Part shown: positions 1-64,000 of the stretch, one piece after another
Layout: every line of letters begins with the position of its first letter
Position numbering within the stretch: the first letter of the stretch is position 1
Source: Chelydra serpentina
Taxonomy: Eukaryota; Chordata; Testudines; Chelydridae
Reading direction: 5' to 3'
Assembly (NCBI GenBank): GCA_037349315.1
Contig: JBAIAC010000024.1
Span: 34,583,501-34,647,500, forward strand
DNA length: 64,000 nucleotides
Notes under the pieces: model-generated
Told to the model about the DNA's origin: nothing
Seen by the model: the letters and a program-made list of their open reading frames with translations, nothing else
The model's database searches: none
Made by a program: the position numbers and the translations under genes

Positions 1-50
1 CTCTGTGTAGCTCAGTAAAAGGTATTACCTCACCTACTTTGTCTCTCTCT
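1..50 (+). repeat. Truncated 3' end of a Penelope-like repeat
   Basis: The first 50 bases resemble an old interspersed repeat I recognise from reptile genomes: a short hairpin half (CTCTGTGTAGCTC), then a tail reading GGTATTACCTCACCTACTTTGTCTCTC. The GAAAGCTTG part expected between them is deleted. The assignment rests on memory of the family and the element is cut by the window edge. Confidence 0.35.
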
Positions 51-1714
51 TCAAAACAAGTGATGACTTTAATTAGGTGATGAATTGTTGATATTTCTCC
101 CATCCCTAACTTTATGCCAAGCAGAACAAGCATGTTAGAAGAAAACTACGTTAACACAGAGACTAAATGGTCTCTCTAGATGCTTAATATCTCTGTCATG
201 TTTTTTAGAGTAAATAAGTCTTTGACTATTTTTTCCGGTCCTGTTATTCAGTGTGTCCCACTGAAAACTGTTTCCTTGAGGATACCGAAACTAGAGAGGT
301 TTAACCATATCTACTGGAAATAATCAGAATACTATAGTAGTTAGGCTTCTTCTAGAAACCTTCATTTATGAACTGGCCCTGTCTAGGAGCTATCATTTTT
401 TGCTAAATAAACATATTAGCATGCCAATGCTGAAATGTTTCTCTTACAGAAGGAACAACATAAAGTATTCATTTATATTTATGGTTTACTCAGTCCTTGT
501 CTCTTATGTTTCCAGCTGTTCAGCTACCCAAATGGGCCACTTAAAAGGGAGCAACACAGTGGGCAGAAAAAGGAAATGGACAGCAGCCTGAGTTAATTCC
601 ATGAAACAGAGGGCTCGCTGTTTGGCTATATGATTTACAAGGAGTCCGTGTACTCTACATGGGGAATACGTGTGACTTGGCAGGTAGGAATGATGGAAAG
701 AAACAAGAGTTTAAGGAAAACATAGATCTCAGCAATGCGACATAACACAACTTTATTCTGTATAGCCATACAATCCTGTATTCCAAAGCATTTTGAAGAG
801 TTAAGTATAACAAGATCAAACAATAAATAAGGGCCTAGGGAAGACGAGAAATACCTGAAAAAAACATGTTTCTTGTGTAAGAATTGAGAAAATGAAGCTA
901 GCCAATAAGGTGGACTTATAAAATTGATTACATGAAAACAACAGATTTTTGTGGACGATCTGCAGAAACGTCCTGTGTGAAATTGTGTAGAATCTTTCTA
1001 AGTGGATATAGTTGTAAGCTGAAATAGAAAAGGTTAAACAATACAACATCACTTGTTCATTCACTATTATTTCAGTGCAGCTTTTACTACATGGTGTAAG
1101 TTTGCTGTAGCTTCAACAAACATTGGTATGGCTAAACGTCTAACCGAACTGCATAATTTGCAGATTTTTCTTTAACACACATGCACATACACACACATTC
1201 CTGTTCTACTTCACTAAGAAAGCGTTTTGACTTTTTATAGAGGTGACTGAGGAAACTGTATAAGGGGTTCCTTGTTTAGTAGCTGGTAACATCACGTAAC
1301 ACTTTCCATTAACATATCTGAAATATTTGTATAGGGCTTCATTTAAATCCATGGGGTTATTTGTGGAGTATGGTACTATTTAACCTGAAAATGGATGGCT
1401 CAGTCTGGCCCATAGTATTCTTCAGGAGGTTGGAGGAGAGCCATTTTTATGTCAGATCAATACAGAATCAGCCAGGCAATGAGCTCCATGCATGACCAAA
1501 TCTTATTTTATAATGATCCTAATGTCAAATTATAGTGGTTCTTGGAAGGTCACACAGCCCATGCAGCTGATTCTATTTTGCACACACAAGAAGCATATAT
1601 TTCTTCTAAAGGATACTGCTATTGTTCAGCCATTCTACTTAATTTTCCAGCTCACAACAGGAGGAAGATCCAACCACGAATGTCAAGGTGTGGGACTGAC
1701 TAATTACAAGGGCC
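51..1714. other. No gene or recognisable element
   Basis: AT-rich sequence with only short chance reading frames. I see no splice-flanked coding block, RNA gene or repeat I can name. Confidence 0.5.
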
Positions 1715-1897
1715 AGATTTTCAAAGGTATTTAGTCATCCAAATATGTAGCTAAGCACCTCCCTGGATTTTCAAAAGAGTCTAAGCATGTTAGGCCCCTA
1801 ATGTCCATTGATTTCCATGGCAATTAGGTGCCGAACCAACTTAAGTGCTTTTGAAAATCTAAGTAGGCACCTAAATCCCTTTGACAATCAGGCCCCA
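1715..1897. repeat. Ancient self-complementary interspersed repeat
   Basis: Phrases such as GATTTTCAAAAGAGTCTAAGC and CTTTTGAAAATCTAAGTAGGCACCTAAATCCC point in opposite directions around a centre near 1810, giving an imperfect hairpin. Similar sequence returns at 20965-21070, 56320-56420 and 61515-61735. This suggests an old dispersed palindromic family, not a gene. Confidence 0.5.
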
Positions 1898-2380
1898 AGC
1901 AATCAGGAGAAGTTCATTTATTTTGAGTAATGTACTTTTAACCTGCAGAGTTATTAATACTCAGAGAAGGTTTGTATGTGTATGAGGCCTGGTCTACACT
2001 ACAGAGTTAGGTCAAAACAGGCCTTAAGTTGACCTGTTAATGTACGTGTCTACGCTACCAGGTCCTTTACACCGACCTAAATTGCCTCTAATGTCAACTT
2101 CTGTAATCCACCTCTGCGAGAGGCGCAACACTTAATTCGGTTTTCATGGATTGATTGCAAGGTACTGCAGATGCAGCGTTGCGTAATTTGACTTAATTGG
2201 CCTCCAGGTGGTGTCCCACAATGCTTATCTGTGACAGCTCTGTAGATCATTCTCAACTCTGCTGCACTGCAGCCGGGTATACAGGAAACAGCCCCTCCCC
2301 TGCTAAACCCCAGGAATTTTTGATTTCCCATTTCCTGTTTGATCAGCATTGGGAGCGTGCCAGCTTGAGCACAGCTGAGC

Positions 2381-4108
2381 ATGGAGACTACACGCCCCAG
2401 AGGCGCTCCAGCCTGGTCTGCACAGGAGGTGGTGCATCTCATCGCTGTGTGGGAAGAAGAGTCTGCGCAGGCAGAGCTCCGATCCAGCAGAAGTAATGTG
2501 GACATCTATGCAAAGAACACTCGTGGAATGTAGGAGAAGGGCTACACAAGGGACACACAGCAGTGCTGTGTGAAAATAAAAGAACTTCGCCGAGTGTACC
2601 AGAAGGCAAGGGAGGCGAACAGTTGTTCTGGTGCCGAACCCTACACATGCCAGTTCTACAACGAGCTGCATGCGAGTCTCGGGGGTGATCCTACCAATAC
2701 CCCCGCAAGCAATGTGGACACCTCACAGTTGTGTGAGTCTAGGAACAACAGGGAGGACGATATGGTGGATAAGAAGGAGGAGGAGGAGAATGGGAGACAG
2801 GCAAGCAGTGGATCCATTCTCCCCGAGAGCCAGGAAATATTTTAACCCTAGAGCCCTGTGGGTCGCAGGACATCATGGTGGCCGACCGTGATGCTGGGGA
2901 AGGCACCTCTGATGAGTACACAGTTACAATCAAAGTCCAGTTAAACTTTAGAAGGCGCACACATTCGGTGGTATTGCATGTTTACTGTGAAGAAAAAGCG
3001 AGATGCTGTGGTTCTCTGCTTACAAGAGGCCGCTCCAGCTGCACAGAGGGTGACCCCCAGCTTATGTGGACTGGGATAGCCCAGGAATCCTCCATGGATA
3101 GCTTTAGGACACAATCCTTTGCAGAAGGTTTCTGAGCAGGGCAGTCATTTCTTCCACCATGGTAGGACACTTTCCCACGCAACTCCTGAATTCATTCTGC
3201 TGCATCATTACGGTACACAGCATAGCAGCATAAGGACCAGGTCTATACCCAGATTTTTGCAGCATCTCCTTCCTTTCCGCCTCTGTTACCCTCAGGAGAC
3301 TGATGTCACATAGGGTTACCTAGAGGAAACTGGGGAAATTCTAATTAAAAGTGCTCTTACAAGGGAAAAAAGAGCATGTAGATCCATCCCCACCCCCAGT
3401 CTGGATCACCAAACTATGCAGCCGCTAATGTGCCTTTAATGTTCTCGGGAGGGGTCGCTGGCAAGTAGTTTAAGTGGGTGATAGGGGACTGGGGCCCCAC
3501 ATGTGAGATTCCGCAATTTGGGAGTGAAAACGTTTCCCCCCCCCCGCCCCGTTCGTAAACAGCTTCCCATGGTGCTATGGGGAGGGGCGATTGTTCGACT
3601 AGCTACCTCTGCTCCTGACATGAGCCTGCCATCAACTTCATTAAAAGTACAGTCACCCATGACGTGGCGGGGGGGGAGCTTACTCACCATGGCTGGAACA
3701 GCAAAACGGCACAGTGAATGCCTACAGATTCTGATTGTTATGGCTTGCAACTAGTGTAATATGGGTTGTTGTCTTTTAATGAAAATAGCCTTGCTATGGT
3801 CCCTTTCTTTTTTCCCATGACTCACAGCTGGAAATGTGTCCTTCGGCATGTAATCAACACCTGAAAGCAGATTTTTGCTGATTAGAAGGAGGAGAAAGAG
3901 AACTCAGGAGGACATGTTCACCGAGATAATGAACGCCTCCGGGACAGCTGACACAGAGCTGAGAGCGTGGAGGATTTCACTGTCTGAGAAGTTGGACATG
4001 GACACGGAGAGCAGAAAAGCTTCCCATGACCATGAGAGTGCAGTGCAGGATGAGATGCTTTGGATTATGCGGAGGGAGCATACCATTCACAGACCTTTGA
4101 TGGTCTAG
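2381..4108 (+). pseudogene. Harbinger Myb/SANT-like DNA-binding protein, broken
   Basis: From the ATG at 2381 a frame runs in register to a stop at 2845 with one internal TAG near codon 51. The first part reads like a Myb/SANT-like trihelix domain (PAWSAQEVVHLIAVWEEES, then KIKELRRVYQKAREANSCSG, then the CQFYNELHASLGG block). An acidic EEEEE stretch follows, and the frame then shifts; the related phrase DAGEGTSDEY is in another frame at about 2890-2920. The expected C-terminal part, RRRRKRTQEDMFTEIM, is found near 3880-3935 and ends at 4108, with a presumed intron between. In active Harbinger elements this protein helps bring the nuclease to the transposon ends. The stop and frameshift make this copy a pseudogene. 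Confidence 0.8.
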
Positions 4109-4279
4109 AATGCAGTGTTATGTTACACAGCTGAAAATGTTTCTCCTGTTCCAACTTTACAACTCCCTTTCCCCAAGGCTAACTTTTTTTTCTGTTCTCC
4201 CGCTTTATTTATGTTTGTTAAATAAAGTAAATGGATTTGAGAAATAAATGTTATTCATTGAGTAGAACCAGTGGCTTGG

Positions 4280-5608
4280 GCCATGGGTTGGCTTTACAGG
4301 GACAGTGATACAAGCCAGGTGAAGCTTTGGGAAAGCACAATGCAGACAAGCAACTCATATTACTGTGAATCATTATTGAAACAGCTTTTCAAAGCCTCGT
4401 GGATACGCAGCGCCCCTCGCTGTACTCTTCTTATTGCCCTGGTGTTTCAAAAATGGCTGCCATGCGATCTGCCTCAACTGCCCACACCTGCAGAACATTT
4501 TCCCCCTTTTTCCCACAGATATTATGGAGCACACAGCGGGCAACTATAACCATGGGAATGTTCTCTTCACTAAGGTCCAACCTTGTTAGTAAAACTTCTC
4601 CAGTGCCCTTTTAAATGACCAAAGGTACATTCAGCCACCATTCTGCACTTGCTGAGCCTATAGTTGAACCGTTCCTTACTGCTGTCCAGATGTCCACTGT
4701 ATGGCTTCATGAGCCATGGGAGCAAGGGGTAGGCTGGGTCCCCCAGGATAACTATAGGCATCTCAATGTCATCAATGTTCATTTTATGGTCTGGAAAGAA
4801 AGTCCCGGATTGCAGCTTTTTGAACAGACCCAAGTTCCTAAAGATGCACGTGTCATAAACCTTTCCCAACCATCCTACATTGATGTCGGTGAAATGCCCC
4901 CTGTGATCCACCAGCGCTTGCAACACCATTGAAAATTATCCCTTTTGGTTTATGTACTGTTTGGCAAGTGGTCTGGTGCCTAGATAGGGATGTGCATGCC
5001 ATCTATCGCCCCACCGCAATTAGGGAACCCCATTGCGGCAAAACCATCCACTATGTCCTGAACATTTCCCAGACTCACTACCCTTCGCAGCAGAAGTGGA
5101 TTAATGGCCCTCCACGCTTGGAGCACAGCAACTCCCACGGTTGATTTACCTACTCCAAATTGATTCCCCACTGACAGGTAACTGTCTGGCATTGCAAGCT
5201 TCCAAATAGCGATTGCCACTCGCTTCTCCACTGTCAGTGCAGCTCTCATTTTTGTGTTGCTGAACTGCAGAGCAGGGGAATGCTCTGCATAAAGATCCTG
5301 AAAGGTGGCTTCTGCATTCGAAAGTTCTGCAGCCACTGCTCATCATCCCATACCTGCAAAACGATGCAGTCCCACCAGTCAGTGCTTGTTTCACGGGACC
5401 AGAAATGGTGCTCAACAGAGTTCAGCTGCTCTGTGACTGCCAGCAGCAACTGTGAATTGTTTTTTTCAATGGCTTGCTGCAGGGCTGCTTGCAGGACATC
5501 GCTATGTTCCACGTGGCGGACCCTACTTCGACTCTGGAAATACTGCACGAGAAGGTGCGAAGTGGTTGAGATGCTCACAGCAAGAGTGCACAACCGAGCA
5601 GGCTCCAT
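4280..5608 (-). pseudogene. HARBI1-like DDE nuclease (Harbinger transposase), broken
   Basis: The likely start is the ATG at 5608 (MEPARLCTL), the usual beginning of this reptile transposase. The chain continues through TDWWDCIVLQVWDDEQWL, a frameshift near 5300, then MRAALTVEKRVAIAIWKLA and GNQFGVGKSTVG, the GGAIDGMHIPI block with the first catalytic Asp, GWLGKVYDTCIFRN with the second Asp, ILGDPAYPLLPWLMKPY, and ECTFGHLKGHWR with the catalytic Glu. Another frame break near 4570 separates a tail that still reads NIPMVIVARCVLHNICGKKG before stops appear near 4430. The DDE_Tnp_4 residues are mostly visible, but several frame breaks rule out a functional product. Confidence 0.85.
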
Positions 5609-6095
5609 GCTTCTGGGGTTATGGCATATGCGCGGTGGATTTAAGGCCCGAAAGCCACTGGGTTGTTTGCCGTTGATATGAGGGAGGGAGCACAGTGCAT
5701 CATGGGATGCTGATGCAGTGTTCCCATTCTGCCCAGCAACAATGTTTTGGTTCCATGCGGCATTGCACAAACTTCCCAAAACACACTGTAGCAAGTTGCA
5801 CTTTGGGATAGCTACCCACGATGCACTGCTTTGTGCATCGATGCAGGCGCTGCTAGTGAGGACACACTCCATTGAGACAATGAGCATGTGTGGCCATGCA
5901 CAATCGACTTAATTCGGAGGCTCAAGGTCAAATTAGATAAAGTCAACTTAATTTTGTAGTGTAGACAAGCCCTTAGCCTAATTGGTAGTCACTGCTCCTT
6001 TCTTTAGAACTCCGTCAGCAGGTGGCAAATTTCCAAATATCTTTGTGATTTCTGTCTTTTTTTTCTCCTGAGTTTGGATACAGTGTCAGTTTTAC

Positions 6096-6175
6096 TATGT
6101 TATTATTGGTATTGTGGTAGGGCCTAGAGGCCCCAGTAATGGACGAGGCCACACTATGCTGTCCAATTATAATCA
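6096..6175 (-). repeat. Old LINE/MIR-type 3' tail fragment
   Basis: The order of phrases TTATTATTGGTATTGTGGTAGGGCCTAGAGG and CCAGTAATGGACGAGG matches, on the opposite strand, the LINE-like 3' tail also seen at 11455-11565 and 31050-31155, and the sequence at 39345-39470. Degraded; family name uncertain. Confidence 0.4.
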
Positions 6176-6255
6176 GTTAGCATATATTTGCTATATGAAA
6201 TGAACATTTGCTTGACTAAGTTGAGAACTTGGCCAGACTTTCTATGGGTATAGTG

Positions 6256-6895
6256 AGGGCCCTACCACATTCACAGCCATGAAAAATGCATCACGGACCA
6301 TGAAATCTGGTCTCCCCCTATGAAATCCGGTCTTTTGTGTGTTTTTACCCTATACTATACCAATTTCACAGAGGAAACCAGAGTCTTGACCCAAAAGGGA
6401 GTTGCTGGGGTCACAAGGTTATTTTAGGGGAGGATTGTGGTATGGCCACCCTTATTTCTATGCTGCCTTCAGAATGGGCGGCTGGAGAGCGGCGGCTGTT
6501 GACTGGGTGCCCAGTTCTGAAGGCAGCACTCCATCAGCAGCAGCACAGAAGTAAGGGTGCCAATACCACACCATGCCACCCTTACGTCTGTGCTGCTGCT
6601 GGCGGTGGCTCTGCCTTCAGAGCTGGGATCCCAGCCAGCAGCTGCTGCTCTCCAGCTGCCCAGCTCTGAAGGTAGCACCATTGCCTGCAGCAGTGCAGAA
6701 GTAGGTGTAGCAGTACCACAACCCCCCCCCCATAACCTTGCGACCCCCCCGCAACTCCATTTTGAGTCAGGACCCCTACAGTTACAACACCGTGACATTT
6801 CAGATTTAAATAACTGAAATCATGAAAATTACTATTTTTAAAACCCTATGACCGTGAAATTGACCAAAATGGATGTGAATTTGTTAGGGCCTTAT
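6256..6895. mobile_element. Non-autonomous DNA transposon with 8-bp target duplication
   Basis: The element begins AGGGCCCTACCACATTCAC and ends with the approximate inverse (GTGAATTTGTTAGGGCCTTAT). It is flanked on both sides by GTATAGTG (6248-6255 and 6896-6903), a perfect 8-bp direct repeat expected of hAT-type (or P-type) insertion. The interior is made of GC-rich inverted segments such as CTGCCTTCAGA...GCTGGG and its complement, so it can fold extensively. It codes for nothing credible. Confidence 0.75.
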
Positions 6896-6928
6896 GTATA
6901 GTGTTTCAAGGACACACGTTTGAAATCC

Positions 6929-7290
6929 CACGGGGGGAAAATGGTGGGTGCTGAGCACCCGTCAGCAGCCCCCCATCAGCTTCCCACCCATCCACCCCCA
7001 GCACTTCCCATCTGCTGGCGGGTCCCACGGATCAGCACCTCCTCCTCCCTCCCCGTGCCTCTTGCCCACTGCAAACAGCTGTTTTGCGGCATGCAGGAGG
7101 CTGGGGGGGGAAGGGGAGGAGCGAGGACGTTGCATGCTCAGGGGAGGGGGCGAAACTGGGTGGGAAGAGGTGGGGCGGGAAGAGGTGGGATGGGGGTGGG
7201 GCCTTGGGAAAGGGGTGGAGTGGGGGCTGGGCCTGGGACAGTGCCAGGGGTTGGGCACCCCCCACCCTTTGGAAAGTCAGTGCCTGTGAC
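6929..7290. repeat. GC-rich non-autonomous transposon, right-hand portion
   Basis: Starts with GGTGGGTGCTGAGCACCCGTCAGCAGCC and ends with GGAAAGTCAGTGCCTGTGACTG. The head matches sequence inside 39902-40075, whose outer left end (CATAGGTGCTGACT) is the approximate inverse of this right end. The two loci therefore appear to show opposite ends of one family. The long open frames on both strands come from G/C-rich low complexity. Confidence 0.55.
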
Positions 7291-10200
7291 TGGAAATATA
7301 AACTAAAATTAAATTCTATTATATGCCATTCATTAGCTATAAATAATCTCTAAAAATGTAATTATCAGTTGTAAATAAACATAAATTAAATTACACAAAT
7401 TCAATTACATTTTAGTTCATTGGGCATTGAAAGGGACTAAATCAAGTAAGTTAAATTTATCAGCTATTGGCTTGATCCTCAATGACATCAATTGCTATAG
7501 TCTATTTTGTTACTTAATAGTTTCTCATGCATATTTCTCATGGACTGGTCATCACAATGGGGTTGGAATGCCTCATGGGTCCTCCATGAAATATACCATC
7601 TTGGTTCTCCTGTGAAATGACCAAATTACAGAAATGTTCAGGTGGCAGATAAGAGATAAGCAGTCACTGTGTAAAATAATACTTGAAGGTAAGATACACC
7701 AGCAATAACCATGGACCTCTCACCCTGATCTGACATTCCCAAAAGAACTGCAGCCAAAAGACTGAGCTTTCATAAGCCATGAAATGTGATGACCATGCCA
7801 GTAAATCAGTATTCCTGGTACTGTAAGGTTATTGGAGAAGACAAAGCCTCCTAATAAGGCAGCTTCCCTGTGGATAAACAAATGTATGAGTACTAAAAGA
7901 ATTGTCCTTCCAGCAAACTAGTAAATTCTGCCATCTCTGCAGGTAGCTAAATCTCATGGGAGCTATCTATGATATAATCTGCGTAAAGTATGTAGAGCCA
8001 GGTTTATTTAATCTCATTAGATGCTTCTTTGTAACAACGATTTCAGGGGTGACCCAATAATTTTTATTCTAAACCATTCAGAACTTCTCAAATATGTAAA
8101 TGATTTGGCAAAGACACCCAACCATCCTTTCTACTGCTGTCCGCACCGGAACGATAGATATTTGGGGGTAGAGAGGGTTATAATTCAGATGTGCAGCTGA
8201 TTCAACACATTCAGTTCTTTGATATACATAAGTAGCATTTGGTAATTTTTCAAGAGAGAATATGTGCATCGTATGTTGTCATATGGAGCTACCTTTTGAT
8301 TAGTTCCACCCTTTTTTCCCAGCACACCTCCATACTCTTTCTCCCCAGGCCTTTTCTCAGAAGGACAGTTCCTGCCCTTGTATAACTGCCAAGCTCTTTG
8401 AGATGAACTCTCTATTGGAAACAGCAGAATACGACTTGGATGTAAAGTAGAAAACAAAGCCAAGAAAAGTGCTTCCACTGTGAAAAGCCCTTAGAAACAA
8501 TGAGTTGATATCACATAAGAGACTGCAAAATAGTCTGACAACCTACGGCGAGATAATAGGTATTATTAATGCCTGCCACACCCAACTTTTCATTTCACAG
8601 GCCAGGTGAATAAGGTTCTTCTTTGCAACTGTAAGCTAAGCTACACCTCTACGATTCCATTTGAGTGTAGGAGGGGGCTCCCTTTTAGAAATATTACACC
8701 ATATTTGGAAGCTGACACCCTCCTAATGATATGATTAGTCACTTAGCAATCCCAGTGTTGTTGTTTCTAGTTTCTAAGCTCCATTTTTAGGAATCTGGTC
8801 TTAGATGGTCTCAGGGATAAGAACTGCTTCAGTTTGTTTTCTCTCACATTCTGTTTATATTTTATTTTTACTTTCTTTTAATGTTATCACTTTTCAGAAA
8901 TAGCCTCATTATGGAATAACATTTCAAGCACGTTTTTCTACCTTCTGAACTTCACTTATTCTTAAAAATTTTCTTTCTAGACTTTCTGAACTCATTTCAC
9001 TGAGGTTTTATCGCCAGCTACTTTCTTGTGTCTTTTAATCTCACTAATAAAAAATCCAGGTTAGGCCATTTTAGAGCTTGTATGTTGTGCTTTCCATCCT
9101 GACTCAACCGTGGGGAATTAATTGTCTAAAATCCATTTGCTTTCTCTATGTTTGGCAGACAACTGCTTCAGAGTCCCCTGTGTGTGTGGTTGGCTTTGGG
9201 GTGTTTTTGGATTAGGGTTCAAAGTAAAAAAAACAGTAAATGGTTTTGGAAGTAACTCAGAGCCCCATAGTAGAGTCAAGTGTGTGTCTCAAGCTTGCTG
9301 CTTTGCTCTGTGGCTTGGGAATGGTGCAGAACAGCTCTCCTCTGACCTCTGAGCAAACTTGAGGGTAGCTGGAAGAAGCCCAGGGCTCCATGGCTAGAAG
9401 AATTGTTGACTCAGTGTGGGGTTATTAAGAGCAAAATGGGGGGAAAGAGTGGCTATCCTTGGGGTGCTGTGAGATCTACTCCTAAAAATAATTATAGGTT
9501 AAGCCTGATGAAACAATTCAAAACAGGATGTGCTGAAGCATACAGCCTTCCCTCTGCAGCTCTCCCACACGTAGCTGGTGTTTGGCAAAGCTCTATCTAC
9601 ACCTGCATCAGGGTAAACAGCTGCAGGTCCGTGGTATGAGAACACCACAAATGCTACGCATTTCTTTTTAGAGTTTGGGTGGTGGTTGTTCTAAATATTG
9701 GATATCGAGAGTTATCGTGTGAGTGTGGTGTTTCTCTCTCCATCTCCATTCTCCTCTCCCCTTTAAGCCTACCAGTTGTGTACCCACAACCCTGGTAATT
9801 GAACTCATGCAGCTGATAGGATAGATAACAAGAATGTATTGGCCCATGTTGCTTTTCTTTTCATAATTACTGTGTCTCTACTAGTCTTTGGACACCAAAT
9901 AAGTAAAAATCTCTGTCGGATTATTGTTACTTCACTGATACTGATTGCTTTCTTTAGGAGGATGAAGATTAATCATCCTCCCATGTCACAATATTAAATT
10001 TACTCAGAGTTGCACCCAGTTCCAAATTTGTCACTACTTTGAAAAATCCAAGTCAGCAACTTTCCATATTGTACAGAGCATCTGGATTCCCTGGTGTTGG
10101 TCTCATGTTATCCAACATTCCTGCTGTACATCAGATGGGTGAAAACTGAAAAGGTTCTAATTAAAATGAGAACCAACTCAGAAGTTCGCCCATCCTTTGA

Positions 10201-10582
10201 ACTGAGTGTGAACTTTACCCCGGCACTTCCTGTTTTAGTGGTTACAGGGGAAGAAATAATTATTTACTATTGTTAGCATTTCTAAAGCACTCATGGCCAT
10301 AGTGTCTAGGCACTATTATGTAACTTTAGGAAAGAGACAAGTTCTTTCACTTTCCCCTTTGAATTAAAGATGTTTACTTCAGAGAAGTTACGTCCAGGTG
10401 GTTATTTCCAGGAGTAGCATGGCCAGTCTGCAGCAATTTAATGGCTCATATTCTAGGAGCAAGCCTGACGAATAAAGCAAGGGTGGCAAGAACTCTTGGT
10501 CAGTCTCAACTCTGTTGACAGTGAATTCCACAGCTGAGAACACTCTTTCCTTTTCTAATCACCAAAACAGCAGGGCTAGTTG
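7291..10582. other. No gene or nameable element
   Basis: About 3.3 kb of AT-rich sequence with only short unsupported frames. No splice-bounded coding block, RNA gene, or transposon end was recognised. Degraded repeats below my recognition limit are likely. Confidence 0.45.
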
Positions 10583-10855
10583 CAGTGTTGCCAAACACAA
10601 CCATTCAAAAGTCATGAGATTTTAAAAAATAATAATAATAAATGTTGTGTTCTTTTTCTTTGCCTTCTGGTTTCTGAGTCTTTAGGGTGAGCTCAGGTCA
10701 CATTTTCCAACTTGTCTTTGCAAGCTTGAGGGCTAGAAACTTACTGCTTTTAAAAATGAAAACTGAGACTCTCATATAACTGCTTGACTTTAGGAGCTGG
10801 GGCTGAAAGAAAAGCACCAGAAATGGTGAGATTCCTGATTAAATCTTGAGAGGTG
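10583..10855. repeat. Old hAT-type non-autonomous repeat (CAGTGTTGCCAA end)
   Basis: Begins CAGTGTTGCCAAACACAACC and shares an ordered set of phrases (AAAGTCATG, TTTGCCTTCTGGTTT, GAGTCTTTAGG, GAGGGCTAGAAACTT, GCTGGGGCT) with 29222-29813, which ends in the inverse GTTGGCAACAC. The CAGTG-type end is typical of hAT elements. No coding sequence. Confidence 0.55.
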
Positions 10856-10859
10856 GTGA

Positions 10860-11045
10860 AGCACTAGAATGGGTTACCTAGAGAGGTGGTGGAATCTCCA
10901 TCCTTAGAGGTTTTTAAGGCCCGGCTTGACAAAGCCCTGGCTGGGATGATTTAGTTGGGGTTGGTCCTGCTTTGAGCAGGGGGTTGGACTAGATGACCTC
11001 CTGAGGTCCCTTCCATCCCTGAGATTCTATGATTCTATGAGATGA
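10860..11045 (+). mobile_element. CR1 LINE, 3' end only
   Basis: Contains the CR1 3' region (GGTTGGACTAGATGACCTCC, then GAGGTCCCTTCCATCCCTGA) and ends in two copies of the ATTCTATGA terminal repeat. It is severely 5'-truncated, as is usual for CR1. The last 80 bases are nearly the same as the tail of the SINE at 41554-41733. Confidence 0.9.
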
Positions 11046-11454
11046 GCCGCTCAAACAGTTCTCTCTTCAGAGCTCTGTCCTCCTCCCTTAGTCACTGTTC
11101 CTGTCTAGGAACTGCCTAGGAAGTGCCTGCTCCCATGCTGGAACCCTGTCCTCCAGCAGTGCAGCAAGCCTCAGCCTGTCCTGCCTGTGGGCATGCCTTT
11201 CCTCCAGGCTTCAGTCCCTCTGCTCCGGGTACGGGACCTGCTTGTTGGCCTGCTCAAGAACTTCAACCATCAGTTCATCACAGAAGAAACATTTCCTCTT
11301 GGAACGGTCTGTGAAGAAACATTGGGCCAAGCTGAATACATGGAAACTGGAGTGCAAATCACATGCATACCAAGGACTTAGGACACTAAACAGATCATGA
11401 AATCTTATAATACTAAATTATGAGGGGAAATTTGCCTCTTGTCTTTCTGTTTCC

Positions 11455-11565
11455 ATCTTCTACATTGTAAGTCTTCTGGGACAAGGACTGGTTTTATATT
11501 TGTATCTTGTACAGTGCTGAGTACAGGCTGTCACCTGATGAATAATAATAGTAATAGCTGACATA
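11455..11565 (+). repeat. LINE 3' tail (L2/CR1 clade)
   Basis: Phrases ATTGTAAGTCTTCTGGGACAAGG, TTGTACAGTGCTGAG and a terminal AATAATAATA match the general layout of ancient L2/CR1-type 3' tails. The same layout is found at 31050-31155. Confidence 0.5.
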
Positions 11566-11609
11566 ACTCAGCTAGGGTCACTGAGCCATCAAAAAGCCCC
11601 TGGCTTCAC

Positions 11610-12340
11610 TAGTCCGAATTCTGAAACCAAATGGATACACCTGTTTTGCAGGGGTTACCATAAAAGGAATAGTCATTGTGGCAGATGCCTTTCCAATACC
11701 CAGAATAGATTATTTAAAGGAGAAGCTGGGGCTGGTCTAGAATGTGACCAGGCTAGAGTCTGCTATTGTAAAATTAAATTAGATCACACGGGTTCCTGAT
11801 GTTGTCTGTCAGCATGAAGAATGCGCTAGCTACATTGTGGAGGCTGATTAATGGAGTGCTGACAGGTCTGGACAAATTTGCAGTGGCCTATAACAACAGC
11901 ATAGCCATGTATAGTCAGAAACCGGACGCTTTCTTACCACACACAAGAACAGAGTTTATCAGGAGGACCTGATGCTCAAGATAGAAAAATGTGAGCTTGG
12001 CATGGCTGAGATAGCACATATAGGACACACCGTGGGGAGTGGATAATCTAAACTGGAACCAGGAAGGTAGAGACTCTTAAAAACTGGCCCATACCCACCA
12101 CTAAATGCCAGATGAAGGTTTGCGCAGGGACAGCAGCTAACGCTGCAGTTTTGTGAGTAATGCCATCTTTATCACTGCTCCTCAAATGTGAGGAAGAAGA
12201 AAATGCCCTACAAGTCTGGATGGGAGGCCAAATATGAACAGGTATTTACAATCCTCAAAGAAGGGCTTGCAGATTTCCAATGTTCATGCTCTCAAGTTTG
12301 ATCTAGAGATGTGTTCAGCCAGGCGGCTGAAGAAGGGCAG
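11610..12340 (+). pseudogene. Ty3/gypsy reverse transcriptase relic
   Basis: In broken frames the sequence reads like the reverse transcriptase of a Ty3/gypsy LTR retrotransposon: VADAFPIPRIDYLKEKLG near 11678-11732, then ALATLWRLINGVLTGLDKF and AVAYNNSIAMYSQ near 11820-11925, a CELGMAE block with GHTVGSG near 11990-12040, and an ILKEGLADF block near 12250. The place of the catalytic YxDD motif is YNNS, so both active-site aspartates are lost. There are several stops and frameshifts, and no LTRs were recognised. This is an old dead fragment. Confidence 0.75.
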
Positions 12341-13547
12341 AACATCCTGTCTGCTAGCAGTCAGCTCGTTCTCAGCCAGGCTCCCCAGGTTGATTTCTGC
12401 TCTCCCGGCCCAATTTGCATCCTTGTGGAATTATAAAGGAGAGAGTAGCTACCTGAGTGTACATCTTATGACATCCTCAGAACCTATGAGGCCAATGTTT
12501 GTCTCAGAATTACCATGTACCTCCTACGCCAAACAAGTTATTAAGTCTGGTTAAGAAGGTGGAAACTGTGAAGCACATAACAGCTGAGTTAGGAAGGGTA
12601 GTAGAGGTGGTAGGGAAGCAAGGAAGCTGTAGAACTCCCAAGTAGCACAGTGCACTGAGGCCCAAGTGTGAGTAAGGAGGTATAGACAGAATGCAGCTCC
12701 TAATCCAGTGTTTCCAAACCAGCAATACCCTTTAGGGACCTCAGATTAGCCTAGGCGGGGTGCAGAACAGAGAAAATCAGCCATTCTCCCTAATGCCTTC
12801 TCCCTTGCAGCTGTGGGTAAAGCAGCAAGTGACTACTTGAAAGTCACCTGCCTTCCATCCCTGCTCCCACAGAAGTCCCTAATGCAGCCAGCCACAGGAG
12901 GTTACAGGTACTCGGTTGCAGGCTTATATAGCACAGCAGCTCTCAGTTTGAAGCTTCTCCCCTCTGTTCCTGTAGCACTCAGCTCACCCGCCAGAGCATA
13001 TGTGATCCAGCCCAATGCCTTCACCAACAGATGCTCCAAATCCCAGCGGTGTGTAACCTTCTGCTAGGCAGGAAACAATGAGGGTGAGTCACAAAACAAG
13101 CCTGTCTTCTCCAGGTCACAATTCTTTGCTTACCAGTGTCCCCCTTCTCCCTCAGGTGCCCCTGCTATTCTAGTCTATTTCACATAACTTCTAATTGATT
13201 TGAAGTGAGAAAGAGGTGCCTGTATCAATGGTCAATACCTAATTGGGTTGCGTAATGTGCAAATAGTTCATAATTGAAGTGTTGGTATTCTTTCATTATA
13301 TCTCATATGTGGAATTAACCTTGCAGGGCAGTGTTCATATACTTAGCTGCAAGGGCGCTGGAGTTTCATATGTTGGTAATTTATACTTTGAAATTATTTT
13401 AAGTCTTTTTTAATTACCTTGTGTGAATGGAGAAGTAAAGTGTTGTGTCCTGTGAGTTAGCGTTACGGTTGTTTGGGGAATGCCTTGTATGCATTTGTAT
13501 ACCTCTAGATTTATTTAAATACCAGCAAAGTAGGAATTGGCTATTTT
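12341..13547. other. No gene or nameable element
   Basis: Contains a few frames of 70-106 codons without family resemblance, start context or splice support. I see nothing that can be named. Confidence 0.4.
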
Positions 13548-13611
13548 GGGCCAGATCCTCAGTTGGTGTAAATTGGCAGAGCTCTATTTACATCAGTTGA
13601 TGATCTAGCCC
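13548..13611. repeat. Short palindromic dispersed repeat
   Basis: An imperfect hairpin beginning GGGCCAGATCCTCAGTTGGTG and ending CATCAGTTGATGATCTAGCCC. Similar hairpins occur at 35175-35260, 44647-44733, 53988-54074, 54451-54521 and 60865-60922. The likely origin is an old MITE family. Confidence 0.6.
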
Positions 13612-14070
13612 AGTAATCTGAGGGTGCAGAAACAGATCAATGTGTTGTCTCTTGCTGTGTAATACTATATCAGCCTAAAGGGTTCAGGGAAACAATGCAG
13701 GAGAGACCTGGGCACTTTATACAAATGAGGCGGACGTTATTTTGATAGAAACAAAATATTAAGCTCTCCCCTGAAAGTAAACTACCAACTCCTTTGTTAA
13801 AGTGAGGATTTTGAGTCTATAGGAGATGATCTTGACAGTATTTATATATAATGTATATGTATTGGATTGTTGATGCTGGGTTTTGCACATGTTATGTTTA
13901 AAATTGTTACTCCATGGTAGTTCTAGGAGTACAAGAAGAATTATTTGTAGGGAGACAGGAAATTATTTTTTTAATTTGGGAGTCTCAGCTGCGCGGAATA
14001 ACCCTGAAAAATGTTACCTATTTCAAATTCCTTTATATAGACTGAGGAAAAAATTCAGATGTGACACAAG

Positions 14071-14380
14071 GGCCAGGTCTACACTAGGGGGAGGGTCGAC
14101 CTACAATACGCAACTTCAGCTACGTGAATAGCGTAGCTGAAGTTGGCATATCGTAGGTCAACGTACCTGGCCACGAGGACGGCGGCGAGTCGACTGCTGC
14201 CACTCCCCCGTCGACTCCGCTTCCGCCTCTTGCCAAGGTGGAGTTCCGGAGTCGATGGGGAGCGCGTTTGGGGATCGATTTATCACGTCTAGACGAGACA
14301 CGATAAATCGATCCCCAATAGATCGATAACTACCCGCCGATCCGGGCGATCCGATCCGGCAGGTAGTGAAGACGTACCCT
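14071..14380. mobile_element. Harbinger-type MITE
   Basis: The left end GGCCAGGTCTACACTAGG and the right end, whose complement is AGGGTACGTCTTCACTACC, are inverted. The interior carries further inverted blocks (CAACTTCAGCTACG / CGTAGCTGAAGTTG and GATCGATTTATCACGTCT / ACACGATAAATCGATC). It is non-coding. The GTCTACACT end links it to the Harbinger group. Confidence 0.7.
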
Positions 14381-14421
14381 AAGGGCGCAGGATGCAAACC
14401 GGAAGTTGCACTGATTTAAGG

Positions 14422-14685
14422 TTATGTCTGCCCTATAGACTATGCCATCATAGCCCCCAAGTGCAGGCACAGCATACACTGATGGAAGGAGTTTTTCTAC
14501 TGGTGTAGGAACACAACCTCCCCAAATGATGTTAGCTAAGCTGACAGAAGCATTCTTCTATAGATATAGTGGTGTCTACACTGGGGATTTTGTCACCATA
14601 GTTATGTTGGTCTGGGATTTTTCATGCCTCTGACCGACACAACTGTCAGTATAAGCTTTAAGTGTACATTAAGCCTAACTAAATT
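14422..14685. mobile_element. Harbinger-type MITE, degraded
   Basis: Starts GGTTATGTCTGCCCTATAGAC and ends AGTGTACATTAAGCC, with an internal GGTGTCTACACTGGGG. The ends are of the same general type as the other GTCTACACT elements but are worn. No target duplication can be assigned. Confidence 0.5.
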
Positions 14686-14689
14686 GAAT

Positions 14690-14730
14690 TTTAAGTAAAA
14701 AAGAAAAAAAAAGAAAAAGAAAAAAAACAG
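14690..14730. repeat. A-rich simple repeat
   Basis: An AAAAGAAAAA-type purine run. It may be the poly(A) end of a lost retroposon, but nothing upstream supports that. Confidence 0.6.
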
Positions 14731-15149
14731 TACAAGCTCTTTGTATAGACTCTTAAACCAACTAGAGAGTGGCTAATGTCTACAGCTGGTTGGAAAATGC
14801 AGAATTATTTTGTGAAAAATGTTCCAATATTGTTGCAAAAACTATTTTTCAAAATCTCAGGTTTTTTTAAATATGTCAATCAGTCTATGAGCTGCACAAA
14901 AAGAACCAAATTATTTTTACAAAAACATTTGAAAAATATTTGTTAAAATGTTCATCCAGTTCTAATACTGATTTATCTTAATTCAGTAACAAATAGATAG
15001 TAAGCTTAATTTTGCAATTGTCTTAATTTAAAAACTGACTGAAATTTGTGCATGTCATGAAGGCATCTAAATTAGTATAACTTACACTCTCCACCCTCCT
15101 CCTCAAAAAGCATCCAACACTAACGATGTTTCCATTACTTATGCTCCCT

Positions 15150-15600
15150 TAGGCTTGGGTCTATACTTAACAGTTATGTCGGCGTAGTAGCTACGTCAGC
15201 CAGGGCTGTGAAAACCCCCCATCCCGACCGACAAACCCCCCAGAATAGACACAGCTATGCCTATGGCAGAGTGCTTCTGTGAACGAAGCTAACGTCACTC
15301 AGGGAGGTGGTGTTCTTACACTGAGGTCTTGTCTACACTAGGAAATTAGGTCGATATTACTATATCACTCGGGGGTGTGAAAAATCCACACCCCTGAGCA
15401 ATGTAATTGAACCGACCTATTTGCTGTAGATAGCGTTGGGGAGAATTCTCCTGTCAACCTAGCTACCGCCTCTCGGGTAGGTGGAGTACCTATGCTGAGG
15501 GGAGAAGCCCTCCTGTCAGCGTAGGTAGCATTGTCACTAAAGTGCAGCAGCAGAGGTGCCATTGTGCCGCCATAGCAGTTTATGTATAGACAAGTCCTAA
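15150..15600. mobile_element. Two adjacent Harbinger-type MITEs
   Basis: The first runs from about 15150 (CTTGGGTCTATACTTAACAG) to about 15320. The second begins near 15324 with GGTCTTGTCTACACTAGGAA, contains the hairpin GGGGGTGTGAAAAATCCACACCCC (15370-15394) and ends near 15597 with TATGTATAGACAAGTCC. The second is closely related to 27497-27885. Both are non-coding. Confidence 0.6.
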
Positions 15601-15894
15601 CAGAAAAATGCCTGTTGGTGTATGCTGCCTCTACGCTGGGGAATATGCTGGCACAGCTATGCCAGAACAGGCTCCATAGTGTAAACAGAGCCATATACTC
15701 ATTAAGGCTTACTCAATCTTACTGAAATTCTGGTCTATTTACACCTCTTACAAACACATTTACTGCAGTGGGATTGCATAGGAAATAGGTCAGAACAGAA
15801 TTTGGCACTTAAAGTCCCACCCACTTACCAACATAAAACTCACATCCCCTTCCCCACCCAACACCGCTCTTGTCTGCATGAGCACATGCAGGGT

Positions 15895-16112
15895 CATTAA
15901 TCCAAATTAACTAAAGGTAGGAATTTAAACTGGACTAGTTAAACTGCATTAAACCCCTGTGTGGACACTTACACTCAGAATTAAAGTGGCCTTTCTTTGG
16001 TTTATTTTGCTTTGTTTCCACATAGGGGTTTAATGCAGTTTAATTAGTCCACTTTAAAAATTAATTTGATTTAACTTTCCTGAGTGCTCCCATGTAGACC
16101 AGCTTAATTGGG
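15895..16112. mobile_element. Palindromic MITE
   Basis: The arms TTAAACTGCATTAAACCCCTGTGTGG and CCACATAGGGGTTTAATGCAGTTTAA are nearly perfect inverses around a centre near 15995. The outer right end includes CATGTAGACCAGC. It is a small fold-back DNA element without coding sequence. Confidence 0.65.
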
Positions 16113-16673
16113 TGTAAGGAAGTCTAAATGTGTCCAAGCTGGTGTAACCATATGCCAAGAAGCCAGAAGGGAGCAAAATAATCAACTCCTGGACCTAAAG
16201 CCTGGTGTATGTGTGTGTGAACAAGTTACCACCCAAGATGACCTAGAGGCTGAACACAGTTTAGCAGTCAGTGTGGGCCAGGACAAATCACGTACATCAT
16301 CATGTCAGCTAATTGCGGTCAGACTCTGAGATTTGCTGACATGATTTGTCCTGATATACAGTGTGCCGCTGAATTATCTAATATGATTATTGACAGCTGT
16401 ATTCAAATGTGCCAACATCATAGAGGGGACCAGACCTTACATGCTTTTCTCTCTTCCATTCTGGCCCCTCAGTATGTGCTTACATCACTTTTAGATTCAT
16501 TTTAGAGCAGGTTTCAGAAGTAGGTGTAGGAAGGTTCAAGTTAAAGTAGTCTGTACACTATTTAAACTTACACCATCATCCTGCTCCTTGGCCTATAGGT
16601 TATACAAGCTTGAACTCCCTTCCACTCACACTCTCATCAGTAAAAGGCTGCAAGGAGGACTAAGGGTATGTCT

Positions 16674-16862
16674 ACACTTGCTGGTAGATTGGCACTGCTG
16701 CAACAATCGATGCAGCGAGTGTCAATTTAGAGGGTCTGGTGAAGACACGCTAAATCGATGGGAGAGCACTCTCCCATCGATTTGTGTACACCACCTCCCC
16801 GAGAAGGGTAAGGGAAGTTTGTGTAAGTTAGATCAATTTACCACGGTAGTGTAGACCAGCCC
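16674..16862. mobile_element. Harbinger-type MITE with TAA target duplication
   Basis: Begins GGGTATGTCTACACTTGCTG and ends AGTGTAGACCAGCCC, and is flanked by TAA on both sides (16671-16673 and 16863-16865), the 3-bp duplication typical of Harbinger insertion. An internal inverted repeat (AATCGATGGGAGAG / CTCTCCCATCGATT) forms a hairpin. Confidence 0.8.
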
Positions 16863-16865
16863 TAA

Positions 16866-18389
16866 GGTACTAAGCGTACAGAAGTCTGCATTATTGCATA
16901 GGCATCTAACTTGTGTATAACCTTTTATATCACCTCTGAAACTGGGCCAATGAATCCAAAACCAAAACTGAATTCAAACCTAGTTTTGGTTTTACAAAAA
17001 CACACCCTGCCCAATGATGTACTGCAAAAACAGAAACACACCCAATGCTGCCAATTTCAGATTCCCAAGTGATTGTGCTAGGGAGACATTTGCTTTACTC
17101 TCACCTAGACAGAGGCAAAGTGGGAGAAGTCACTCATGTACAGTGCCTTCATCCTAAAGTAGGCAGTGAGATACCTTTTTGCTGGCTATACTCTGATTAT
17201 ACATTGGGTGACTTGACTCATCTTTAGGTAGCCAATTGGTTTATAGTCTCCTGGTCAGCCTCAAATGGGTGGGTAGGAGTAAAACAGAATTGAATGCTTT
17301 TTTTCCTCTATATATCCAGAACCATAAAGGTGTCTAGTAGAAGACATAGAGAGCAACCCATAGCGGAAAAGGATGGCACTACATTCCTGAACTGAAGGTG
17401 CAGATACTCTCATGGAGTTTCTCTCATGGAGCAAAGCAGTCAGAAAGCTTCCCCAGATACTTGGGGATTCCTCTGGCATAAGAGAAATCTTGGGTGGCAG
17501 AGAACTAGCTACACTCCTCCTGATCCCTGGCACAGGAGGTATTCTGGGGAAAGGTACACAGTCAGGGCACCTGTACACTCTGGTTTCCTTTGGCTGTTGG
17601 TTGGAATGGCCCCTTGGGGCTGTAGGCAGCCAGAAGTAGATTAGAGCAACACTTGGGTGTTTTTTGTTTTGTTTTTTTCCTCCAGGGACTGGAGCGTCCC
17701 CAGCCAGCACTCAGATCCAGAGCCACAAAGTTGATGTAAAACCCCGCTGTGTCTCCACAGGTTCTGCACTGAGCACAGCTGAGACAGACCAGAGGATCTG
17801 GCTCAATGCTTTCATAACAAAGTATCTATTTTACTAGTACACTGTCTGTGGCTCAATTATAGGAAAAACACAATGACATACCCTCTAGACGTGCAGCTAG
17901 CAATTCCCAGAGCCTCCCTCCTCTCACAACCTGGGTCATCTTCCCATTTTCTCTGGTCCTCCAGTGCCAAACACTTATTTTTAAAAGCAACAGCAATAAT
18001 TACCCTAATATTGGAGCTTTAGTGGACTCTCTAGATATGGCTTGAGGGATGTTATGAGGAAACCTCCCACGTGATTGCTTCCTGTAGTGAGTCTGTCCGG
18101 TGGCTTAGAAGAAGAGCAACATTACAGGAGCTGTCAGCCTAACCTCTTTCTGAAGCATTCCATTCCATTTTAAAGAAAAAAGAAAAACATCTCCCTTTTT
18201 CACTGAACAGGGAGTGAGGGTTAGATGCAGGGGTGGAAGAAGAGATGATGCCACATTCTCTTCCAAATTAAAGTAATGGAAGCCCAAATAAAGTAAAACA
18301 AAGAGTGAGACCAGAGAAGGCAATGCTCATGAAAGCCAAATTTATCAAACTTGTGTGTCTATAGGCACATAAATCCATATAGAGGGACC
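16866..18389. other. No gene or nameable element
   Basis: Open frames up to 149 codons at 17261-17710 have no family features, splice support or codon pattern that would distinguish them from chance. Nothing else was recognised. Confidence 0.4.
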
Positions 18390-18747
18390 TGAAACATGCC
18401 TAGATTTTCAGAGATGCTGAGCAACTGCAGCTCCAAGTAATTTCATTGATCTCAGTGACTAAATTTGGGCATTCAAGTTTGACAATTTGGGGTGAAATCT
18501 CTAGGTTTGATGCCATTCAGGGACATAGGATTGACAGAGTTCCTTCAAGACCCAACATTTTCTGTAACAGTCATAAAAAAGGGCAACAGGGAAGTAACAT
18601 CAATCTGTACTATGCTACCCACAATGAATCTGACCGTCCAGAGGGAGGGGCATGTGATGTGGGGGCACAACACCCTGTGACAATGCTTGAAAATTCCACT
18701 ATAGACTCCCATCCTTTTTGCATGGGAGTTTTCAGAGGAGAGAAAAG

Positions 18748-18965
18748 CAGTAGCGTAGCTAGGGGGGTGCAGGGGGAGCGGCCGCTCCCCCACTGAGCAG
18801 AAGCGGCGCCTTTTTTGTGCTCCGACACCTTTTGCTCCTGTGCTGCAGCCGGAGCGGAGCATTTTTTTTTTGCTCCCAGCGCCTTTTTTTGCTCCCAACG
18901 CTTTTTGCTCCCAGCGCCTTTTTTAGCTCCACTCCCCCTGTGCTCTAAACCTGGCTACGCCACTG
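18748..18965. mobile_element. GC-rich hAT-type MITE, short form, with 8-bp duplication
   Basis: Inverted ends CAGTAGCGTAGCTAGG and CCTGGCTACGCCACTG, flanked by a perfect GAGAAAAG repeat (18740-18747 and 18966-18973). The interior contains a run of GCTCCCAGCGCCTTTTTT units. The same family is at 29506-29802, 45631-45932 and twice within 52305-53020. hAT class is inferred from the 8-bp duplication and the CAG...CTG ends. Confidence 0.85.
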
Positions 18966-18999
18966 GAGAAAAGGTCCTCTAGGGAAGGTGCTAGGCGTT

Positions 19000-19240
19000 T
19001 TATAGATTCATAGATTCTAGGGCTGGAAGGGACCTCGAGAGGTCATCGAGTCCAGCCCCCTGCCCTCATGGCAGGACCAATTACTGTCTAGACCATCCCT
19101 GATAGACATTTATCTAACCTACTCTTAAATATCTCCAGAGATGGAGATTCCACAACCTCCCTGGGCAGTTTATTCCAGTGTTTAACCACCCTGACAGTTA
19201 GGAACTTTTTCCTAATGTCCAACTTTAAGTTAAAGCATCA
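19000..19240 (-). mobile_element. CR1 LINE, 3' end only
   Basis: On the minus strand this is the CR1 3' region. It ends (plus-strand left edge) in the complement of the ATTCTATGA repeat, followed by GGGCTGGAAGGGACCTCGAG and GAGTCCAGCCCCCTGCCCTC. It is 5'-truncated and has no intact reverse transcriptase. Confidence 0.88.
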
Positions 19241-19267
19241 GCCCAGAGAAAGGAAGTGCCAATCTGA

Positions 19268-19586
19268 GGGTATGTCTGTACTTGACACTGGCGATGTGAT
19301 TCTCAGCTCATGTAGACGTACTTGCACTCAATGAAAGCTAGCTTGCTAAAAACCATATTGTAGCTGGAGTAGCAAAGGCAGTAGCACAGGCTAGCTGTAC
19401 CGAGTACGTACTCAAGGGATTCAAGGAGGTTTGTACTCAGGGCAGCTAGCCTGAGACACTGCTTGCCGCTGCCCACGCTACCGCGGCTACACTACTATTT
19501 TTAGTGTGCTCACTCAATGACAGCTAGCATCAGTATGTCTATGCAAGCTGGGAATCTCACCCCTAGCGCTTAGCATAGGCATAACC
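19268..19586. mobile_element. Harbinger-type MITE
   Basis: Starts GGGTATGTCTGTACTTGACA and ends ATAGGCATAACC. TGA and TTA next to the ends could be a mutated 3-bp target duplication. The interior (GTGATTCTCAGCTCATGTAGACGTACTTG, GAAAGCTAGC, CTATTTTTAG) matches the cleaner copy at 53096-53362. Confidence 0.65.
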
Positions 19587-19943
19587 TTAGAAAGATGAAG
19601 GTATCACTTTCCACTGAGCTAGGTGTTTACCCGGGAGGGTGTGATGGGGTATGCTCCCCACACTGGCCCTGCAAGAGTTGAATTGGGCCATGGGGGCTGA
19701 ATCATCTAATTAGGCTGCAAAGATGGGGGGAGCTTGAGGCTGGAGGCAGCTTTTTAGATAGAAGCTCATCTGTGGGTAATGGGCGGGGTTTCTACAAAAG
19801 ACAGGACATTGGAAGTTGAGGGGCCTACAGGGACAAGTTGCCTAAAGTCTTCTGGGGGGCTGCCGAGATGAGTTGCCTAAACTTGCTCCCTGGGAGGAGG
19901 GAATGAAGAGATTGGCAAACCCAGAGGAATGAGGAGGGCCAGG

Positions 19944-20078
19944 AACAGTGCTTAATTTGTTCGCCTCTAGGCTTGTCAGTTCATAGCCCCAGCACCTCTG
20001 GGCTTGCTGCATCAGTTATGAATGTAAAAAAAATTGCTTGAGCTCCGGCACCTTTTTAATTACAAATGAAGGCGGCAT
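19944..20078. mobile_element. Possible small hAT-type MITE
   Basis: CAGTGCTTAATTTG at the left and AATTACAAATGAAG at the right are partly inverse, with GGCACCTTTTT near the right end. The flanks (19637-20500) look repetitive but could not be assigned. Confidence 0.35.
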
Positions 20079-20639
20079 GGAAGCAGCTCAGGGGAAGGAA
20101 GCAAGGTGCAAGGAATGGAGCGTTAGAGCATCTCTGTGTAGAGGGTTCCTGAGCCGGAACCCGGAGCAGAGAGTGGGCCTGGGTTCCCTTGCTAGCCACT
20201 GAGGGAATGGCAGTGAAGCAGAAGACTGCCTGAGGCTGCTGGAGAGCAGGGACTTTGATGCTCCCCTCCGGAAGGGGAAACCACAATAGTGACCTGGCCA
20301 GAGGGCTGAGTCACGAAGAGGCAGCAGCAGCTCATGGAGCAAGAGAGGGGCTGCAGATTGGCAGAGAGAGACAGAGTGATGGCGTGCAACCATGGGACGG
20401 GGTGTTGAGCTGGCAAGCTGTTCCCCAGAGTGACCAGGAGGAGGCACCATCCTAGCAGGGAGAAGAGCAACCTCGTGAAAGAGGGAAAGTGTGTATAAAT
20501 AACATCATTTGTTTAAAACACAAACCTTCATTTTTGCCTCCATGACTAACCTAATTGACCAAGCTTCCTTGCATGATGCAGGCAGAGCTGTGATAGTGAT
20601 GCCACAGTGACTCTTCACAGCAAACACGATAATCAGGCT

Positions 20640-20900
20640 ATTACTGTGCACTCATACCTCACCTTCTATCTGAGGAGCTCAAGTACTTCACAACCAGTAA
20701 TCAAGCCTCCCACCACGCTATGAGTTAGGTATGGATCATCGTCTCTATTTTACAGATGAGGAAACTGAAGCACAGGGAGATTAAATGACTTACCCCAGCT
20801 CACCCCAGAAGTGGGTGGTAGAACAGGAAATAGAACCCCGGTTCCTGACTCCCAGTCCTCTATCTTGACCATAATACCATCCTTTCTCCCCACAACCATA
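20640..20900 (-). repeat. MIR SINE
   Basis: On the minus strand this follows the MIR order. Its complement at 20750-20800 shows the core ACAGATGAGGAAACTGAAGC, followed by ATTAAATGACTTACCCCAGC. Old and diverged. Confidence 0.75.
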
Positions 20901-20964
20901 ATCACTACTGGTGTCTGACCACCAACAGGAATGCCACATACTGAAAGAGGGAGAAAGTTTCCAA

Positions 20965-21070
20965 GTGGGATTTTCAAAAGTGCTAAGCATTAGCCAAATT
21001 CTGCTCCTGTTGAAGTCAGCCAATTCCTATTGACTTCAATGAGATCGAAGTTAAGTCAGTTGAACACTGT
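20965..21070. repeat. Ancient dispersed palindromic repeat
   Basis: Contains GATTTTCAAAAGTGCTAAGC and GAAGTCAGCCAATTCCTATTGACTTCAATGAG, which recall the hairpin families at 1715-1897 and 61515-61735. Confidence 0.4.
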
Positions 21071-24000
21071 TTAAAAATTGCACCTAAAATTTCCATCTCT
21101 GAATGAAAAAGAGCTTGTTCGGGCCTTTCTGTTTCATCTTTAGCTAGTAGCCTCCTTGCAGCCTCTCCCACGTCCTCACAGGAATACCCACAGTATTTTC
21201 CTTGTCTTCCTGCCCTGCGTATTCCTCAACTTTGAGCTGCCTACAATGGAAGAAATCAAAGAGGAACATTTGGTGATCTAGGCACCCCTCTATGATGAGA
21301 TATCTTCTTTGGCAGCTGGAGCAAATATTTCTCTTGCCTTCTTTAGATATATCTCTTTCTCCTGCTGTAGAGATAGATAGCAGAAACTGTACTAAAAAGA
21401 GAACATGAGGCTGACGGATGAAAAATGTCTCTTGTTTTACATTGTCACAACACAACTGCATCCCCCTGACCAAATTCAGAGATGACGTGTTAGACCTCCA
21501 TACACCAACCCCATGTGCCCCCCTTCTGCTCAGAATCCCTTAGAGCTACTTATATCCACTCTACTGATCTCTAAAGGTGTGTAAATTGGCATAATTATCA
21601 GGCTGAGGGGTCAAAAAAAAAAGTGTATGCTAAGGTAGGTTGAGAGCTATTATTAAGTTAAACCTTCCATCACTTTCTTTCAGCTATACAGGATGCAAGT
21701 TACACCAATTAAACTCCCTTAAATATTGGTACATTAGATGAAAAGAAGTCTACTTGAGGGTAAGGGGATCCAAGTTAATGGAAGCAGACCTAATTTACAC
21801 ATCACCTCTAAATTAGGACATCATCTTTACTGTCATGTAGGTGTCAACTATTAGTAACACAATCTATCTTTCACCTCCAAGTAATAATGTACTGCTTCCC
21901 ACATTCTCATGTTACACATCTGGTCAGTTTAGTAAAGAATAGGCTTTAAATGCCTTTATAGTCTTCTTTCTTAGTAGTCATGCATAAGTCATGGGCATAA
22001 CCAATTCTTCATTTCCATGACAATCTCGGGGTATAGTCAGAGTATGCCTGCTTCCATTGTGAGCAGCATCTGTGTCAGCTACCCTCTTAGCCAACACACC
22101 AATTGAACCAGGGATTTCCAGAACTAAAAGCATAAACTGCTACAGATTGAGCTAAAGCACCCTAATTGGGGGCCGAAACAACTGAGATCTAGCAGGTTAC
22201 ACATGCACATATACACTTTACATCAACATCATATACACAATTGTGTCTGAGTCCCCTTGGCCACAACACTGATTCAGCACTTATGCTATTTTTCAAATGG
22301 CCTTTCCCATCCATACATTGTGGTTACAGTATCCTGGACACAATATAAAATACTTGCAAACACAAACATGCAGTGACGCTAATAGGTGTTTTGTGTAAGA
22401 AAAACCCTATAGATTGCCTATGAATGCAAAATTAATGATACCGTAGGTCAATATTATGACTTTCCTGTCTCATGGGTATAACCTTATAATCACATCCCGG
22501 TTCTGTAGCATACCTTCAGCATGGTGAATGAATGTTTAAATGGTGTACCTATGGCTGGGTGTAAAATAATTTACTATGGTGAGGCACGGTAAATCACCTG
22601 TAAATGGTAGTTAATTAGATGTGACTTTGCCTTACAAGACATACTACATGTGTTAGCAGTTACGCCCAAATACCTAGCTTAAAAGTATGCAGAAACTACG
22701 TCAGGTCATGAGCTGCATTATATTGCACAATGCATGAGATAAAAATGAAACAAGTATCATCACCTTTACACATGCTAGTCATGTCCCTTGACATGTAAAT
22801 ATACAGCAGCAATAAGCCACAGCAGGGTGTGGTTTGGTGGAATACTGATGCATACCTCAGAGGCACCCAAAGCTTTCTCATGACAAGGTTAGCATAAATT
22901 ATTCCTATTAGTGTATGGCTCCTTCATTTTCAATTTAATATTTTTAAATGTTTTTAAATGAATCTTCAGAGGAATTTGTGCAGTGTGCCTTTCTACTGTG
23001 GAAAGTAGATTTCAGTAGAACTAACTGAGTGCATTGTCCATTTCTACTCATTCACACTCGTGTGAAAGTCCCACAGGCATCACCTGAGTAAGAACTGCAT
23101 AGCACTTTAGAAAGGGAAAAGAAGAGAAGAAATGTGGATTCAATCAGTCAGACTCCCAGATATTATTCTCATACATTGGCCAAAGGACTTCACCTGTGCT
23201 TTGAGCTGTTTGAAAAAATAGCTCTGTGTTATTTTAAATAGAATTTATCTTATGGTTTCCAACGTTTTCAGTTTTCAGTACGCCAAAGATTATTTTTAAT
23301 GGACAATACATGATAGCTTCACAGAAGTTGTCAGAAGATTGCTGGAGGTTTTGGCAGTTGAATGCTGATAATTAAATTGTCATCTTTAATTAATAACCCA
23401 ATGAGAATGAAGAATTTCATCCCTCTCTTAGAACTTTTGTTTCAGACTCTCTGCAGACTCAGGAGGACAACACTATAGCAGTTTACATTTTGTTTATGTT
23501 TTCAAGGTTGTCTGTACAAAGATCAGAAACAAAAAACCCAAACCAAAAACCTAGATTCTACAGTCGGGGTGGAATACATGAAGTCCTGCCTATGACTCAG
23601 ATCAAACACAAGTTCCCCTGAAATAAACCAGAAGAAGAGAGAGACAATATTCCTTATAGGATCAAGGTATTAGGTTTACAGCCACTGCCGTATGACCTAA
23701 TGGCCTAAGTCTCCCCTAGTTGCCTTTGTACAATGTCTTACCAATATTATAGCAAACACAAGCATGTAACTCGCCTTATCAGTATTGCTTTATAACTAAT
23801 TGTGCACTGTAGTGACACTACTAGCATTACACCTTCCCACAAAACCTTTTTTAAAATATCAGATGGCACAATCCAGCCTCATTTGGCTCTTTGGGAGAAG
23901 GAGGATGCAGGGGGTACTTACTAGCATCCCCCGATTTGAATGTTCCATCCTGTAATACTGGGGTGAAACAGTGAAAAGCTGAAGACCGGAGTCATGGCGC

Positions 24001-25319
24001 TAAAGTGAAATAGAATAGAATATACTTTCCCTTGAGATCCTTATGAAATATTGATGTCTCTGGTATGTGTATTTTCCCATAGATTTTAGCCAATAAATGT
24101 TGTTTTAAGCCATCATCCCTCAAAAGTTGTGTGTATCCCAATAGCAGTCATGGCTTTAAGGTCGGAGAAGGCATGATTCATTTATAATCAGTATGCGTTG
24201 TTATTGCCCCATCTGGATGGGAGAATTCCATCTGTTGTGTCCTAATTTCCACGGTGGAGATGCCAGTGTCACTGATTGGCTGCTTACCTTTCCCCACCCT
24301 GTCTGTGATTGGTGGATCTTCCCACTTCTGCCTTGATTTCTGTCTCTTTCTCTGCTCAGGTTCTTGCACTTCACAGCTGCAGCTGTTTTACACTGACCAC
24401 AGAGGGACCAGGGGTTGCTCACTGATCAGGACTCAACCAATAAGGTACATTGCTGGGATTTTGGAGGGAAGATGCACTCTGATCAGATGCTATTTGTTCT
24501 CCAAGGCTTAAGAGCAGTGGTGTGCGGTCTGGGGGCTGCAAGAGGCCCACCACTGCTTGAGAGTGTATTTATGGCTAATGGACAGGATTTAGGACTAACA
24601 AGGGAAGGAGAAGGAGGTTTGAAAAGAATGAGTCTGGGAAGAGGGTGTCTGTTGGGTTTAGGGGATGCAGGATTGACCCCTAAATTGCAAGCATGGAAGG
24701 GCTCATCCAGGCTATATTTCAAAGGGAAATGTTTAGATTGAATTAAAGTGACATTGTTCATTATATGTTAAGGCTTTGTTTTTAAACAATTTTAGTCTTG
24801 ATTTAAGGGTTTGCCCAAGATTCTATGGGACAATGGGAATCAAGTCACCAAATTGTCTGCGTCTGAGCCCCCCAGATTTGGGACAGGGGAAGGGTCAATA
24901 TTGAAATAATTAAATAAATCTACAAGGACTTATGTTGGTGTGAAGTTATGCTAAATTAAATGTGGCTGGAGGTGTTGAAGGCAAGGGATTAGAGACTACA
25001 GTGATGAGGGCCATGTAAGTATTTAGAAGAGAATGTATCCAGGATGGGGATAGCAAAGAAACTAATTAGAATTTTGCCATTAGATATGCGCAGTACAGAT
25101 CACTGCAATCAGTGGAGACTGACTACATGTATCTGAGGGCACAGTTAATGTGTACCAAAAAAAAAACCTCTTAGAAGCATGAAAGTAACATTTTTCCCTA
25201 AAAGTTTTGCCTGTTTTCATTTGACAAATATTAATTTTTAGGTTTGTATTAGAAGGATGTTTTCATGGAGAAAATGATAGCTTTATGCCAGCAAGAAATT
25301 ATAATTACACTGGAATCTC
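21071..25319. other. Mostly unassigned; one tRNA-like SINE relic
   Basis: No gene was recognised. The complement of about 22085-22170 reads TTAGCTCAATCTGTAGCAG...GGTTCAATTGG, with spacing like Pol III A and B boxes, so a worn tRNA-derived SINE is possible. The remainder has only short unsupported frames. Confidence 0.35.
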
Positions 25320-25330
25320 TGTACTAAAGC

Positions 25331-25414
25331 ATCCGACGAAGTGGGTATTCACCCACGAAAGCTTATGCTCCAATACGTCTGTTAGTCTATAAGGTGCCAC
25401 AGGACTCTGTCGCT
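25331..25414 (+). mobile_element. Penelope-like element 3' fragment with hammerhead-like core
   Basis: The fragment TCCGACGAAGTGGGT...GGTGCCACAGGACTC is flanked by a 12-bp direct repeat, TGTACTAAAGCA (25320-25331 and 25415-25426), showing it was inserted as an 84-base piece. It contains CCGACGA, a GTGGGT/ACCCAC stem and GAAA, the arrangement of a hammerhead ribozyme core, at about 25328-25369. Related copies are at 51353-51636 (minus) and 63669-63799. Assignment to Penelope-like retroelements is from known occurrence of minimal hammerheads in their terminal repeats. Confidence 0.65.
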
Positions 25415-25426
25415 TGTACTAAAGCA

Positions 25427-27496
25427 AAATTTCCCTGGGAGTTATTTTTTCTACTGGGATCTTTCTGCACTTATCTCTAGTCCAGACTCAAAATGTAATA
25501 AGGTGTTAAGATAGCCACCATTTTTGCTCATTTTTAACCTAGTTCCCCAAGATGCCATGTCACAGATATATCTCCTGTCCAGAATGAATGGACTTCCTTT
25601 TACAAGTTCTTTGCATTGCTTTTCATCTGAAGAATCAGAGGGCTGATGCAGACAGAAGTCCCTATCACTCATGGTTCAGCATGCTGCCTTTGGTCCTCTG
25701 TCTCCCTACCATCCAAAATTGAGAAAATAAGAAACTCAAGGCCAGTTTTCTTGCATAATATACCAGAGTACATCTAACTACAGAACAGCTCCAGAAAACA
25801 AATATTTTAGGGTGAATTTTCTAGTCTCAGCTAATTTAAATGCCATGGATGCTATCCTTAAAAAATAAAGCAACTAATTAGAAACCAAAACACTTCTACC
25901 TATGATATGAGTCAGACAGAAGAATCTCAACAACACAAAGACTAGTTCTTATTAAATCACTGCTTATCGCAGCAGTTAATACAATAGCACCACATGCTAT
26001 ACTTAAATTTTAATTAGAAGTGGGCCAAGTCAAAATTTTCACAGGGAAGTTAGTAACTGCACCCACCTGAACATTCCTGAATATAATACTTACAAGATTT
26101 CCATTTAAATGGCATTTTCCATGAAAGTTTTGGGGGAGAGAGTCTCTTCTTTAAAAGACGTGGTTATTTGTTTAGACATCTTCCTGATTGCTCACCTCAC
26201 TTATTGATTGTGACATTTCACAAACCCTCATCAGCTTCTCCTCATGGGATGGATTATGATGCAGACCTCACCAACTGCCCATTTTATCTGCTGACACTGT
26301 GACTTGTTGGCAAGGCATTCAATTTCAGTTCAAAGTTAATCCAGTATATTCTTGGTCCCTTGCATCAGCTTTTTATATTTTTCTTACATCTGATTCTGCC
26401 TTCTGCTTTTTACAGGGTAATTTACTCTTTTTTCCACTAGCTTGTACAAAATCAAATATTCCTCTATTCTAAATGTGGATGCAGAAATACGACTCAATGA
26501 AAAAGGACAGGCATCCCTAATAGACAACGTTAAAAGTCCTTTAAGAAATCTTGAGCCAATTTCTCCATTTTGATTTATTCTACAGCCTAACATGTTACCA
26601 CAGGACAACCCACCAACAGGTAGACGTGAAAAATAGGGAGGGCTTTTAAAATACTATTTGGGATTTCAGAAATGTATCAGCACAATTATAACTGGGACAA
26701 AGTAGAATATTCACGAGGTTTCATGACCTTATCAAATTATGTGTTGACATGGCTCAATATTAAGATTGCTTAGACAGCTGGGCAATAAAATCTGATTTTA
26801 CAGGCTTTAGCAAACTTTTGGAAAATGTTCTCTGTGTTCTTCAAGAGATTGCACCATTAGTGCTACTACTGGGGTGAATTACAAGAATACTTCCTTCTCC
26901 CCCAACTTTTTATCTCATTGAAGTTCTCTGCAGCATAAATGTATTTTCACTCCTGCTCCCCATCATTATTTTTTGTGAAGTTGCACGTCTGAGTGACATT
27001 TAGTCTTAACTTATCTGAGATATATACAATAACAAAAAATCAAACTAAGAGTTTAACAGAGGATTTAACAAAAAAATGTCCTGGCAACCATTTGGCAGTG
27101 GAAGAGATGGGAAGAGACCTCGCCAGTCATTCTTTTTCTTAACAAGAAGCATGATGAGGGACAGGAGCCTTTAAACTGGATATGGCATGACTATAGAGGA
27201 GCCTGAACCAAAACTCTGGATCCCCAGACCTGGGGGTTTAGTAAAGGCCTGTTTCTAGTTTTGAGAGGCCATCATGAAACCAAGGAACTGATACCTTCAG
27301 TTAAAGGAAGCTCATTGTTTAAGATAAATATTGGTTAGGATCATTTACTGCACTGTTGTAATCAATATTTATAGGCATTTTTTATTAACTGGTTTTCTGC
27401 CAAAAAAAAAATGAATGTGATGAACATCAAACCTTTTAGGTTTGTTCTGTTTTCTGGTCTGGGGAACAGGAGCAAGTATGACAGCTGTTGATAGGG
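25427..27496. other. No gene recognised; probable upstream region of the Reeler gene
   Basis: AT-rich sequence with no nameable element. Because the first coding exon at 27921 begins directly after a splice acceptor, a non-coding first exon and the promoter should lie somewhere upstream, but I cannot place them. Confidence 0.4.
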
Positions 27497-27885
27497 GCTG
27501 GTCTACAGTGAAAAGTTACATCAGCATAGCTACATCCCTCAGGTGTGTGAAAAATCCACACCCCTGGAGAAGTAGTTAAACCAGCTTAACCCCTAGTGTA
27601 GACAGCACTTAGGTTGACAAAAGAAGGGCTGGCCTACGCTAGAAAATTAGATCAACTCAGCTACATTGCTCAGGGGTGTCAAAAATCCACACCCCTAAGT
27701 GACATAGTTAAGCTAATCTAAGACCCTGTGTAGAATTCTTCCGTTGACTTAACTACTGCCTCTCTGGGAGGTAGACAGTTATAGCGATGGGACAACGTCT
27801 CCTGTTGCTCTTGTTGAAGTGTCTATGCTGAAGCACTACAGTGACGCAGCTGCACCACTGTTCCATTTTAAGAGTAGACATAACC
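27497..27885. mobile_element. Harbinger-type MITEs just upstream of the first coding exon
   Basis: Two related units: 27497-27610 (GGCTGGTCTACAGTG ... CTAGTGTAGACAGC) and 27628-27885 (GGGCTGGCCTACGCTAGAAA ... AAGAGTAGACATAACC). Each contains the hairpin GTGTG/C..AAAAATCCACACCCC also found at 15370-15394. The second ends about 35 bases before the coding exon, so it sits inside the presumed 5'-UTR intron. Confidence 0.65.
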
Positions 27886-27920
27886 ATAGCAACTTCTCTA
27901 TGCTTTCTGTTTTTCCACAG

Positions 27921-28116
27921 ATGGGCAGATATCCCTTCTTCGTGTTTGTGTTGTGTGGAGTATTTTTGCCAAGAGTCCTTTGTTTTCCACATGGAAACAC
28001 TACAATAGATTGTGATACTATGCTACCGCACCATGGAGGTGAACCACAAAAATCCACTCCACCATATTTTATTGCTGTATCTTTTGATAAATATGATCCA
28101 GGAAACGAAATCCAAG
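27921..28116 (+). CDS. Coding exon 1: signal peptide and start of Reeler domain
   Basis: The ATG at 27921 lies immediately after a strong acceptor (TTCTGTTTTTCCACAG), and the exon ends at GTAAAC with phase 1 (196 nt). Residues 1-21 form a hydrophobic signal peptide (MGRYPFFVFVLCGVFLP...) with probable cleavage near LC|F. The mature start FPHGN and CDTMLPHHG are typical of Reeler proteins. N26 is a sequon (NTT). An upstream non-coding exon is implied. Confidence 0.85.
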
Positions 28117-31100
28117 GTAAACTATATAACTCATTTAAAAACTCTATCTCCGTGTAAAGGTGCAGGCAGTCCTTGAGCACCCTCTTCCAGCCTGGTGTGG
28201 CCCTACATGTGTACCCTTCCTTAATTTCCCTAAGTGAAGCAGCAGTAGATTTCAGTTTAATAGCGCCAGGGCAAGGAGGAGCTGCCACAGATGAACAAAA
28301 TGCTCTTGCATTTTAATCAGGTTTCAGGCCAGGAATCTTTACAACAAACAGTTCATCCCACCCCAGGTTCAGGGCATCCACATTTATAGTCCTCCACACC
28401 CAAGTCTCTGAATCAGGTTAAACTTGTCTCCAAGTGCCTGAGAGAGAAACCACCACCCACTGCAGCCAGCCTGCCTGCGTGCTTGCTTGCCTGCCTTTTC
28501 CCCTGTTCTGCTTCCAGTCCTGTTCCTGTTTGTATGGCTCAGTCCTCAAGATGGGCATGGCCTCCTTAATTATCCCCAGGCTGCAGGTTGTGGGCTCTTG
28601 CCTGTCCATTAAAGGGCTAGTACACTTTCCCCCATACACTCTTTTACTCTCCTTCTCCTACTGAATTCAGGCTGCACCAAAATTCCACCTGGTTTCCTTC
28701 TGCAGCATCTCCAAAATATATCCCTTTCTTTCATCCCCACTCACCCATACGCAGGTCATATCTTGCTTCTCCATGTAGGAAGATGTTTTTCCCTTGCCTA
28801 TTGGGCAAATATGATTTCATCCCATTCCACAATGTCTGTGATGAAACTATAGTCAACTGGCAAAACTGGGCTATGCTATTATTTATTTGATTTAATTTCA
28901 TTTGTTGAACACTGGTTGTGTGCTGAGCACTGTACAGAAGAAAGAGGAACTACCCTCAACTTGCTACAATACTTCAGGAGAGTAAAATTTGCCTACAAAA
29001 CTCAACATGTTTTGTATGTTGTATGTTGTGACTCTCAGAGGCTCAGCACAGAATTGGCAGCCCAGGCTTTATACCACCTTTGCACCTGACCAGTCCTGGG
29101 CTGGGGCAGCACCTGATGTAATTTAGACATCCCTGTAAAGGTTACAGCAGCCTTCCTGCTGCCGTTTGGACAACAGCACTGCTCAGATTCTCACGATTAC
29201 CAGCCTGAAGCAACGCATGAGTCAGACTCCAAAATTCCATGAGGATGAAAAGTCATGCGATCTTTCTAAAAACAATACATTTTGGGGGGCTTTTTATTTG
29301 CCTTCTGGTTTTTGAGTCTTTAGGTCATGCTCGCTTCGTGTTCTCAAGCTTTTCTGAGCAACTGAGAGGGCTAGAAACTTTCATTTTTAAAAAAAACCCA
29401 AAAACTAAGATTCTCCTGCAATCTTGAGTCCACCAGCTGGGGCTTTAAGAAATACGCCAAAACTTGCGAGACTTGTACATTTTTTTCCTGAGAGTTGGCA
29501 ACACACAGTAGTGTAGGCAGGTCCGGAACACAGGGGGAGCGGCGCTATAAAAAGGCGCCTCCCCAGGCTCCCCCTGTACTCACCCGGCAGCGCCTCCAGC
29601 GGTGCTCCGGGTCTTCGGCGGCACTTCAGCGGTGGGTCCTCACTCGCTCCGGGTCTTTGGTGGTACCTGCCGCCGAAATGCTGCCGAAGACCCAGAGCGC
29701 TGCCGGGTGAGTGCAAGAAGCGGCACTTTAGCTCTGCTAAAAAAAGGCGCTGCTTCCTTTTTAAGGAGCCGCTCTCCCTGCTCCCCCCTGGCTATGCTAC
29801 TGGCAACACAATGTCCACAGTTCTGCATGCTACAGCCCCACCCCGACACATTCTTCCCTCCGCCATTCCTGACTTCAGCATACCTTCCATGCTGAGGTTT
29901 GAAAGGAGGTCCTCAGGAGCGCAGTTCCAGCTCTTTCAAGGGGACAGGGCAGGGGTGAGAATCTCTCTCTGAAGCCACAAGAAGCTTGGGGCCCAGCTTA
30001 GCACATCTCAAGCCTGCTCCCCAGCGCTGATCTGTGGGCCCCTCTCAGCTTGGTGGCAAGGCTTCTAAAGTAATTTCATGACTATTGACTGCCTGCAACA
30101 AGCCCCCACTAAGATGAGGGGGTGATGTGAAGGGGAGTTAGTCTGGTCAGTTTCCAATATGAAATCCAGGCAGCTCAAAATGGAGAACAGAGCAGCTGCT
30201 GTCCTACTGAGCCCCTAGAATGCCTTTGGAATCCCAGGGATCCAGTCCCATGGAGTTGAGATGGAGGGGCTTTCATAGGGGACAGCATGCCAGGGGCAAC
30301 ATGTAGAAGAAGGGGAACATGTGGCCCATTGTGACTGGAAACATTAGGTGAAATCCATGCAGCTCTAAAAAGAGGTTTTGTTAATAGCTCCTCCAAAGAT
30401 GGCAGGGCTATTTCACCACTCAGATGTGCCTGTGAGTTTTAAAACAATTCTCAGCAACAAATTGATGGTGGATTTTACAGGAACATTTAGGTGTGGGAGA
30501 ACATTCCCATCATATTATAACATTAAGAAACACTAAAACAAGCAATGGGCCTTAGCAGCTACTAAGACCTTCCTTTCCTGTCCCTCTGGCCTTGCCCTTT
30601 TTAAATCTTGCCTCTGGCTCCCTATTTTCCATTGCTTCAGGTTTTAAGGTTCCTATGCTTGCCTTCAAGACCCTGCATAATTCTGCCTCTCCCTGCTCAT
30701 ATCTCTTTTTACATTGTCCCCAGCTCCACCAGCGACATGCTCTTTATCTGCTTCTTTTACAGCAACTTCTGTGCCTTAGTCCACACTGCCCCCAATATAT
30801 GGAATGCCTTCACCTGAGTTGGCCTCTAGGCCGCTACTCTTTCCTCCTTCAAATCCCTCTTCTACCATGACACCTACAAGAAAGTAGTTGACTAATTATG
30901 GGCAGGCTGAGGATTAATTGGAGATAGTCTACTATATTTTTTTTAATCTTCGCTCAAGTACTGTATTATCAAGATGTAGCCAATCATTACCTTAACCTTG
31001 ACCTGTATGTTGTCCCCTGGGTCCTCTATCATTCATCTGGCTATCTTTGTTTTTAAGACAAGTTCTTTGGGAAAGGGACCAGGCTTTCTATTATATTTGG

Positions 31101-34100
31101 GAAAATGCCTAGTACTTTGTTGGCATTACTCGAATGCATTTATAATAATAAAAACTTGTCTGTGTCCCTTTAAAGTATGGTTTCACTTTGCAAAGTGACT
31201 CTTCAAAAATGACATTGTGCGGTTCTCTGTTTATTGTCTCTTGATTCTTTCAATAACAAACATAATAGTTTATGAGTAAATCAATGTGTTTCCTAACTTG
31301 CAACTCTGCATACTCAGCAGTCTGGGATCTGAGAGCCAAGTTGGGTTTTTTCCTACCTTGTACATCACTGAAAATAAAGATTCTGCAGTTGGAACTTAGC
31401 TAACAAAACACTGACCTCCTACTTCTGGAACTCAGACAGAAGAGAAACTGTCTCTCTCTTTCTCTCTCTCAATACCTCCTACCCCCCTGCTGTGTTGGCT
31501 CGGCAAGCCTAACAAGTAAAAGTAGAAAATCTTTGTCACTAAAGTCAGTAGGTGAGACTTTGAATACAAACAAGGAGCAGGTTGGATGAATAAGAAGATT
31601 TTGATTTTACAGTTCACTTTGTAGACCATCTGTATTGCATTTTAAAGTTGTTTAAAGTTGTTTGTAAATTATATGGAGTGTTAAGTTACTTCAAAATGTA
31701 TTAGTAATATGTCACACAGGTGCCTATGCTCCTTGTCAGTCTCAATATTGCTAATAAAAACTACAGTTAGACATAACATTTAAAATATATATAAAGGAGC
31801 ATAAGGCATTTCTGTAGATGCAGGATGCATGGGAATGTGATGTTAAGTATTATTTAAGACAGCTCCAAAGCATGCGAAACTTACATTTCTTTAAATGACT
31901 GTTTTCTCAGTGACTCTAAAGGGAACTTCAGAGCATGGTTTTCAAGGATTTCATCTACAGGCTCGAGAACTTGAAGGAGATACTCCTGTTGGTTCCTTTA
32001 ATATTACAGATCCAAACACGCAAGCCCTTGCATGTCATAATGTTTCGGTATGTGCTCACTTGTTCAGATTAGTTACTTAGCTTGGTTAACTTCTCCGTAC
32101 TTCTATTGATACTGATCAAAAGAAACATATTTTTTCATTACGCAATACATGTGAAATTATATCAGAACTCCAGGGTTCTGGCTCACAGAAAGAAAAGAAC
32201 TCTTGTTCAGACAAAGCATTAGAACTGTTCACCTGTTTGTGGCCTATGATTTCCAAGCCTGTTCGCTATAGGATATGTCAGACTTCATAGTGACTAGAAT
32301 TCAATGTCTAGAAGACACATTTGGATGCACATCAATACCTTTGGATTTTTATGCACAATATTGCAGAGGGTCGACTGCAAAATCAGAGTAAAATGTTTGT
32401 GGTGCATGGCCCAGTTCTTAGTGCTGAACTAATGTTCCAGCATGGTGCTAGGGGGCTCTGCTGTGCTGCTAGATGTGCTGTCTTTTGGATGAGGTAGAGA
32501 TCCAAAGTCCTGACCTTTTGTGGTGGGGAGAGATCATTTGTTATGGCATTTTTTTAATAAAAATCATGCAGCAGTCATGGTAAATTTAGTAAAAAAAAAC
32601 CCATGGGCTTGAGGGGAAATAGTGTGTAAAGTCATGGGTGTGGACAGAGAAGGGGGATGGATTCTGTGCACAACTCTGTGCACTAGGTTGCCATGGCACT
32701 TACTCAGATTTGGTCCGGCCACCCCCCATCATGACAGAGGGGCAGCTGAGCCAAATCTGAGTGGAGCTGTGACCCCAAGTGCCAGGTCACCGCTCCTGGA
32801 GTGGGGAGCTGGGCCCAATCCTGCGGGACAGGAGCTACTGCTGTGGGGTGAGTGCTGGTAGGATTCACTCTCCAAACCCTCTTCTCCCTGCACCCTGGGG
32901 TCTCCCCTCTGCATGGGTGCTTTATTAAAATCATGGACAGAAAGAAAAGTCACGGACAGAGAAATCACTCTATCTGCGACTTTTCAACCACCGTGACAAA
33001 TCTGCAGCCCTACCCATGGTGTTGTATCCAAATTCCTTTACTAATATATGCAAGCACATATAGATAAAAAATGCTTTCGCTTTTCATATTTATGTTTTTA
33101 TTACAGAATTCAGCAGTAAGCCACACAAATTCAGAGGTGAAGCACAAAGTTACAACAACTTGGATTGCACCTTCGAACACCAAGAGTATTCAATTTAGGT
33201 ATATATTTGATTTTTTTGCTTTGATATTTTATTTTCATGGGACAATTCAATATGGTTTCCTTGGGTGTACACTTTCATTCTGGCATAACCATTCTATGCT
33301 CTCCATATATTTTCCTTGGCATTGTTTTGTTTCATTGTTTGCATTAGCTTCGCATTGTATTAGTATAATAAAACCACTACCATTTTGATGTAAACTTTGT
33401 TAAAAGTAACTGGGCCCAGACTGTATATGTGGCCCAGTCCTACAAACCTCTACTCACACAAATAGTTCCATGAAGCTCCATAGCATACTAGTGGATCCTG
33501 GCTCAGAAAGCAATTTTTACCCTTTAGGTCCCCATTCTTTATGCATGTGAGACACTATATGCATGTGAGTAGTCCCATACATGAGGCCTTTTATTGATTT
33601 CAATGGGCTCAGGCCCTAATATGACACTGATAAAAATGTTTGCTTTTTTAATAAAATAATTTCTTTCATATTGAGTATGGAAAAAATAATGATTAGAGGT
33701 GTGAATCCTTGAAGACTAATTTTAAACATCACTTTATTTATTTGTTTGTTTATTTAATTCTGGCATTTTCATAACCTGTTTTCAGCAAATATTTTTTTCG
33801 TGCCCTTTTGTGGAAATGACCCAAGACACACATTGATTGAGTGAAGAAAGCTGCTAAAGCCAAATTTATGCCATGTTTTATGTAACTTTAATTAGCCTGG
33901 CATATTACAAAGTTTTGATTAACAACAAAAATAACATCTGGGGCTAACAATATGTTTGCCAAGTGTTAGTTAAAATCGATTTGAAACAGCTGAGATATTA
34001 AACTTCTGAAATCTGAAGTTTACAATAAAAAGGCCAAATCAGTAACTCCCTTAAGTCCTTACACGTACAAGAAGGAGCAAAAAGACTCAGAAATGGAGTA

Positions 34101-37100
34101 ACTCTTCCACAGTATGATCATCTCCTCTCCCTGGTCCCATCAAAGCCGTGCATCAGCCATAGGTTGAGACTATATGAATGTGAACAGGTCTGCCAAGGCC
34201 CCTCCAACCCTGGTGGATATTTGAGCAGATATCCACACGGGAGTCTATGCTTCTCCAAGCAGCTTTCATTTCTCTTCCGTGCCTTCTGATTTTCTATTTT
34301 GTTGATCCATAGCATGATGTTGGACATTAATATAGGAATTACAAAATAAAAAAGTTTCTAAAACTAATTACATACTCTTGAAACTTTTTTGACACCTTTT
34401 CATGGCTGCACCATGAATTCATACTGAAAATCATACATTTTCAAATAACTCTAACAAGAGTGAGTTTTCTTAGCTGAAAGAAATCTTGTGACTTTATTTC
34501 ATAATATACTGAAATATAATTTGCTAGAGAAAGTAAATCGTACTGATCTTATTTTCCCTCTAGAGCAACATTTGTTCAAGATTCAAAGAACTTCTGGGTT
34601 GGAGTTCTCAGCAAAACTGTCACTCCTATACATTCTCAGTCAGCCAATGTCACAGAAAGAAGGAATAAGAAGAAGGTATGTTTTGAGTTTATCTTTTTCT
34701 GAGTAGTATAAATAAACGTGGAAGTCAAAATATACTTGTTCCATGACAATGGGTCCCATCTGTGGTGTTTCAAATTGGGCATCCATAAACTGAGTCAGAC
34801 AAAATCAGTGGCTGCTTTGGAAAATGTGACCCTACTTACTTAATCCTCACAATACTAGAGTTACAGTAAGTATTATTATCCCATCTGACAGTAAGGAAAC
34901 TGAGCTGCAGAGAGTCTAGTCATTCTAGCCAATGAATACCATACAAGGAACAGGAGAGGGGTTAAATTACAGAGTCAGGTGATCCAAGAAGCATAAGCCA
35001 CATCATAAGTCCTGTCCTCCATAGCTACCCCAGGCCACAAGCATTGGGTGACTACACTGGATGTTCTTAGAAATGAAAGGTTAAGTATCCAGTTAATTTT
35101 CATTTTCAAAGAACTCCTCATACTAAACTTGCCCATAGTGTAGGGAGGTGAAGTAAAGGAAGAATAAACCAGGGGACCAGATCTTCCGCTGATGTAAATC
35201 GCCATTGTTCCATTGAGTTCAATGAAGCAATGCTGGTTTGCACCAGCTGCTGATCTAACCAAGAGTGAACATCTTTCTCTGGCCCTTTGTCTCACCAAGT
35301 AAATGGGAGTTTCTTTCCCGGGAAAAATATAATATCAAACAAGTTATTTTACAAAGTAATAACTGGCTTCTGTTTTCTTTATAGGCTTCACGGATTGTGA
35401 TTGAGATGGAATGTACCAAGGTAAGAACTATTTCTCTACATTTTCCCAGTGTCTTTTATTTTTTAATTGCATTGTGTTATTATTTGTTTTGTGGGAGCAT
35501 TTAAAAAATAATATCACCATGTGCATGAATATTTTTCTTCTGAATGTTTGGTGTGGCTCTCGCAGAAAATCTTAATAAGACAGACTGACTTCTAAAGGAC
35601 TGGCATTAATTTGAGGCTTTGATTATCTCAACTTTAGAATTCCCATCCTTCATACTCCTCATCCAGTAAGTTCTGGTCCATTCATTCTATTGATGCTATA
35701 GTAGGACATGGACAATGCCATTCAAACACTTTCACAAAAAGTTGACACTGCCTGTGGTTTCTACTCAAATCTGAGTGCAGTTTGTTTTTATTTTCGGAGA
35801 GATACCCTATCAGTTCTCATATCAGACCATTACATAGAGCAGGGTGATAAAATGGAAACAAACTCCTCTGGTCCTTCACTCAAACCAAGCATGAAAAATT
35901 ATTTATTTTCCTGAAACAATATGGTATTTATACAAGCCCTTTAAGAAGAAGTAATTGGATTCTGCTTTTCTTACAGAAAGGAGGAACTTACTCAAGTAGT
36001 GGTGGATGTATTCAGGTAAACATTCCTTCTCCAGAGAGCACTGACTCACTACTTGCCATCCACAAATGACAAGAATTGCTTACTTAGAGTTTCTCTCTCT
36101 CAAATTTGAACTGGTTGCAGCAAGGAGAAATGATTACTCCCCATTCATCAGAATTTCTAAGAATGTTTCTACTTGTGATAGGCAAAGCTATCACAGAAAC
36201 TGACCTATATCATGTAGTATATCTAACTCAATTTATTCTTTCCACTTGACAATTTGCCTTTGGGTGAAATAAAATCCGCCAAAACTTCTAGATATCTCTA
36301 TTTGTCATTCCTGCTATATCCTCCAGATGTTTCTCTCTAAGATCAGATAAGCTCAAGACTTTCTGCTGTCAGCTTACTTCCTTTATCTTCACTTTCCAGC
36401 CATAATGATTCCTTCAGGTTTTGTAGTTCCACCAATATCACTTATCTCACATATTCTGAAATCTTCCTTTCATTATACAATAATTTCTATATGAAACTGA
36501 ACAAAATATGAGTTTTGTTTAAGAAACAATAGGTAACAGCTCAGTGAAGATGTCTTTTGTTTTGCCTTTCTTGCTCCCAGCAACTATGCTATACATTTCA
36601 TACACTCCAATGGTTGTGTAGTTATATTATTAAATAGCTGTGTACAATCATTTTTCATCTGAACATTACTTAGTTTGGAACACCTAAAAGAATTTACCAG
36701 CTCAGGCTCACTCCTAGTGCCGGACATTAAATATGAGGCTGAAACCTCATATTTAGTAAGTAAATGGAATAATGCCAATACAAACCCACTGGAGATCTGG
36801 CCCAATATGTATATTTAGGTTTGTTTGTGTGGAGAGGGTTACGTTCTCTATAGTAAACTTTTAAATGGTGTAGGTTGGTGGAATGAAATGACCAAAAAAT
36901 GTCCCCTGTGGTATTTCATTCCACAAGGTAGTTCTTTTTTTTCCCCTGAAGCAGCAATGTATATAGAACTAGTCCTTTACAAAATTAATAATTGATTTCT
37001 GATTTGTTTACAGGGTGGATCCTCTGGTTCCTCTCAGACTAGCTATTCTATTGGTCAAGTAAGTACCCTAGCTCCCCTCTATTTATAATTTTGTCCCAGT

Positions 37101-40100
37101 GTAGCTCTTAGTATACTTGAGTATCCAAAATTATAGAGATAGAGACTGACTGATGTTATTCAACACTGTGGTAAAATATGTCTCTGTCAGTAAGCTCAGG
37201 GATTCCAAACAGTTACTGATCCACAAATGCATGGTAATAGTCAATAATCATACAGGATCTAAGTCCTTGCAGGTTAACTTGTTATTGAACTCAGAACTCA
37301 CCATTCATATCCTCACAACAAACATGGCCACCTCTACTTTATTAACCAAGCATTAAACTGATACTGTCAACAAAACAATAAATAAATCCTTGTTTCCTTA
37401 TTTGTGGTGTTAATGCTATCTGGAATTATTAAAAATGAAATTATTCCACATAGCTAACTTGTTCTTTCACCCCTTAAATAGTCACCTTTTTTTTTTCATT
37501 CCGCTTGGATAATAAAAATAGAATGTGCAGTTTCTCTTTTGTTTCTAGCCATTTTCATTTTTTCCTTCTAAGTCATTTACAAAATGTTACAAAACTTTCT
37601 GGCCTAATGTCCTTGACATTCACTTAATTCAATAATATGTGCAACCATCTCCAGTGCACAGCATATGACCCCTTCAACACGGAACTACTTTTGTAATTGA
37701 TGTCATTGTCCATTCCTATTGGCCTTTTTAAATTCCAAGTTATATATGTGTTATTATGGAAAAATTTACATCTTTTTATCCAAGTTGTTTTGGGCACAAT
37801 TATATTTGCACTTACTTTCCTTCCTAGTAGATATGGGCCTTTTTAAACCCACAGGGTCAAATTCATTCTGTTGGCTTGAACTGAGTTACACTGTAGATGT
37901 ACTTAGTGTATTTATTAGTGAGTTATTTGGGAATAGTTTCCACTCCACATACCCCATCCCCAAACCTTGTTGATTCCAGTTATATCCAGATATTGTGACA
38001 CTCTCTGAATAGGTATTTCTTAAGCAACACTGGTACACAGCAAATACTGATTTCCTTAATCTTCAATTTCAAGCAATAATTATTCTGTTTCTCTCTCTTT
38101 TCACCACGTGTATAGACTGGGGTTTGGATTGGCATGCCTTGTGTATGGATCTTTTTCCTGGATTTTGCTTACACTTAGGAAATCTTACTAACTCAAACTG
38201 ACTCCTGAAGGAGACGTATTAAACTGCTACAGCCCTAGATAGCTCACTTTCATTAGAATTTCTCTCCTCCATGCCCAAAGCTCCCTGAAGTCAATGAGTT
38301 TCTTTCCATTGACCTCATTTGGATTTGGATTAGGCTCCATATGACTAGTTCAGGTCAAATGTCCCCTCAGCACATGTAGTTCTTTGGTTCTGATGACTCT
38401 TCAGCAGAATCTGTCTGCTACCACTATATCAAGCCTTTCTAGTGTAAAACAATAGATAAAGGCAGACAAAATGGAATGTGAAACTTCTCTTACCCTTCAC
38501 CTTACCACACACACAGGAAGGTTATTTTTCTAAAAAGCTATTGTGTTCTAACAAGCCCTTCTACAAAGAAATAGCTGATTTATGGTTTCTTTACAGGATG
38601 TGCAAGGTTCCTCATTGGCTGGCAGTAGCTATATGAGCTGTTTCTCCAATGTATTAGAGTTGGTTTATTTATTTATATAGTTGATCAGCATTCAGCTCAG
38701 TAAGGGCCTGATTCAAAGTGAATTGAAATCAATTGACATCAATGGGAGTATTTCAATGGGCTTTGGTTCAGGACCACACTGCAATGATAATTATCAGTTT
38801 CATTGGGTTCCTTGCTTTTTGTTGTTGAGGCTCTTGCTGAAAGGTCACATTATTACAAACAGAAAGCAAGAGAATCACAAACCTCTTTTTCCCTTGTCAT
38901 CCCAGTAAATTGCTTTCTTCTATTTGTTGCATTTCAGACCTCTTCTTCCCCACCTCTTTGCAGTTTGCAAAGTCACCTCACTAAATTGCATGTACAACAA
39001 CTGTTTTTCTCCTGATTTTCTCCTCACATGCACTTCTTGGAAATTTTACTACCTCAGTCTTGACTCTTGAAGGCGGAGTATGGAATTTTTGTGGGCTTAC
39101 ATACCTCACCCTCCATTAAAATTTTCCTCTCCTCCTTCATGCTCCCTCATGTGATTAGCTTGGCTCACAGCATTTATTCCAAACCCTGGACTATTTTCCA
39201 TTTTCAGTACCTTTCAGACAAACAGAACTTTTTCTCCAGTAAAATGATACCTTCTATAGTGTGGGCTTGAAATCTCACTCATATGTAGTTAATTTACTTT
39301 TATTTTCAAAGAAATCTTTCCTTTGTGTCCAAATTTTATTTTTATTAACATGTTAATTACAGTGGTTCCTGAGGGCCAGCCAAGACTAGAGCCCCGTTTT
39401 GGTAGGCACTGTACAAACATAGAGAAGTAGAAGATCCTTACTCCAAAAAGCTTAGTATCTTAAAGAGGCAAGACAGACACAGGATGGAGGAAGGGGTAGA
39501 GCACACAAGCAGAGTGATGGCAACAACTATTATGTTCCATGATTTTTTGTGGGGTGGTATTTAAGATGGGATCAACTACATGGAAGGAGAAGGGAGGGGA
39601 AGGGGCAAGGGGGAGAGGTAAGAGAAGCAGGTGTGGATGAAGTTGAGGTGAAGAGACTATGAAGGAGGAGGAGGAGGAGGAAGGAAGGTTGGATGAACAG
39701 TCAGTCAATGCAAGGCAGAGAATATCCAGTCAAAACTGTAGAAAGTTATTTGAATGTCTGAAGGACCAAAGGTCCCTGCCTCTGCCTATATTGGCTGGCA
39801 GCTCTAGCTGTTTAGTGTCTCCAGTTTTCTCCCAAGCCCCATGACAAAGGGGAAGGGAGGCACTGCCTGGGTCCTAGTGCCCCCAGAGTCAGTATGGGGG
39901 CCATAGGTGCTGACTCCGTGGGTGCTCCGGGGCTGGAGCACCCATGGGGAAAAATTGGTGGGTGCTCAGCACCCACCGGCAGCTCCCCGCCAGCCCCGCA
40001 CCGGTTACCGGAACACTTACCTTCGCCCCGGACGCCGGGTGACGTTGTGGGGCGAGGGATGGTCCCAGCTGGGTCCATTTGACTGCATCTCGCCCAGTGC

Positions 40101-43100
40101 TGCTTTTGGCTGCTTCTGCCCCTATCTGCTAGAATCTCAAATTGAAGGAGGGAAATTCTTCTGAGGAGAAGGGCAGGAGAATGGATGGAGACGTCATGGA
40201 ACGTGGAACTTGCTCTTGTCCTTCACCTCACCAGGGAGGTAGCCAGAGGAAGTTCTCTGTTCCTAAAACAGTAGCTCAGTTTAGCAAGCCCTGTTACAAG
40301 GAAATAAATTAATTCCAATTTCTTTATAATTTATCCACATTTCACAGGACAGCAATAGCTATTCCCAAGTCAGCCCTCTTTCTCTAGTTTGTAGAGGGTA
40401 TTCCCACGATGCAACTTTTAGTAACTTCCCAAGTGGATAATTAGTTCCCTACTTCTGTTGTGAGGGGTTTGATGAAGGGCTACATGCCTAAGGATAAAAT
40501 TGTATGGAAACTAAGAGGATGGTTGAGGTTATGCTACTGAAATGGAATTGTTCCAGGCAATCACATCATATGCATGTGCCACAGTTACTGACTCAAACTG
40601 TATGATAGCGTCCACCTGTACATATCCCCAGTCTCCACATACGGCTCAATGGCAATGCAGACTTTTGGTGCTGAAAATTGCAGATTTCTTTTCCCGTGTT
40701 TCATAAAGCATGGAAATAACTGGCATCTTCTTTCTTTCAGGTTGGAGTCATTTCTCCAGGAGGCAGCCGGGGTGGATGTGTCCCAGTAAGCACTTTTCTC
40801 ATCTTCACTGAATTTTGTCCCAGTGTGACTATTTTAACTACAATGCTTAGCTATCGGTTACATTAGTGTTAATGTGGGAGCTTTTGTTTTATAGCAAAAG
40901 TAATGTAGAAAAACTAAGAGATGATTTTGACAATGTACTCAAGTAGAATTGACTCAGCTAATCAGAAAGCAAGGCTGCTGCCCAGTTCATAGACTCATAA
41001 CATTCATAGACTGTGCCTGTCTGTGTATTCTGATTTGCTGCTGACCTCAGAATTCAGCAGCTATAAATAACTCCACAATAAAAATGGCTACTTCCATTTT
41101 ATATTCCTTCCTGTATTAAAGGAACACTGTTGGGTTAAAAATCTTAGACAAGTAAATATAATTATCTGGTAAGGGGCTAAGCACACTCAGTTCCTAATGA
41201 AGTCTGTGGGTTGAGAACACTCAGCACCTCACAGGACTGAGTGCTTGGAGAATATCTGAAACATTCATATCATGAGAGATTGGAATAAATAAAACTCACT
41301 TCTGTATGAATTTTGAATTCAGCAGAGAAAAACTAAAATTTAGTAATCAGTGTTTACCTTTATTTTGGAAAAAACATCCTTGCTTGTGTTACTAATAACA
41401 CATAAGGTTGTTAATATTAAAAGGACTTTTAAAATATGCATTACTTTTCACCATTTATGCTGGTTCTTGACATTTTACATTTCATTCACTTTGAACAGTG
41501 AAAACAGAAGGCTCCATTTAACTTTCGTTTCTATTCAGTTTAAGTGAGAAGGATGGGGGGAGAGATAGCTCAGTGGTTTGAGCATTGGCCTGCTAAACCC
41601 AGGGTTGTGAGTTCAATCCTTGAGGGGGCCATTTAGGGATCTGGGGCAAAAATTGGGGATTGGTCCTGCTTTGAGCAGGGGGTTGGACTAGATGACCTCC
41701 TAAGGTCCCTTCCAACCCTGATATTCTATGATTAAGCTTTCTCTTTTACATGCACCAGCAAAATACTACAATGTTGGGCTGTGTAAGGGTGTCTACAAAC
41801 CCCATACTGAGCATAAACAGAAGGGAGAGGAGAGTCTCTCCTCTTTACAAGCAAAAAGTCAAAGAGGCAGGCACCCACAGCTGCAACCAGTAAAGGAAAC
41901 AAGGCCTGCTATAAAGAGGAGAGGAGAGTACAGAGAAGGAAGAGGAGGCAGAAAGGCCTGGAACAGCAAAGGGGCAACCTGCACCAGGCTCTCCCCACAG
42001 CCAAGAGACTGAAACGGACTGCTAGGTCCAAGAACTGCCTTGACTGAGAGCAAACTAAGAAGGGCCAGTCAGGAGAAACAGAGGTCCCTCAAAAGACCAT
42101 ACCAGGAGACAGTGGCAGGCTGCAAACATAATGTGGGTGCTTTTTTAAAGCAAATTTAAATTATTTTTCTATTAAACAATCTATTTACAAAATCTGTCAA
42201 ACATTTCTGTTAATACCAGCATATATTAATTTATTTAGGGCCAGAATGTGGCTAGCCCTTTTGTGGAGGTATAGTGCAGAACTGGGGGGAGGCATCAGGA
42301 TCTTTTGCATCTCCCAGACTTGAGGACCAGCCAGAGTTGAGGTTCTGTGTACTTGTGCTTACTCTCCTCTAGTAATTACAACAATAACAAAATAAGTGCC
42401 TTCTCTTTCCTCTACAGGGCACTAGTGGCATATACAACAAATATGGCTGTAAAGATGTAAGTATTCGTTTGCCTCTGTATTTGATGTTTTCTCCCAAAAT
42501 GCTACTCAATAACTCAACACTTTGTTGCAAATTGTATTAAATCTATTACAGTCATTGTGTTGCAGAGTTAGATTACTCTGGATAAAGATGAGGCAGGAAC
42601 TAGAGGATGTCTGAGGTTAGTTAGCATTATGCTGAAACAAAATTGTCTCAGCTAACCAAGCACAAATGTGTTGTAGGGTTACTGACCCAAAAGTATATGC
42701 TAATTGTCAATAACCATTCCACTGATTTGTTAGTGGTCTGATATGTCAACATCCGTATCTCTAAAACAAGAAAGGTAACCATAATTGTTAGTTTCTATCC
42801 CCAGTTCCATATTCTGCATAACTATTCCCTACCTTCATCTGAAACTATGCTCTTTATATTACTCTTAGTCGAGTACTGCCTGCTTTTACGATTCCTCTTT
42901 TAAATATTGTCATACACCCCACATTGTAGTAAATCACACTCACTGATCAATTTAGTCCTCCTTTACTTGGTGGAGTTCCCTTTGCATGGCTGAAAAACAT
43001 TTCCCATAATGATTTTTGTATTAATCTAGAGAACTTATATACTGTCAACTTCCCTTTTTTCTTATAATTATATTGAAATAACATTATTTTCTATTTCTAT

Positions 43101-46100
43101 TTTGAATACCATTGAAACAAGCAAAATATTTTCACCAGAAAGGTGGCACTTTCTCTGATGTCTACTGAGAACTAAAGCCCTGATCTAGCAAAGCACTGTT
43201 TACAATGGGACTACTGCCATGCTATGCTTAAAGTTAGGCTTGTATTTACATACTGTTCTGGATCATGACCTAAACATATGAGTGTAAACTTTAATTTCAA
43301 AAGAACACCATCCATTAAACTTACATATGATGTAATGTAGTTGAATGTTGGAAGAGTCTGATCTCAGTAACCTTGGCGTAAATCCAAAGTAGTTTAACTG
43401 AAGTCAGAGGAGTTACTCTGAATTTATTCAGATGTAACTGAAATCAGAATTTAGCTTAATACTTGTACCTTCCCCTAGTCCTCCACGCCACCAAACAAAG
43501 AATTCCATATAGGTTTCATTTCCAAAAATACTATTTTATTGAAACACGCCATTTAACAAAGAAATAACTTGTCTGTGGTTTGTTTCCAGAGTGCTGTCTC
43601 GGTTAACACCGGCATGTCCTATGGCCAGGTAGGAACACATTCTCTACTGTATTTACAGTTGCTATGCAACTCAGTAATTAAACAGGTAGGCCCAAATGTT
43701 GCCCTACTGTGGGGAAATCCATGGGAGGACCTCAGAGAGGGATGTCTTGAAATCATTAGGTAATATTACTAGGCCAAATGATTTCAGCAGATGAATGCTG
43801 CATTTATTGGGCATTACATAGCTCCACCTTATTAGTTTCCTTCTTCCTGGTTAAACTGACCCTGGGTTAGTCATTTTTTCTGCAAGTGGACAGCAGATAT
43901 TTTCTATTTTGATAAGTATTGGAAACAAATAAAATATTTTCACCAGAAAGGTTTTCTCTGGTGGATACTCAGAACAAAAAGCAAAGTTTACACATAGGAG
44001 TTTCCTCTGATTCTGCCATATGAGAAGTGTATGTGTTGGTCAGGGTGGTGGGAGGTTCCTGGAAATTGTTTAAACTTCATAAAAGCATTTCTTTTCATAT
44101 GGCGAATTCCATTACTTCCAGCTGGCTCAGTTCCTACTGTTTCCTGTGTTCTCCTGATGTTTCTACCTCTGATCAAGGGAATCAAGGTCTAACTTTCTAC
44201 TGTCAACGCATGACTTATCTTCCATTTCAAATAATCATTTCACTCTACCTAACATTCCACCTAGATTTGTTATTTCAACTATTTGAAACTTTCTTTTCAA
44301 CATAAATTTGTTGTGTATGAAACTGGAAGAAATAACTGGGTATTGTGCTAGAAACAGTGGCGACAATTGGGTTACAATCACTCTTTTCCCTCTTGTGCTC
44401 CCATTAATCTGTTTGCCTGTGTTATTCATTAATCGCCCCACATAAGAATACTTTTCTTTCTAATGTTTCATGGTTTGGCAAACCAAGAAGATCTTATAGC
44501 TATTACTGTCTCCTGTCTGCTAGGTACTGAATTAAATTTGGCAAACTCTTTTCTAAGTAAATAATTGGTTTCTGTATTCTTCACAGTCTGTCTTCTCAGG
44601 CGGTGCTGTTCAAAAGGTAAGCACTCATTCTCTGTTGAATTTAAAGGGACAGATTCTCTGCAGGTGTAAATCGGTACAGCACCTTTAACTTGAATGAAGC
44701 TATACTAGTTTACACCAGCTGAGATGCTGGCCCAAAGCCGTTTCCCATATTATCTCTCAGTAACTGAATACTTGGTTTACTAGCTGTCAAATGCATTAGG
44801 CTCATTAGTTATATTATGGCAACTTTTGTTGACAGGTTGACTGTACTGTGGATAAAGTAGTATAGTTACAAAGCTGTCTATGGATTTTATTTTTTTTTAG
44901 ACAGCCTCGGATGGAAGGCACTATAGTTATTTTTACAAAATGAACTTTAGGATGAGATTGATCTAAATTCATCGCTGGTGTAAGGCCAGTGGAATTGACT
45001 CCAGGGCTTAATTTGGCCCATAATATTTAAACCGAATAGTCTCAGACAAACAATTGGAGTACAAGGATGTTGTATAAGGAGGACTGAGTCATTGTAAGGA
45101 AATGATCGATAAACCCATAGTAGGCAAATCCCTACACTCAGAGTTGTGACTGGTCAGACCTCTCCATCCAAAGCACCATAAGTATGGCCACTTCAATTCT
45201 CTATTTATTTCAGCATTAAAAGGACACTGTCAGGGGTTTTTTAATTATCTATTTTTAAAATCAAATGACCCAGACCTCCCTCTCATCAGAATTCCCTTGT
45301 ATATGCGATAAAACCACTTCCTGTCACAGTAATTACTCCACTCAAGGATACAGGCTATTTTTCTTTTTTAATTCAGTCAAAACAAACTTTTCACCAGAAA
45401 AATACCATTATGATCAAAACAACATTTTACTATTGAGTTTACTTTAATTTTCAAAAGATCTCCATATTAAACCTTCCCATAGAATAGGAGTGAATGAAAG
45501 GACACAAAACAGTGTGTGCGTCCTCTTTTGGCCTTCCATCCAAAGGACCAGTCTACACTGCACAGCAGCAGCAGCCTGCTTCAGCAAGTCTCCGTGTTCG
45601 GGTCTATAGATTCGGGTTCGCTGGGCTCATCAGTAGCGTAGCCAGGGGGGAGCAGAGGGAGCGGCCGCTCCCCCTTGAGCAGAAGTGGCTGAAGCGGCGC
45701 CTTTTTTTATCAGCACTAAAAAAAGGCGCTGCGTCTTTTTAAGCGCCGCTTCTTGCACTCACCCGGTGGCGCTCCGGGTCTTCGGCGGCATTTCGGCGGC
45801 AGGTACCACCGAAGACCCGGAGTGAGCCGCCGAAGTGCCCCCGAAAACCCGGAGCGCCGCCGGGTGAGTACAGGGGGAGGCGTCTTTTTACAGCGCCGCT
45901 CCCCCTGCGCTCCGGACCTGGCTGCGCTACTGGGGCTCATGCCATGACACTAAGAACAGCTATGTAGACCTTGCAACTAGGGCTGTAGTTCAGGTTCTGA
46001 AGCCCATTCTCCACCTTAGGCTTCAGATTCTGAGCTCCAGCCCAAGCCTGAACATCTACACAACTATTTTTAGCCCTGTAGCACAAGCTCCTCCAGCCTG

Positions 46101-49100
46101 AGTCTGCAGGCCACGGGTTGTGAGACTCACTGCTGGAGGCTGCCACTTGCCCTCTAGTGACTCACTGTTGGCCTTGGGCAAGTCACTTAGCTCTTGGTGC
46201 TTCGGTTCACCCATCTGTAAAATGGGGATAATACTTTTTGTAACATGGTTTCAGATATATAAAAACTCTGTATTGTGTAAGTGCTAGTCATTATCATTCC
46301 GTCAGATTTTTAAGTACAGAGAGGTTTCTTTTCATGAAACAATACTGCATTTTAAATAAACCCCCATTATGAGAAAATAACTTGTTTCTGGTTTCATTAC
46401 AGCCAGTGTCCTATCCTGAAAGCAACCCCTACCCACCTGAGGTAAGCATTCGTTCTCCACCACTCTTAGAGTTGTGAATCCAAGTGCTTCTGAATAGCCA
46501 CATGCTTAGCTCTCAGATAGATACAGCAGTCTGGTTGCTGGGCAGAAGCTTTTGTTGAGCAGGATTATGTTACTGATGCAATTATGCATAGAGAAAGAGG
46601 CTGACTAAATAACTAAAAGTTACATACAGGGCTAAGAAATCACTGCAATGATTTCAATGATTTCTGTTATACAGAAATGAAATTGTCTCTGTCTCAGTCG
46701 GGTTACAGGAATGTTGTTATTGACTCACAAGTATATGATTACGTTCTGTAATTGTATAGTGGTCTGATTCTCTGCTGATCCCAGAACTCAGTATCCATTA
46801 TATTTACCTCAAACAAGGCCACTTCATCTTCTGGTTTCTATTGCAACTTTCTTCTGTAAACTTGTTTCAGAACGAAATGTGGCAAAATAGCCGTTTTTCC
46901 ATTTACCTGCAGTAACCTTCCTTAGTGCTAAATCCTTCAGACTCCTCTATTCTTGGTGTAGTCAGCTGACTGAAAAGCTGAACATCTCTCACAAATGATG
47001 GGTGTTAAATGTATGGGGCTACGGACACCTCACCGTGCATCAGAATTTTCCCCACACACCTCCACACCCACAATATTCTAAGGTACAAAGAGCAGGGGCA
47101 GCCCTAGACTAGCTGCCAGCAACCGGCACCCTAGGCGAACCATGCAATCAGCGCCCCCCACCCCCAAATCCCAAGGGCAGATCTAGGCTGAGGATTTTGG
47201 TAAACTGGGAAACATTTTGCCCCTTTTTTCCTTTTACTGTTTTTTAAGCTTTTTTTTTTTAAACAGAGGCTTAATTATTCGGTTTGTCCATCTGTCCAAC
47301 CAATGTTTCTGAGATCAGATAAAATAGACACGAAATTTTCAGAATAGGTTTGTACACGACAGCTAGATGACATTTCAGTCCAATTTCAAATAAAAATGCA
47401 TGAAAAATGTTAATTATAATTTTTATTATTACAAATCCAAAATCATCCATTACGCTATCCTGCTTTAACTGCCATTACCACCACATCCAATATAGAAAGA
47501 AATAAGAAAACTCTTCAGTGAACTTTAACCTGTATTTACAAAACACTCCGAATAAAAAACACTCTGTGCTCTTAAAACATGACTTTTCTTGCTTTAAGTT
47601 TTGAAAATTCAGTCACTAGTTCTTTTAGATCCAGTTTTCCAGCTATTTCATGCTCTATCGACATTGTGGCAAGTCCAAAAAGTCTCTCTTGCACCATTGT
47701 TGAACATAGATATGTTTTTATCAATTTTAACTTTGAGACGCTACGTTCCCCACTAGCTATGGAAACTGGCAAAGTTAAAAGAATGCGTAGAGCTATAAAA
47801 ATGTTTGGAAAACTCTCTGGGTTTATTTTCACAAACAAACTTCAGTACTTCTTCAGGAGTGGAATGTTTCTTAAGTCACTTTGAAAAAGCCTGGAGCTCA
47901 CTACACAAATCTGTAGCATCAATGTCTTTTGAACTTTCATGAGTCAATGCCGACTCCAGTTTTATACAAAATTCTCTTATCTGTTTTGCTGTATTCTTTT
48001 GCAAGCTGTGGATATCGTATAGAAAGCCAAATACTGACTCTAGCTGCTGCATCTGTTGAAATATTTTGTCAACCGAGTGAATAGCAGTATCAAGGACTGA
48101 AAAATAGAAATTCACTTTGAACCTTTTGTTTTGGGTTCTGAATGGGTGTGTCTCGTCCTTCATCTGAAAACTGCTGTTTCTTTTGCCAAATGCGAACTGG
48201 CTCTGGTTCAAATTCTGTCGGAAAGGCTATTTCTTCAGCAAGCTCGAAAGAATCTACCAGTTTTCTTTCTAACCCTTCATCACTTCTGAATTCCTCCAGA
48301 ATATTTTTAGTTTGCTGCAGTTTTCCTGAAGCTTCTTACTAGTGAGGTTAACCTCGAAAAGGATATTGTACCACAAAATGAGTGAAGTCACAAATTTGAA
48401 CTTGGAAAGGCCATTTGCAAGAGCTTCTGCATCTGAACATGCCGTATTGCCAGATGATGCAGTAAAGGTAGTATCATCAGAAATTTCAATTAGGGCATCA
48501 TAAATGTTTCCAAGTTCATAGCGAAGAGGCTTCAAAGCATCAGTGTGACTCTCCCATCTTGTCTGACTAAGTGGTTTCACAGTTAGAGAATTCATGTGGC
48601 AAGTCAGAATCTTCCAATGGCATGTTTAGCCTGAGAAAAACACAAACACATTGCACCAGGTCAAAGAAACTGCTTGCATCCAAACAGCATCTAGCAGCAT
48701 CATTGACAACCAAATTCAGAGAATGCACACTGCAAGGAATGAAAAAGGCCCCAGGATCATTCTCCTTTGCACACCATTGTCTTTACCCTTCATATTAGTC
48801 CCATTATCATAGCCTTGGCCAGGTAAGTTTTCAACAGATAATGACACTGTTTCAAGCCTTGTAGAATAGTTTCAGTCATAAATGCTCCAGTTGTCTATTT
48901 CAGTGGTATGAAACCCCAAAAATGTTCCTTTATGAGCACTTCAACATTATCTTCATCTGCAGACTTTTCCATATCCACAAAACGAAAGATTGTCATTTGT
49001 TCAACATGACTCACATCTGGTGTACAGTCCAGTATTATTGAAAAGTATTTTGCAGAATAGGCAGCTTCTACAATTTTCTTTTTAATGGCATTTGTTAGGA

Positions 49101-52100
49101 TTTAAATTAGTTTATTCTGCGTATTTTTTTCCTAAGTAATGAACCTGTATTTCGTGATCAGTTATTTTACGTAGATGCTCCTTCATGACTGGATCAAACA
49201 AAGCTAGGTATTTAACAAATTTTAAAAAGTTTCCATTACCTTGAGTGTATAATTTTTTCATTTCTACCGCGGCCGTGGAATGCTAATTCTTGCCCACCGA
49301 GAACTCTCACTAAAGCAATCAGATGCTCTAATATTTGTTGCCAATATTCTTCTTTCCTTGATCACGTTTAAATTTTCTTTAATGATAGTTTTTCCTTTCT
49401 TCAATCCTAATTCAAGTTCTTTCCAATTTTGAAAACATTCCAAATGTTCTGTATTTCTTTCATGCTAATAGAGAATTGAAAATATGTTTTTCCAGTCCTT
49501 CGAGCCATTTTCATTAAGTGATGTATCAATTGCTTGATTTCTAAACAACTTGCAGCAAAAGCAAAACACAGAGTCCTTCGACACTGAATATTGTAATGAG
49601 TTTCAACAAATTTCTTCCCCATTAATGAGTTTCCTCTTGTAATGCTGAGCAGAGAATTTTCTTTTATTTCCATCCTTGGGGCAGGGAGATTCATGAACTT
49701 GTTCAGGTCCATGTTCCACGAGAATGTGCCGCATACTGTCATCACATCTGGGCCATGAAGCTGGGTCCCTATACTGTAACTTGTTTGTATCTTCCTCATC
49801 CTTTCTTCCTTCTACTTCACTTACTTCAATTTCTGCATGTGTCTCTGAAAGTGAATACATTTTCTCCACTTCCATATCAGTCTGATGCTGTGAGCTGCCT
49901 TTATCTAGAAGTAAGTTTCCATCATCTTGAGTTTTCAAACTGCTTTTTTGCAAATGTGAGCTACCCTCATCTCAAAGTAATATACTTTCATCTTGATGTT
50001 CCAAACTGCTTCCATGCAGATGTGAGCTAACCTCCTCTCCAAGTAAAATTCCTTCATCTGAATGCTGTGAACTGCTTCCATCTTTATTTGGATTAAAGAG
50101 AAGATATTTCAGGAAGGATCCCTGCTGTTTTGCTTGGTCCTTTTCCTCCTTGGCCTTTTATTTACGATACTCAGCTCCTGGGGGTTTTCTTTTTCCTCTT
50201 TCTGCCATGGGGCATTTGCATATTGTTATGTACTAACTGTGCTCCCGACTGCAAGCATTATAGCATTAAGGACAGCTGACACACCACATGGCTGGCAATT
50301 TAAACCACATTGCAGCCATCCCAATAGGTCCTTTCACTGCTTAAAGGTTCAGTGGTTAGTAACATACACTCACTTACCTATTAAAACAGTTAGTTACAGC
50401 GTTTACACGAAAACAAAATGACCTTTTTCAACATTATATTCACCGGTTGTTTGGAAAGTAATCCTCTTCCTCATGGTTACCCGCTTAGAGTGTGACGTCC
50501 TCACTTAAGTAGTCTATTAAGCGTTAATGCTGTTACTTTTCTTTTATGGACCTTATTTATTACATGTGAACCAGTTATAACAAAAAAGTTCATAATTATA
50601 CAGCCCGATAATAACATTAAGGTTTAATAACACTTAAAGAGACTCAAATGTTGGATTTATAATGCTGAAAGACGTTTATTCTTTCGCACCAAGAAACACA
50701 ATTTCCCACATTATTAGCTCGATTCTTAACCATCTACCTGCAATGTGTGTTAAAATGATCGTTTGACATGTATCAAAACTACATGAATTTCCGGCTATGC
50801 AACCTTGGTGTATATTCGAGTTAGGTGTCACTAGCATTGCAGCTCTTGCTGCTGACGGATGTGTTTCATTGTGGCTGAGTTATTGCTTATCAAAATTGTG
50901 GAGTGTGTCATCTTGACCCTACGTCACAAATTGAAAAAAGTTGCCAAAATATTTATTTTTTTGCAGGAAATAGAAGATTTGATATATAAACAAATTCTCA
51001 GAAATGTAGAGAAATGAATTATAATTCATATTGCCTCCGTACATGCACAGGAATTTAAATGATGACATCTTATTATTATTTTATTTGTATTTTTTTCCAT
51101 CTTTTTCATTTATTTATTTTTTCATTTCCCCCACCCTCAAATTTGGTGCCCCATTTCACTTAGCACCCTAGACAACAGCCTAGTTCACCTATATGGACGG
51201 GCCGCCCTGACAAAGACTCCAACAGACTCCCGGGCTTTGGATCAGGCTCTGTGTACCCTATAGGAAGACATAGACTATTATCATTTTAGTTGCCATTCAA
51301 ATGAACAGAACTCTTTCACTAGGGGACAAAAAGTGTCATAATTTCTATTTGGTTTCAGTGTAGTAGCCGTGTTAGTCTGTGTCAGCAAAACAAAAATAAG
51401 AAAGTCTCTAAGGTGCTACAAGTTTTTCTAACAAATTTATTTCAGCATAAGCTTTCGTGGGTTAGTACCCACTTCATCGGATGCATGGAATGAAACATAC
51501 AGTAGACAGATATTTATACAGTCAGAGAAACATGATAAGGTGGAGGTGCACCTTAAGAGGCTAATTAGTTGAGAGGAACCATAACAGCAGGGGAAGAAAA
51601 ACCTTTGAAGTGATAAACAAGATGGTCACACAGGTGTGAATGATTTCTACTGTGTACTCAAAACCAAATGGAGAAGTATACTACTTTAATTTTCAAAGAA
51701 TTATCATACCTGGTAAACCTTTTCATAGTGTAGATGGTGCGATGAAGAGAGACAAAATAGGCTGTGCACTTGCCTTTGGTCTTTCACTCCACCCAGGCAA
51801 TAGGGTTCTTTTTCTGAAGCAGTATTCTATTTTAAACAAACCCTTACACAAAATAATCAGATTTCTGGTTTCTTTTACAGCGCAAAACTTTCCCATCGGT
51901 AAGCATGGCTTTTTTTCTTCTGTATTTATAATTTCATGCTATTATGAGTACAAATCCTATGCCTGGTTTCTCCCATATGGAAGGATGTCCATGATCCCTG
52001 CAGAACCAGTGGGACTGATCTGTATGGAAGTCGCATAGGATTCTGGGTGGATTGCTGTTAGGAGGTGGAATGGAGCTTCACATGAAAATTTTCATTACAC

Positions 52101-55100
52101 TAGATAAAATGATCAAAGGGCAGATACTACGCCTCCATATAACACCCAGGCAAAGAGCGTGAGGGAGCATAAAGGCTCGTCCCCAACCTATCATGGCCCA
52201 CGTAAAGGCGAGGCAGAGTTCCATTTGTTCAATGGCAGCTCTATCACTATTCACCTTGCAAGTGCACAAGGTGGGAAGGGTACGGGGCAGGGAAGAGGCA
52301 GCAGCAAGTGGCGTAGCCAGGTTTAAAGTACAGGGGGAGCAGAGCTAAATAAAGGCACCTCCCCTTCAGTGGCGTAGCCAGGTTTAGAGCACAGGGGGAG
52401 CGGAGCTAAAAAAAGGCACTGGGAGCAAAAAAAGGCGCCGGGAGCAAAATAAAATGCTCCGCTCTGGCTGCAGCATAGGAGCAAAAGGCATCAGAGCACA
52501 AAAAAGGGGCCGCTTCTGCTCAGTGGGGGAGCAGCTGCTCCCCCTGCTCCCCCCTGCTACGCTACGGCTCCCCTTGTACTCACCCGGCGGCTCACTCCAG
52601 CTGTTCGGCGCGGCACTTCGACAGTGGGTCCAGTCCCTTCACTTGCTCCGGGTCTTCGGTGGTACCCGCTGCCGAAGTGCCGCCAAAGACCCGGAGCAAG
52701 GGAAGCACCCGCCGCCGAAGTGCCGCTGAACAGCTGGAGCGCCGCTGGGTGAGTACTTATTTTAGCTCCGCTCTGCCAGGAGCAAAAAAAAAAGGCGCTG
52801 GGAGCAAAAGGTGCCAGAGCAAAAAAAAAAGGCACCGCTTCTGCTCAGTGGCGGAGCGGCTGCGATCCCCGCTAGGGTGACCAGATGTCCCAATTTTATA
52901 GGGACAGTCCCGATTTTTGGGTCTTTTTCTTATATAGGCTCCTATTACCCCCCACCCCCTGTCCTGATTTTTCACACTTGCTGTCTGGTCACCCTACCGC
53001 GCCCTCCCTGGCTACCCTAACCCCCCCTCAAGCACCAACAAGCTGAACACTGTGGCACTGTCAGTCACAAAAGGTGGTGTTAGCAGGCACTCTAAGGCTA
53101 TGTCTACACTGTGAGCTAGGGTGTGATTCCCAGCTCACGTAGACATACTTGTGCTAGCTCTCATCATGTGGCAACAAAGGCTAGCTGTGCTAAGTACAAC
53201 CCCACCTGAACCCTGTGGAGCACATACTCAGTATGACTAGGCTGTGCCACTGCTCACCACTGCCTGTGCTACCATGGCTATGCTTCTATTTTTAGCACAC
53301 AAGCTCAATGAGAGCTACATAAGCTGGGAATCACACCCCCAGCTCTAAGTGTAGACATACCCTAAGTTAAGCTAGGGACCTGCCTGCTCCCTTGCCAGCC
53401 TGCTTCCTGAGACCTGCACATCTGAGGATCTAGCCCAGAATGATATCCAGTTTATTTTTAGTTTCAAAGAATCTCTGTAGTAAACCTTTCAATAGTATTG
53501 TGTGGCGGAAACTGGGAGACAAACGCAAGTTTCACTTGCTCCTTCACTCCCTTAATCAGGGAAGTACAAATCATTATTTTCCTGAAACTGTATTTCATTG
53601 AAACAAGCCCAATTAAATAGTCCCTGGTTTCTTTACAGGCGTTGGCCAATTCTGGATATGGCAGCATTATCCATTCACAAGTAAGCATGCTTTCCTGATT
53701 GTGTTTAGAGTTTTATCCCAACATGTCTCTAAGTGGACTGAATGCTTATTTCGCTCCAGTGGATTAGTTGAATGGGAGCCTTAATTGAAAATGGACAAAC
53801 TATGGACAGAGAGCTAGGAGATGTCTAAGATTATCTGACAGTGGTCTCAGCTAGTCAGGGATGCTATAAATTAGTGACTCACGACTATACCGTTATTTTC
53901 AGTAACAATACAATATGGAAACCTTTGATTCTTTAGTGCTCTCAATATCTACATGACCTTAAGCATCTAGGCCTGCACATCTTCCAAGGCCAGATCATAA
54001 GCTGGTGTAAACTGGCAAAGCTCCACTGCAGTCCATGAAGATAGATTGATTTGTACCAGCTGAGGATCTGGCCCTCTTTTTTATTCAGCATTAAAATGAT
54101 TTTACAGGTTACAAGTCAAAATCCTAACCTGAAAGTTTACAAGCTCTTTTACATGATAAAAACTAGTTTCTGATTTCTCTGCAGAGTTCTTCCTCATATG
54201 AGAGGAAAGTCCATACTCAAATGAGCATTTTCCCCTCTATACTTATAGTTTTGTGTCAGCATGTCTCTTTGTAACTGAACAATTAATTAATTAGCAATTA
54301 GATTATGTCTATTACTTTTTATTGAAGGGTTACATCATACTTTTATATCCTACAAGGAGATAAATGGCTTCTGGATTATACATAAACTTACCCACAAGGC
54401 AAATAGTCACCTGCCTTCCGCTCTTCTTCCCAATAATAATCAGTAATGCCATGGGCCAGATTGTCAGTTTCACTGAAGTAGCTACACCAGCTTACACTGG
54501 GCCAGATTCTCAGCTTGTGTATTTATGACTTTCATGGCAAAAAACAGTTACTTTAAGGATTTTTAATACACAGTTACGGATTTGCCAACCCAGTATGGAG
54601 TGAGATCCCTCCATTTTTTTTTTTTTCTAATTTGGCTCTATAAATGGTCACTAGGGTGGAATATTTGGTTTTTGAAATGGTTTTAAACAACGTTATGTTG
54701 TAAAGTGAAGATTTGTCTCATAATTTCACATGATTTTTATTTTAAAGTTGTTTGCCGTGGCTTTTCCTTTTTAAAAAAACAACAACTTAGAATTAAATGT
54801 TTGCTTTTTGCATTTGGCCATGGCAAACAACCGGTCTTAATATAAGTATTAAGACAGCTATGGAACAGTCCCTTGGGGAGAGTCACGTGATGTCTACACT
54901 AGATCTGACACTATCACCAGTGTGTTAGAATTGTCAGGACTCACCCATTTTTACCACAGTTTACCGATGTGGTGATAAAACTAATTGTGCCTGTTTTACA
55001 GTAGTGGCATCATCTTATACTAGCAGGAGAGTAGCACATCTCACTGGGAGTAACGTATTAAAATTTCTACTGTGGACATGGTTACAGTGGAGTCTTCTCC

Positions 55101-58100
55101 CTCCTCTAGTATTTCCCTCCCACATGTAGGCAAATAAAAATAGGTGTCTTTTGAGCAAGCAGTAAAATATTCAACATACAAATCCATTTACAAGGAAATA
55201 AATGGTTTCTTCACAAGGTTGTCTTCATCATAGAGCAGCGGTATCTTTGGCCAGGTAACAACCTTGCAAACAAACAGAGCCTATTTGACTAAAAATATTA
55301 CATTTCTCAAAATGAAAATTGTCTATTCAGTTTACTTAATTATTGGAGGAACCCCACCCGTACTACACCAATCCATAGTGCAGGGTGGATGAACAAAGAG
55401 AGGCAAACATGGAACCGCCTGTGGTCCTTCACTTCACCAAACAATTTATGTTTCTTTTCTTGAAATAGTATTGTATTTAAAAAATCTATTTAACAAGGAA
55501 ATGACTAGGTGTCTTGTTTCTTTACAGGGTGGACAAAGAGTCAATCCTTGTGATCGAGTGAGTATTTTTCCCTTCCATACTTCCTCCCACCACCCTCCCA
55601 CTGTATTTATGTCTTTACCTAACTTGCCTCTTAGTCCAACTTGCAACAAAACATTTACTTACTACTCCCATTAATTGTTGTGCAGCAGCTTTTGTTGAAA
55701 GGTAGCATTACTATGACGAAGGTAATAGAAAGATCTAGAGGATGATGGTGGCTACTTAAATGATAAGTACAGGGTTCTTCCTTTTTTACGAGGTAATAAC
55801 AATATTCTGGGTTGAGTAAACTCTGAGGTTGAAAACCAAAGTTTATAGAAGGAAAACAACTGTGTGGCCAGAGGTGGAGTTTACTAGCCATTATATGATT
55901 TATTACCAAGTTGGAAGGTTGTTCAATTGTTATTATTTATTACACTGACATTTTAATTTGTTTTTTTTAAAGTTTCAATTAAATAGAAGAAAAAATACAA
56001 ATAAACTGGGCTGTAAAACTGCTGAGACACAAATTGTTTAAAAATTAATTTCCTATTCTATGTTCATGTTTATTTATATTTGCCTTACCCAGGTCAGTAA
56101 GGCATTTCTCCACAGTATAACTCTAATATGTGTGTTTGCATTGCATTGCAAGACTGAATTGGGGTGCTCGAAAGACTGGAATTCCCTCACTGCTTAAAAA
56201 AAAATGGAAACAAGAGTAGTTGGCCCATTAGAGTGAAGACTGTTATCCAAATGTTGGATATGTCCCTGAGAAGTGACTTCAGGGCAGGAAGTTTTCTATG
56301 TGGAAACCATATGTACCAAGGGTGACATTTTCAAAGGACACGGAATAGTTAGACACACGTCTCTTATTGAAAGTCAGTGGTCACCTTACTCTTATTTTTG
56401 CCTTTAAAAAATCTGTCCCAAAGTTCTCCAGGCACACAGGTTTCAAATTTTTAGCCAAAGTAAGGCACCTACAGACAAGTGGCCTGATTTTCCAGCACCT
56501 CCCTCTCCTATAGATGTGAGTGGTAGCTAGAGATGCTCATCACCTCTGAAAGTCATCAGTTTTACCTAGGTGCCTATAATATGTGTGACGCTGTTCCCCA
56601 TAAAACTTTATGGGGAGATGCTTATAAATGTATATATGTAACTAGAATATGTTTTATGCTACATGTGCCATGTAACATATCTCTGTGAAAGTTATGACCT
56701 ACTGAATTTATTCCTCCTGTTTGTATGCATGTATCATTGTTGTAGTTGAAGTTATGAATATCGGTTGTATTTCTTGAGAAAGGAATGTGCAGGTTAAGTG
56801 CCCAATCAAGAAGCACTTAACAGACAATAGAACTTGCAGTCAGCAATCCACATTTGAACTTTGCCAGGAATGTGGCTGGTCTGGAACTGAGTTGTGCATG
56901 TGACTGGTCCATGTGACCCCAACTCCATTTGGTAACTGGATGCTACACAGGGAGAGGGAGGGGTGTCCACCCAGAGGAAAAAATCTATTTAAACCCCGAG
57001 GAAACCCCTCACTGGGTCTAGCAATCACTCACCCCCCTAACGTCTTTGTCCTCTGTTCAGTCTCTTTCAGGTCTCCTTGGGGGGTGGAGAGCTTCTTCCT
57101 TTAGCCAGCTCAAGACAAAATGGAGGGGTTTCCTCGGGGTTTAAATAGATTTTTTCCTCTGGGTGGACACCCCTCCCTCTCCCTGTGTAGCATCCAGTTA
57201 CCAAATGGAGTTGGGGTCACATGGACCAGTCACATGCACAACTCAGTTCCAGACCAGCCACATTCCTGGCAAAGTTCAAATGTGGATTGGTGACTGCAAG
57301 TTCTATTGTCTGTTAAGTGCTTCTTGATTGGGCACTTAACCTGCACATTCCTTTCTCAAGAAATACAACCGATATTCATAACTTCAACTACAACAATGAT
57401 ACATGCATACAAACAGGAGGAATAAATTCAGTAGGTCATAACTTTCACAGAGATATGTTACATGGCACATGTAGCATAAAACATATTCTAGTTACATATA
57501 TACATTTATAAGCATCTCCCCATAAAGTTTTATGGGGAACAGCATCACAATATGGATTTGGAGGCCTATCCTTAGACACACAGATTTGAAAATATTGGCC
57601 TTAGTACTTAAGTGCCACATTATGCAATTTATACAAGACGTTGTGCAGAGCTAGACCACCATAGGGAGATTTTAGGAATTGTGCTCAAATTGTGCCTCCT
57701 AGAGCCCCCAGGGCTACAAACTACCCAAAGTGGACCTGGAGAGAGGAGTGCAAGTTGGGGCCATACCTTCTTCCCCTCTCCACACACCAGACAGTGTCAA
57801 AGCGCTCTGGTTGTGACACAATCCCCCCTGGCAGTTTCTTCTAAATTGGTATGGCTTGGCATTGCCCTTCATATACGTCAATGTATAATTCACTAATGTG
57901 GCCCATAATTATCCAGGGGTATTTTGAGTTTGTTTGTTTTTTAACTTTCCTAAAACCTCCATTTTAGACCTTTCATTTAGTGTCTGGTGATGATCAGTAG
58001 GGGCAAAATAAGGACTAGGCAACTCTCTGCAGCCTCTCCCCTTACTGAGTAGATAAATACAAATTGTTTTATTTTCCTGAGATATGGTTGTATTCAAACA

Positions 58101-61100
58101 ACCCTGCTTACATGGAAGTAACTGTTGTTGGGTTTCTTTTCAGAGTTCATCCTCCTACAACATCATTATCTGTAAACTGGTAAGCACAATCTTACCACTG
58201 TGATTTAAATTAAAGATTTGTCCTGATATGCCTCTTATGGTAACCAGAGATGGAGGGCTAGATTCTGGATGGTCCTTACACAGGCATGCAGTGGGGCGGG
58301 GGAAGAGTTTTGAAGGATTACCACAAAAAGAATGACCAAAATTGCAGCCCCTTCACAAAGGGGAGCGCTGTACCCTGAAGGGACGGATAGGAAGGGGCAT
58401 AACTTAACCATGGCTCTGCCCTCCCCATGGTGGCACATGTGTATGATGTACCCCTTTAAAAGGGGTGTAGCAGTTTGCACCTCACTGCACTGGAGAAGTG
58501 TGGGAAGCTTTATGAGACAGAATGTGTCTTCACTGCTCCCTATCAATGGTGAAAAGTAAAATAGGGGCTTATCCAACACTGTTAACTCAAGCAAAACTCT
58601 CATCAGGTTAATATTCTGGTAAAACACTTCAGATTCCTCTGTAGTTAAATAACTACATAAATATATACATATGTATATACATTTGTCTGGTTTTCCTAGG
58701 AGATGCTATTAGCTCAGATTGACACCTAAAGGAAGATCATTGAATGTACACACACCTGGACACATCAATGTTCATTAGAGTTTGCCTCTTCTATGCCTCT
58801 GTATAGATTCAAGGCCACTCAGTATATTTTCTCTGGAGGAGAGTTGATTACCATTCAGTAAATGGAGCTCTTCCACCAGATATGACCCTTTCACAGGAGT
58901 ATACTCAACTTTCCATACTGTAGCCTAATGGTACAGAGACAAAGCTTGTACCCTTCTCTGTATATTCCTTCCACCATCCAGATAAACACAGATGGGTTTC
59001 TTTTCCTGAGGCAGTATGGCATTTAATCAAGCCTCTTCACAACAAAATTACCAATTTGTGGTTTTTTTACAGGGTCATTCTTCTACCTCACAGAGCAGCA
59101 ATACCAATGGCCAAGTATGTACTTTTATATCCATTCTATGGGGGGTGGGGTTTGTGGGGGGTTTTTTGTTTGTTTTGTTTTGCTTTTAAGCACAGCAAGC
59201 TTTAAGCAGCCAAAATCTTAAAACACAGATTTAGTATGTTGGTACCATTGGAGGTGTGAGAGCTGTAAAGTGTGTTTTAAAAAAAAGAAGTTTTTTTTAA
59301 CTACAGCAATCAAATTTGTTTTCTGTGAATGTTCTAGCAAAGCACGCGCATTTGTGAAGAGCCAACACAAATGGTCCAAAGTCAAATAAAGAGCCATTGG
59401 GTTGACAACAATTATTTGTTTTATTCTTAAACAAGAGCAGAAGGATGCTGTGTAATTACTGACAATGAACTCTAAATCAGTTAGCAGATGTATCCATGCA
59501 GTGGATAAATCCCTTTATGGTGATTTGTTTCTCTCAGAACTCAATATATACAGATCATTATCAGCTAGGACCTCCACTGTTTCTTGTTTGTCTAACATTA
59601 ATGTTAATTTACTCTTAAGTTAGATATGTATTCAAGTTGCTGAGGTTCATACAATTAATTTAAAAGCCAAGGAACCATTTCTCACATCTGTGCTTATTCA
59701 GACTGTCCTCTTTTTACTCCTGTCCTAACTTTATGTTTATTATTGAATAATTCTGGAACAGTTTTCACTTCCTCTGTTTCTTTTTCTTTCATCTTTTTGG
59801 CCTCTCTGAGTTTTTCCCAAATTAATTTCAGACAAGCACATTTTAAAAAGAAAACACACCTATTTTCATTAGGGTCACTGTTGCTTAGGGAAGCTGTCAT
59901 ATAGTTTCCAACCCTTTTGCAATTCTAGTCATGTCCTCTGTGTTATTCAAATGCCAAGAATCATTCAAATTTAGATTCGTTCTTAAATGTTGTACGGACG
60001 CAATTATGTGGTTTATCCTTTCACAAAGAAATAACTGGCTTCTTTAGAGAAATCCGTCCTCCTCACAAAGCCAGATAAACCATATTTATTTTTCTCTCAA
60101 TTTTTTCCCTGAATGTTGCTTGTAATAGTTGAGCACTCCTAAGAAAACTTACTAGCTCAGACCCGCATCTAAAGGATGGCCATTCCATTGATGGGATCAT
60201 GGATACCTCATACTTTATTAAAGCCTCAGGTGCACTTCATATATTCACATGGACTTATGAATACAATGTAAACGAACAGCGCTCTTCCATCTGAAAATCA
60301 AAACTGTCTCTGTGTGCTCAAAACACAACATAACATCACTTTAGCTTCTGCGGGTCCCATATTAAATCAGTGGAGTGGCATCAAAAGTCACTAATACAGT
60401 GTTCTCCACCTGTTCCTTTCCTCTCACAAGTAAGAAAATACCAACAGACGTCCCTTGCACAAATAGTACAGTATTCAAATGTGCTTTTAAAATTTTTTTT
60501 ACAATGAAATAAATGGCTTCTGCTTCCTTCACAGGGTCAGTCCACTTTCTCACAGGGCAGCCAAGTAACCTCACAGGGCAGCCAAGTAAGCAATCTTTTC
60601 CCTCTGCTCTTAATTATCTTCTGAATAATCAATCGCTTCCCTACTGTTTGGATTATGCCCTTTAGTTTTGGTATAATTTGTTGTTGCAGGGTTAAATTAC
60701 TCTGGGATAATATATAGAGTGAGGGCTGATGGAGGGGATACAGAATGCAGAAATGCTGTTTGTAACTGGTCCAAACTAGAATTGTCACAACATAGGCAAA
60801 TCACTGCACTCTTCTTCACTAGTTGCCCTGAAATTATGTCAAAATCTCTACTGGGGTAAATTGGCACTACTCTATTGAAATTAATAGTGCTATGACAATT
60901 TATATCAGCAAAGAATTTGGCCTTATTTGTCTGTGTCAAACATGACTTCCTTGGCTTCCCGTTTCTTCCTGTTGAACGGGATTCAAAGATGCTAGTAGTG
61001 CATTTTCACCAGAAGAACAGTGATAGCTGGTGAGCTTTGGAGCAAGTGGTGCAGAGAAGGGAAAAAAAAGTCTGGTCCCATGAATAACCTACTTGGCCCC

Positions 61101-62704
61101 TGGAGTCTGCACCAGGGCATGTGAAGCTGGTTCCTGAAGTTTATATGTGGACTGGAGGGGAGTTAACTGTAGAGCGTGCTAAAATTGTTGCAAGCTAACT
61201 TCTCCACGTTGGCCCTGCTGGTGCACTCTAGATCAGTGGTTCTCAACCTATTTACCATTGTGGGCTGCTTTGCAGCTCTCTGTGTGTTATGTGGGCTGCA
61301 TCCATATAATATATATATACACTATATACATACATATATGGTATTGCTTAGAGCAGTGTTTCCCAAACTTGGGACGCCGCTTGTCCAGGGAAAGCCCCTG
61401 GCGCGCCCGGCCTGTGTGTTTACCTGCCGCATCCCCCTGGTTCAGCCAGTCGTGGCTTCCACTGGCCGCAGTTCGCTGTGCCTGGCCAATGGGGGCTGCG
61501 GGACGTGGTGGACAGAGTTTTTCAAGAGTTATTTAGACACTTAAGAGCCTAAATCCCATTGACTTTCAATGAGATTTGAGCTCCTAAAGTAACCTGAGTC
61601 TCTTTTGAAAATGGGAGTTAGTTTCCTAAGTCACTCATGTGCTTCTGAAAATTTTATCCCAGGTCCAAACCCCATTGCAGTCAATGAGTCTTTCCATTGA
61701 CTTCAGTGGACATTGGATCAGGCCCTAAATGTATAAGTACCTTCTTCACTTTCATTTTGAAAGGTAAATTTTCCATAGTGTAGGTGGCAAGATAAAGGGA
61801 GGTAAGTTGGAGAACTTACTCTGTTGCATCTCTCCTTCAGACAGAACCCTGTATATTTATCTGCTTGAAACATTATTTCTACAATGAAAATAAATTGTTG
61901 GGATTTTTTTTCCCAACAGGGTGGATCATCTTCCTCTGGTGTCAGTAAGGGTTGTGGACAGGTAAGTCCCTTTCCTCCTCTATATGTGGAGATTTGACTC
62001 AATTTGCTACTTAGTATTAAAACATTTTGTTATAAATTGGATTGTGCCCATTAACTGAAATAGGAGCTTTTTGTTTCCATTGTTGTGCCTGAAAATATAC
62101 AGTGCAGAGAACCAGAGAGACTGACATTGGCTACTGTACTGAACAGGAATGGCCTCAGTTAGACACTAGTGTATAAATAATAGGTACAGTTAATGACTCA
62201 TCCATTTTGAGAATAATCATTAACCATATAGTAAATAAGTACCTGAATTCGGATACTTTACTCCTCTACTCTAAAATCACAAACAAACATAGCCATCTGT
62301 GAATATTTCTCAACTAAATGTTGCTTCATTTAACACAACTATAATCAGAGATACTCTCTCAGGCTGACTCCTCAAGAATGACAGTTGAATTAGTAGTTTC
62401 CTGGTCAAAGATGACCCTTCATTAGAATTCCATTTCCCCATGTGCACACTTGAAATGAGCTCAGGTCCAGTAACTCTGTATTGAATAGTGAGAACCTAGG
62501 GCTATGTGAGGAGAAAAAGGGAGTCAAATATGAGGTCAACGTAGTGATAGCGAAACTAGGTAAAAGAATATAGTGGAGTTAATGAAAAAGACAGATTGAG
62601 ACTAGAAGCTTCAGGAGGAAAGATAAGTTGTTTTGCAAGGAAATGAATGGTTTGGGTGTCTTTTTACGCAGGGTACTTCATATGACAGCAATCCCTGCCA
62701 CCAG
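27921..62704 (+). CDS. Reeler-domain secreted protein with micro-exon repeat array (3' end beyond window)
   Basis: This is a spliced gene whose first 179 residues, from four ordinary exons, form a signal peptide and a Reeler domain. Family landmarks are CDTMLPHHG, DPGNEIQVTL, GFQGFHLQAR, PVGSF, AVSH, TTTWIAP and FRATFVQ. These best fit the FRRS1/REELD1 group of Reeler proteins; I cannot tell which, so no symbol is given. Sixteen intact phase-0 micro-exons follow (606 nt, 202 residues), giving 381 residues in the window without a stop. The micro-exons encode short Ser/Gly/Gln/Tyr-rich peptides and look like tandem copies. Four N-glycosylation sequons (N26, N96, N109, N170) and the signal peptide indicate a secreted or extracellular product. 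If it belongs to FRRS1, DOMON and cytochrome b561 domains would be expected downstream; this is untested. Confidence 0.8.
29222..29813. repeat. Old hAT-type repeat interrupted by a younger MITE
   Basis: Shares phrases AAAGTCATG, TTGCCTTCTGGTTTTTGAGTCTTTAGG and GAGGGCTAGAAACTTTC with 10583-10855. Its right end, GTTGGCAACACA, was the target of the MITE at 29506-29802, whose 8-bp duplication is GCAACACA. Confidence 0.55.
29506..29802. mobile_element. GC-rich hAT-type MITE, long form, with 8-bp duplication
   Basis: Ends CAGTAGTGTAGGCAGG and CCTGGCTATGCTACTG are inverted, and GCAACACA flanks both sides (29498-29505 and 29803-29810). The interior folds back: CTCCGGGTCTTCGGCGGCAC on one arm faces GCTGCCGAAGACCCAGAGCG on the other. 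It is a sister of 45631-45932. Confidence 0.85.
30560..31155 (+). repeat. LINE L2/CR1-clade 3' relic
   Basis: The upstream half resembles the end of an L2/CR1-type second reading frame (CTTGCCTCTGGCTCCCTATT, GCCTTCAAGACCCTGCATAA, TATGGAATGCCTTCACC). The downstream half has the tail TTCTTTGGGAAAGGGACCAGG followed by TAATAATAA. Frames are broken. Confidence 0.6.
31911..32047 (+). CDS. Coding exon 2: Reeler domain, middle
   Basis: 137 nt between TGTTTTCTCAG and GTATGT; phase 1 in, phase 0 out. It encodes residues 66-111, VTLKGTSEHGFQGFHLQARE through PVGSFNITDP to ACHNVS, the best-conserved core of Reeler domains. Sequons at N96 (NIT) and N109 (NVS). C107 is one of the likely disulfide cysteines with C31. 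Confidence 0.9.
32590..33015. repeat. Probable non-autonomous DNA transposon relic
   Basis: Ends with GACAAATCTGCAGCCCTA and contains paired phrases TCATGGTAAATTTAGTAAAAA and TCACGGACAGAGAAATCAC, as in a reptile DNA-element family I recall with TAGGGCTGCAGATTTGTCACGG ends. The left boundary is unclear. Confidence 0.35.
33107..33198 (+). CDS. Coding exon 3: Reeler domain, C-terminal part
   Basis: 92 nt between TTTTTATTACAG and GTATAT; phase 0 in, phase 2 out. Encodes residues 112-141 and two bases of Arg142. Motifs NSAVSHTNSE and TTTWIAPSN match the late strands of Reeler domains. Confidence 0.88.
33430..33615. repeat. Ancient self-complementary repeat
   Basis: Includes GCCCAGTCCTACAAACCTCTACTCACA and GTGAGTAGTCCCATACATGAGG...GATTTCAATGGG. 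A related layout is seen at 43170-43270. Highly degraded. Confidence 0.35.
34564..34675 (+). CDS. Coding exon 4: end of Reeler domain, basic linker
   Basis: 112 nt between TTTTCCCTCTAG and GTATGT; phase 2 in, phase 0 out, residues 142-179. The motif RATFVQDSKNFWVGVLSKT completes the Reeler fold. A sequon (N170, NVT) is followed by the basic run ERRNKKK, which ends the exon and could be a protease-sensitive linker; that is inference. From here onward all exons are phase 0/0. Confidence 0.88.
34856..34970 (-). repeat. MIR SINE fragment
   Basis: Plus-strand phrases TATTATTATCCCATCTGACAG and AAGGAAACTGAGCTGCAGAG correspond to the MIR core on the minus strand. Diverged. Confidence 0.6.
35175..35260. 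repeat. Short palindromic dispersed repeat
   Basis: Hairpin GACCAGATCTTCCGCTGATG...CACCAGCTGCTGATCTAACC, same family as 13548-13611. Confidence 0.6.
35385..35420 (+). CDS. Micro-exon 1 (36 nt, Cys type)
   Basis: ASRIVIEMECTK, between TTCTTTATAG and GTAAGA, phase 0/0. Cys is the third codon from the end. It is less Ser/Gly-rich than later ones and could be the ancestral linker exon. Confidence 0.75.
35977..36015 (+). CDS. Micro-exon 2 (39 nt, Cys type)
   Basis: KGGTYSSSGGCIQ, between GCTTTTCTTACAG and GTAAAC, phase 0/0, Cys third from end. Directly follows another Cys-type exon. The upstream box ACAAGCCCTTTAAGAAGAAG is the intron-unit signature shared across the array. Confidence 0.78.
37014..37058 (+). 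CDS. Micro-exon 3 (45 nt, GQ type)
   Basis: GGSSGSSQTSYSIGQ, between GATTTGTTTACAG and GTAAGT, phase 0/0. No Cys; ends Gly-Gln. Follows a Cys pair. Confidence 0.8.
37059..38596 (+). other. Array intron without other features
   Basis: Intron-unit sequence only; the frames at 37153-37356 and 37719-37973 lack splice support. It leads to a decayed micro-exon. Confidence 0.5.
38597..38632 (+). pseudogene. Decayed micro-exon: donor GT changed to AT
   Basis: After a good acceptor (GGTTTCTTTACAG), DVQGSSLAGSSY is in frame, but the next bases are ATGAGC where a GTGAGC/GTAAGC donor is expected; the sequence after it (TGTTTCTCCAATGTATT) matches the start of other array introns. Without the donor, the frame runs into a stop (TAG at 38678). 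Probably skipped. Confidence 0.65.
39345..39470 (-). repeat. Old LINE/MIR-type tail
   Basis: Phrases AATTACAGTGGTTCCTGAGGG, GTAGGCACTGTACAAACATAG and AAAAAGCTTAGTATCT form the complement of a LINE-like tail seen elsewhere in the window. Confidence 0.45.
39902..40075. repeat. Non-autonomous transposon, left-hand portion
   Basis: Begins CATAGGTGCTGACTCCGTGG with a tight hairpin (GGGTGCTCCGGGGCTGGAGCACCC), then GGTGGGTGCTCAGCACCC. It appears to be the left part of the family whose right part lies at 6929-7290. Confidence 0.5.
40348..40368 (+). pseudogene. Decayed micro-exon with mutated acceptor and weak donor
   Basis: The expected acceptor TTCTTTACAG reads TTCTTTATAA at 40320-40329. Alignment with the exon at 59073 suggests the original exon began there and included GGxxxATCCACATTTCACAGGACAGCAATAGC. 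A cryptic acceptor (CATTTCACAG) would leave DSNSYSQ, followed by GTCAGC, a weak donor. In frame, but probably not used efficiently. Confidence 0.5.
40741..40785 (+). CDS. Micro-exon 4 (45 nt, Cys type)
   Basis: VGVISPGGSRGGCVP, between TCTTTCTTTCAG and GTAAGC, phase 0/0, Cys third from end. First of the second Cys pair. Confidence 0.8.
41554..41733 (+). mobile_element. tRNA-derived SINE with CR1 tail (cryptodiran turtle type)
   Basis: The head has a Pol III A box (TAGCTCAGTGG, 41566-41576) and B box (GGTTGTGAGTTCAATCC, 41603-41619). The tail from about 41655 is nearly the same as the CR1 3' end at 10960-11040, finishing ATTCTATGATT. SINEs of this build are known from cryptodiran turtles and use the CR1 machinery through the shared tail. 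It is the strongest taxonomic marker in the window. Confidence 0.88.
42418..42456 (+). CDS. Micro-exon 5 (39 nt, Cys type)
   Basis: GTSGIYNKYGCKD, between TTTCCTCTACAG and GTAAGT, phase 0/0, Cys third from end. Completes the second Cys pair. Confidence 0.8.
43590..43628 (+). CDS. Micro-exon 6 (39 nt, GQ type)
   Basis: SAVSVNTGMSYGQ, between GGTTTGTTTCCAG and GTAGGA, phase 0/0. The donor lacks the usual A at +3, so it may be weaker. Like micro-exon 3 it follows a Cys pair and ends Gly-Gln. Confidence 0.75.
44587..44616 (+). CDS. Micro-exon 7 (30 nt)
   Basis: SVFSGGAVQK, between TGTATTCTTCACAG and GTAAGC, phase 0/0. A dispersed palindrome begins 31 bases after its donor. Confidence 0.75.
44647..44733. 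repeat. Short palindromic dispersed repeat
   Basis: Hairpin GACAGATTCTCTGCAGGTG...CACCAGCTGAGATGCTGGCCC, same family as 13548-13611, directly downstream of micro-exon 7. Confidence 0.6.
45546..46125. mobile_element. Degraded MITE interrupted by a hAT MITE
   Basis: The outer element (ACCAGTCTACACTGCACAGC at the left; GGGCTGTAGTTCAGG, CATCTACACAACTATTTTTAG on the right) belongs to the GTCTACACT group and is split by 45631-45932. Confidence 0.45.
45631..45932. mobile_element. GC-rich hAT-type MITE, long form, with 8-bp duplication
   Basis: Ends CAGTAGCGTAGCCAGG and CCTGGCTGCGCTACTG; perfect flanking GGGCTCAT (45623-45630 and 45933-45940). The central fold-back (CTCCGGGTCTTCGGCGGC facing CGAAGACCCGGAG) matches 29506-29802. 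Confidence 0.88.
46160..46300 (+). repeat. MIR SINE fragment
   Basis: CCTTGGGCAAGTCACTTAGC followed by CATCTGTAAAATGGGGATAA is the MIR core and 3' half. Confidence 0.8.
46403..46441 (+). CDS. Micro-exon 8 (39 nt, Pro-rich)
   Basis: PVSYPESNPYPPE, between TGGTTTCATTACAG and GTAAGC, phase 0/0. It departs from the Ser/Gly pattern with five prolines, and has no Cys. Confidence 0.75.
47093..51209 (-). mobile_element. hAT DNA transposon, 4.1 kb, with 8-bp duplication
   Basis: Left end CAGGGGCAGCCCTAGACTAG and right end, in complement, CAGGGCGGCCCGTCC are inverted. Further in, CACCCTAGGCGAACCATG and the complement of CACTTAGCACCCTAGAC extend the similarity. Flanks are ACAAAGAG (47085-47092) and ACAAAGAC (51210-51217), 7 of 8 bases identical. 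A transposase relic occupies the minus strand. The insertion split an array intron after that unit existed. Confidence 0.9.
47572..50208 (-). pseudogene. hAT transposase (zinc-finger/DUF4371 type), broken
   Basis: From an ATG at 50208 (MAERGKRKPPGAEYRK) a stop follows at once, with another near 49975. Then come the TTF-type zinc-finger region (RDPASWPRCDD, later FAASCLEIKQ), a region like DUF4371 including GQGYDNGTNMKGK near 48810-48845, where the Asp of GYDNG may be catalytic, and at the C-terminus the hAT dimerisation motif ASGERSVSKLKLIKTYL (47572-47838). It resembles transposases whose domesticated relatives include ZMYM-type proteins. Multiple stops and frameshifts make it inactive. Confidence 0.85.
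51353..51636 (-). mobile_element. Penelope-like element fragment with hammerhead-like motif
   Basis: On the minus strand, the motif at 51445-51484 reads GCAT-CCGATGA-A-GTGGGT...ACCCAC-GAAA-GCTT-ATGC, the three-part hammerhead layout with a 4-bp stem I. The plus-strand left edge TTTCAGTGTAGTAGCCGTGTTAGTCTG equals the end of 63669-63799. Sequence to 51636 appears to be upstream, possibly coding, element sequence. Confidence 0.6.
51881..51898 (+). CDS. Micro-exon 9 (18 nt, shortest)
   Basis: RKTFPS, between GGTTTCTTTTACAG and GTAAGC, phase 0/0. The sequence is basic, not Ser/Gly-rich. The well-preserved intron-unit context on both sides supports it, but at 18 nt it depends most on splice enhancement. 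Confidence 0.6.
52367..52567. mobile_element. Short-form hAT MITE inserted in a long-form relative
   Basis: Starts CAGTGGCGTAGCCAGG, ends GCTACGCTACGG, and is flanked by CTCCCCTT on both sides (52359-52366 and 52568-52575), a perfect 8-bp duplication of the host element's own sequence. Confidence 0.82.
52875..52994. mobile_element. 120-bp MITE with TA target duplication
   Basis: Ends GGGTGACCAGATGTCCC and CTGTCTGGTCACCC are inverted, flanked by TA (52873-52874 and 52995-52996). This fits a Tc1/mariner-type non-autonomous element, though TA duplications alone are weak evidence of class. Confidence 0.75.
53096..53362. mobile_element. Harbinger-type MITE with TAA target duplication
   Basis: GGCTATGTCTACACTGTGAG at the left, GTGTAGACATACCC in final position at the right, and TAA on both sides (53093-53095, 53363-53365). 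It is the cleaner relative of 19268-19586. Confidence 0.82.
53639..53680 (+). CDS. Micro-exon 10 (42 nt)
   Basis: ALANSGYGSIIHSQ, between GGTTTCTTTACAG and GTAAGC, phase 0/0. No Cys, ends in Gln. Confidence 0.8.
53988..54074. repeat. Short palindromic dispersed repeat
   Basis: Hairpin GGCCAGATCATAAGCTGGTG...ACCAGCTGAGGATCTGGCCC; part of a similar sequence recurs at 54451-54521. Confidence 0.6.
54185..54220 (+). pseudogene. Decayed micro-exon: donor GT changed to AT
   Basis: SSSSYERKVHTQ follows the acceptor TGATTTCTCTGCAG, but ATGAGC stands where the donor should be; the following CATTTTCCCCTCTATACTTATAG matches other intron starts. Same kind of lesion as 38597-38632. Confidence 0.65.
55234..55254 (+). 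pseudogene. Micro-exon remnant with shifted acceptor
   Basis: The array acceptor TTCTTCACAG reads TTCTTCACAA at 55208-55217, and a TAG lies in the old frame. That TAG could itself act as an acceptor (GTCTTCATCATAG), leaving SSGIFGQ in frame before GTAACA. Either dead or rescued as a 21-nt exon. Confidence 0.5.
55528..55557 (+). CDS. Micro-exon 11 (30 nt, Cys type)
   Basis: GGQRVNPCDR, between TTGTTTCTTTACAG and GTGAGT, phase 0/0, Cys third from end. First of the third Cys pair. Confidence 0.8.
56584..57548. mobile_element. Near-perfect fold-back element (965 bp)
   Basis: Arms 56584-57009 and about 57124-57548 are inverse copies with very few differences (for example C/T near 56589 and one G/C near 56845), separated by about 114 bases. 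Identical 64-codon frames occur on opposite strands in the two arms. AATATG flanks both sides (56578-56583 and 57549-57554), so the entire palindrome may have inserted as a unit. No transposase is visible. Confidence 0.8.
58144..58179 (+). CDS. Micro-exon 12 (36 nt, Cys type)
   Basis: SSSSYNIIICKL, between GGTTTCTTTTCAG and GTAAGC, phase 0/0, Cys third from end. Completes the third Cys pair. It starts like the decayed copy at 54185 (SSSSY). Confidence 0.8.
59073..59114 (+). CDS. Micro-exon 13 (42 nt, GQ type)
   Basis: GHSSTSQSSNTNGQ, between GGTTTTTTTACAG and GTATGT, phase 0/0. Ends Gly-Gln after a Cys pair, as micro-exons 3 and 6 do. Confidence 0.82.
60048..60074 (+). pseudogene. Decayed micro-exon: donor GT changed to AT
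   Basis: After CTGGCTTCTTTAG, RNPSSSQSQ is in frame, then ATAAAC replaces the donor. Third case of the same first-base donor change. The preceding TTTCACAAAGAAATAACTGG is the intron-unit signature. Confidence 0.6.
60535..60585 (+). CDS. Micro-exon 14 (51 nt, internal duplication, two donors)
   Basis: GQSTFSQGSQVTSQGSQ, between CTTCCTTCACAG and GTAAGC, phase 0/0. The 15-base TCACAGGGCAGCCAA plus GTAA is present twice, so an alternative donor (GTAACC) at 60565 would give a 30-nt exon ending at 60564, also in frame. It is the longest exon in the array. Confidence 0.8.
60865..60922. repeat. Short palindromic dispersed repeat
   Basis: Hairpin GGGGTAAATTGGCACTACTC...GACAATTTATATCAGC around AATTAATA; same family as 13548-13611, worn. 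Confidence 0.45.
61234..61515. repeat. Two hAT-type repeat fragments around a TA-rich run
   Basis: CAGTGGTTCTCAACC at 61234 and CAGTGTTTCCCAAACTTGGG at 61354 are typical hAT 5' ends. The second continues into GC-rich sequence to about 61515. Between them is an ATATATAC-type microsatellite (about 61300-61345). Right ends were not found. Confidence 0.6.
61515..61735. repeat. Ancient dispersed palindromic repeat
   Basis: TTTTTCAAGAGTTATTTAGAC, AAATCCCATTGACTTTCAATGAG and GGATCAGGCCCTAA match the family at 1715-1897. Confidence 0.5.
61920..61961 (+). CDS. Micro-exon 15 (42 nt, Cys type)
   Basis: GGSSSSGVSKGCGQ, between TTTTTTTTCCCAACAG and GTAAGT, phase 0/0, Cys third from end. First of the fourth Cys pair. 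Confidence 0.82.
62672..62704 (+). CDS. Micro-exon 16 (33 nt, Cys type), last seen
   Basis: GTSYDSNPCHQ, between TGTCTTTTTACGCAG and GTGAGT, phase 0/0, Cys third from end. Completes the fourth Cys pair. The open donor shows that the gene continues past the window. Confidence 0.8.
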
Positions 62705-63612
62705 GTGAGTAACCTTTCTCCATTGTTTTTAAAGTTTGCCTTAAACTGGTTCTTAGTAATGGAATGTGTTGTTGTAAATGTAATGTCTTGTTCTCAAATG
62801 GTGGAACAATGCTGCACACAATTTCTCTGAAAAATGTGTACAAACCTCATTAGGTTTTTGATTAAAATTAGATTTAGTTTACAAGCACACGCTCCCCTAC
62901 ATAACTTTAGAGAATTTGACTTTGTCACTAAAGTGCCTACATGATTTAGAGCAAAATTTGAAGAACACCTAACTTACTTGGCAGTTTCTTTTTAACTTAA
63001 TTAAATTGTAGATCCAGATCATCCCCCTCTCCCACCTGTAAGAGGGGGTGTGGGAAAGGAAGTAGGTGGGGGATCCTTTCACAGCGATCCCCCTCCCAAC
63101 ACCAAAGTTACACCTTTGAGGCAGTGAGGTTTGGCGCCCTCTGCTGGACCCAAACTTAATTGTGTCTCTGGCCCCTGGCTCCCTGTCAGTGTGACTACAT
63201 CTAAGCCATACCCAACAGTATTTTTATATTTTGAAACTCATTTTAAGCACAAGAAGAGAGGGGCCCTGACTGTGCTGGGTGCTGGTGAAGAAGCAGCTCC
63301 TCAGCACCAGAGAGCTGAAAGACAAGTGAACAGAGAACAGAACATTAGCAAAGACAGAGAATTCCAGGGCCCTGTATTGGGAGAGGGTTGTGTCCCCTAG
63401 TGGGGAGAGCACTAGCTCACAATTCCCCTTGTGGCTCATGTCTGTGATCAGCATTAGGGGAATCCAGGCTCTCTCGCTCCACCAGGTTCCGGGGAAAGAA
63501 TATAACCAACCCTGTTCCCTGGATCACTTTCTACCACATTCAGTCTCTTTGGAGGCCCAGTGTGGGCCCAGCTATCAATTCACAACATGCCCTCAACTGA
63601 AAGGGGTCCAGG
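62705..63612 (+). other. Start of the next array intron, unassigned
   Basis: Intron beginning GTGAGTAACCTTTCTCCATTG. A hairpin at about 63015-63076 (GATCATCCCCCTCTCCCACC...GGTGGGGGATC) may be a small MITE. The frame at 63131-63400 has no support. Confidence 0.4.
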
Positions 63613-63799
63613 AGGGGGGAGGGATAGCTCAGTGGTTTGAACATTGGCAGGGGACTTGACTCAATGATCTGATGAAGTGGGTACTAACCCACGAAAGCTT
63701 ATGCTGAAATAAATTTGTTAGTCTCTAAGGTGCTACAAGTTTTTCTTTCTTATTTTCATTTTGCTGACACAGACTAACACGGCTACTACACTGAAACCT
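63613..63799 (+). mobile_element. SINE head joined to a Penelope-like 3' end
   Basis: The SINE promoter start (GGGATAGCTCAGTGGTTTGA) is followed by a shortened tail (GACTTGACTCAATGATCT) and then at once by CTGATGAAGTGGGTACTAACCC, the hammerhead-like Penelope end, which runs to ACACTGAAACCT. It could be a chimera or two insertions with deletion. Confidence 0.6.
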
Positions 63800-64000
63800 A
63801 AAATGATCTTTCAAAGTCCTTCCAGCTCTATGAGATAGGCATAGCTCCATATATTATGTTGCAAGAGATCACATAAAATGAAGTGGGCAGTTAACACCTC
63901 TGCAGTCCTAAAACAAAGGAGAGTTAGTGGGTTACAAATTGTTGTAATGAGCTATAAAATCAGTGTCTCTGCCAGTAGAACATAAAATCCTGGGCTCAAT

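Follow-up and report, generated by a model that had tools for sequence, protein, structure and literature searches.

Among the matches listed, the nearest Reeler domain outside the family described here was that of FRRS1 (putative ferric-chelate reductase 1), a protein in which Reeler is combined with DOMON and cytochrome b561. In F-spondin (SPON1), further folded domains, and no low-complexity tail, come after the Reeler domain. Among invertebrates, secreted proteins with Reeler alone include tick PIXR, shrimp LvReeler and also Hdd11, a name seen among the matches as well. Small exons have been multiplied within vertebrate proteins, as in collagen, elastin and troponin T. Schistosome micro-exon genes (MEGs) carry many short symmetric exons, permit in-frame skipping and specify secreted or membrane-anchored products; according to the available part of one report, about 80% of their coding region lies in symmetric exons of 6–36 bp (PMC5825161). 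Aphid bicycle genes, putative insect effectors, likewise contain many micro-exons of one phase, with internal exons in phase 2 in the available part of that account (PMC9168663).

The gene considered here lies in a 64-kb window of Chelydra serpentina DNA (the whole stretch analysed) and is best read as a real protein-coding gene that would specify a signal peptide, one Reeler domain and a Ser/Gly/Gln-rich disordered stalk encoded by micro-exons, and that is probably ancestral to living sauropsids. The probability we assign to this explanation, about 0.82, applies jointly to the gene, the stalk, the array, the GPI-like end, the sauropsid ancestry and the proposed mechanism. The Reeler head was placed on four exons as follows.

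27921 to 28116, + strand: Reeler exon 1 with ATG, signal-peptide-like start and Reeler beginning; open reading frame plus donor; 92% over 65 aa against turtle homologue P0002
31911 to 32047, + strand: Reeler exon 2; frame-consistent join, AG/GT; tblastn with P0002/P0005
33107 to 33198, + strand: Reeler exon 3; in-frame join, AG/GT; tblastn with P0002/P0005
34564 to 34675, + strand: Reeler exon 4 with the Reeler end, ending in phase 0; in-frame join; tblastn; Pfam Reeler at model residues 31–154

These exons (27921–34675), which have AG/GT borders, were all joined in frame and the array followed in frame, giving a model of 388 residues (four Reeler exons plus 17 micro-exons) with a signal-peptide-like N-terminus. 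The attachment to a Reeler domain asserted in the earlier note was borne out by Pfam, which recovered Reeler (PF02014) in this model over profile positions 1–131 of 131 at E=4.3e-35 (121.5 bits against a cut-off of 21) and detected no other domain in it. The gene belongs to the Reeler domain family alone. Scans of the 64-kb window for Rfam families and tRNAs found nothing. The 3' end of the gene lies beyond the window, and the C-terminus was judged from the turtle relatives P0002 and P0003.

The gene was compared with each of the described systems. Pelodiscus FRRS1 (P0079) was 47–58% identical to Reeler exons 1–3 of the window, and only Reeler exons matched at E<0.05; whereas FRRS1 has cytochrome b561 and DOMON, the window gene, with its 3' end judged from P0002/P0003, has neither and carries a micro-exon stalk instead. 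Apart from FRRS1 proteins and fusion-like models, the listed relatives contained PF02014 only or no domain, and Pelodiscus has both genes, a stalk Reeler (P0008) and the separate FRRS1. FRRS1 identity was ruled out, since Pfam gave only Reeler and P0079 shares only Reeler. The tick and shrimp proteins resemble the window protein in being secreted and Reeler-bearing, but the available parts of their descriptions mention no micro-exon stalk. F-spondin was the nearest solved sequence to the window model (E=0.0013), and its Reeler structures (PDB 2zot, 2zou and 3coo) were the best Foldseek matches (E=4e-10, TM on the target up to 0.74) to a predicted structure of turtle homologue P0002, built on 31 aligned sequences and modelled in place of the window protein. 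In that prediction, pLDDT was mostly about 70–85 over Reeler and about 20–30 over most of the array (mean 41.9). A Reeler beta-sandwich of the F-spondin type is supported by the model, and the array is probably disordered, with a floppy stalk.

The likeness to schistosome MEGs lies in many short symmetric exons and possibly in a secreted or surface-anchored product, for which the window gene offers a signal-peptide-like N-terminus and its relatives a hydrophobic C-terminus judged by hydropathy. The array nevertheless accounts for 606 of the 1143 coding nt seen (53%), as opposed to the approximately 80% of MEGs, and its exons (18–51 nt, with 6 of 16 at or below 36 nt) are longer and are linked to Reeler. 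To our knowledge, there is no sequence relation between the two. The intact array exons are in phase 0/0, in contrast to the phase 2 exons of bicycle genes. From collagen, elastin and troponin T the window gene differs in folds and sequence, and homology of flanking introns is a clearer signal in it than shared peptide.

The array consists of 21 homologous exon-intron units between 35385 and 62704, 17 of them intact (acceptor AG, donor GT, no stop, length a multiple of 3) and four decayed. Intact units measure 18–51 nt (mean 37) and are in phase 0/0. E values below are those of each unit in a search with a profile built from the remaining 20 (exons with flanks of 75/60 nt).

35385 to 35420, + strand: micro-exon 1, ASRIVIEMECTK; E=5.6e-15; present in turtle models
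35977 to 36015, + strand: micro-exon 2, KGGTYSSSGGCIQ; E=3.1e-15; turtle models and 7/13 squamate, crocodile and bird models
37014 to 37058, + strand: micro-exon 3, GGSSGSSQTSYSIGQ; E=1.4e-19; turtle models
38597 to 38632, + strand: decayed unit, donor AT; E=1.2e-14; no insert of at least 5 aa at this junction in 13 turtle alignments, and none of the 13 other sauropsid models matches it convincingly
40348 to 40368, + strand: doubtful unit DSNSYSQ with weak donor GTCAGC; E=5.2e-16; gapped out in 12/13 turtle models, 43% of 7 residues in Chelonoidis
40741 to 40785, + strand: micro-exon VGVISPGGSRGGCVP; E=1.1e-11; turtle models
42418 to 42456, + strand: micro-exon GTSGIYNKYGCKD; E=2.6e-7; turtle models and 11/13 other sauropsids (10 squamates, crocodile)
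43590 to 43628, + strand: micro-exon SAVSVNTGMSYGQ; E=1.2e-19; turtle models
44587 to 44616, + strand: micro-exon SVFSGGAVQK; E=1.8e-10; turtle models
46403 to 46441, + strand: micro-exon PVSYPESNPYPPE; E=8.2e-18; turtle models and 13/13 squamate, crocodile and bird models
51881 to 51898, + strand: micro-exon RKTFPS (18 nt); E=1.5e-8; turtle models
53639 to 53680, + strand: micro-exon ALANSGYGSIIHSQ; E=4.9e-20; turtle models, but unrecognisable in Pelodiscus
54185 to 54220, + strand: decayed unit, donor AT; E=1.2e-14; 13 turtle alignments show one insert of at least 5 aa at this junction, a P0011 stretch from a later exon
55218 to 55254, + strand: decayed unit of 37 nt whose donor frame contains a stop; E=7.9e-13; sole insert of at least 5 aa at this junction is a P0011 stretch from a later exon
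55528 to 55557, + strand: micro-exon GGQRVNPCDR; E=7.4e-17; turtle models
58144 to 58179, + strand: micro-exon SSSSYNIIICKL; E=3.2e-15; turtle models and all 10 squamate models
59073 to 59114, + strand: micro-exon GHSSTSQSSNTNGQ; E=2.4e-19; turtle models
60048 to 60074, + strand: decayed unit, donor AT; left-out profile touches only 60008–60044, E=2.1e-4; 14-aa inserts at this junction in both Gopherus models (P0005, P0012)
60535 to 60585, + strand: micro-exon GQSTFSQGSQVTSQGSQ (51 nt); E=3.8e-15; turtle models, missing in sea turtles and Pelodiscus
61920 to 61961, + strand: micro-exon GGSSSSGVSKGCGQ; E=3.8e-12; turtle models
62672 to 62704, + strand: micro-exon GTSYDSNPCHQ, the last in the window; E=3.5e-14; identical in 8/13 turtle models and swan, matched in 12/13 other sauropsid models; turtle relatives continue past it

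The three decayed units listed with donor AT have A for G at +1. The doubtful unit 40348, which is placed in Chelonoidis at 43% probably through an alignment artefact, reduces the 17 intact exons to 16 corroborated ones, which are separated by introns of 556 to 5439 nt. The count of at least 16 intact phase-0 exons of 18–51 nt given in the earlier note thus stands with or without it, and the ends claimed there (35385 and 62704) coincide with the outermost array exons of the window. Its further claim, that exon-intron units with their flanking introns had been duplicated, was upheld by two kinds of comparison. In the leave-one-out searches, 20 of 21 units were recovered at E<=2.6e-7, including the exon adjoining Reeler (35385), which also has unit flanks, and the best non-unit place otherwise scored E 0.02–0.08; the exception was 60048, of which only an upstream box was touched. 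No further copy better than E=0.05 was found on either strand of the 64 kb, and a dispersed repeat was rejected as the source of the units. When non-overlapping half-introns were compared by blastn (210 unit pairs per side, E<=1e-3), 44 upstream and 11 downstream matches on the plus strand (55 in all) had offsets of no more than 150 nt and so were in register, as opposed to 4 that were not and a single one on the minus strand; a majority of unit pairs gave no match.

Mean identity of flank matches was 68% upstream and 64% downstream, and homology reached about 420 nt from the exon on either side, except for one match between D40741 and D62672 (92.5% over 40 nt, 765–944 nt out, included in the 55), which is probably an inserted repeat. 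Downstream homology was weak. When outer flanks were tested with a cruder profile method, 9 of 21 units upstream and 2 of 21 downstream fell below E 1e-3, compared with 2 of 21 in a random control. The fraction of sites with the majority base fell from 0.77 beside the acceptor to 0.39–0.57 between -120 and -180 and, downstream, from 0.70 at the donor to 0.41 past +120. Flank distances averaged 0.50, as opposed to 0.64 in an unrelated control (in which the minimum was 0, since random picks overlapped or fell in repeats), and showed no neighbour effect along the array (Mantel r 0.04, p 0.32). Thus, the units appear to be old copies, and the order of duplication is not readable from these distances.

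Chance exon-like strings were ruled out by the leave-one-out profiles together with cassette controls. The array span held 33 open cassettes of length divisible by 3 (16 at listed exons), compared with 7 in an upstream stretch of the same length and 1 on the opposite strand of the span. Among 51 acceptor-donor cassettes of 18–51 nt on the + strand of the 27 kb upstream, 16 had a length divisible by 3 and 7 (14%) were also open; at this rate, the binomial probability of 17 intact units in 21 is 7e-12, for boundaries that were picked by eye. The AG acceptors of all 21 units are circular evidence, since acceptor boundaries were placed at AGs.

In three protein searches, candidates passing E<=1e-3 numbered 59 (of 7991 scored), 50 (of 345) and 28 (of 148), and the best were turtle models. 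These relatives look like gene predictions, a method that favours open, splice-consistent models, and were compared as proteins. Identity over aligned residues in 11 turtle models was 91, 90, 89, 86, 88, 86, 88, 72, 82, 77 and 85%, the lower values (72–85%) apparently being those of Pelodiscus, Chelonoidis, Emydura and one incomplete Gopherus model; such values agree with a turtle origin of the window. Turtle models hold 16 of the 17 intact exons in the same order, with all 16 present in 5 of 13 models (Platysternon, Mauremys reevesii, Malaclemys and two Gopherus), 15 in Lepidochelys and Caretta (P0006) and 14 in Pelodiscus (P0008). The remaining 5 (Terrapene, Chelonoidis, Emydura, M. mutica and a second Caretta model) lack exons or are cut short. 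In the M. mutica model, three omitted stretches coincide exactly with window exon borders, unlike a fourth; several alignment gaps of the Malaclemys, Terrapene, Pelodiscus, Chelonoidis and Emydura models miss the exon borders by 2–7 residues. The Gopherus inserts at decayed 60048 are 14 residues long, and in G. evgoodei a 64-residue block is present twice (62 of 64 identical). From such inserts, omissions and block duplication in turtle gene models, exons seem to have been both gained and lost.

The earlier note had suggested that the stalk might be lineage-specific and had proposed a search of other turtles, crocodiles and birds. Among predicted proteins, ordered unit matches were found in these groups and in lizards and python, and the suggestion of lineage specificity was not supported. 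In each of 13 non-turtle models (geckos, other lizards, python, crocodile, swan and sparrow), 4–7 of 21 units matched at p<=0.02 against shuffled peptides, compared with about 0.4 chance matches expected per model; the counts for Sceloporus and Python each include one decayed unit (55218 and 54185, respectively). Matches followed window order (Kendall tau 0.90–1.0, p 4e-4 to 0.083), the value of 0.083 being that of four geckos with 4 matches, in which tau alone is not significant. The motif YPESNPYPPE was matched in all 13. In three geckos, stretches of the form ISSSGSSxYG(Q/K) resembled decayed 55218 (p 0.02, 0.04 and 0.27), the best match of which was at another place in Sceloporus (p 0.007). 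For decayed 54185 the sole match at a comparable level, p 0.017, was that in Python, where it coincides with the counterpart of 58144. Neither 38597 nor 60048 matched anything among the 13 squamate, crocodile and bird proteins. Since units match in window order in squamates, crocodile and birds, the array looks sauropsid-wide and not turtle-specific, and is probably older than the sauropsid radiation. The matches of the protein searches included no named mammal; these searches reach only relatives sharing exact words, so that this is no proof of absence. Four colubroid snake models stop early in the tail, and one hummingbird model is named RELD1.

The 209 array residues include 23% Ser, 17% Gly, 8% Gln and 4% Cys, the 8 cysteines being distributed one each over 8 of 17 intact micro-exons. 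Gln is the last residue of 9 of 17 exons and Gly the first of 7 of 17, in part because the splice consensus (CAG|GT and AG|G) is read in phase 0. Hydropathy showed a hydrophobic stretch at the C-terminus of swan P0061 and of 9 out of the 13 turtle models. It is followed by about five residues in P0001, P0002, P0003, P0005, P0008, P0009, P0011, P0012 and the swan model and has a shorter end in P0004; P0006 (Caretta) ends otherwise, P0007 and P0010 stop early and P0064 is fused. Models P0011 and P0064/P0066 carry fused GPCR-like and SLC35A3-like sequences. This tail resembles a GPI signal or a minimal tail anchor, and the secreted protein is possibly GPI-anchored. The squamate models seen and the crocodile model had no hydrophobic tail, and sparrow P0062 ended in a different hydrophobic stretch; anchoring may be lineage-limited, or the tail-less models may be incomplete. 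The repetitive extracellular stalk surmised in the earlier note is probable from the signal-peptide-like start, the Ser/Gly-rich composition, the predicted disorder and the hydrophobic C-terminus of turtles and swan.

A weak hint as to tissue is that a gene named REELD1 (a Reeler gene name from humans), which may differ from the window gene, was upregulated in green head-feather samples of male mallards in the available part of one report (PMC8692775), a result cited in the available part of another (PMC11050116). Skin, feather, oviduct or mucosa would be our guess for the tissue. Public models are numbered as high as isoform X29 for swan and X6 for sparrow; these numbers, both predictions, hint at heavy alternative splicing.

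Three other readings of the array were weighed. That it is a relic, most units being skipped in transcripts so that the gene makes a bare Reeler protein, we regard as highly improbable: four of 21 units look dead, a fifth is doubtful and the colubroid models end early, but 17 units are open, divisible by 3 and bounded by AG/GT, whereas 7 of the 51 cassettes of the control were both open and divisible by 3; five other turtle models contain the 16 exons, and the peptide of the last exon is unchanged in swan and in 8 of the 13 turtle models. Somewhat less improbable, although still unlikely, is a tail that forms a folded or cross-linked part of a matrix, through disulphide or transglutaminase links of its Cys, Tyr and Gln, as the automatic database names of relatives suggest ('sericin 1-like', 'hornerin-like', also filaggrin- and loricrin-like). 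The single cysteines of eight exons and the conserved aromatic/proline motif YPESNPYPPE would agree with this; the predicted disorder of the array, a Pfam result confined to Reeler and the partial origin of terminal Gln and initial Gly in splice consensus speak against it. Loricrin, filaggrin, hornerin, mucin, DSPP and sericin identities were not accepted, Pfam giving only Reeler on the window model, and the loricrin, filaggrin, hornerin and sericin names probably follow composition.

Less unlikely, but doubtful, is a vertebrate counterpart of schistosome MEGs in which alternative splicing would yield many stalk variants and diversity itself would be the function. Any subset of intact units keeps the frame, isoform numbers are high and the M. 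mutica model omits stretches exactly at exon boundaries. Against this, isoform numbers and exon-omitting models are predictions, several other turtle alignment gaps lie off exon borders, and modularity alone follows equally from tandem duplication.

In the preferred reading, a spacer stalk on a Reeler head, the array would have grown as an exon was copied in tandem together with as much as several hundred bases of the adjoining intron. The lengths of all intact units are multiples of 3 and both their ends are in phase 0, so that units could be gained, lost or skipped without frameshift, and four or five look dead here; through such turnover the stalk would drift while the Reeler head is kept. 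A conserved block about -35 to -20 upstream of the exons, ACAAGGAAATAACT-like and possibly a branch point, would, together with a pyrimidine tract, help to keep the tiny exons spliced. The product would be a surface protein with its Reeler head held off the membrane by a spacer that is probably O-glycosylated and partly disulphide-linked.

A Reeler protein with a stalk encoded by micro-exons is apparently new. No description of one was found among the open-licence papers listed, in agreement with the earlier note, and predicted models exist in databases under unrelated names. A bolder proposal, which we advance tentatively and think rather unlikely, is that since the sauropsid ancestor this 'micro-exon gene' has diversified by combinatorial frame-safe splicing and by exon birth and death, with species- and tissue-specific stalks on a constant Reeler head, as an independent counterpart of the schistosome strategy. 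On the main reading, a conserved gene of reptiles and birds has been hidden behind misleading database names, mucin-like among them, and one gene records both growth and decay of an exon array, with 21 units, recognisable flanks and dead units among live ones. It would show how a globular secreted domain acquires a long disordered stalk exon by exon, with the frame unbroken.

The same class of lesion, A for G at donor position +1, was seen in three of the four decayed units of the micro-exon array, with donor sequences as follows.

38597: ATGAGC
54185: ATGAGC
60048: ATAAAC

Among predicted squamate proteins, the models from colubroid snakes (P0070, P0071, P0075 and P0076) ended in SYGQMKI, SYGQMKI, SHGQMEI and SYGQMKI, respectively, close to the counterpart of the intact micro-exon at 43590, whereas the python model (P0074) retained a longer tail. 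The colubroid ends look as if an exon had been read through into the intron beyond a lost donor. The gecko model P0069 (Euleptes europaea) contained two unlike Reeler-plus-stalk proteins back to back, as if through fusion of two tandem paralogues.

Hints on the neighbours of the Reeler-stalk gene came from other fusion-like models, in which this gene was joined to GPCR-like sequence (P0011, Mauremys mutica) or to a nucleotide-sugar transporter that we take to be SLC35A3-like (P0064, Caretta, and P0066, Hirundo). Pieces of P0011 and P0064 gave no match to the window at E<0.05. The Pelodiscus models of the Reeler-stalk gene (P0008) and of FRRS1 (P0079), which has the nearest Reeler domain outside this family among the matches listed, carried an identical longest-contig value (65814100), and thus both genes may lie on one Pelodiscus chromosome.

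Traces of mobile elements and other repeats were noted at the following positions.

2534-2845, plus strand: Myb_DNA-bind_4 match (Pfam, E=5.8e-7)
4570-4935, minus strand: DDE_Tnp_4 transposase match (Pfam, E=5.7e-21)
41555-41589 and 63614-63648: tRNA-like SINE start, present twice with 94% similarity across 35 nt
47876-49971, minus strand: several open frames within a 5.4-kb array intron
49889-50086: three copies of a 66-nt repeat in the same intron
56584-57010 and 57123-57549: arms of a perfect inverted repeat, within the intron that separates micro-exons 55528 and 58144

The Myb_DNA-bind_4 frame perhaps encodes the partner protein of the transposase; the minus-strand frames adjoining the transposase match (4980-5339 and 5246-5908) had no Pfam match, nor did the three open frames tested at 47876-49971, a region that is probably a decayed DNA transposon. 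The two SINE starts resemble the turtle pol III SINE. ARAGORN called no tRNA in the window.

The arms of the inverted repeat, each of 427 nt and separated by a 112-nt spacer, were 100% complementary, and the repeat either has arisen very recently or is an artefact of the assembly. Pre-mRNA that contained it would fold into a long hairpin.
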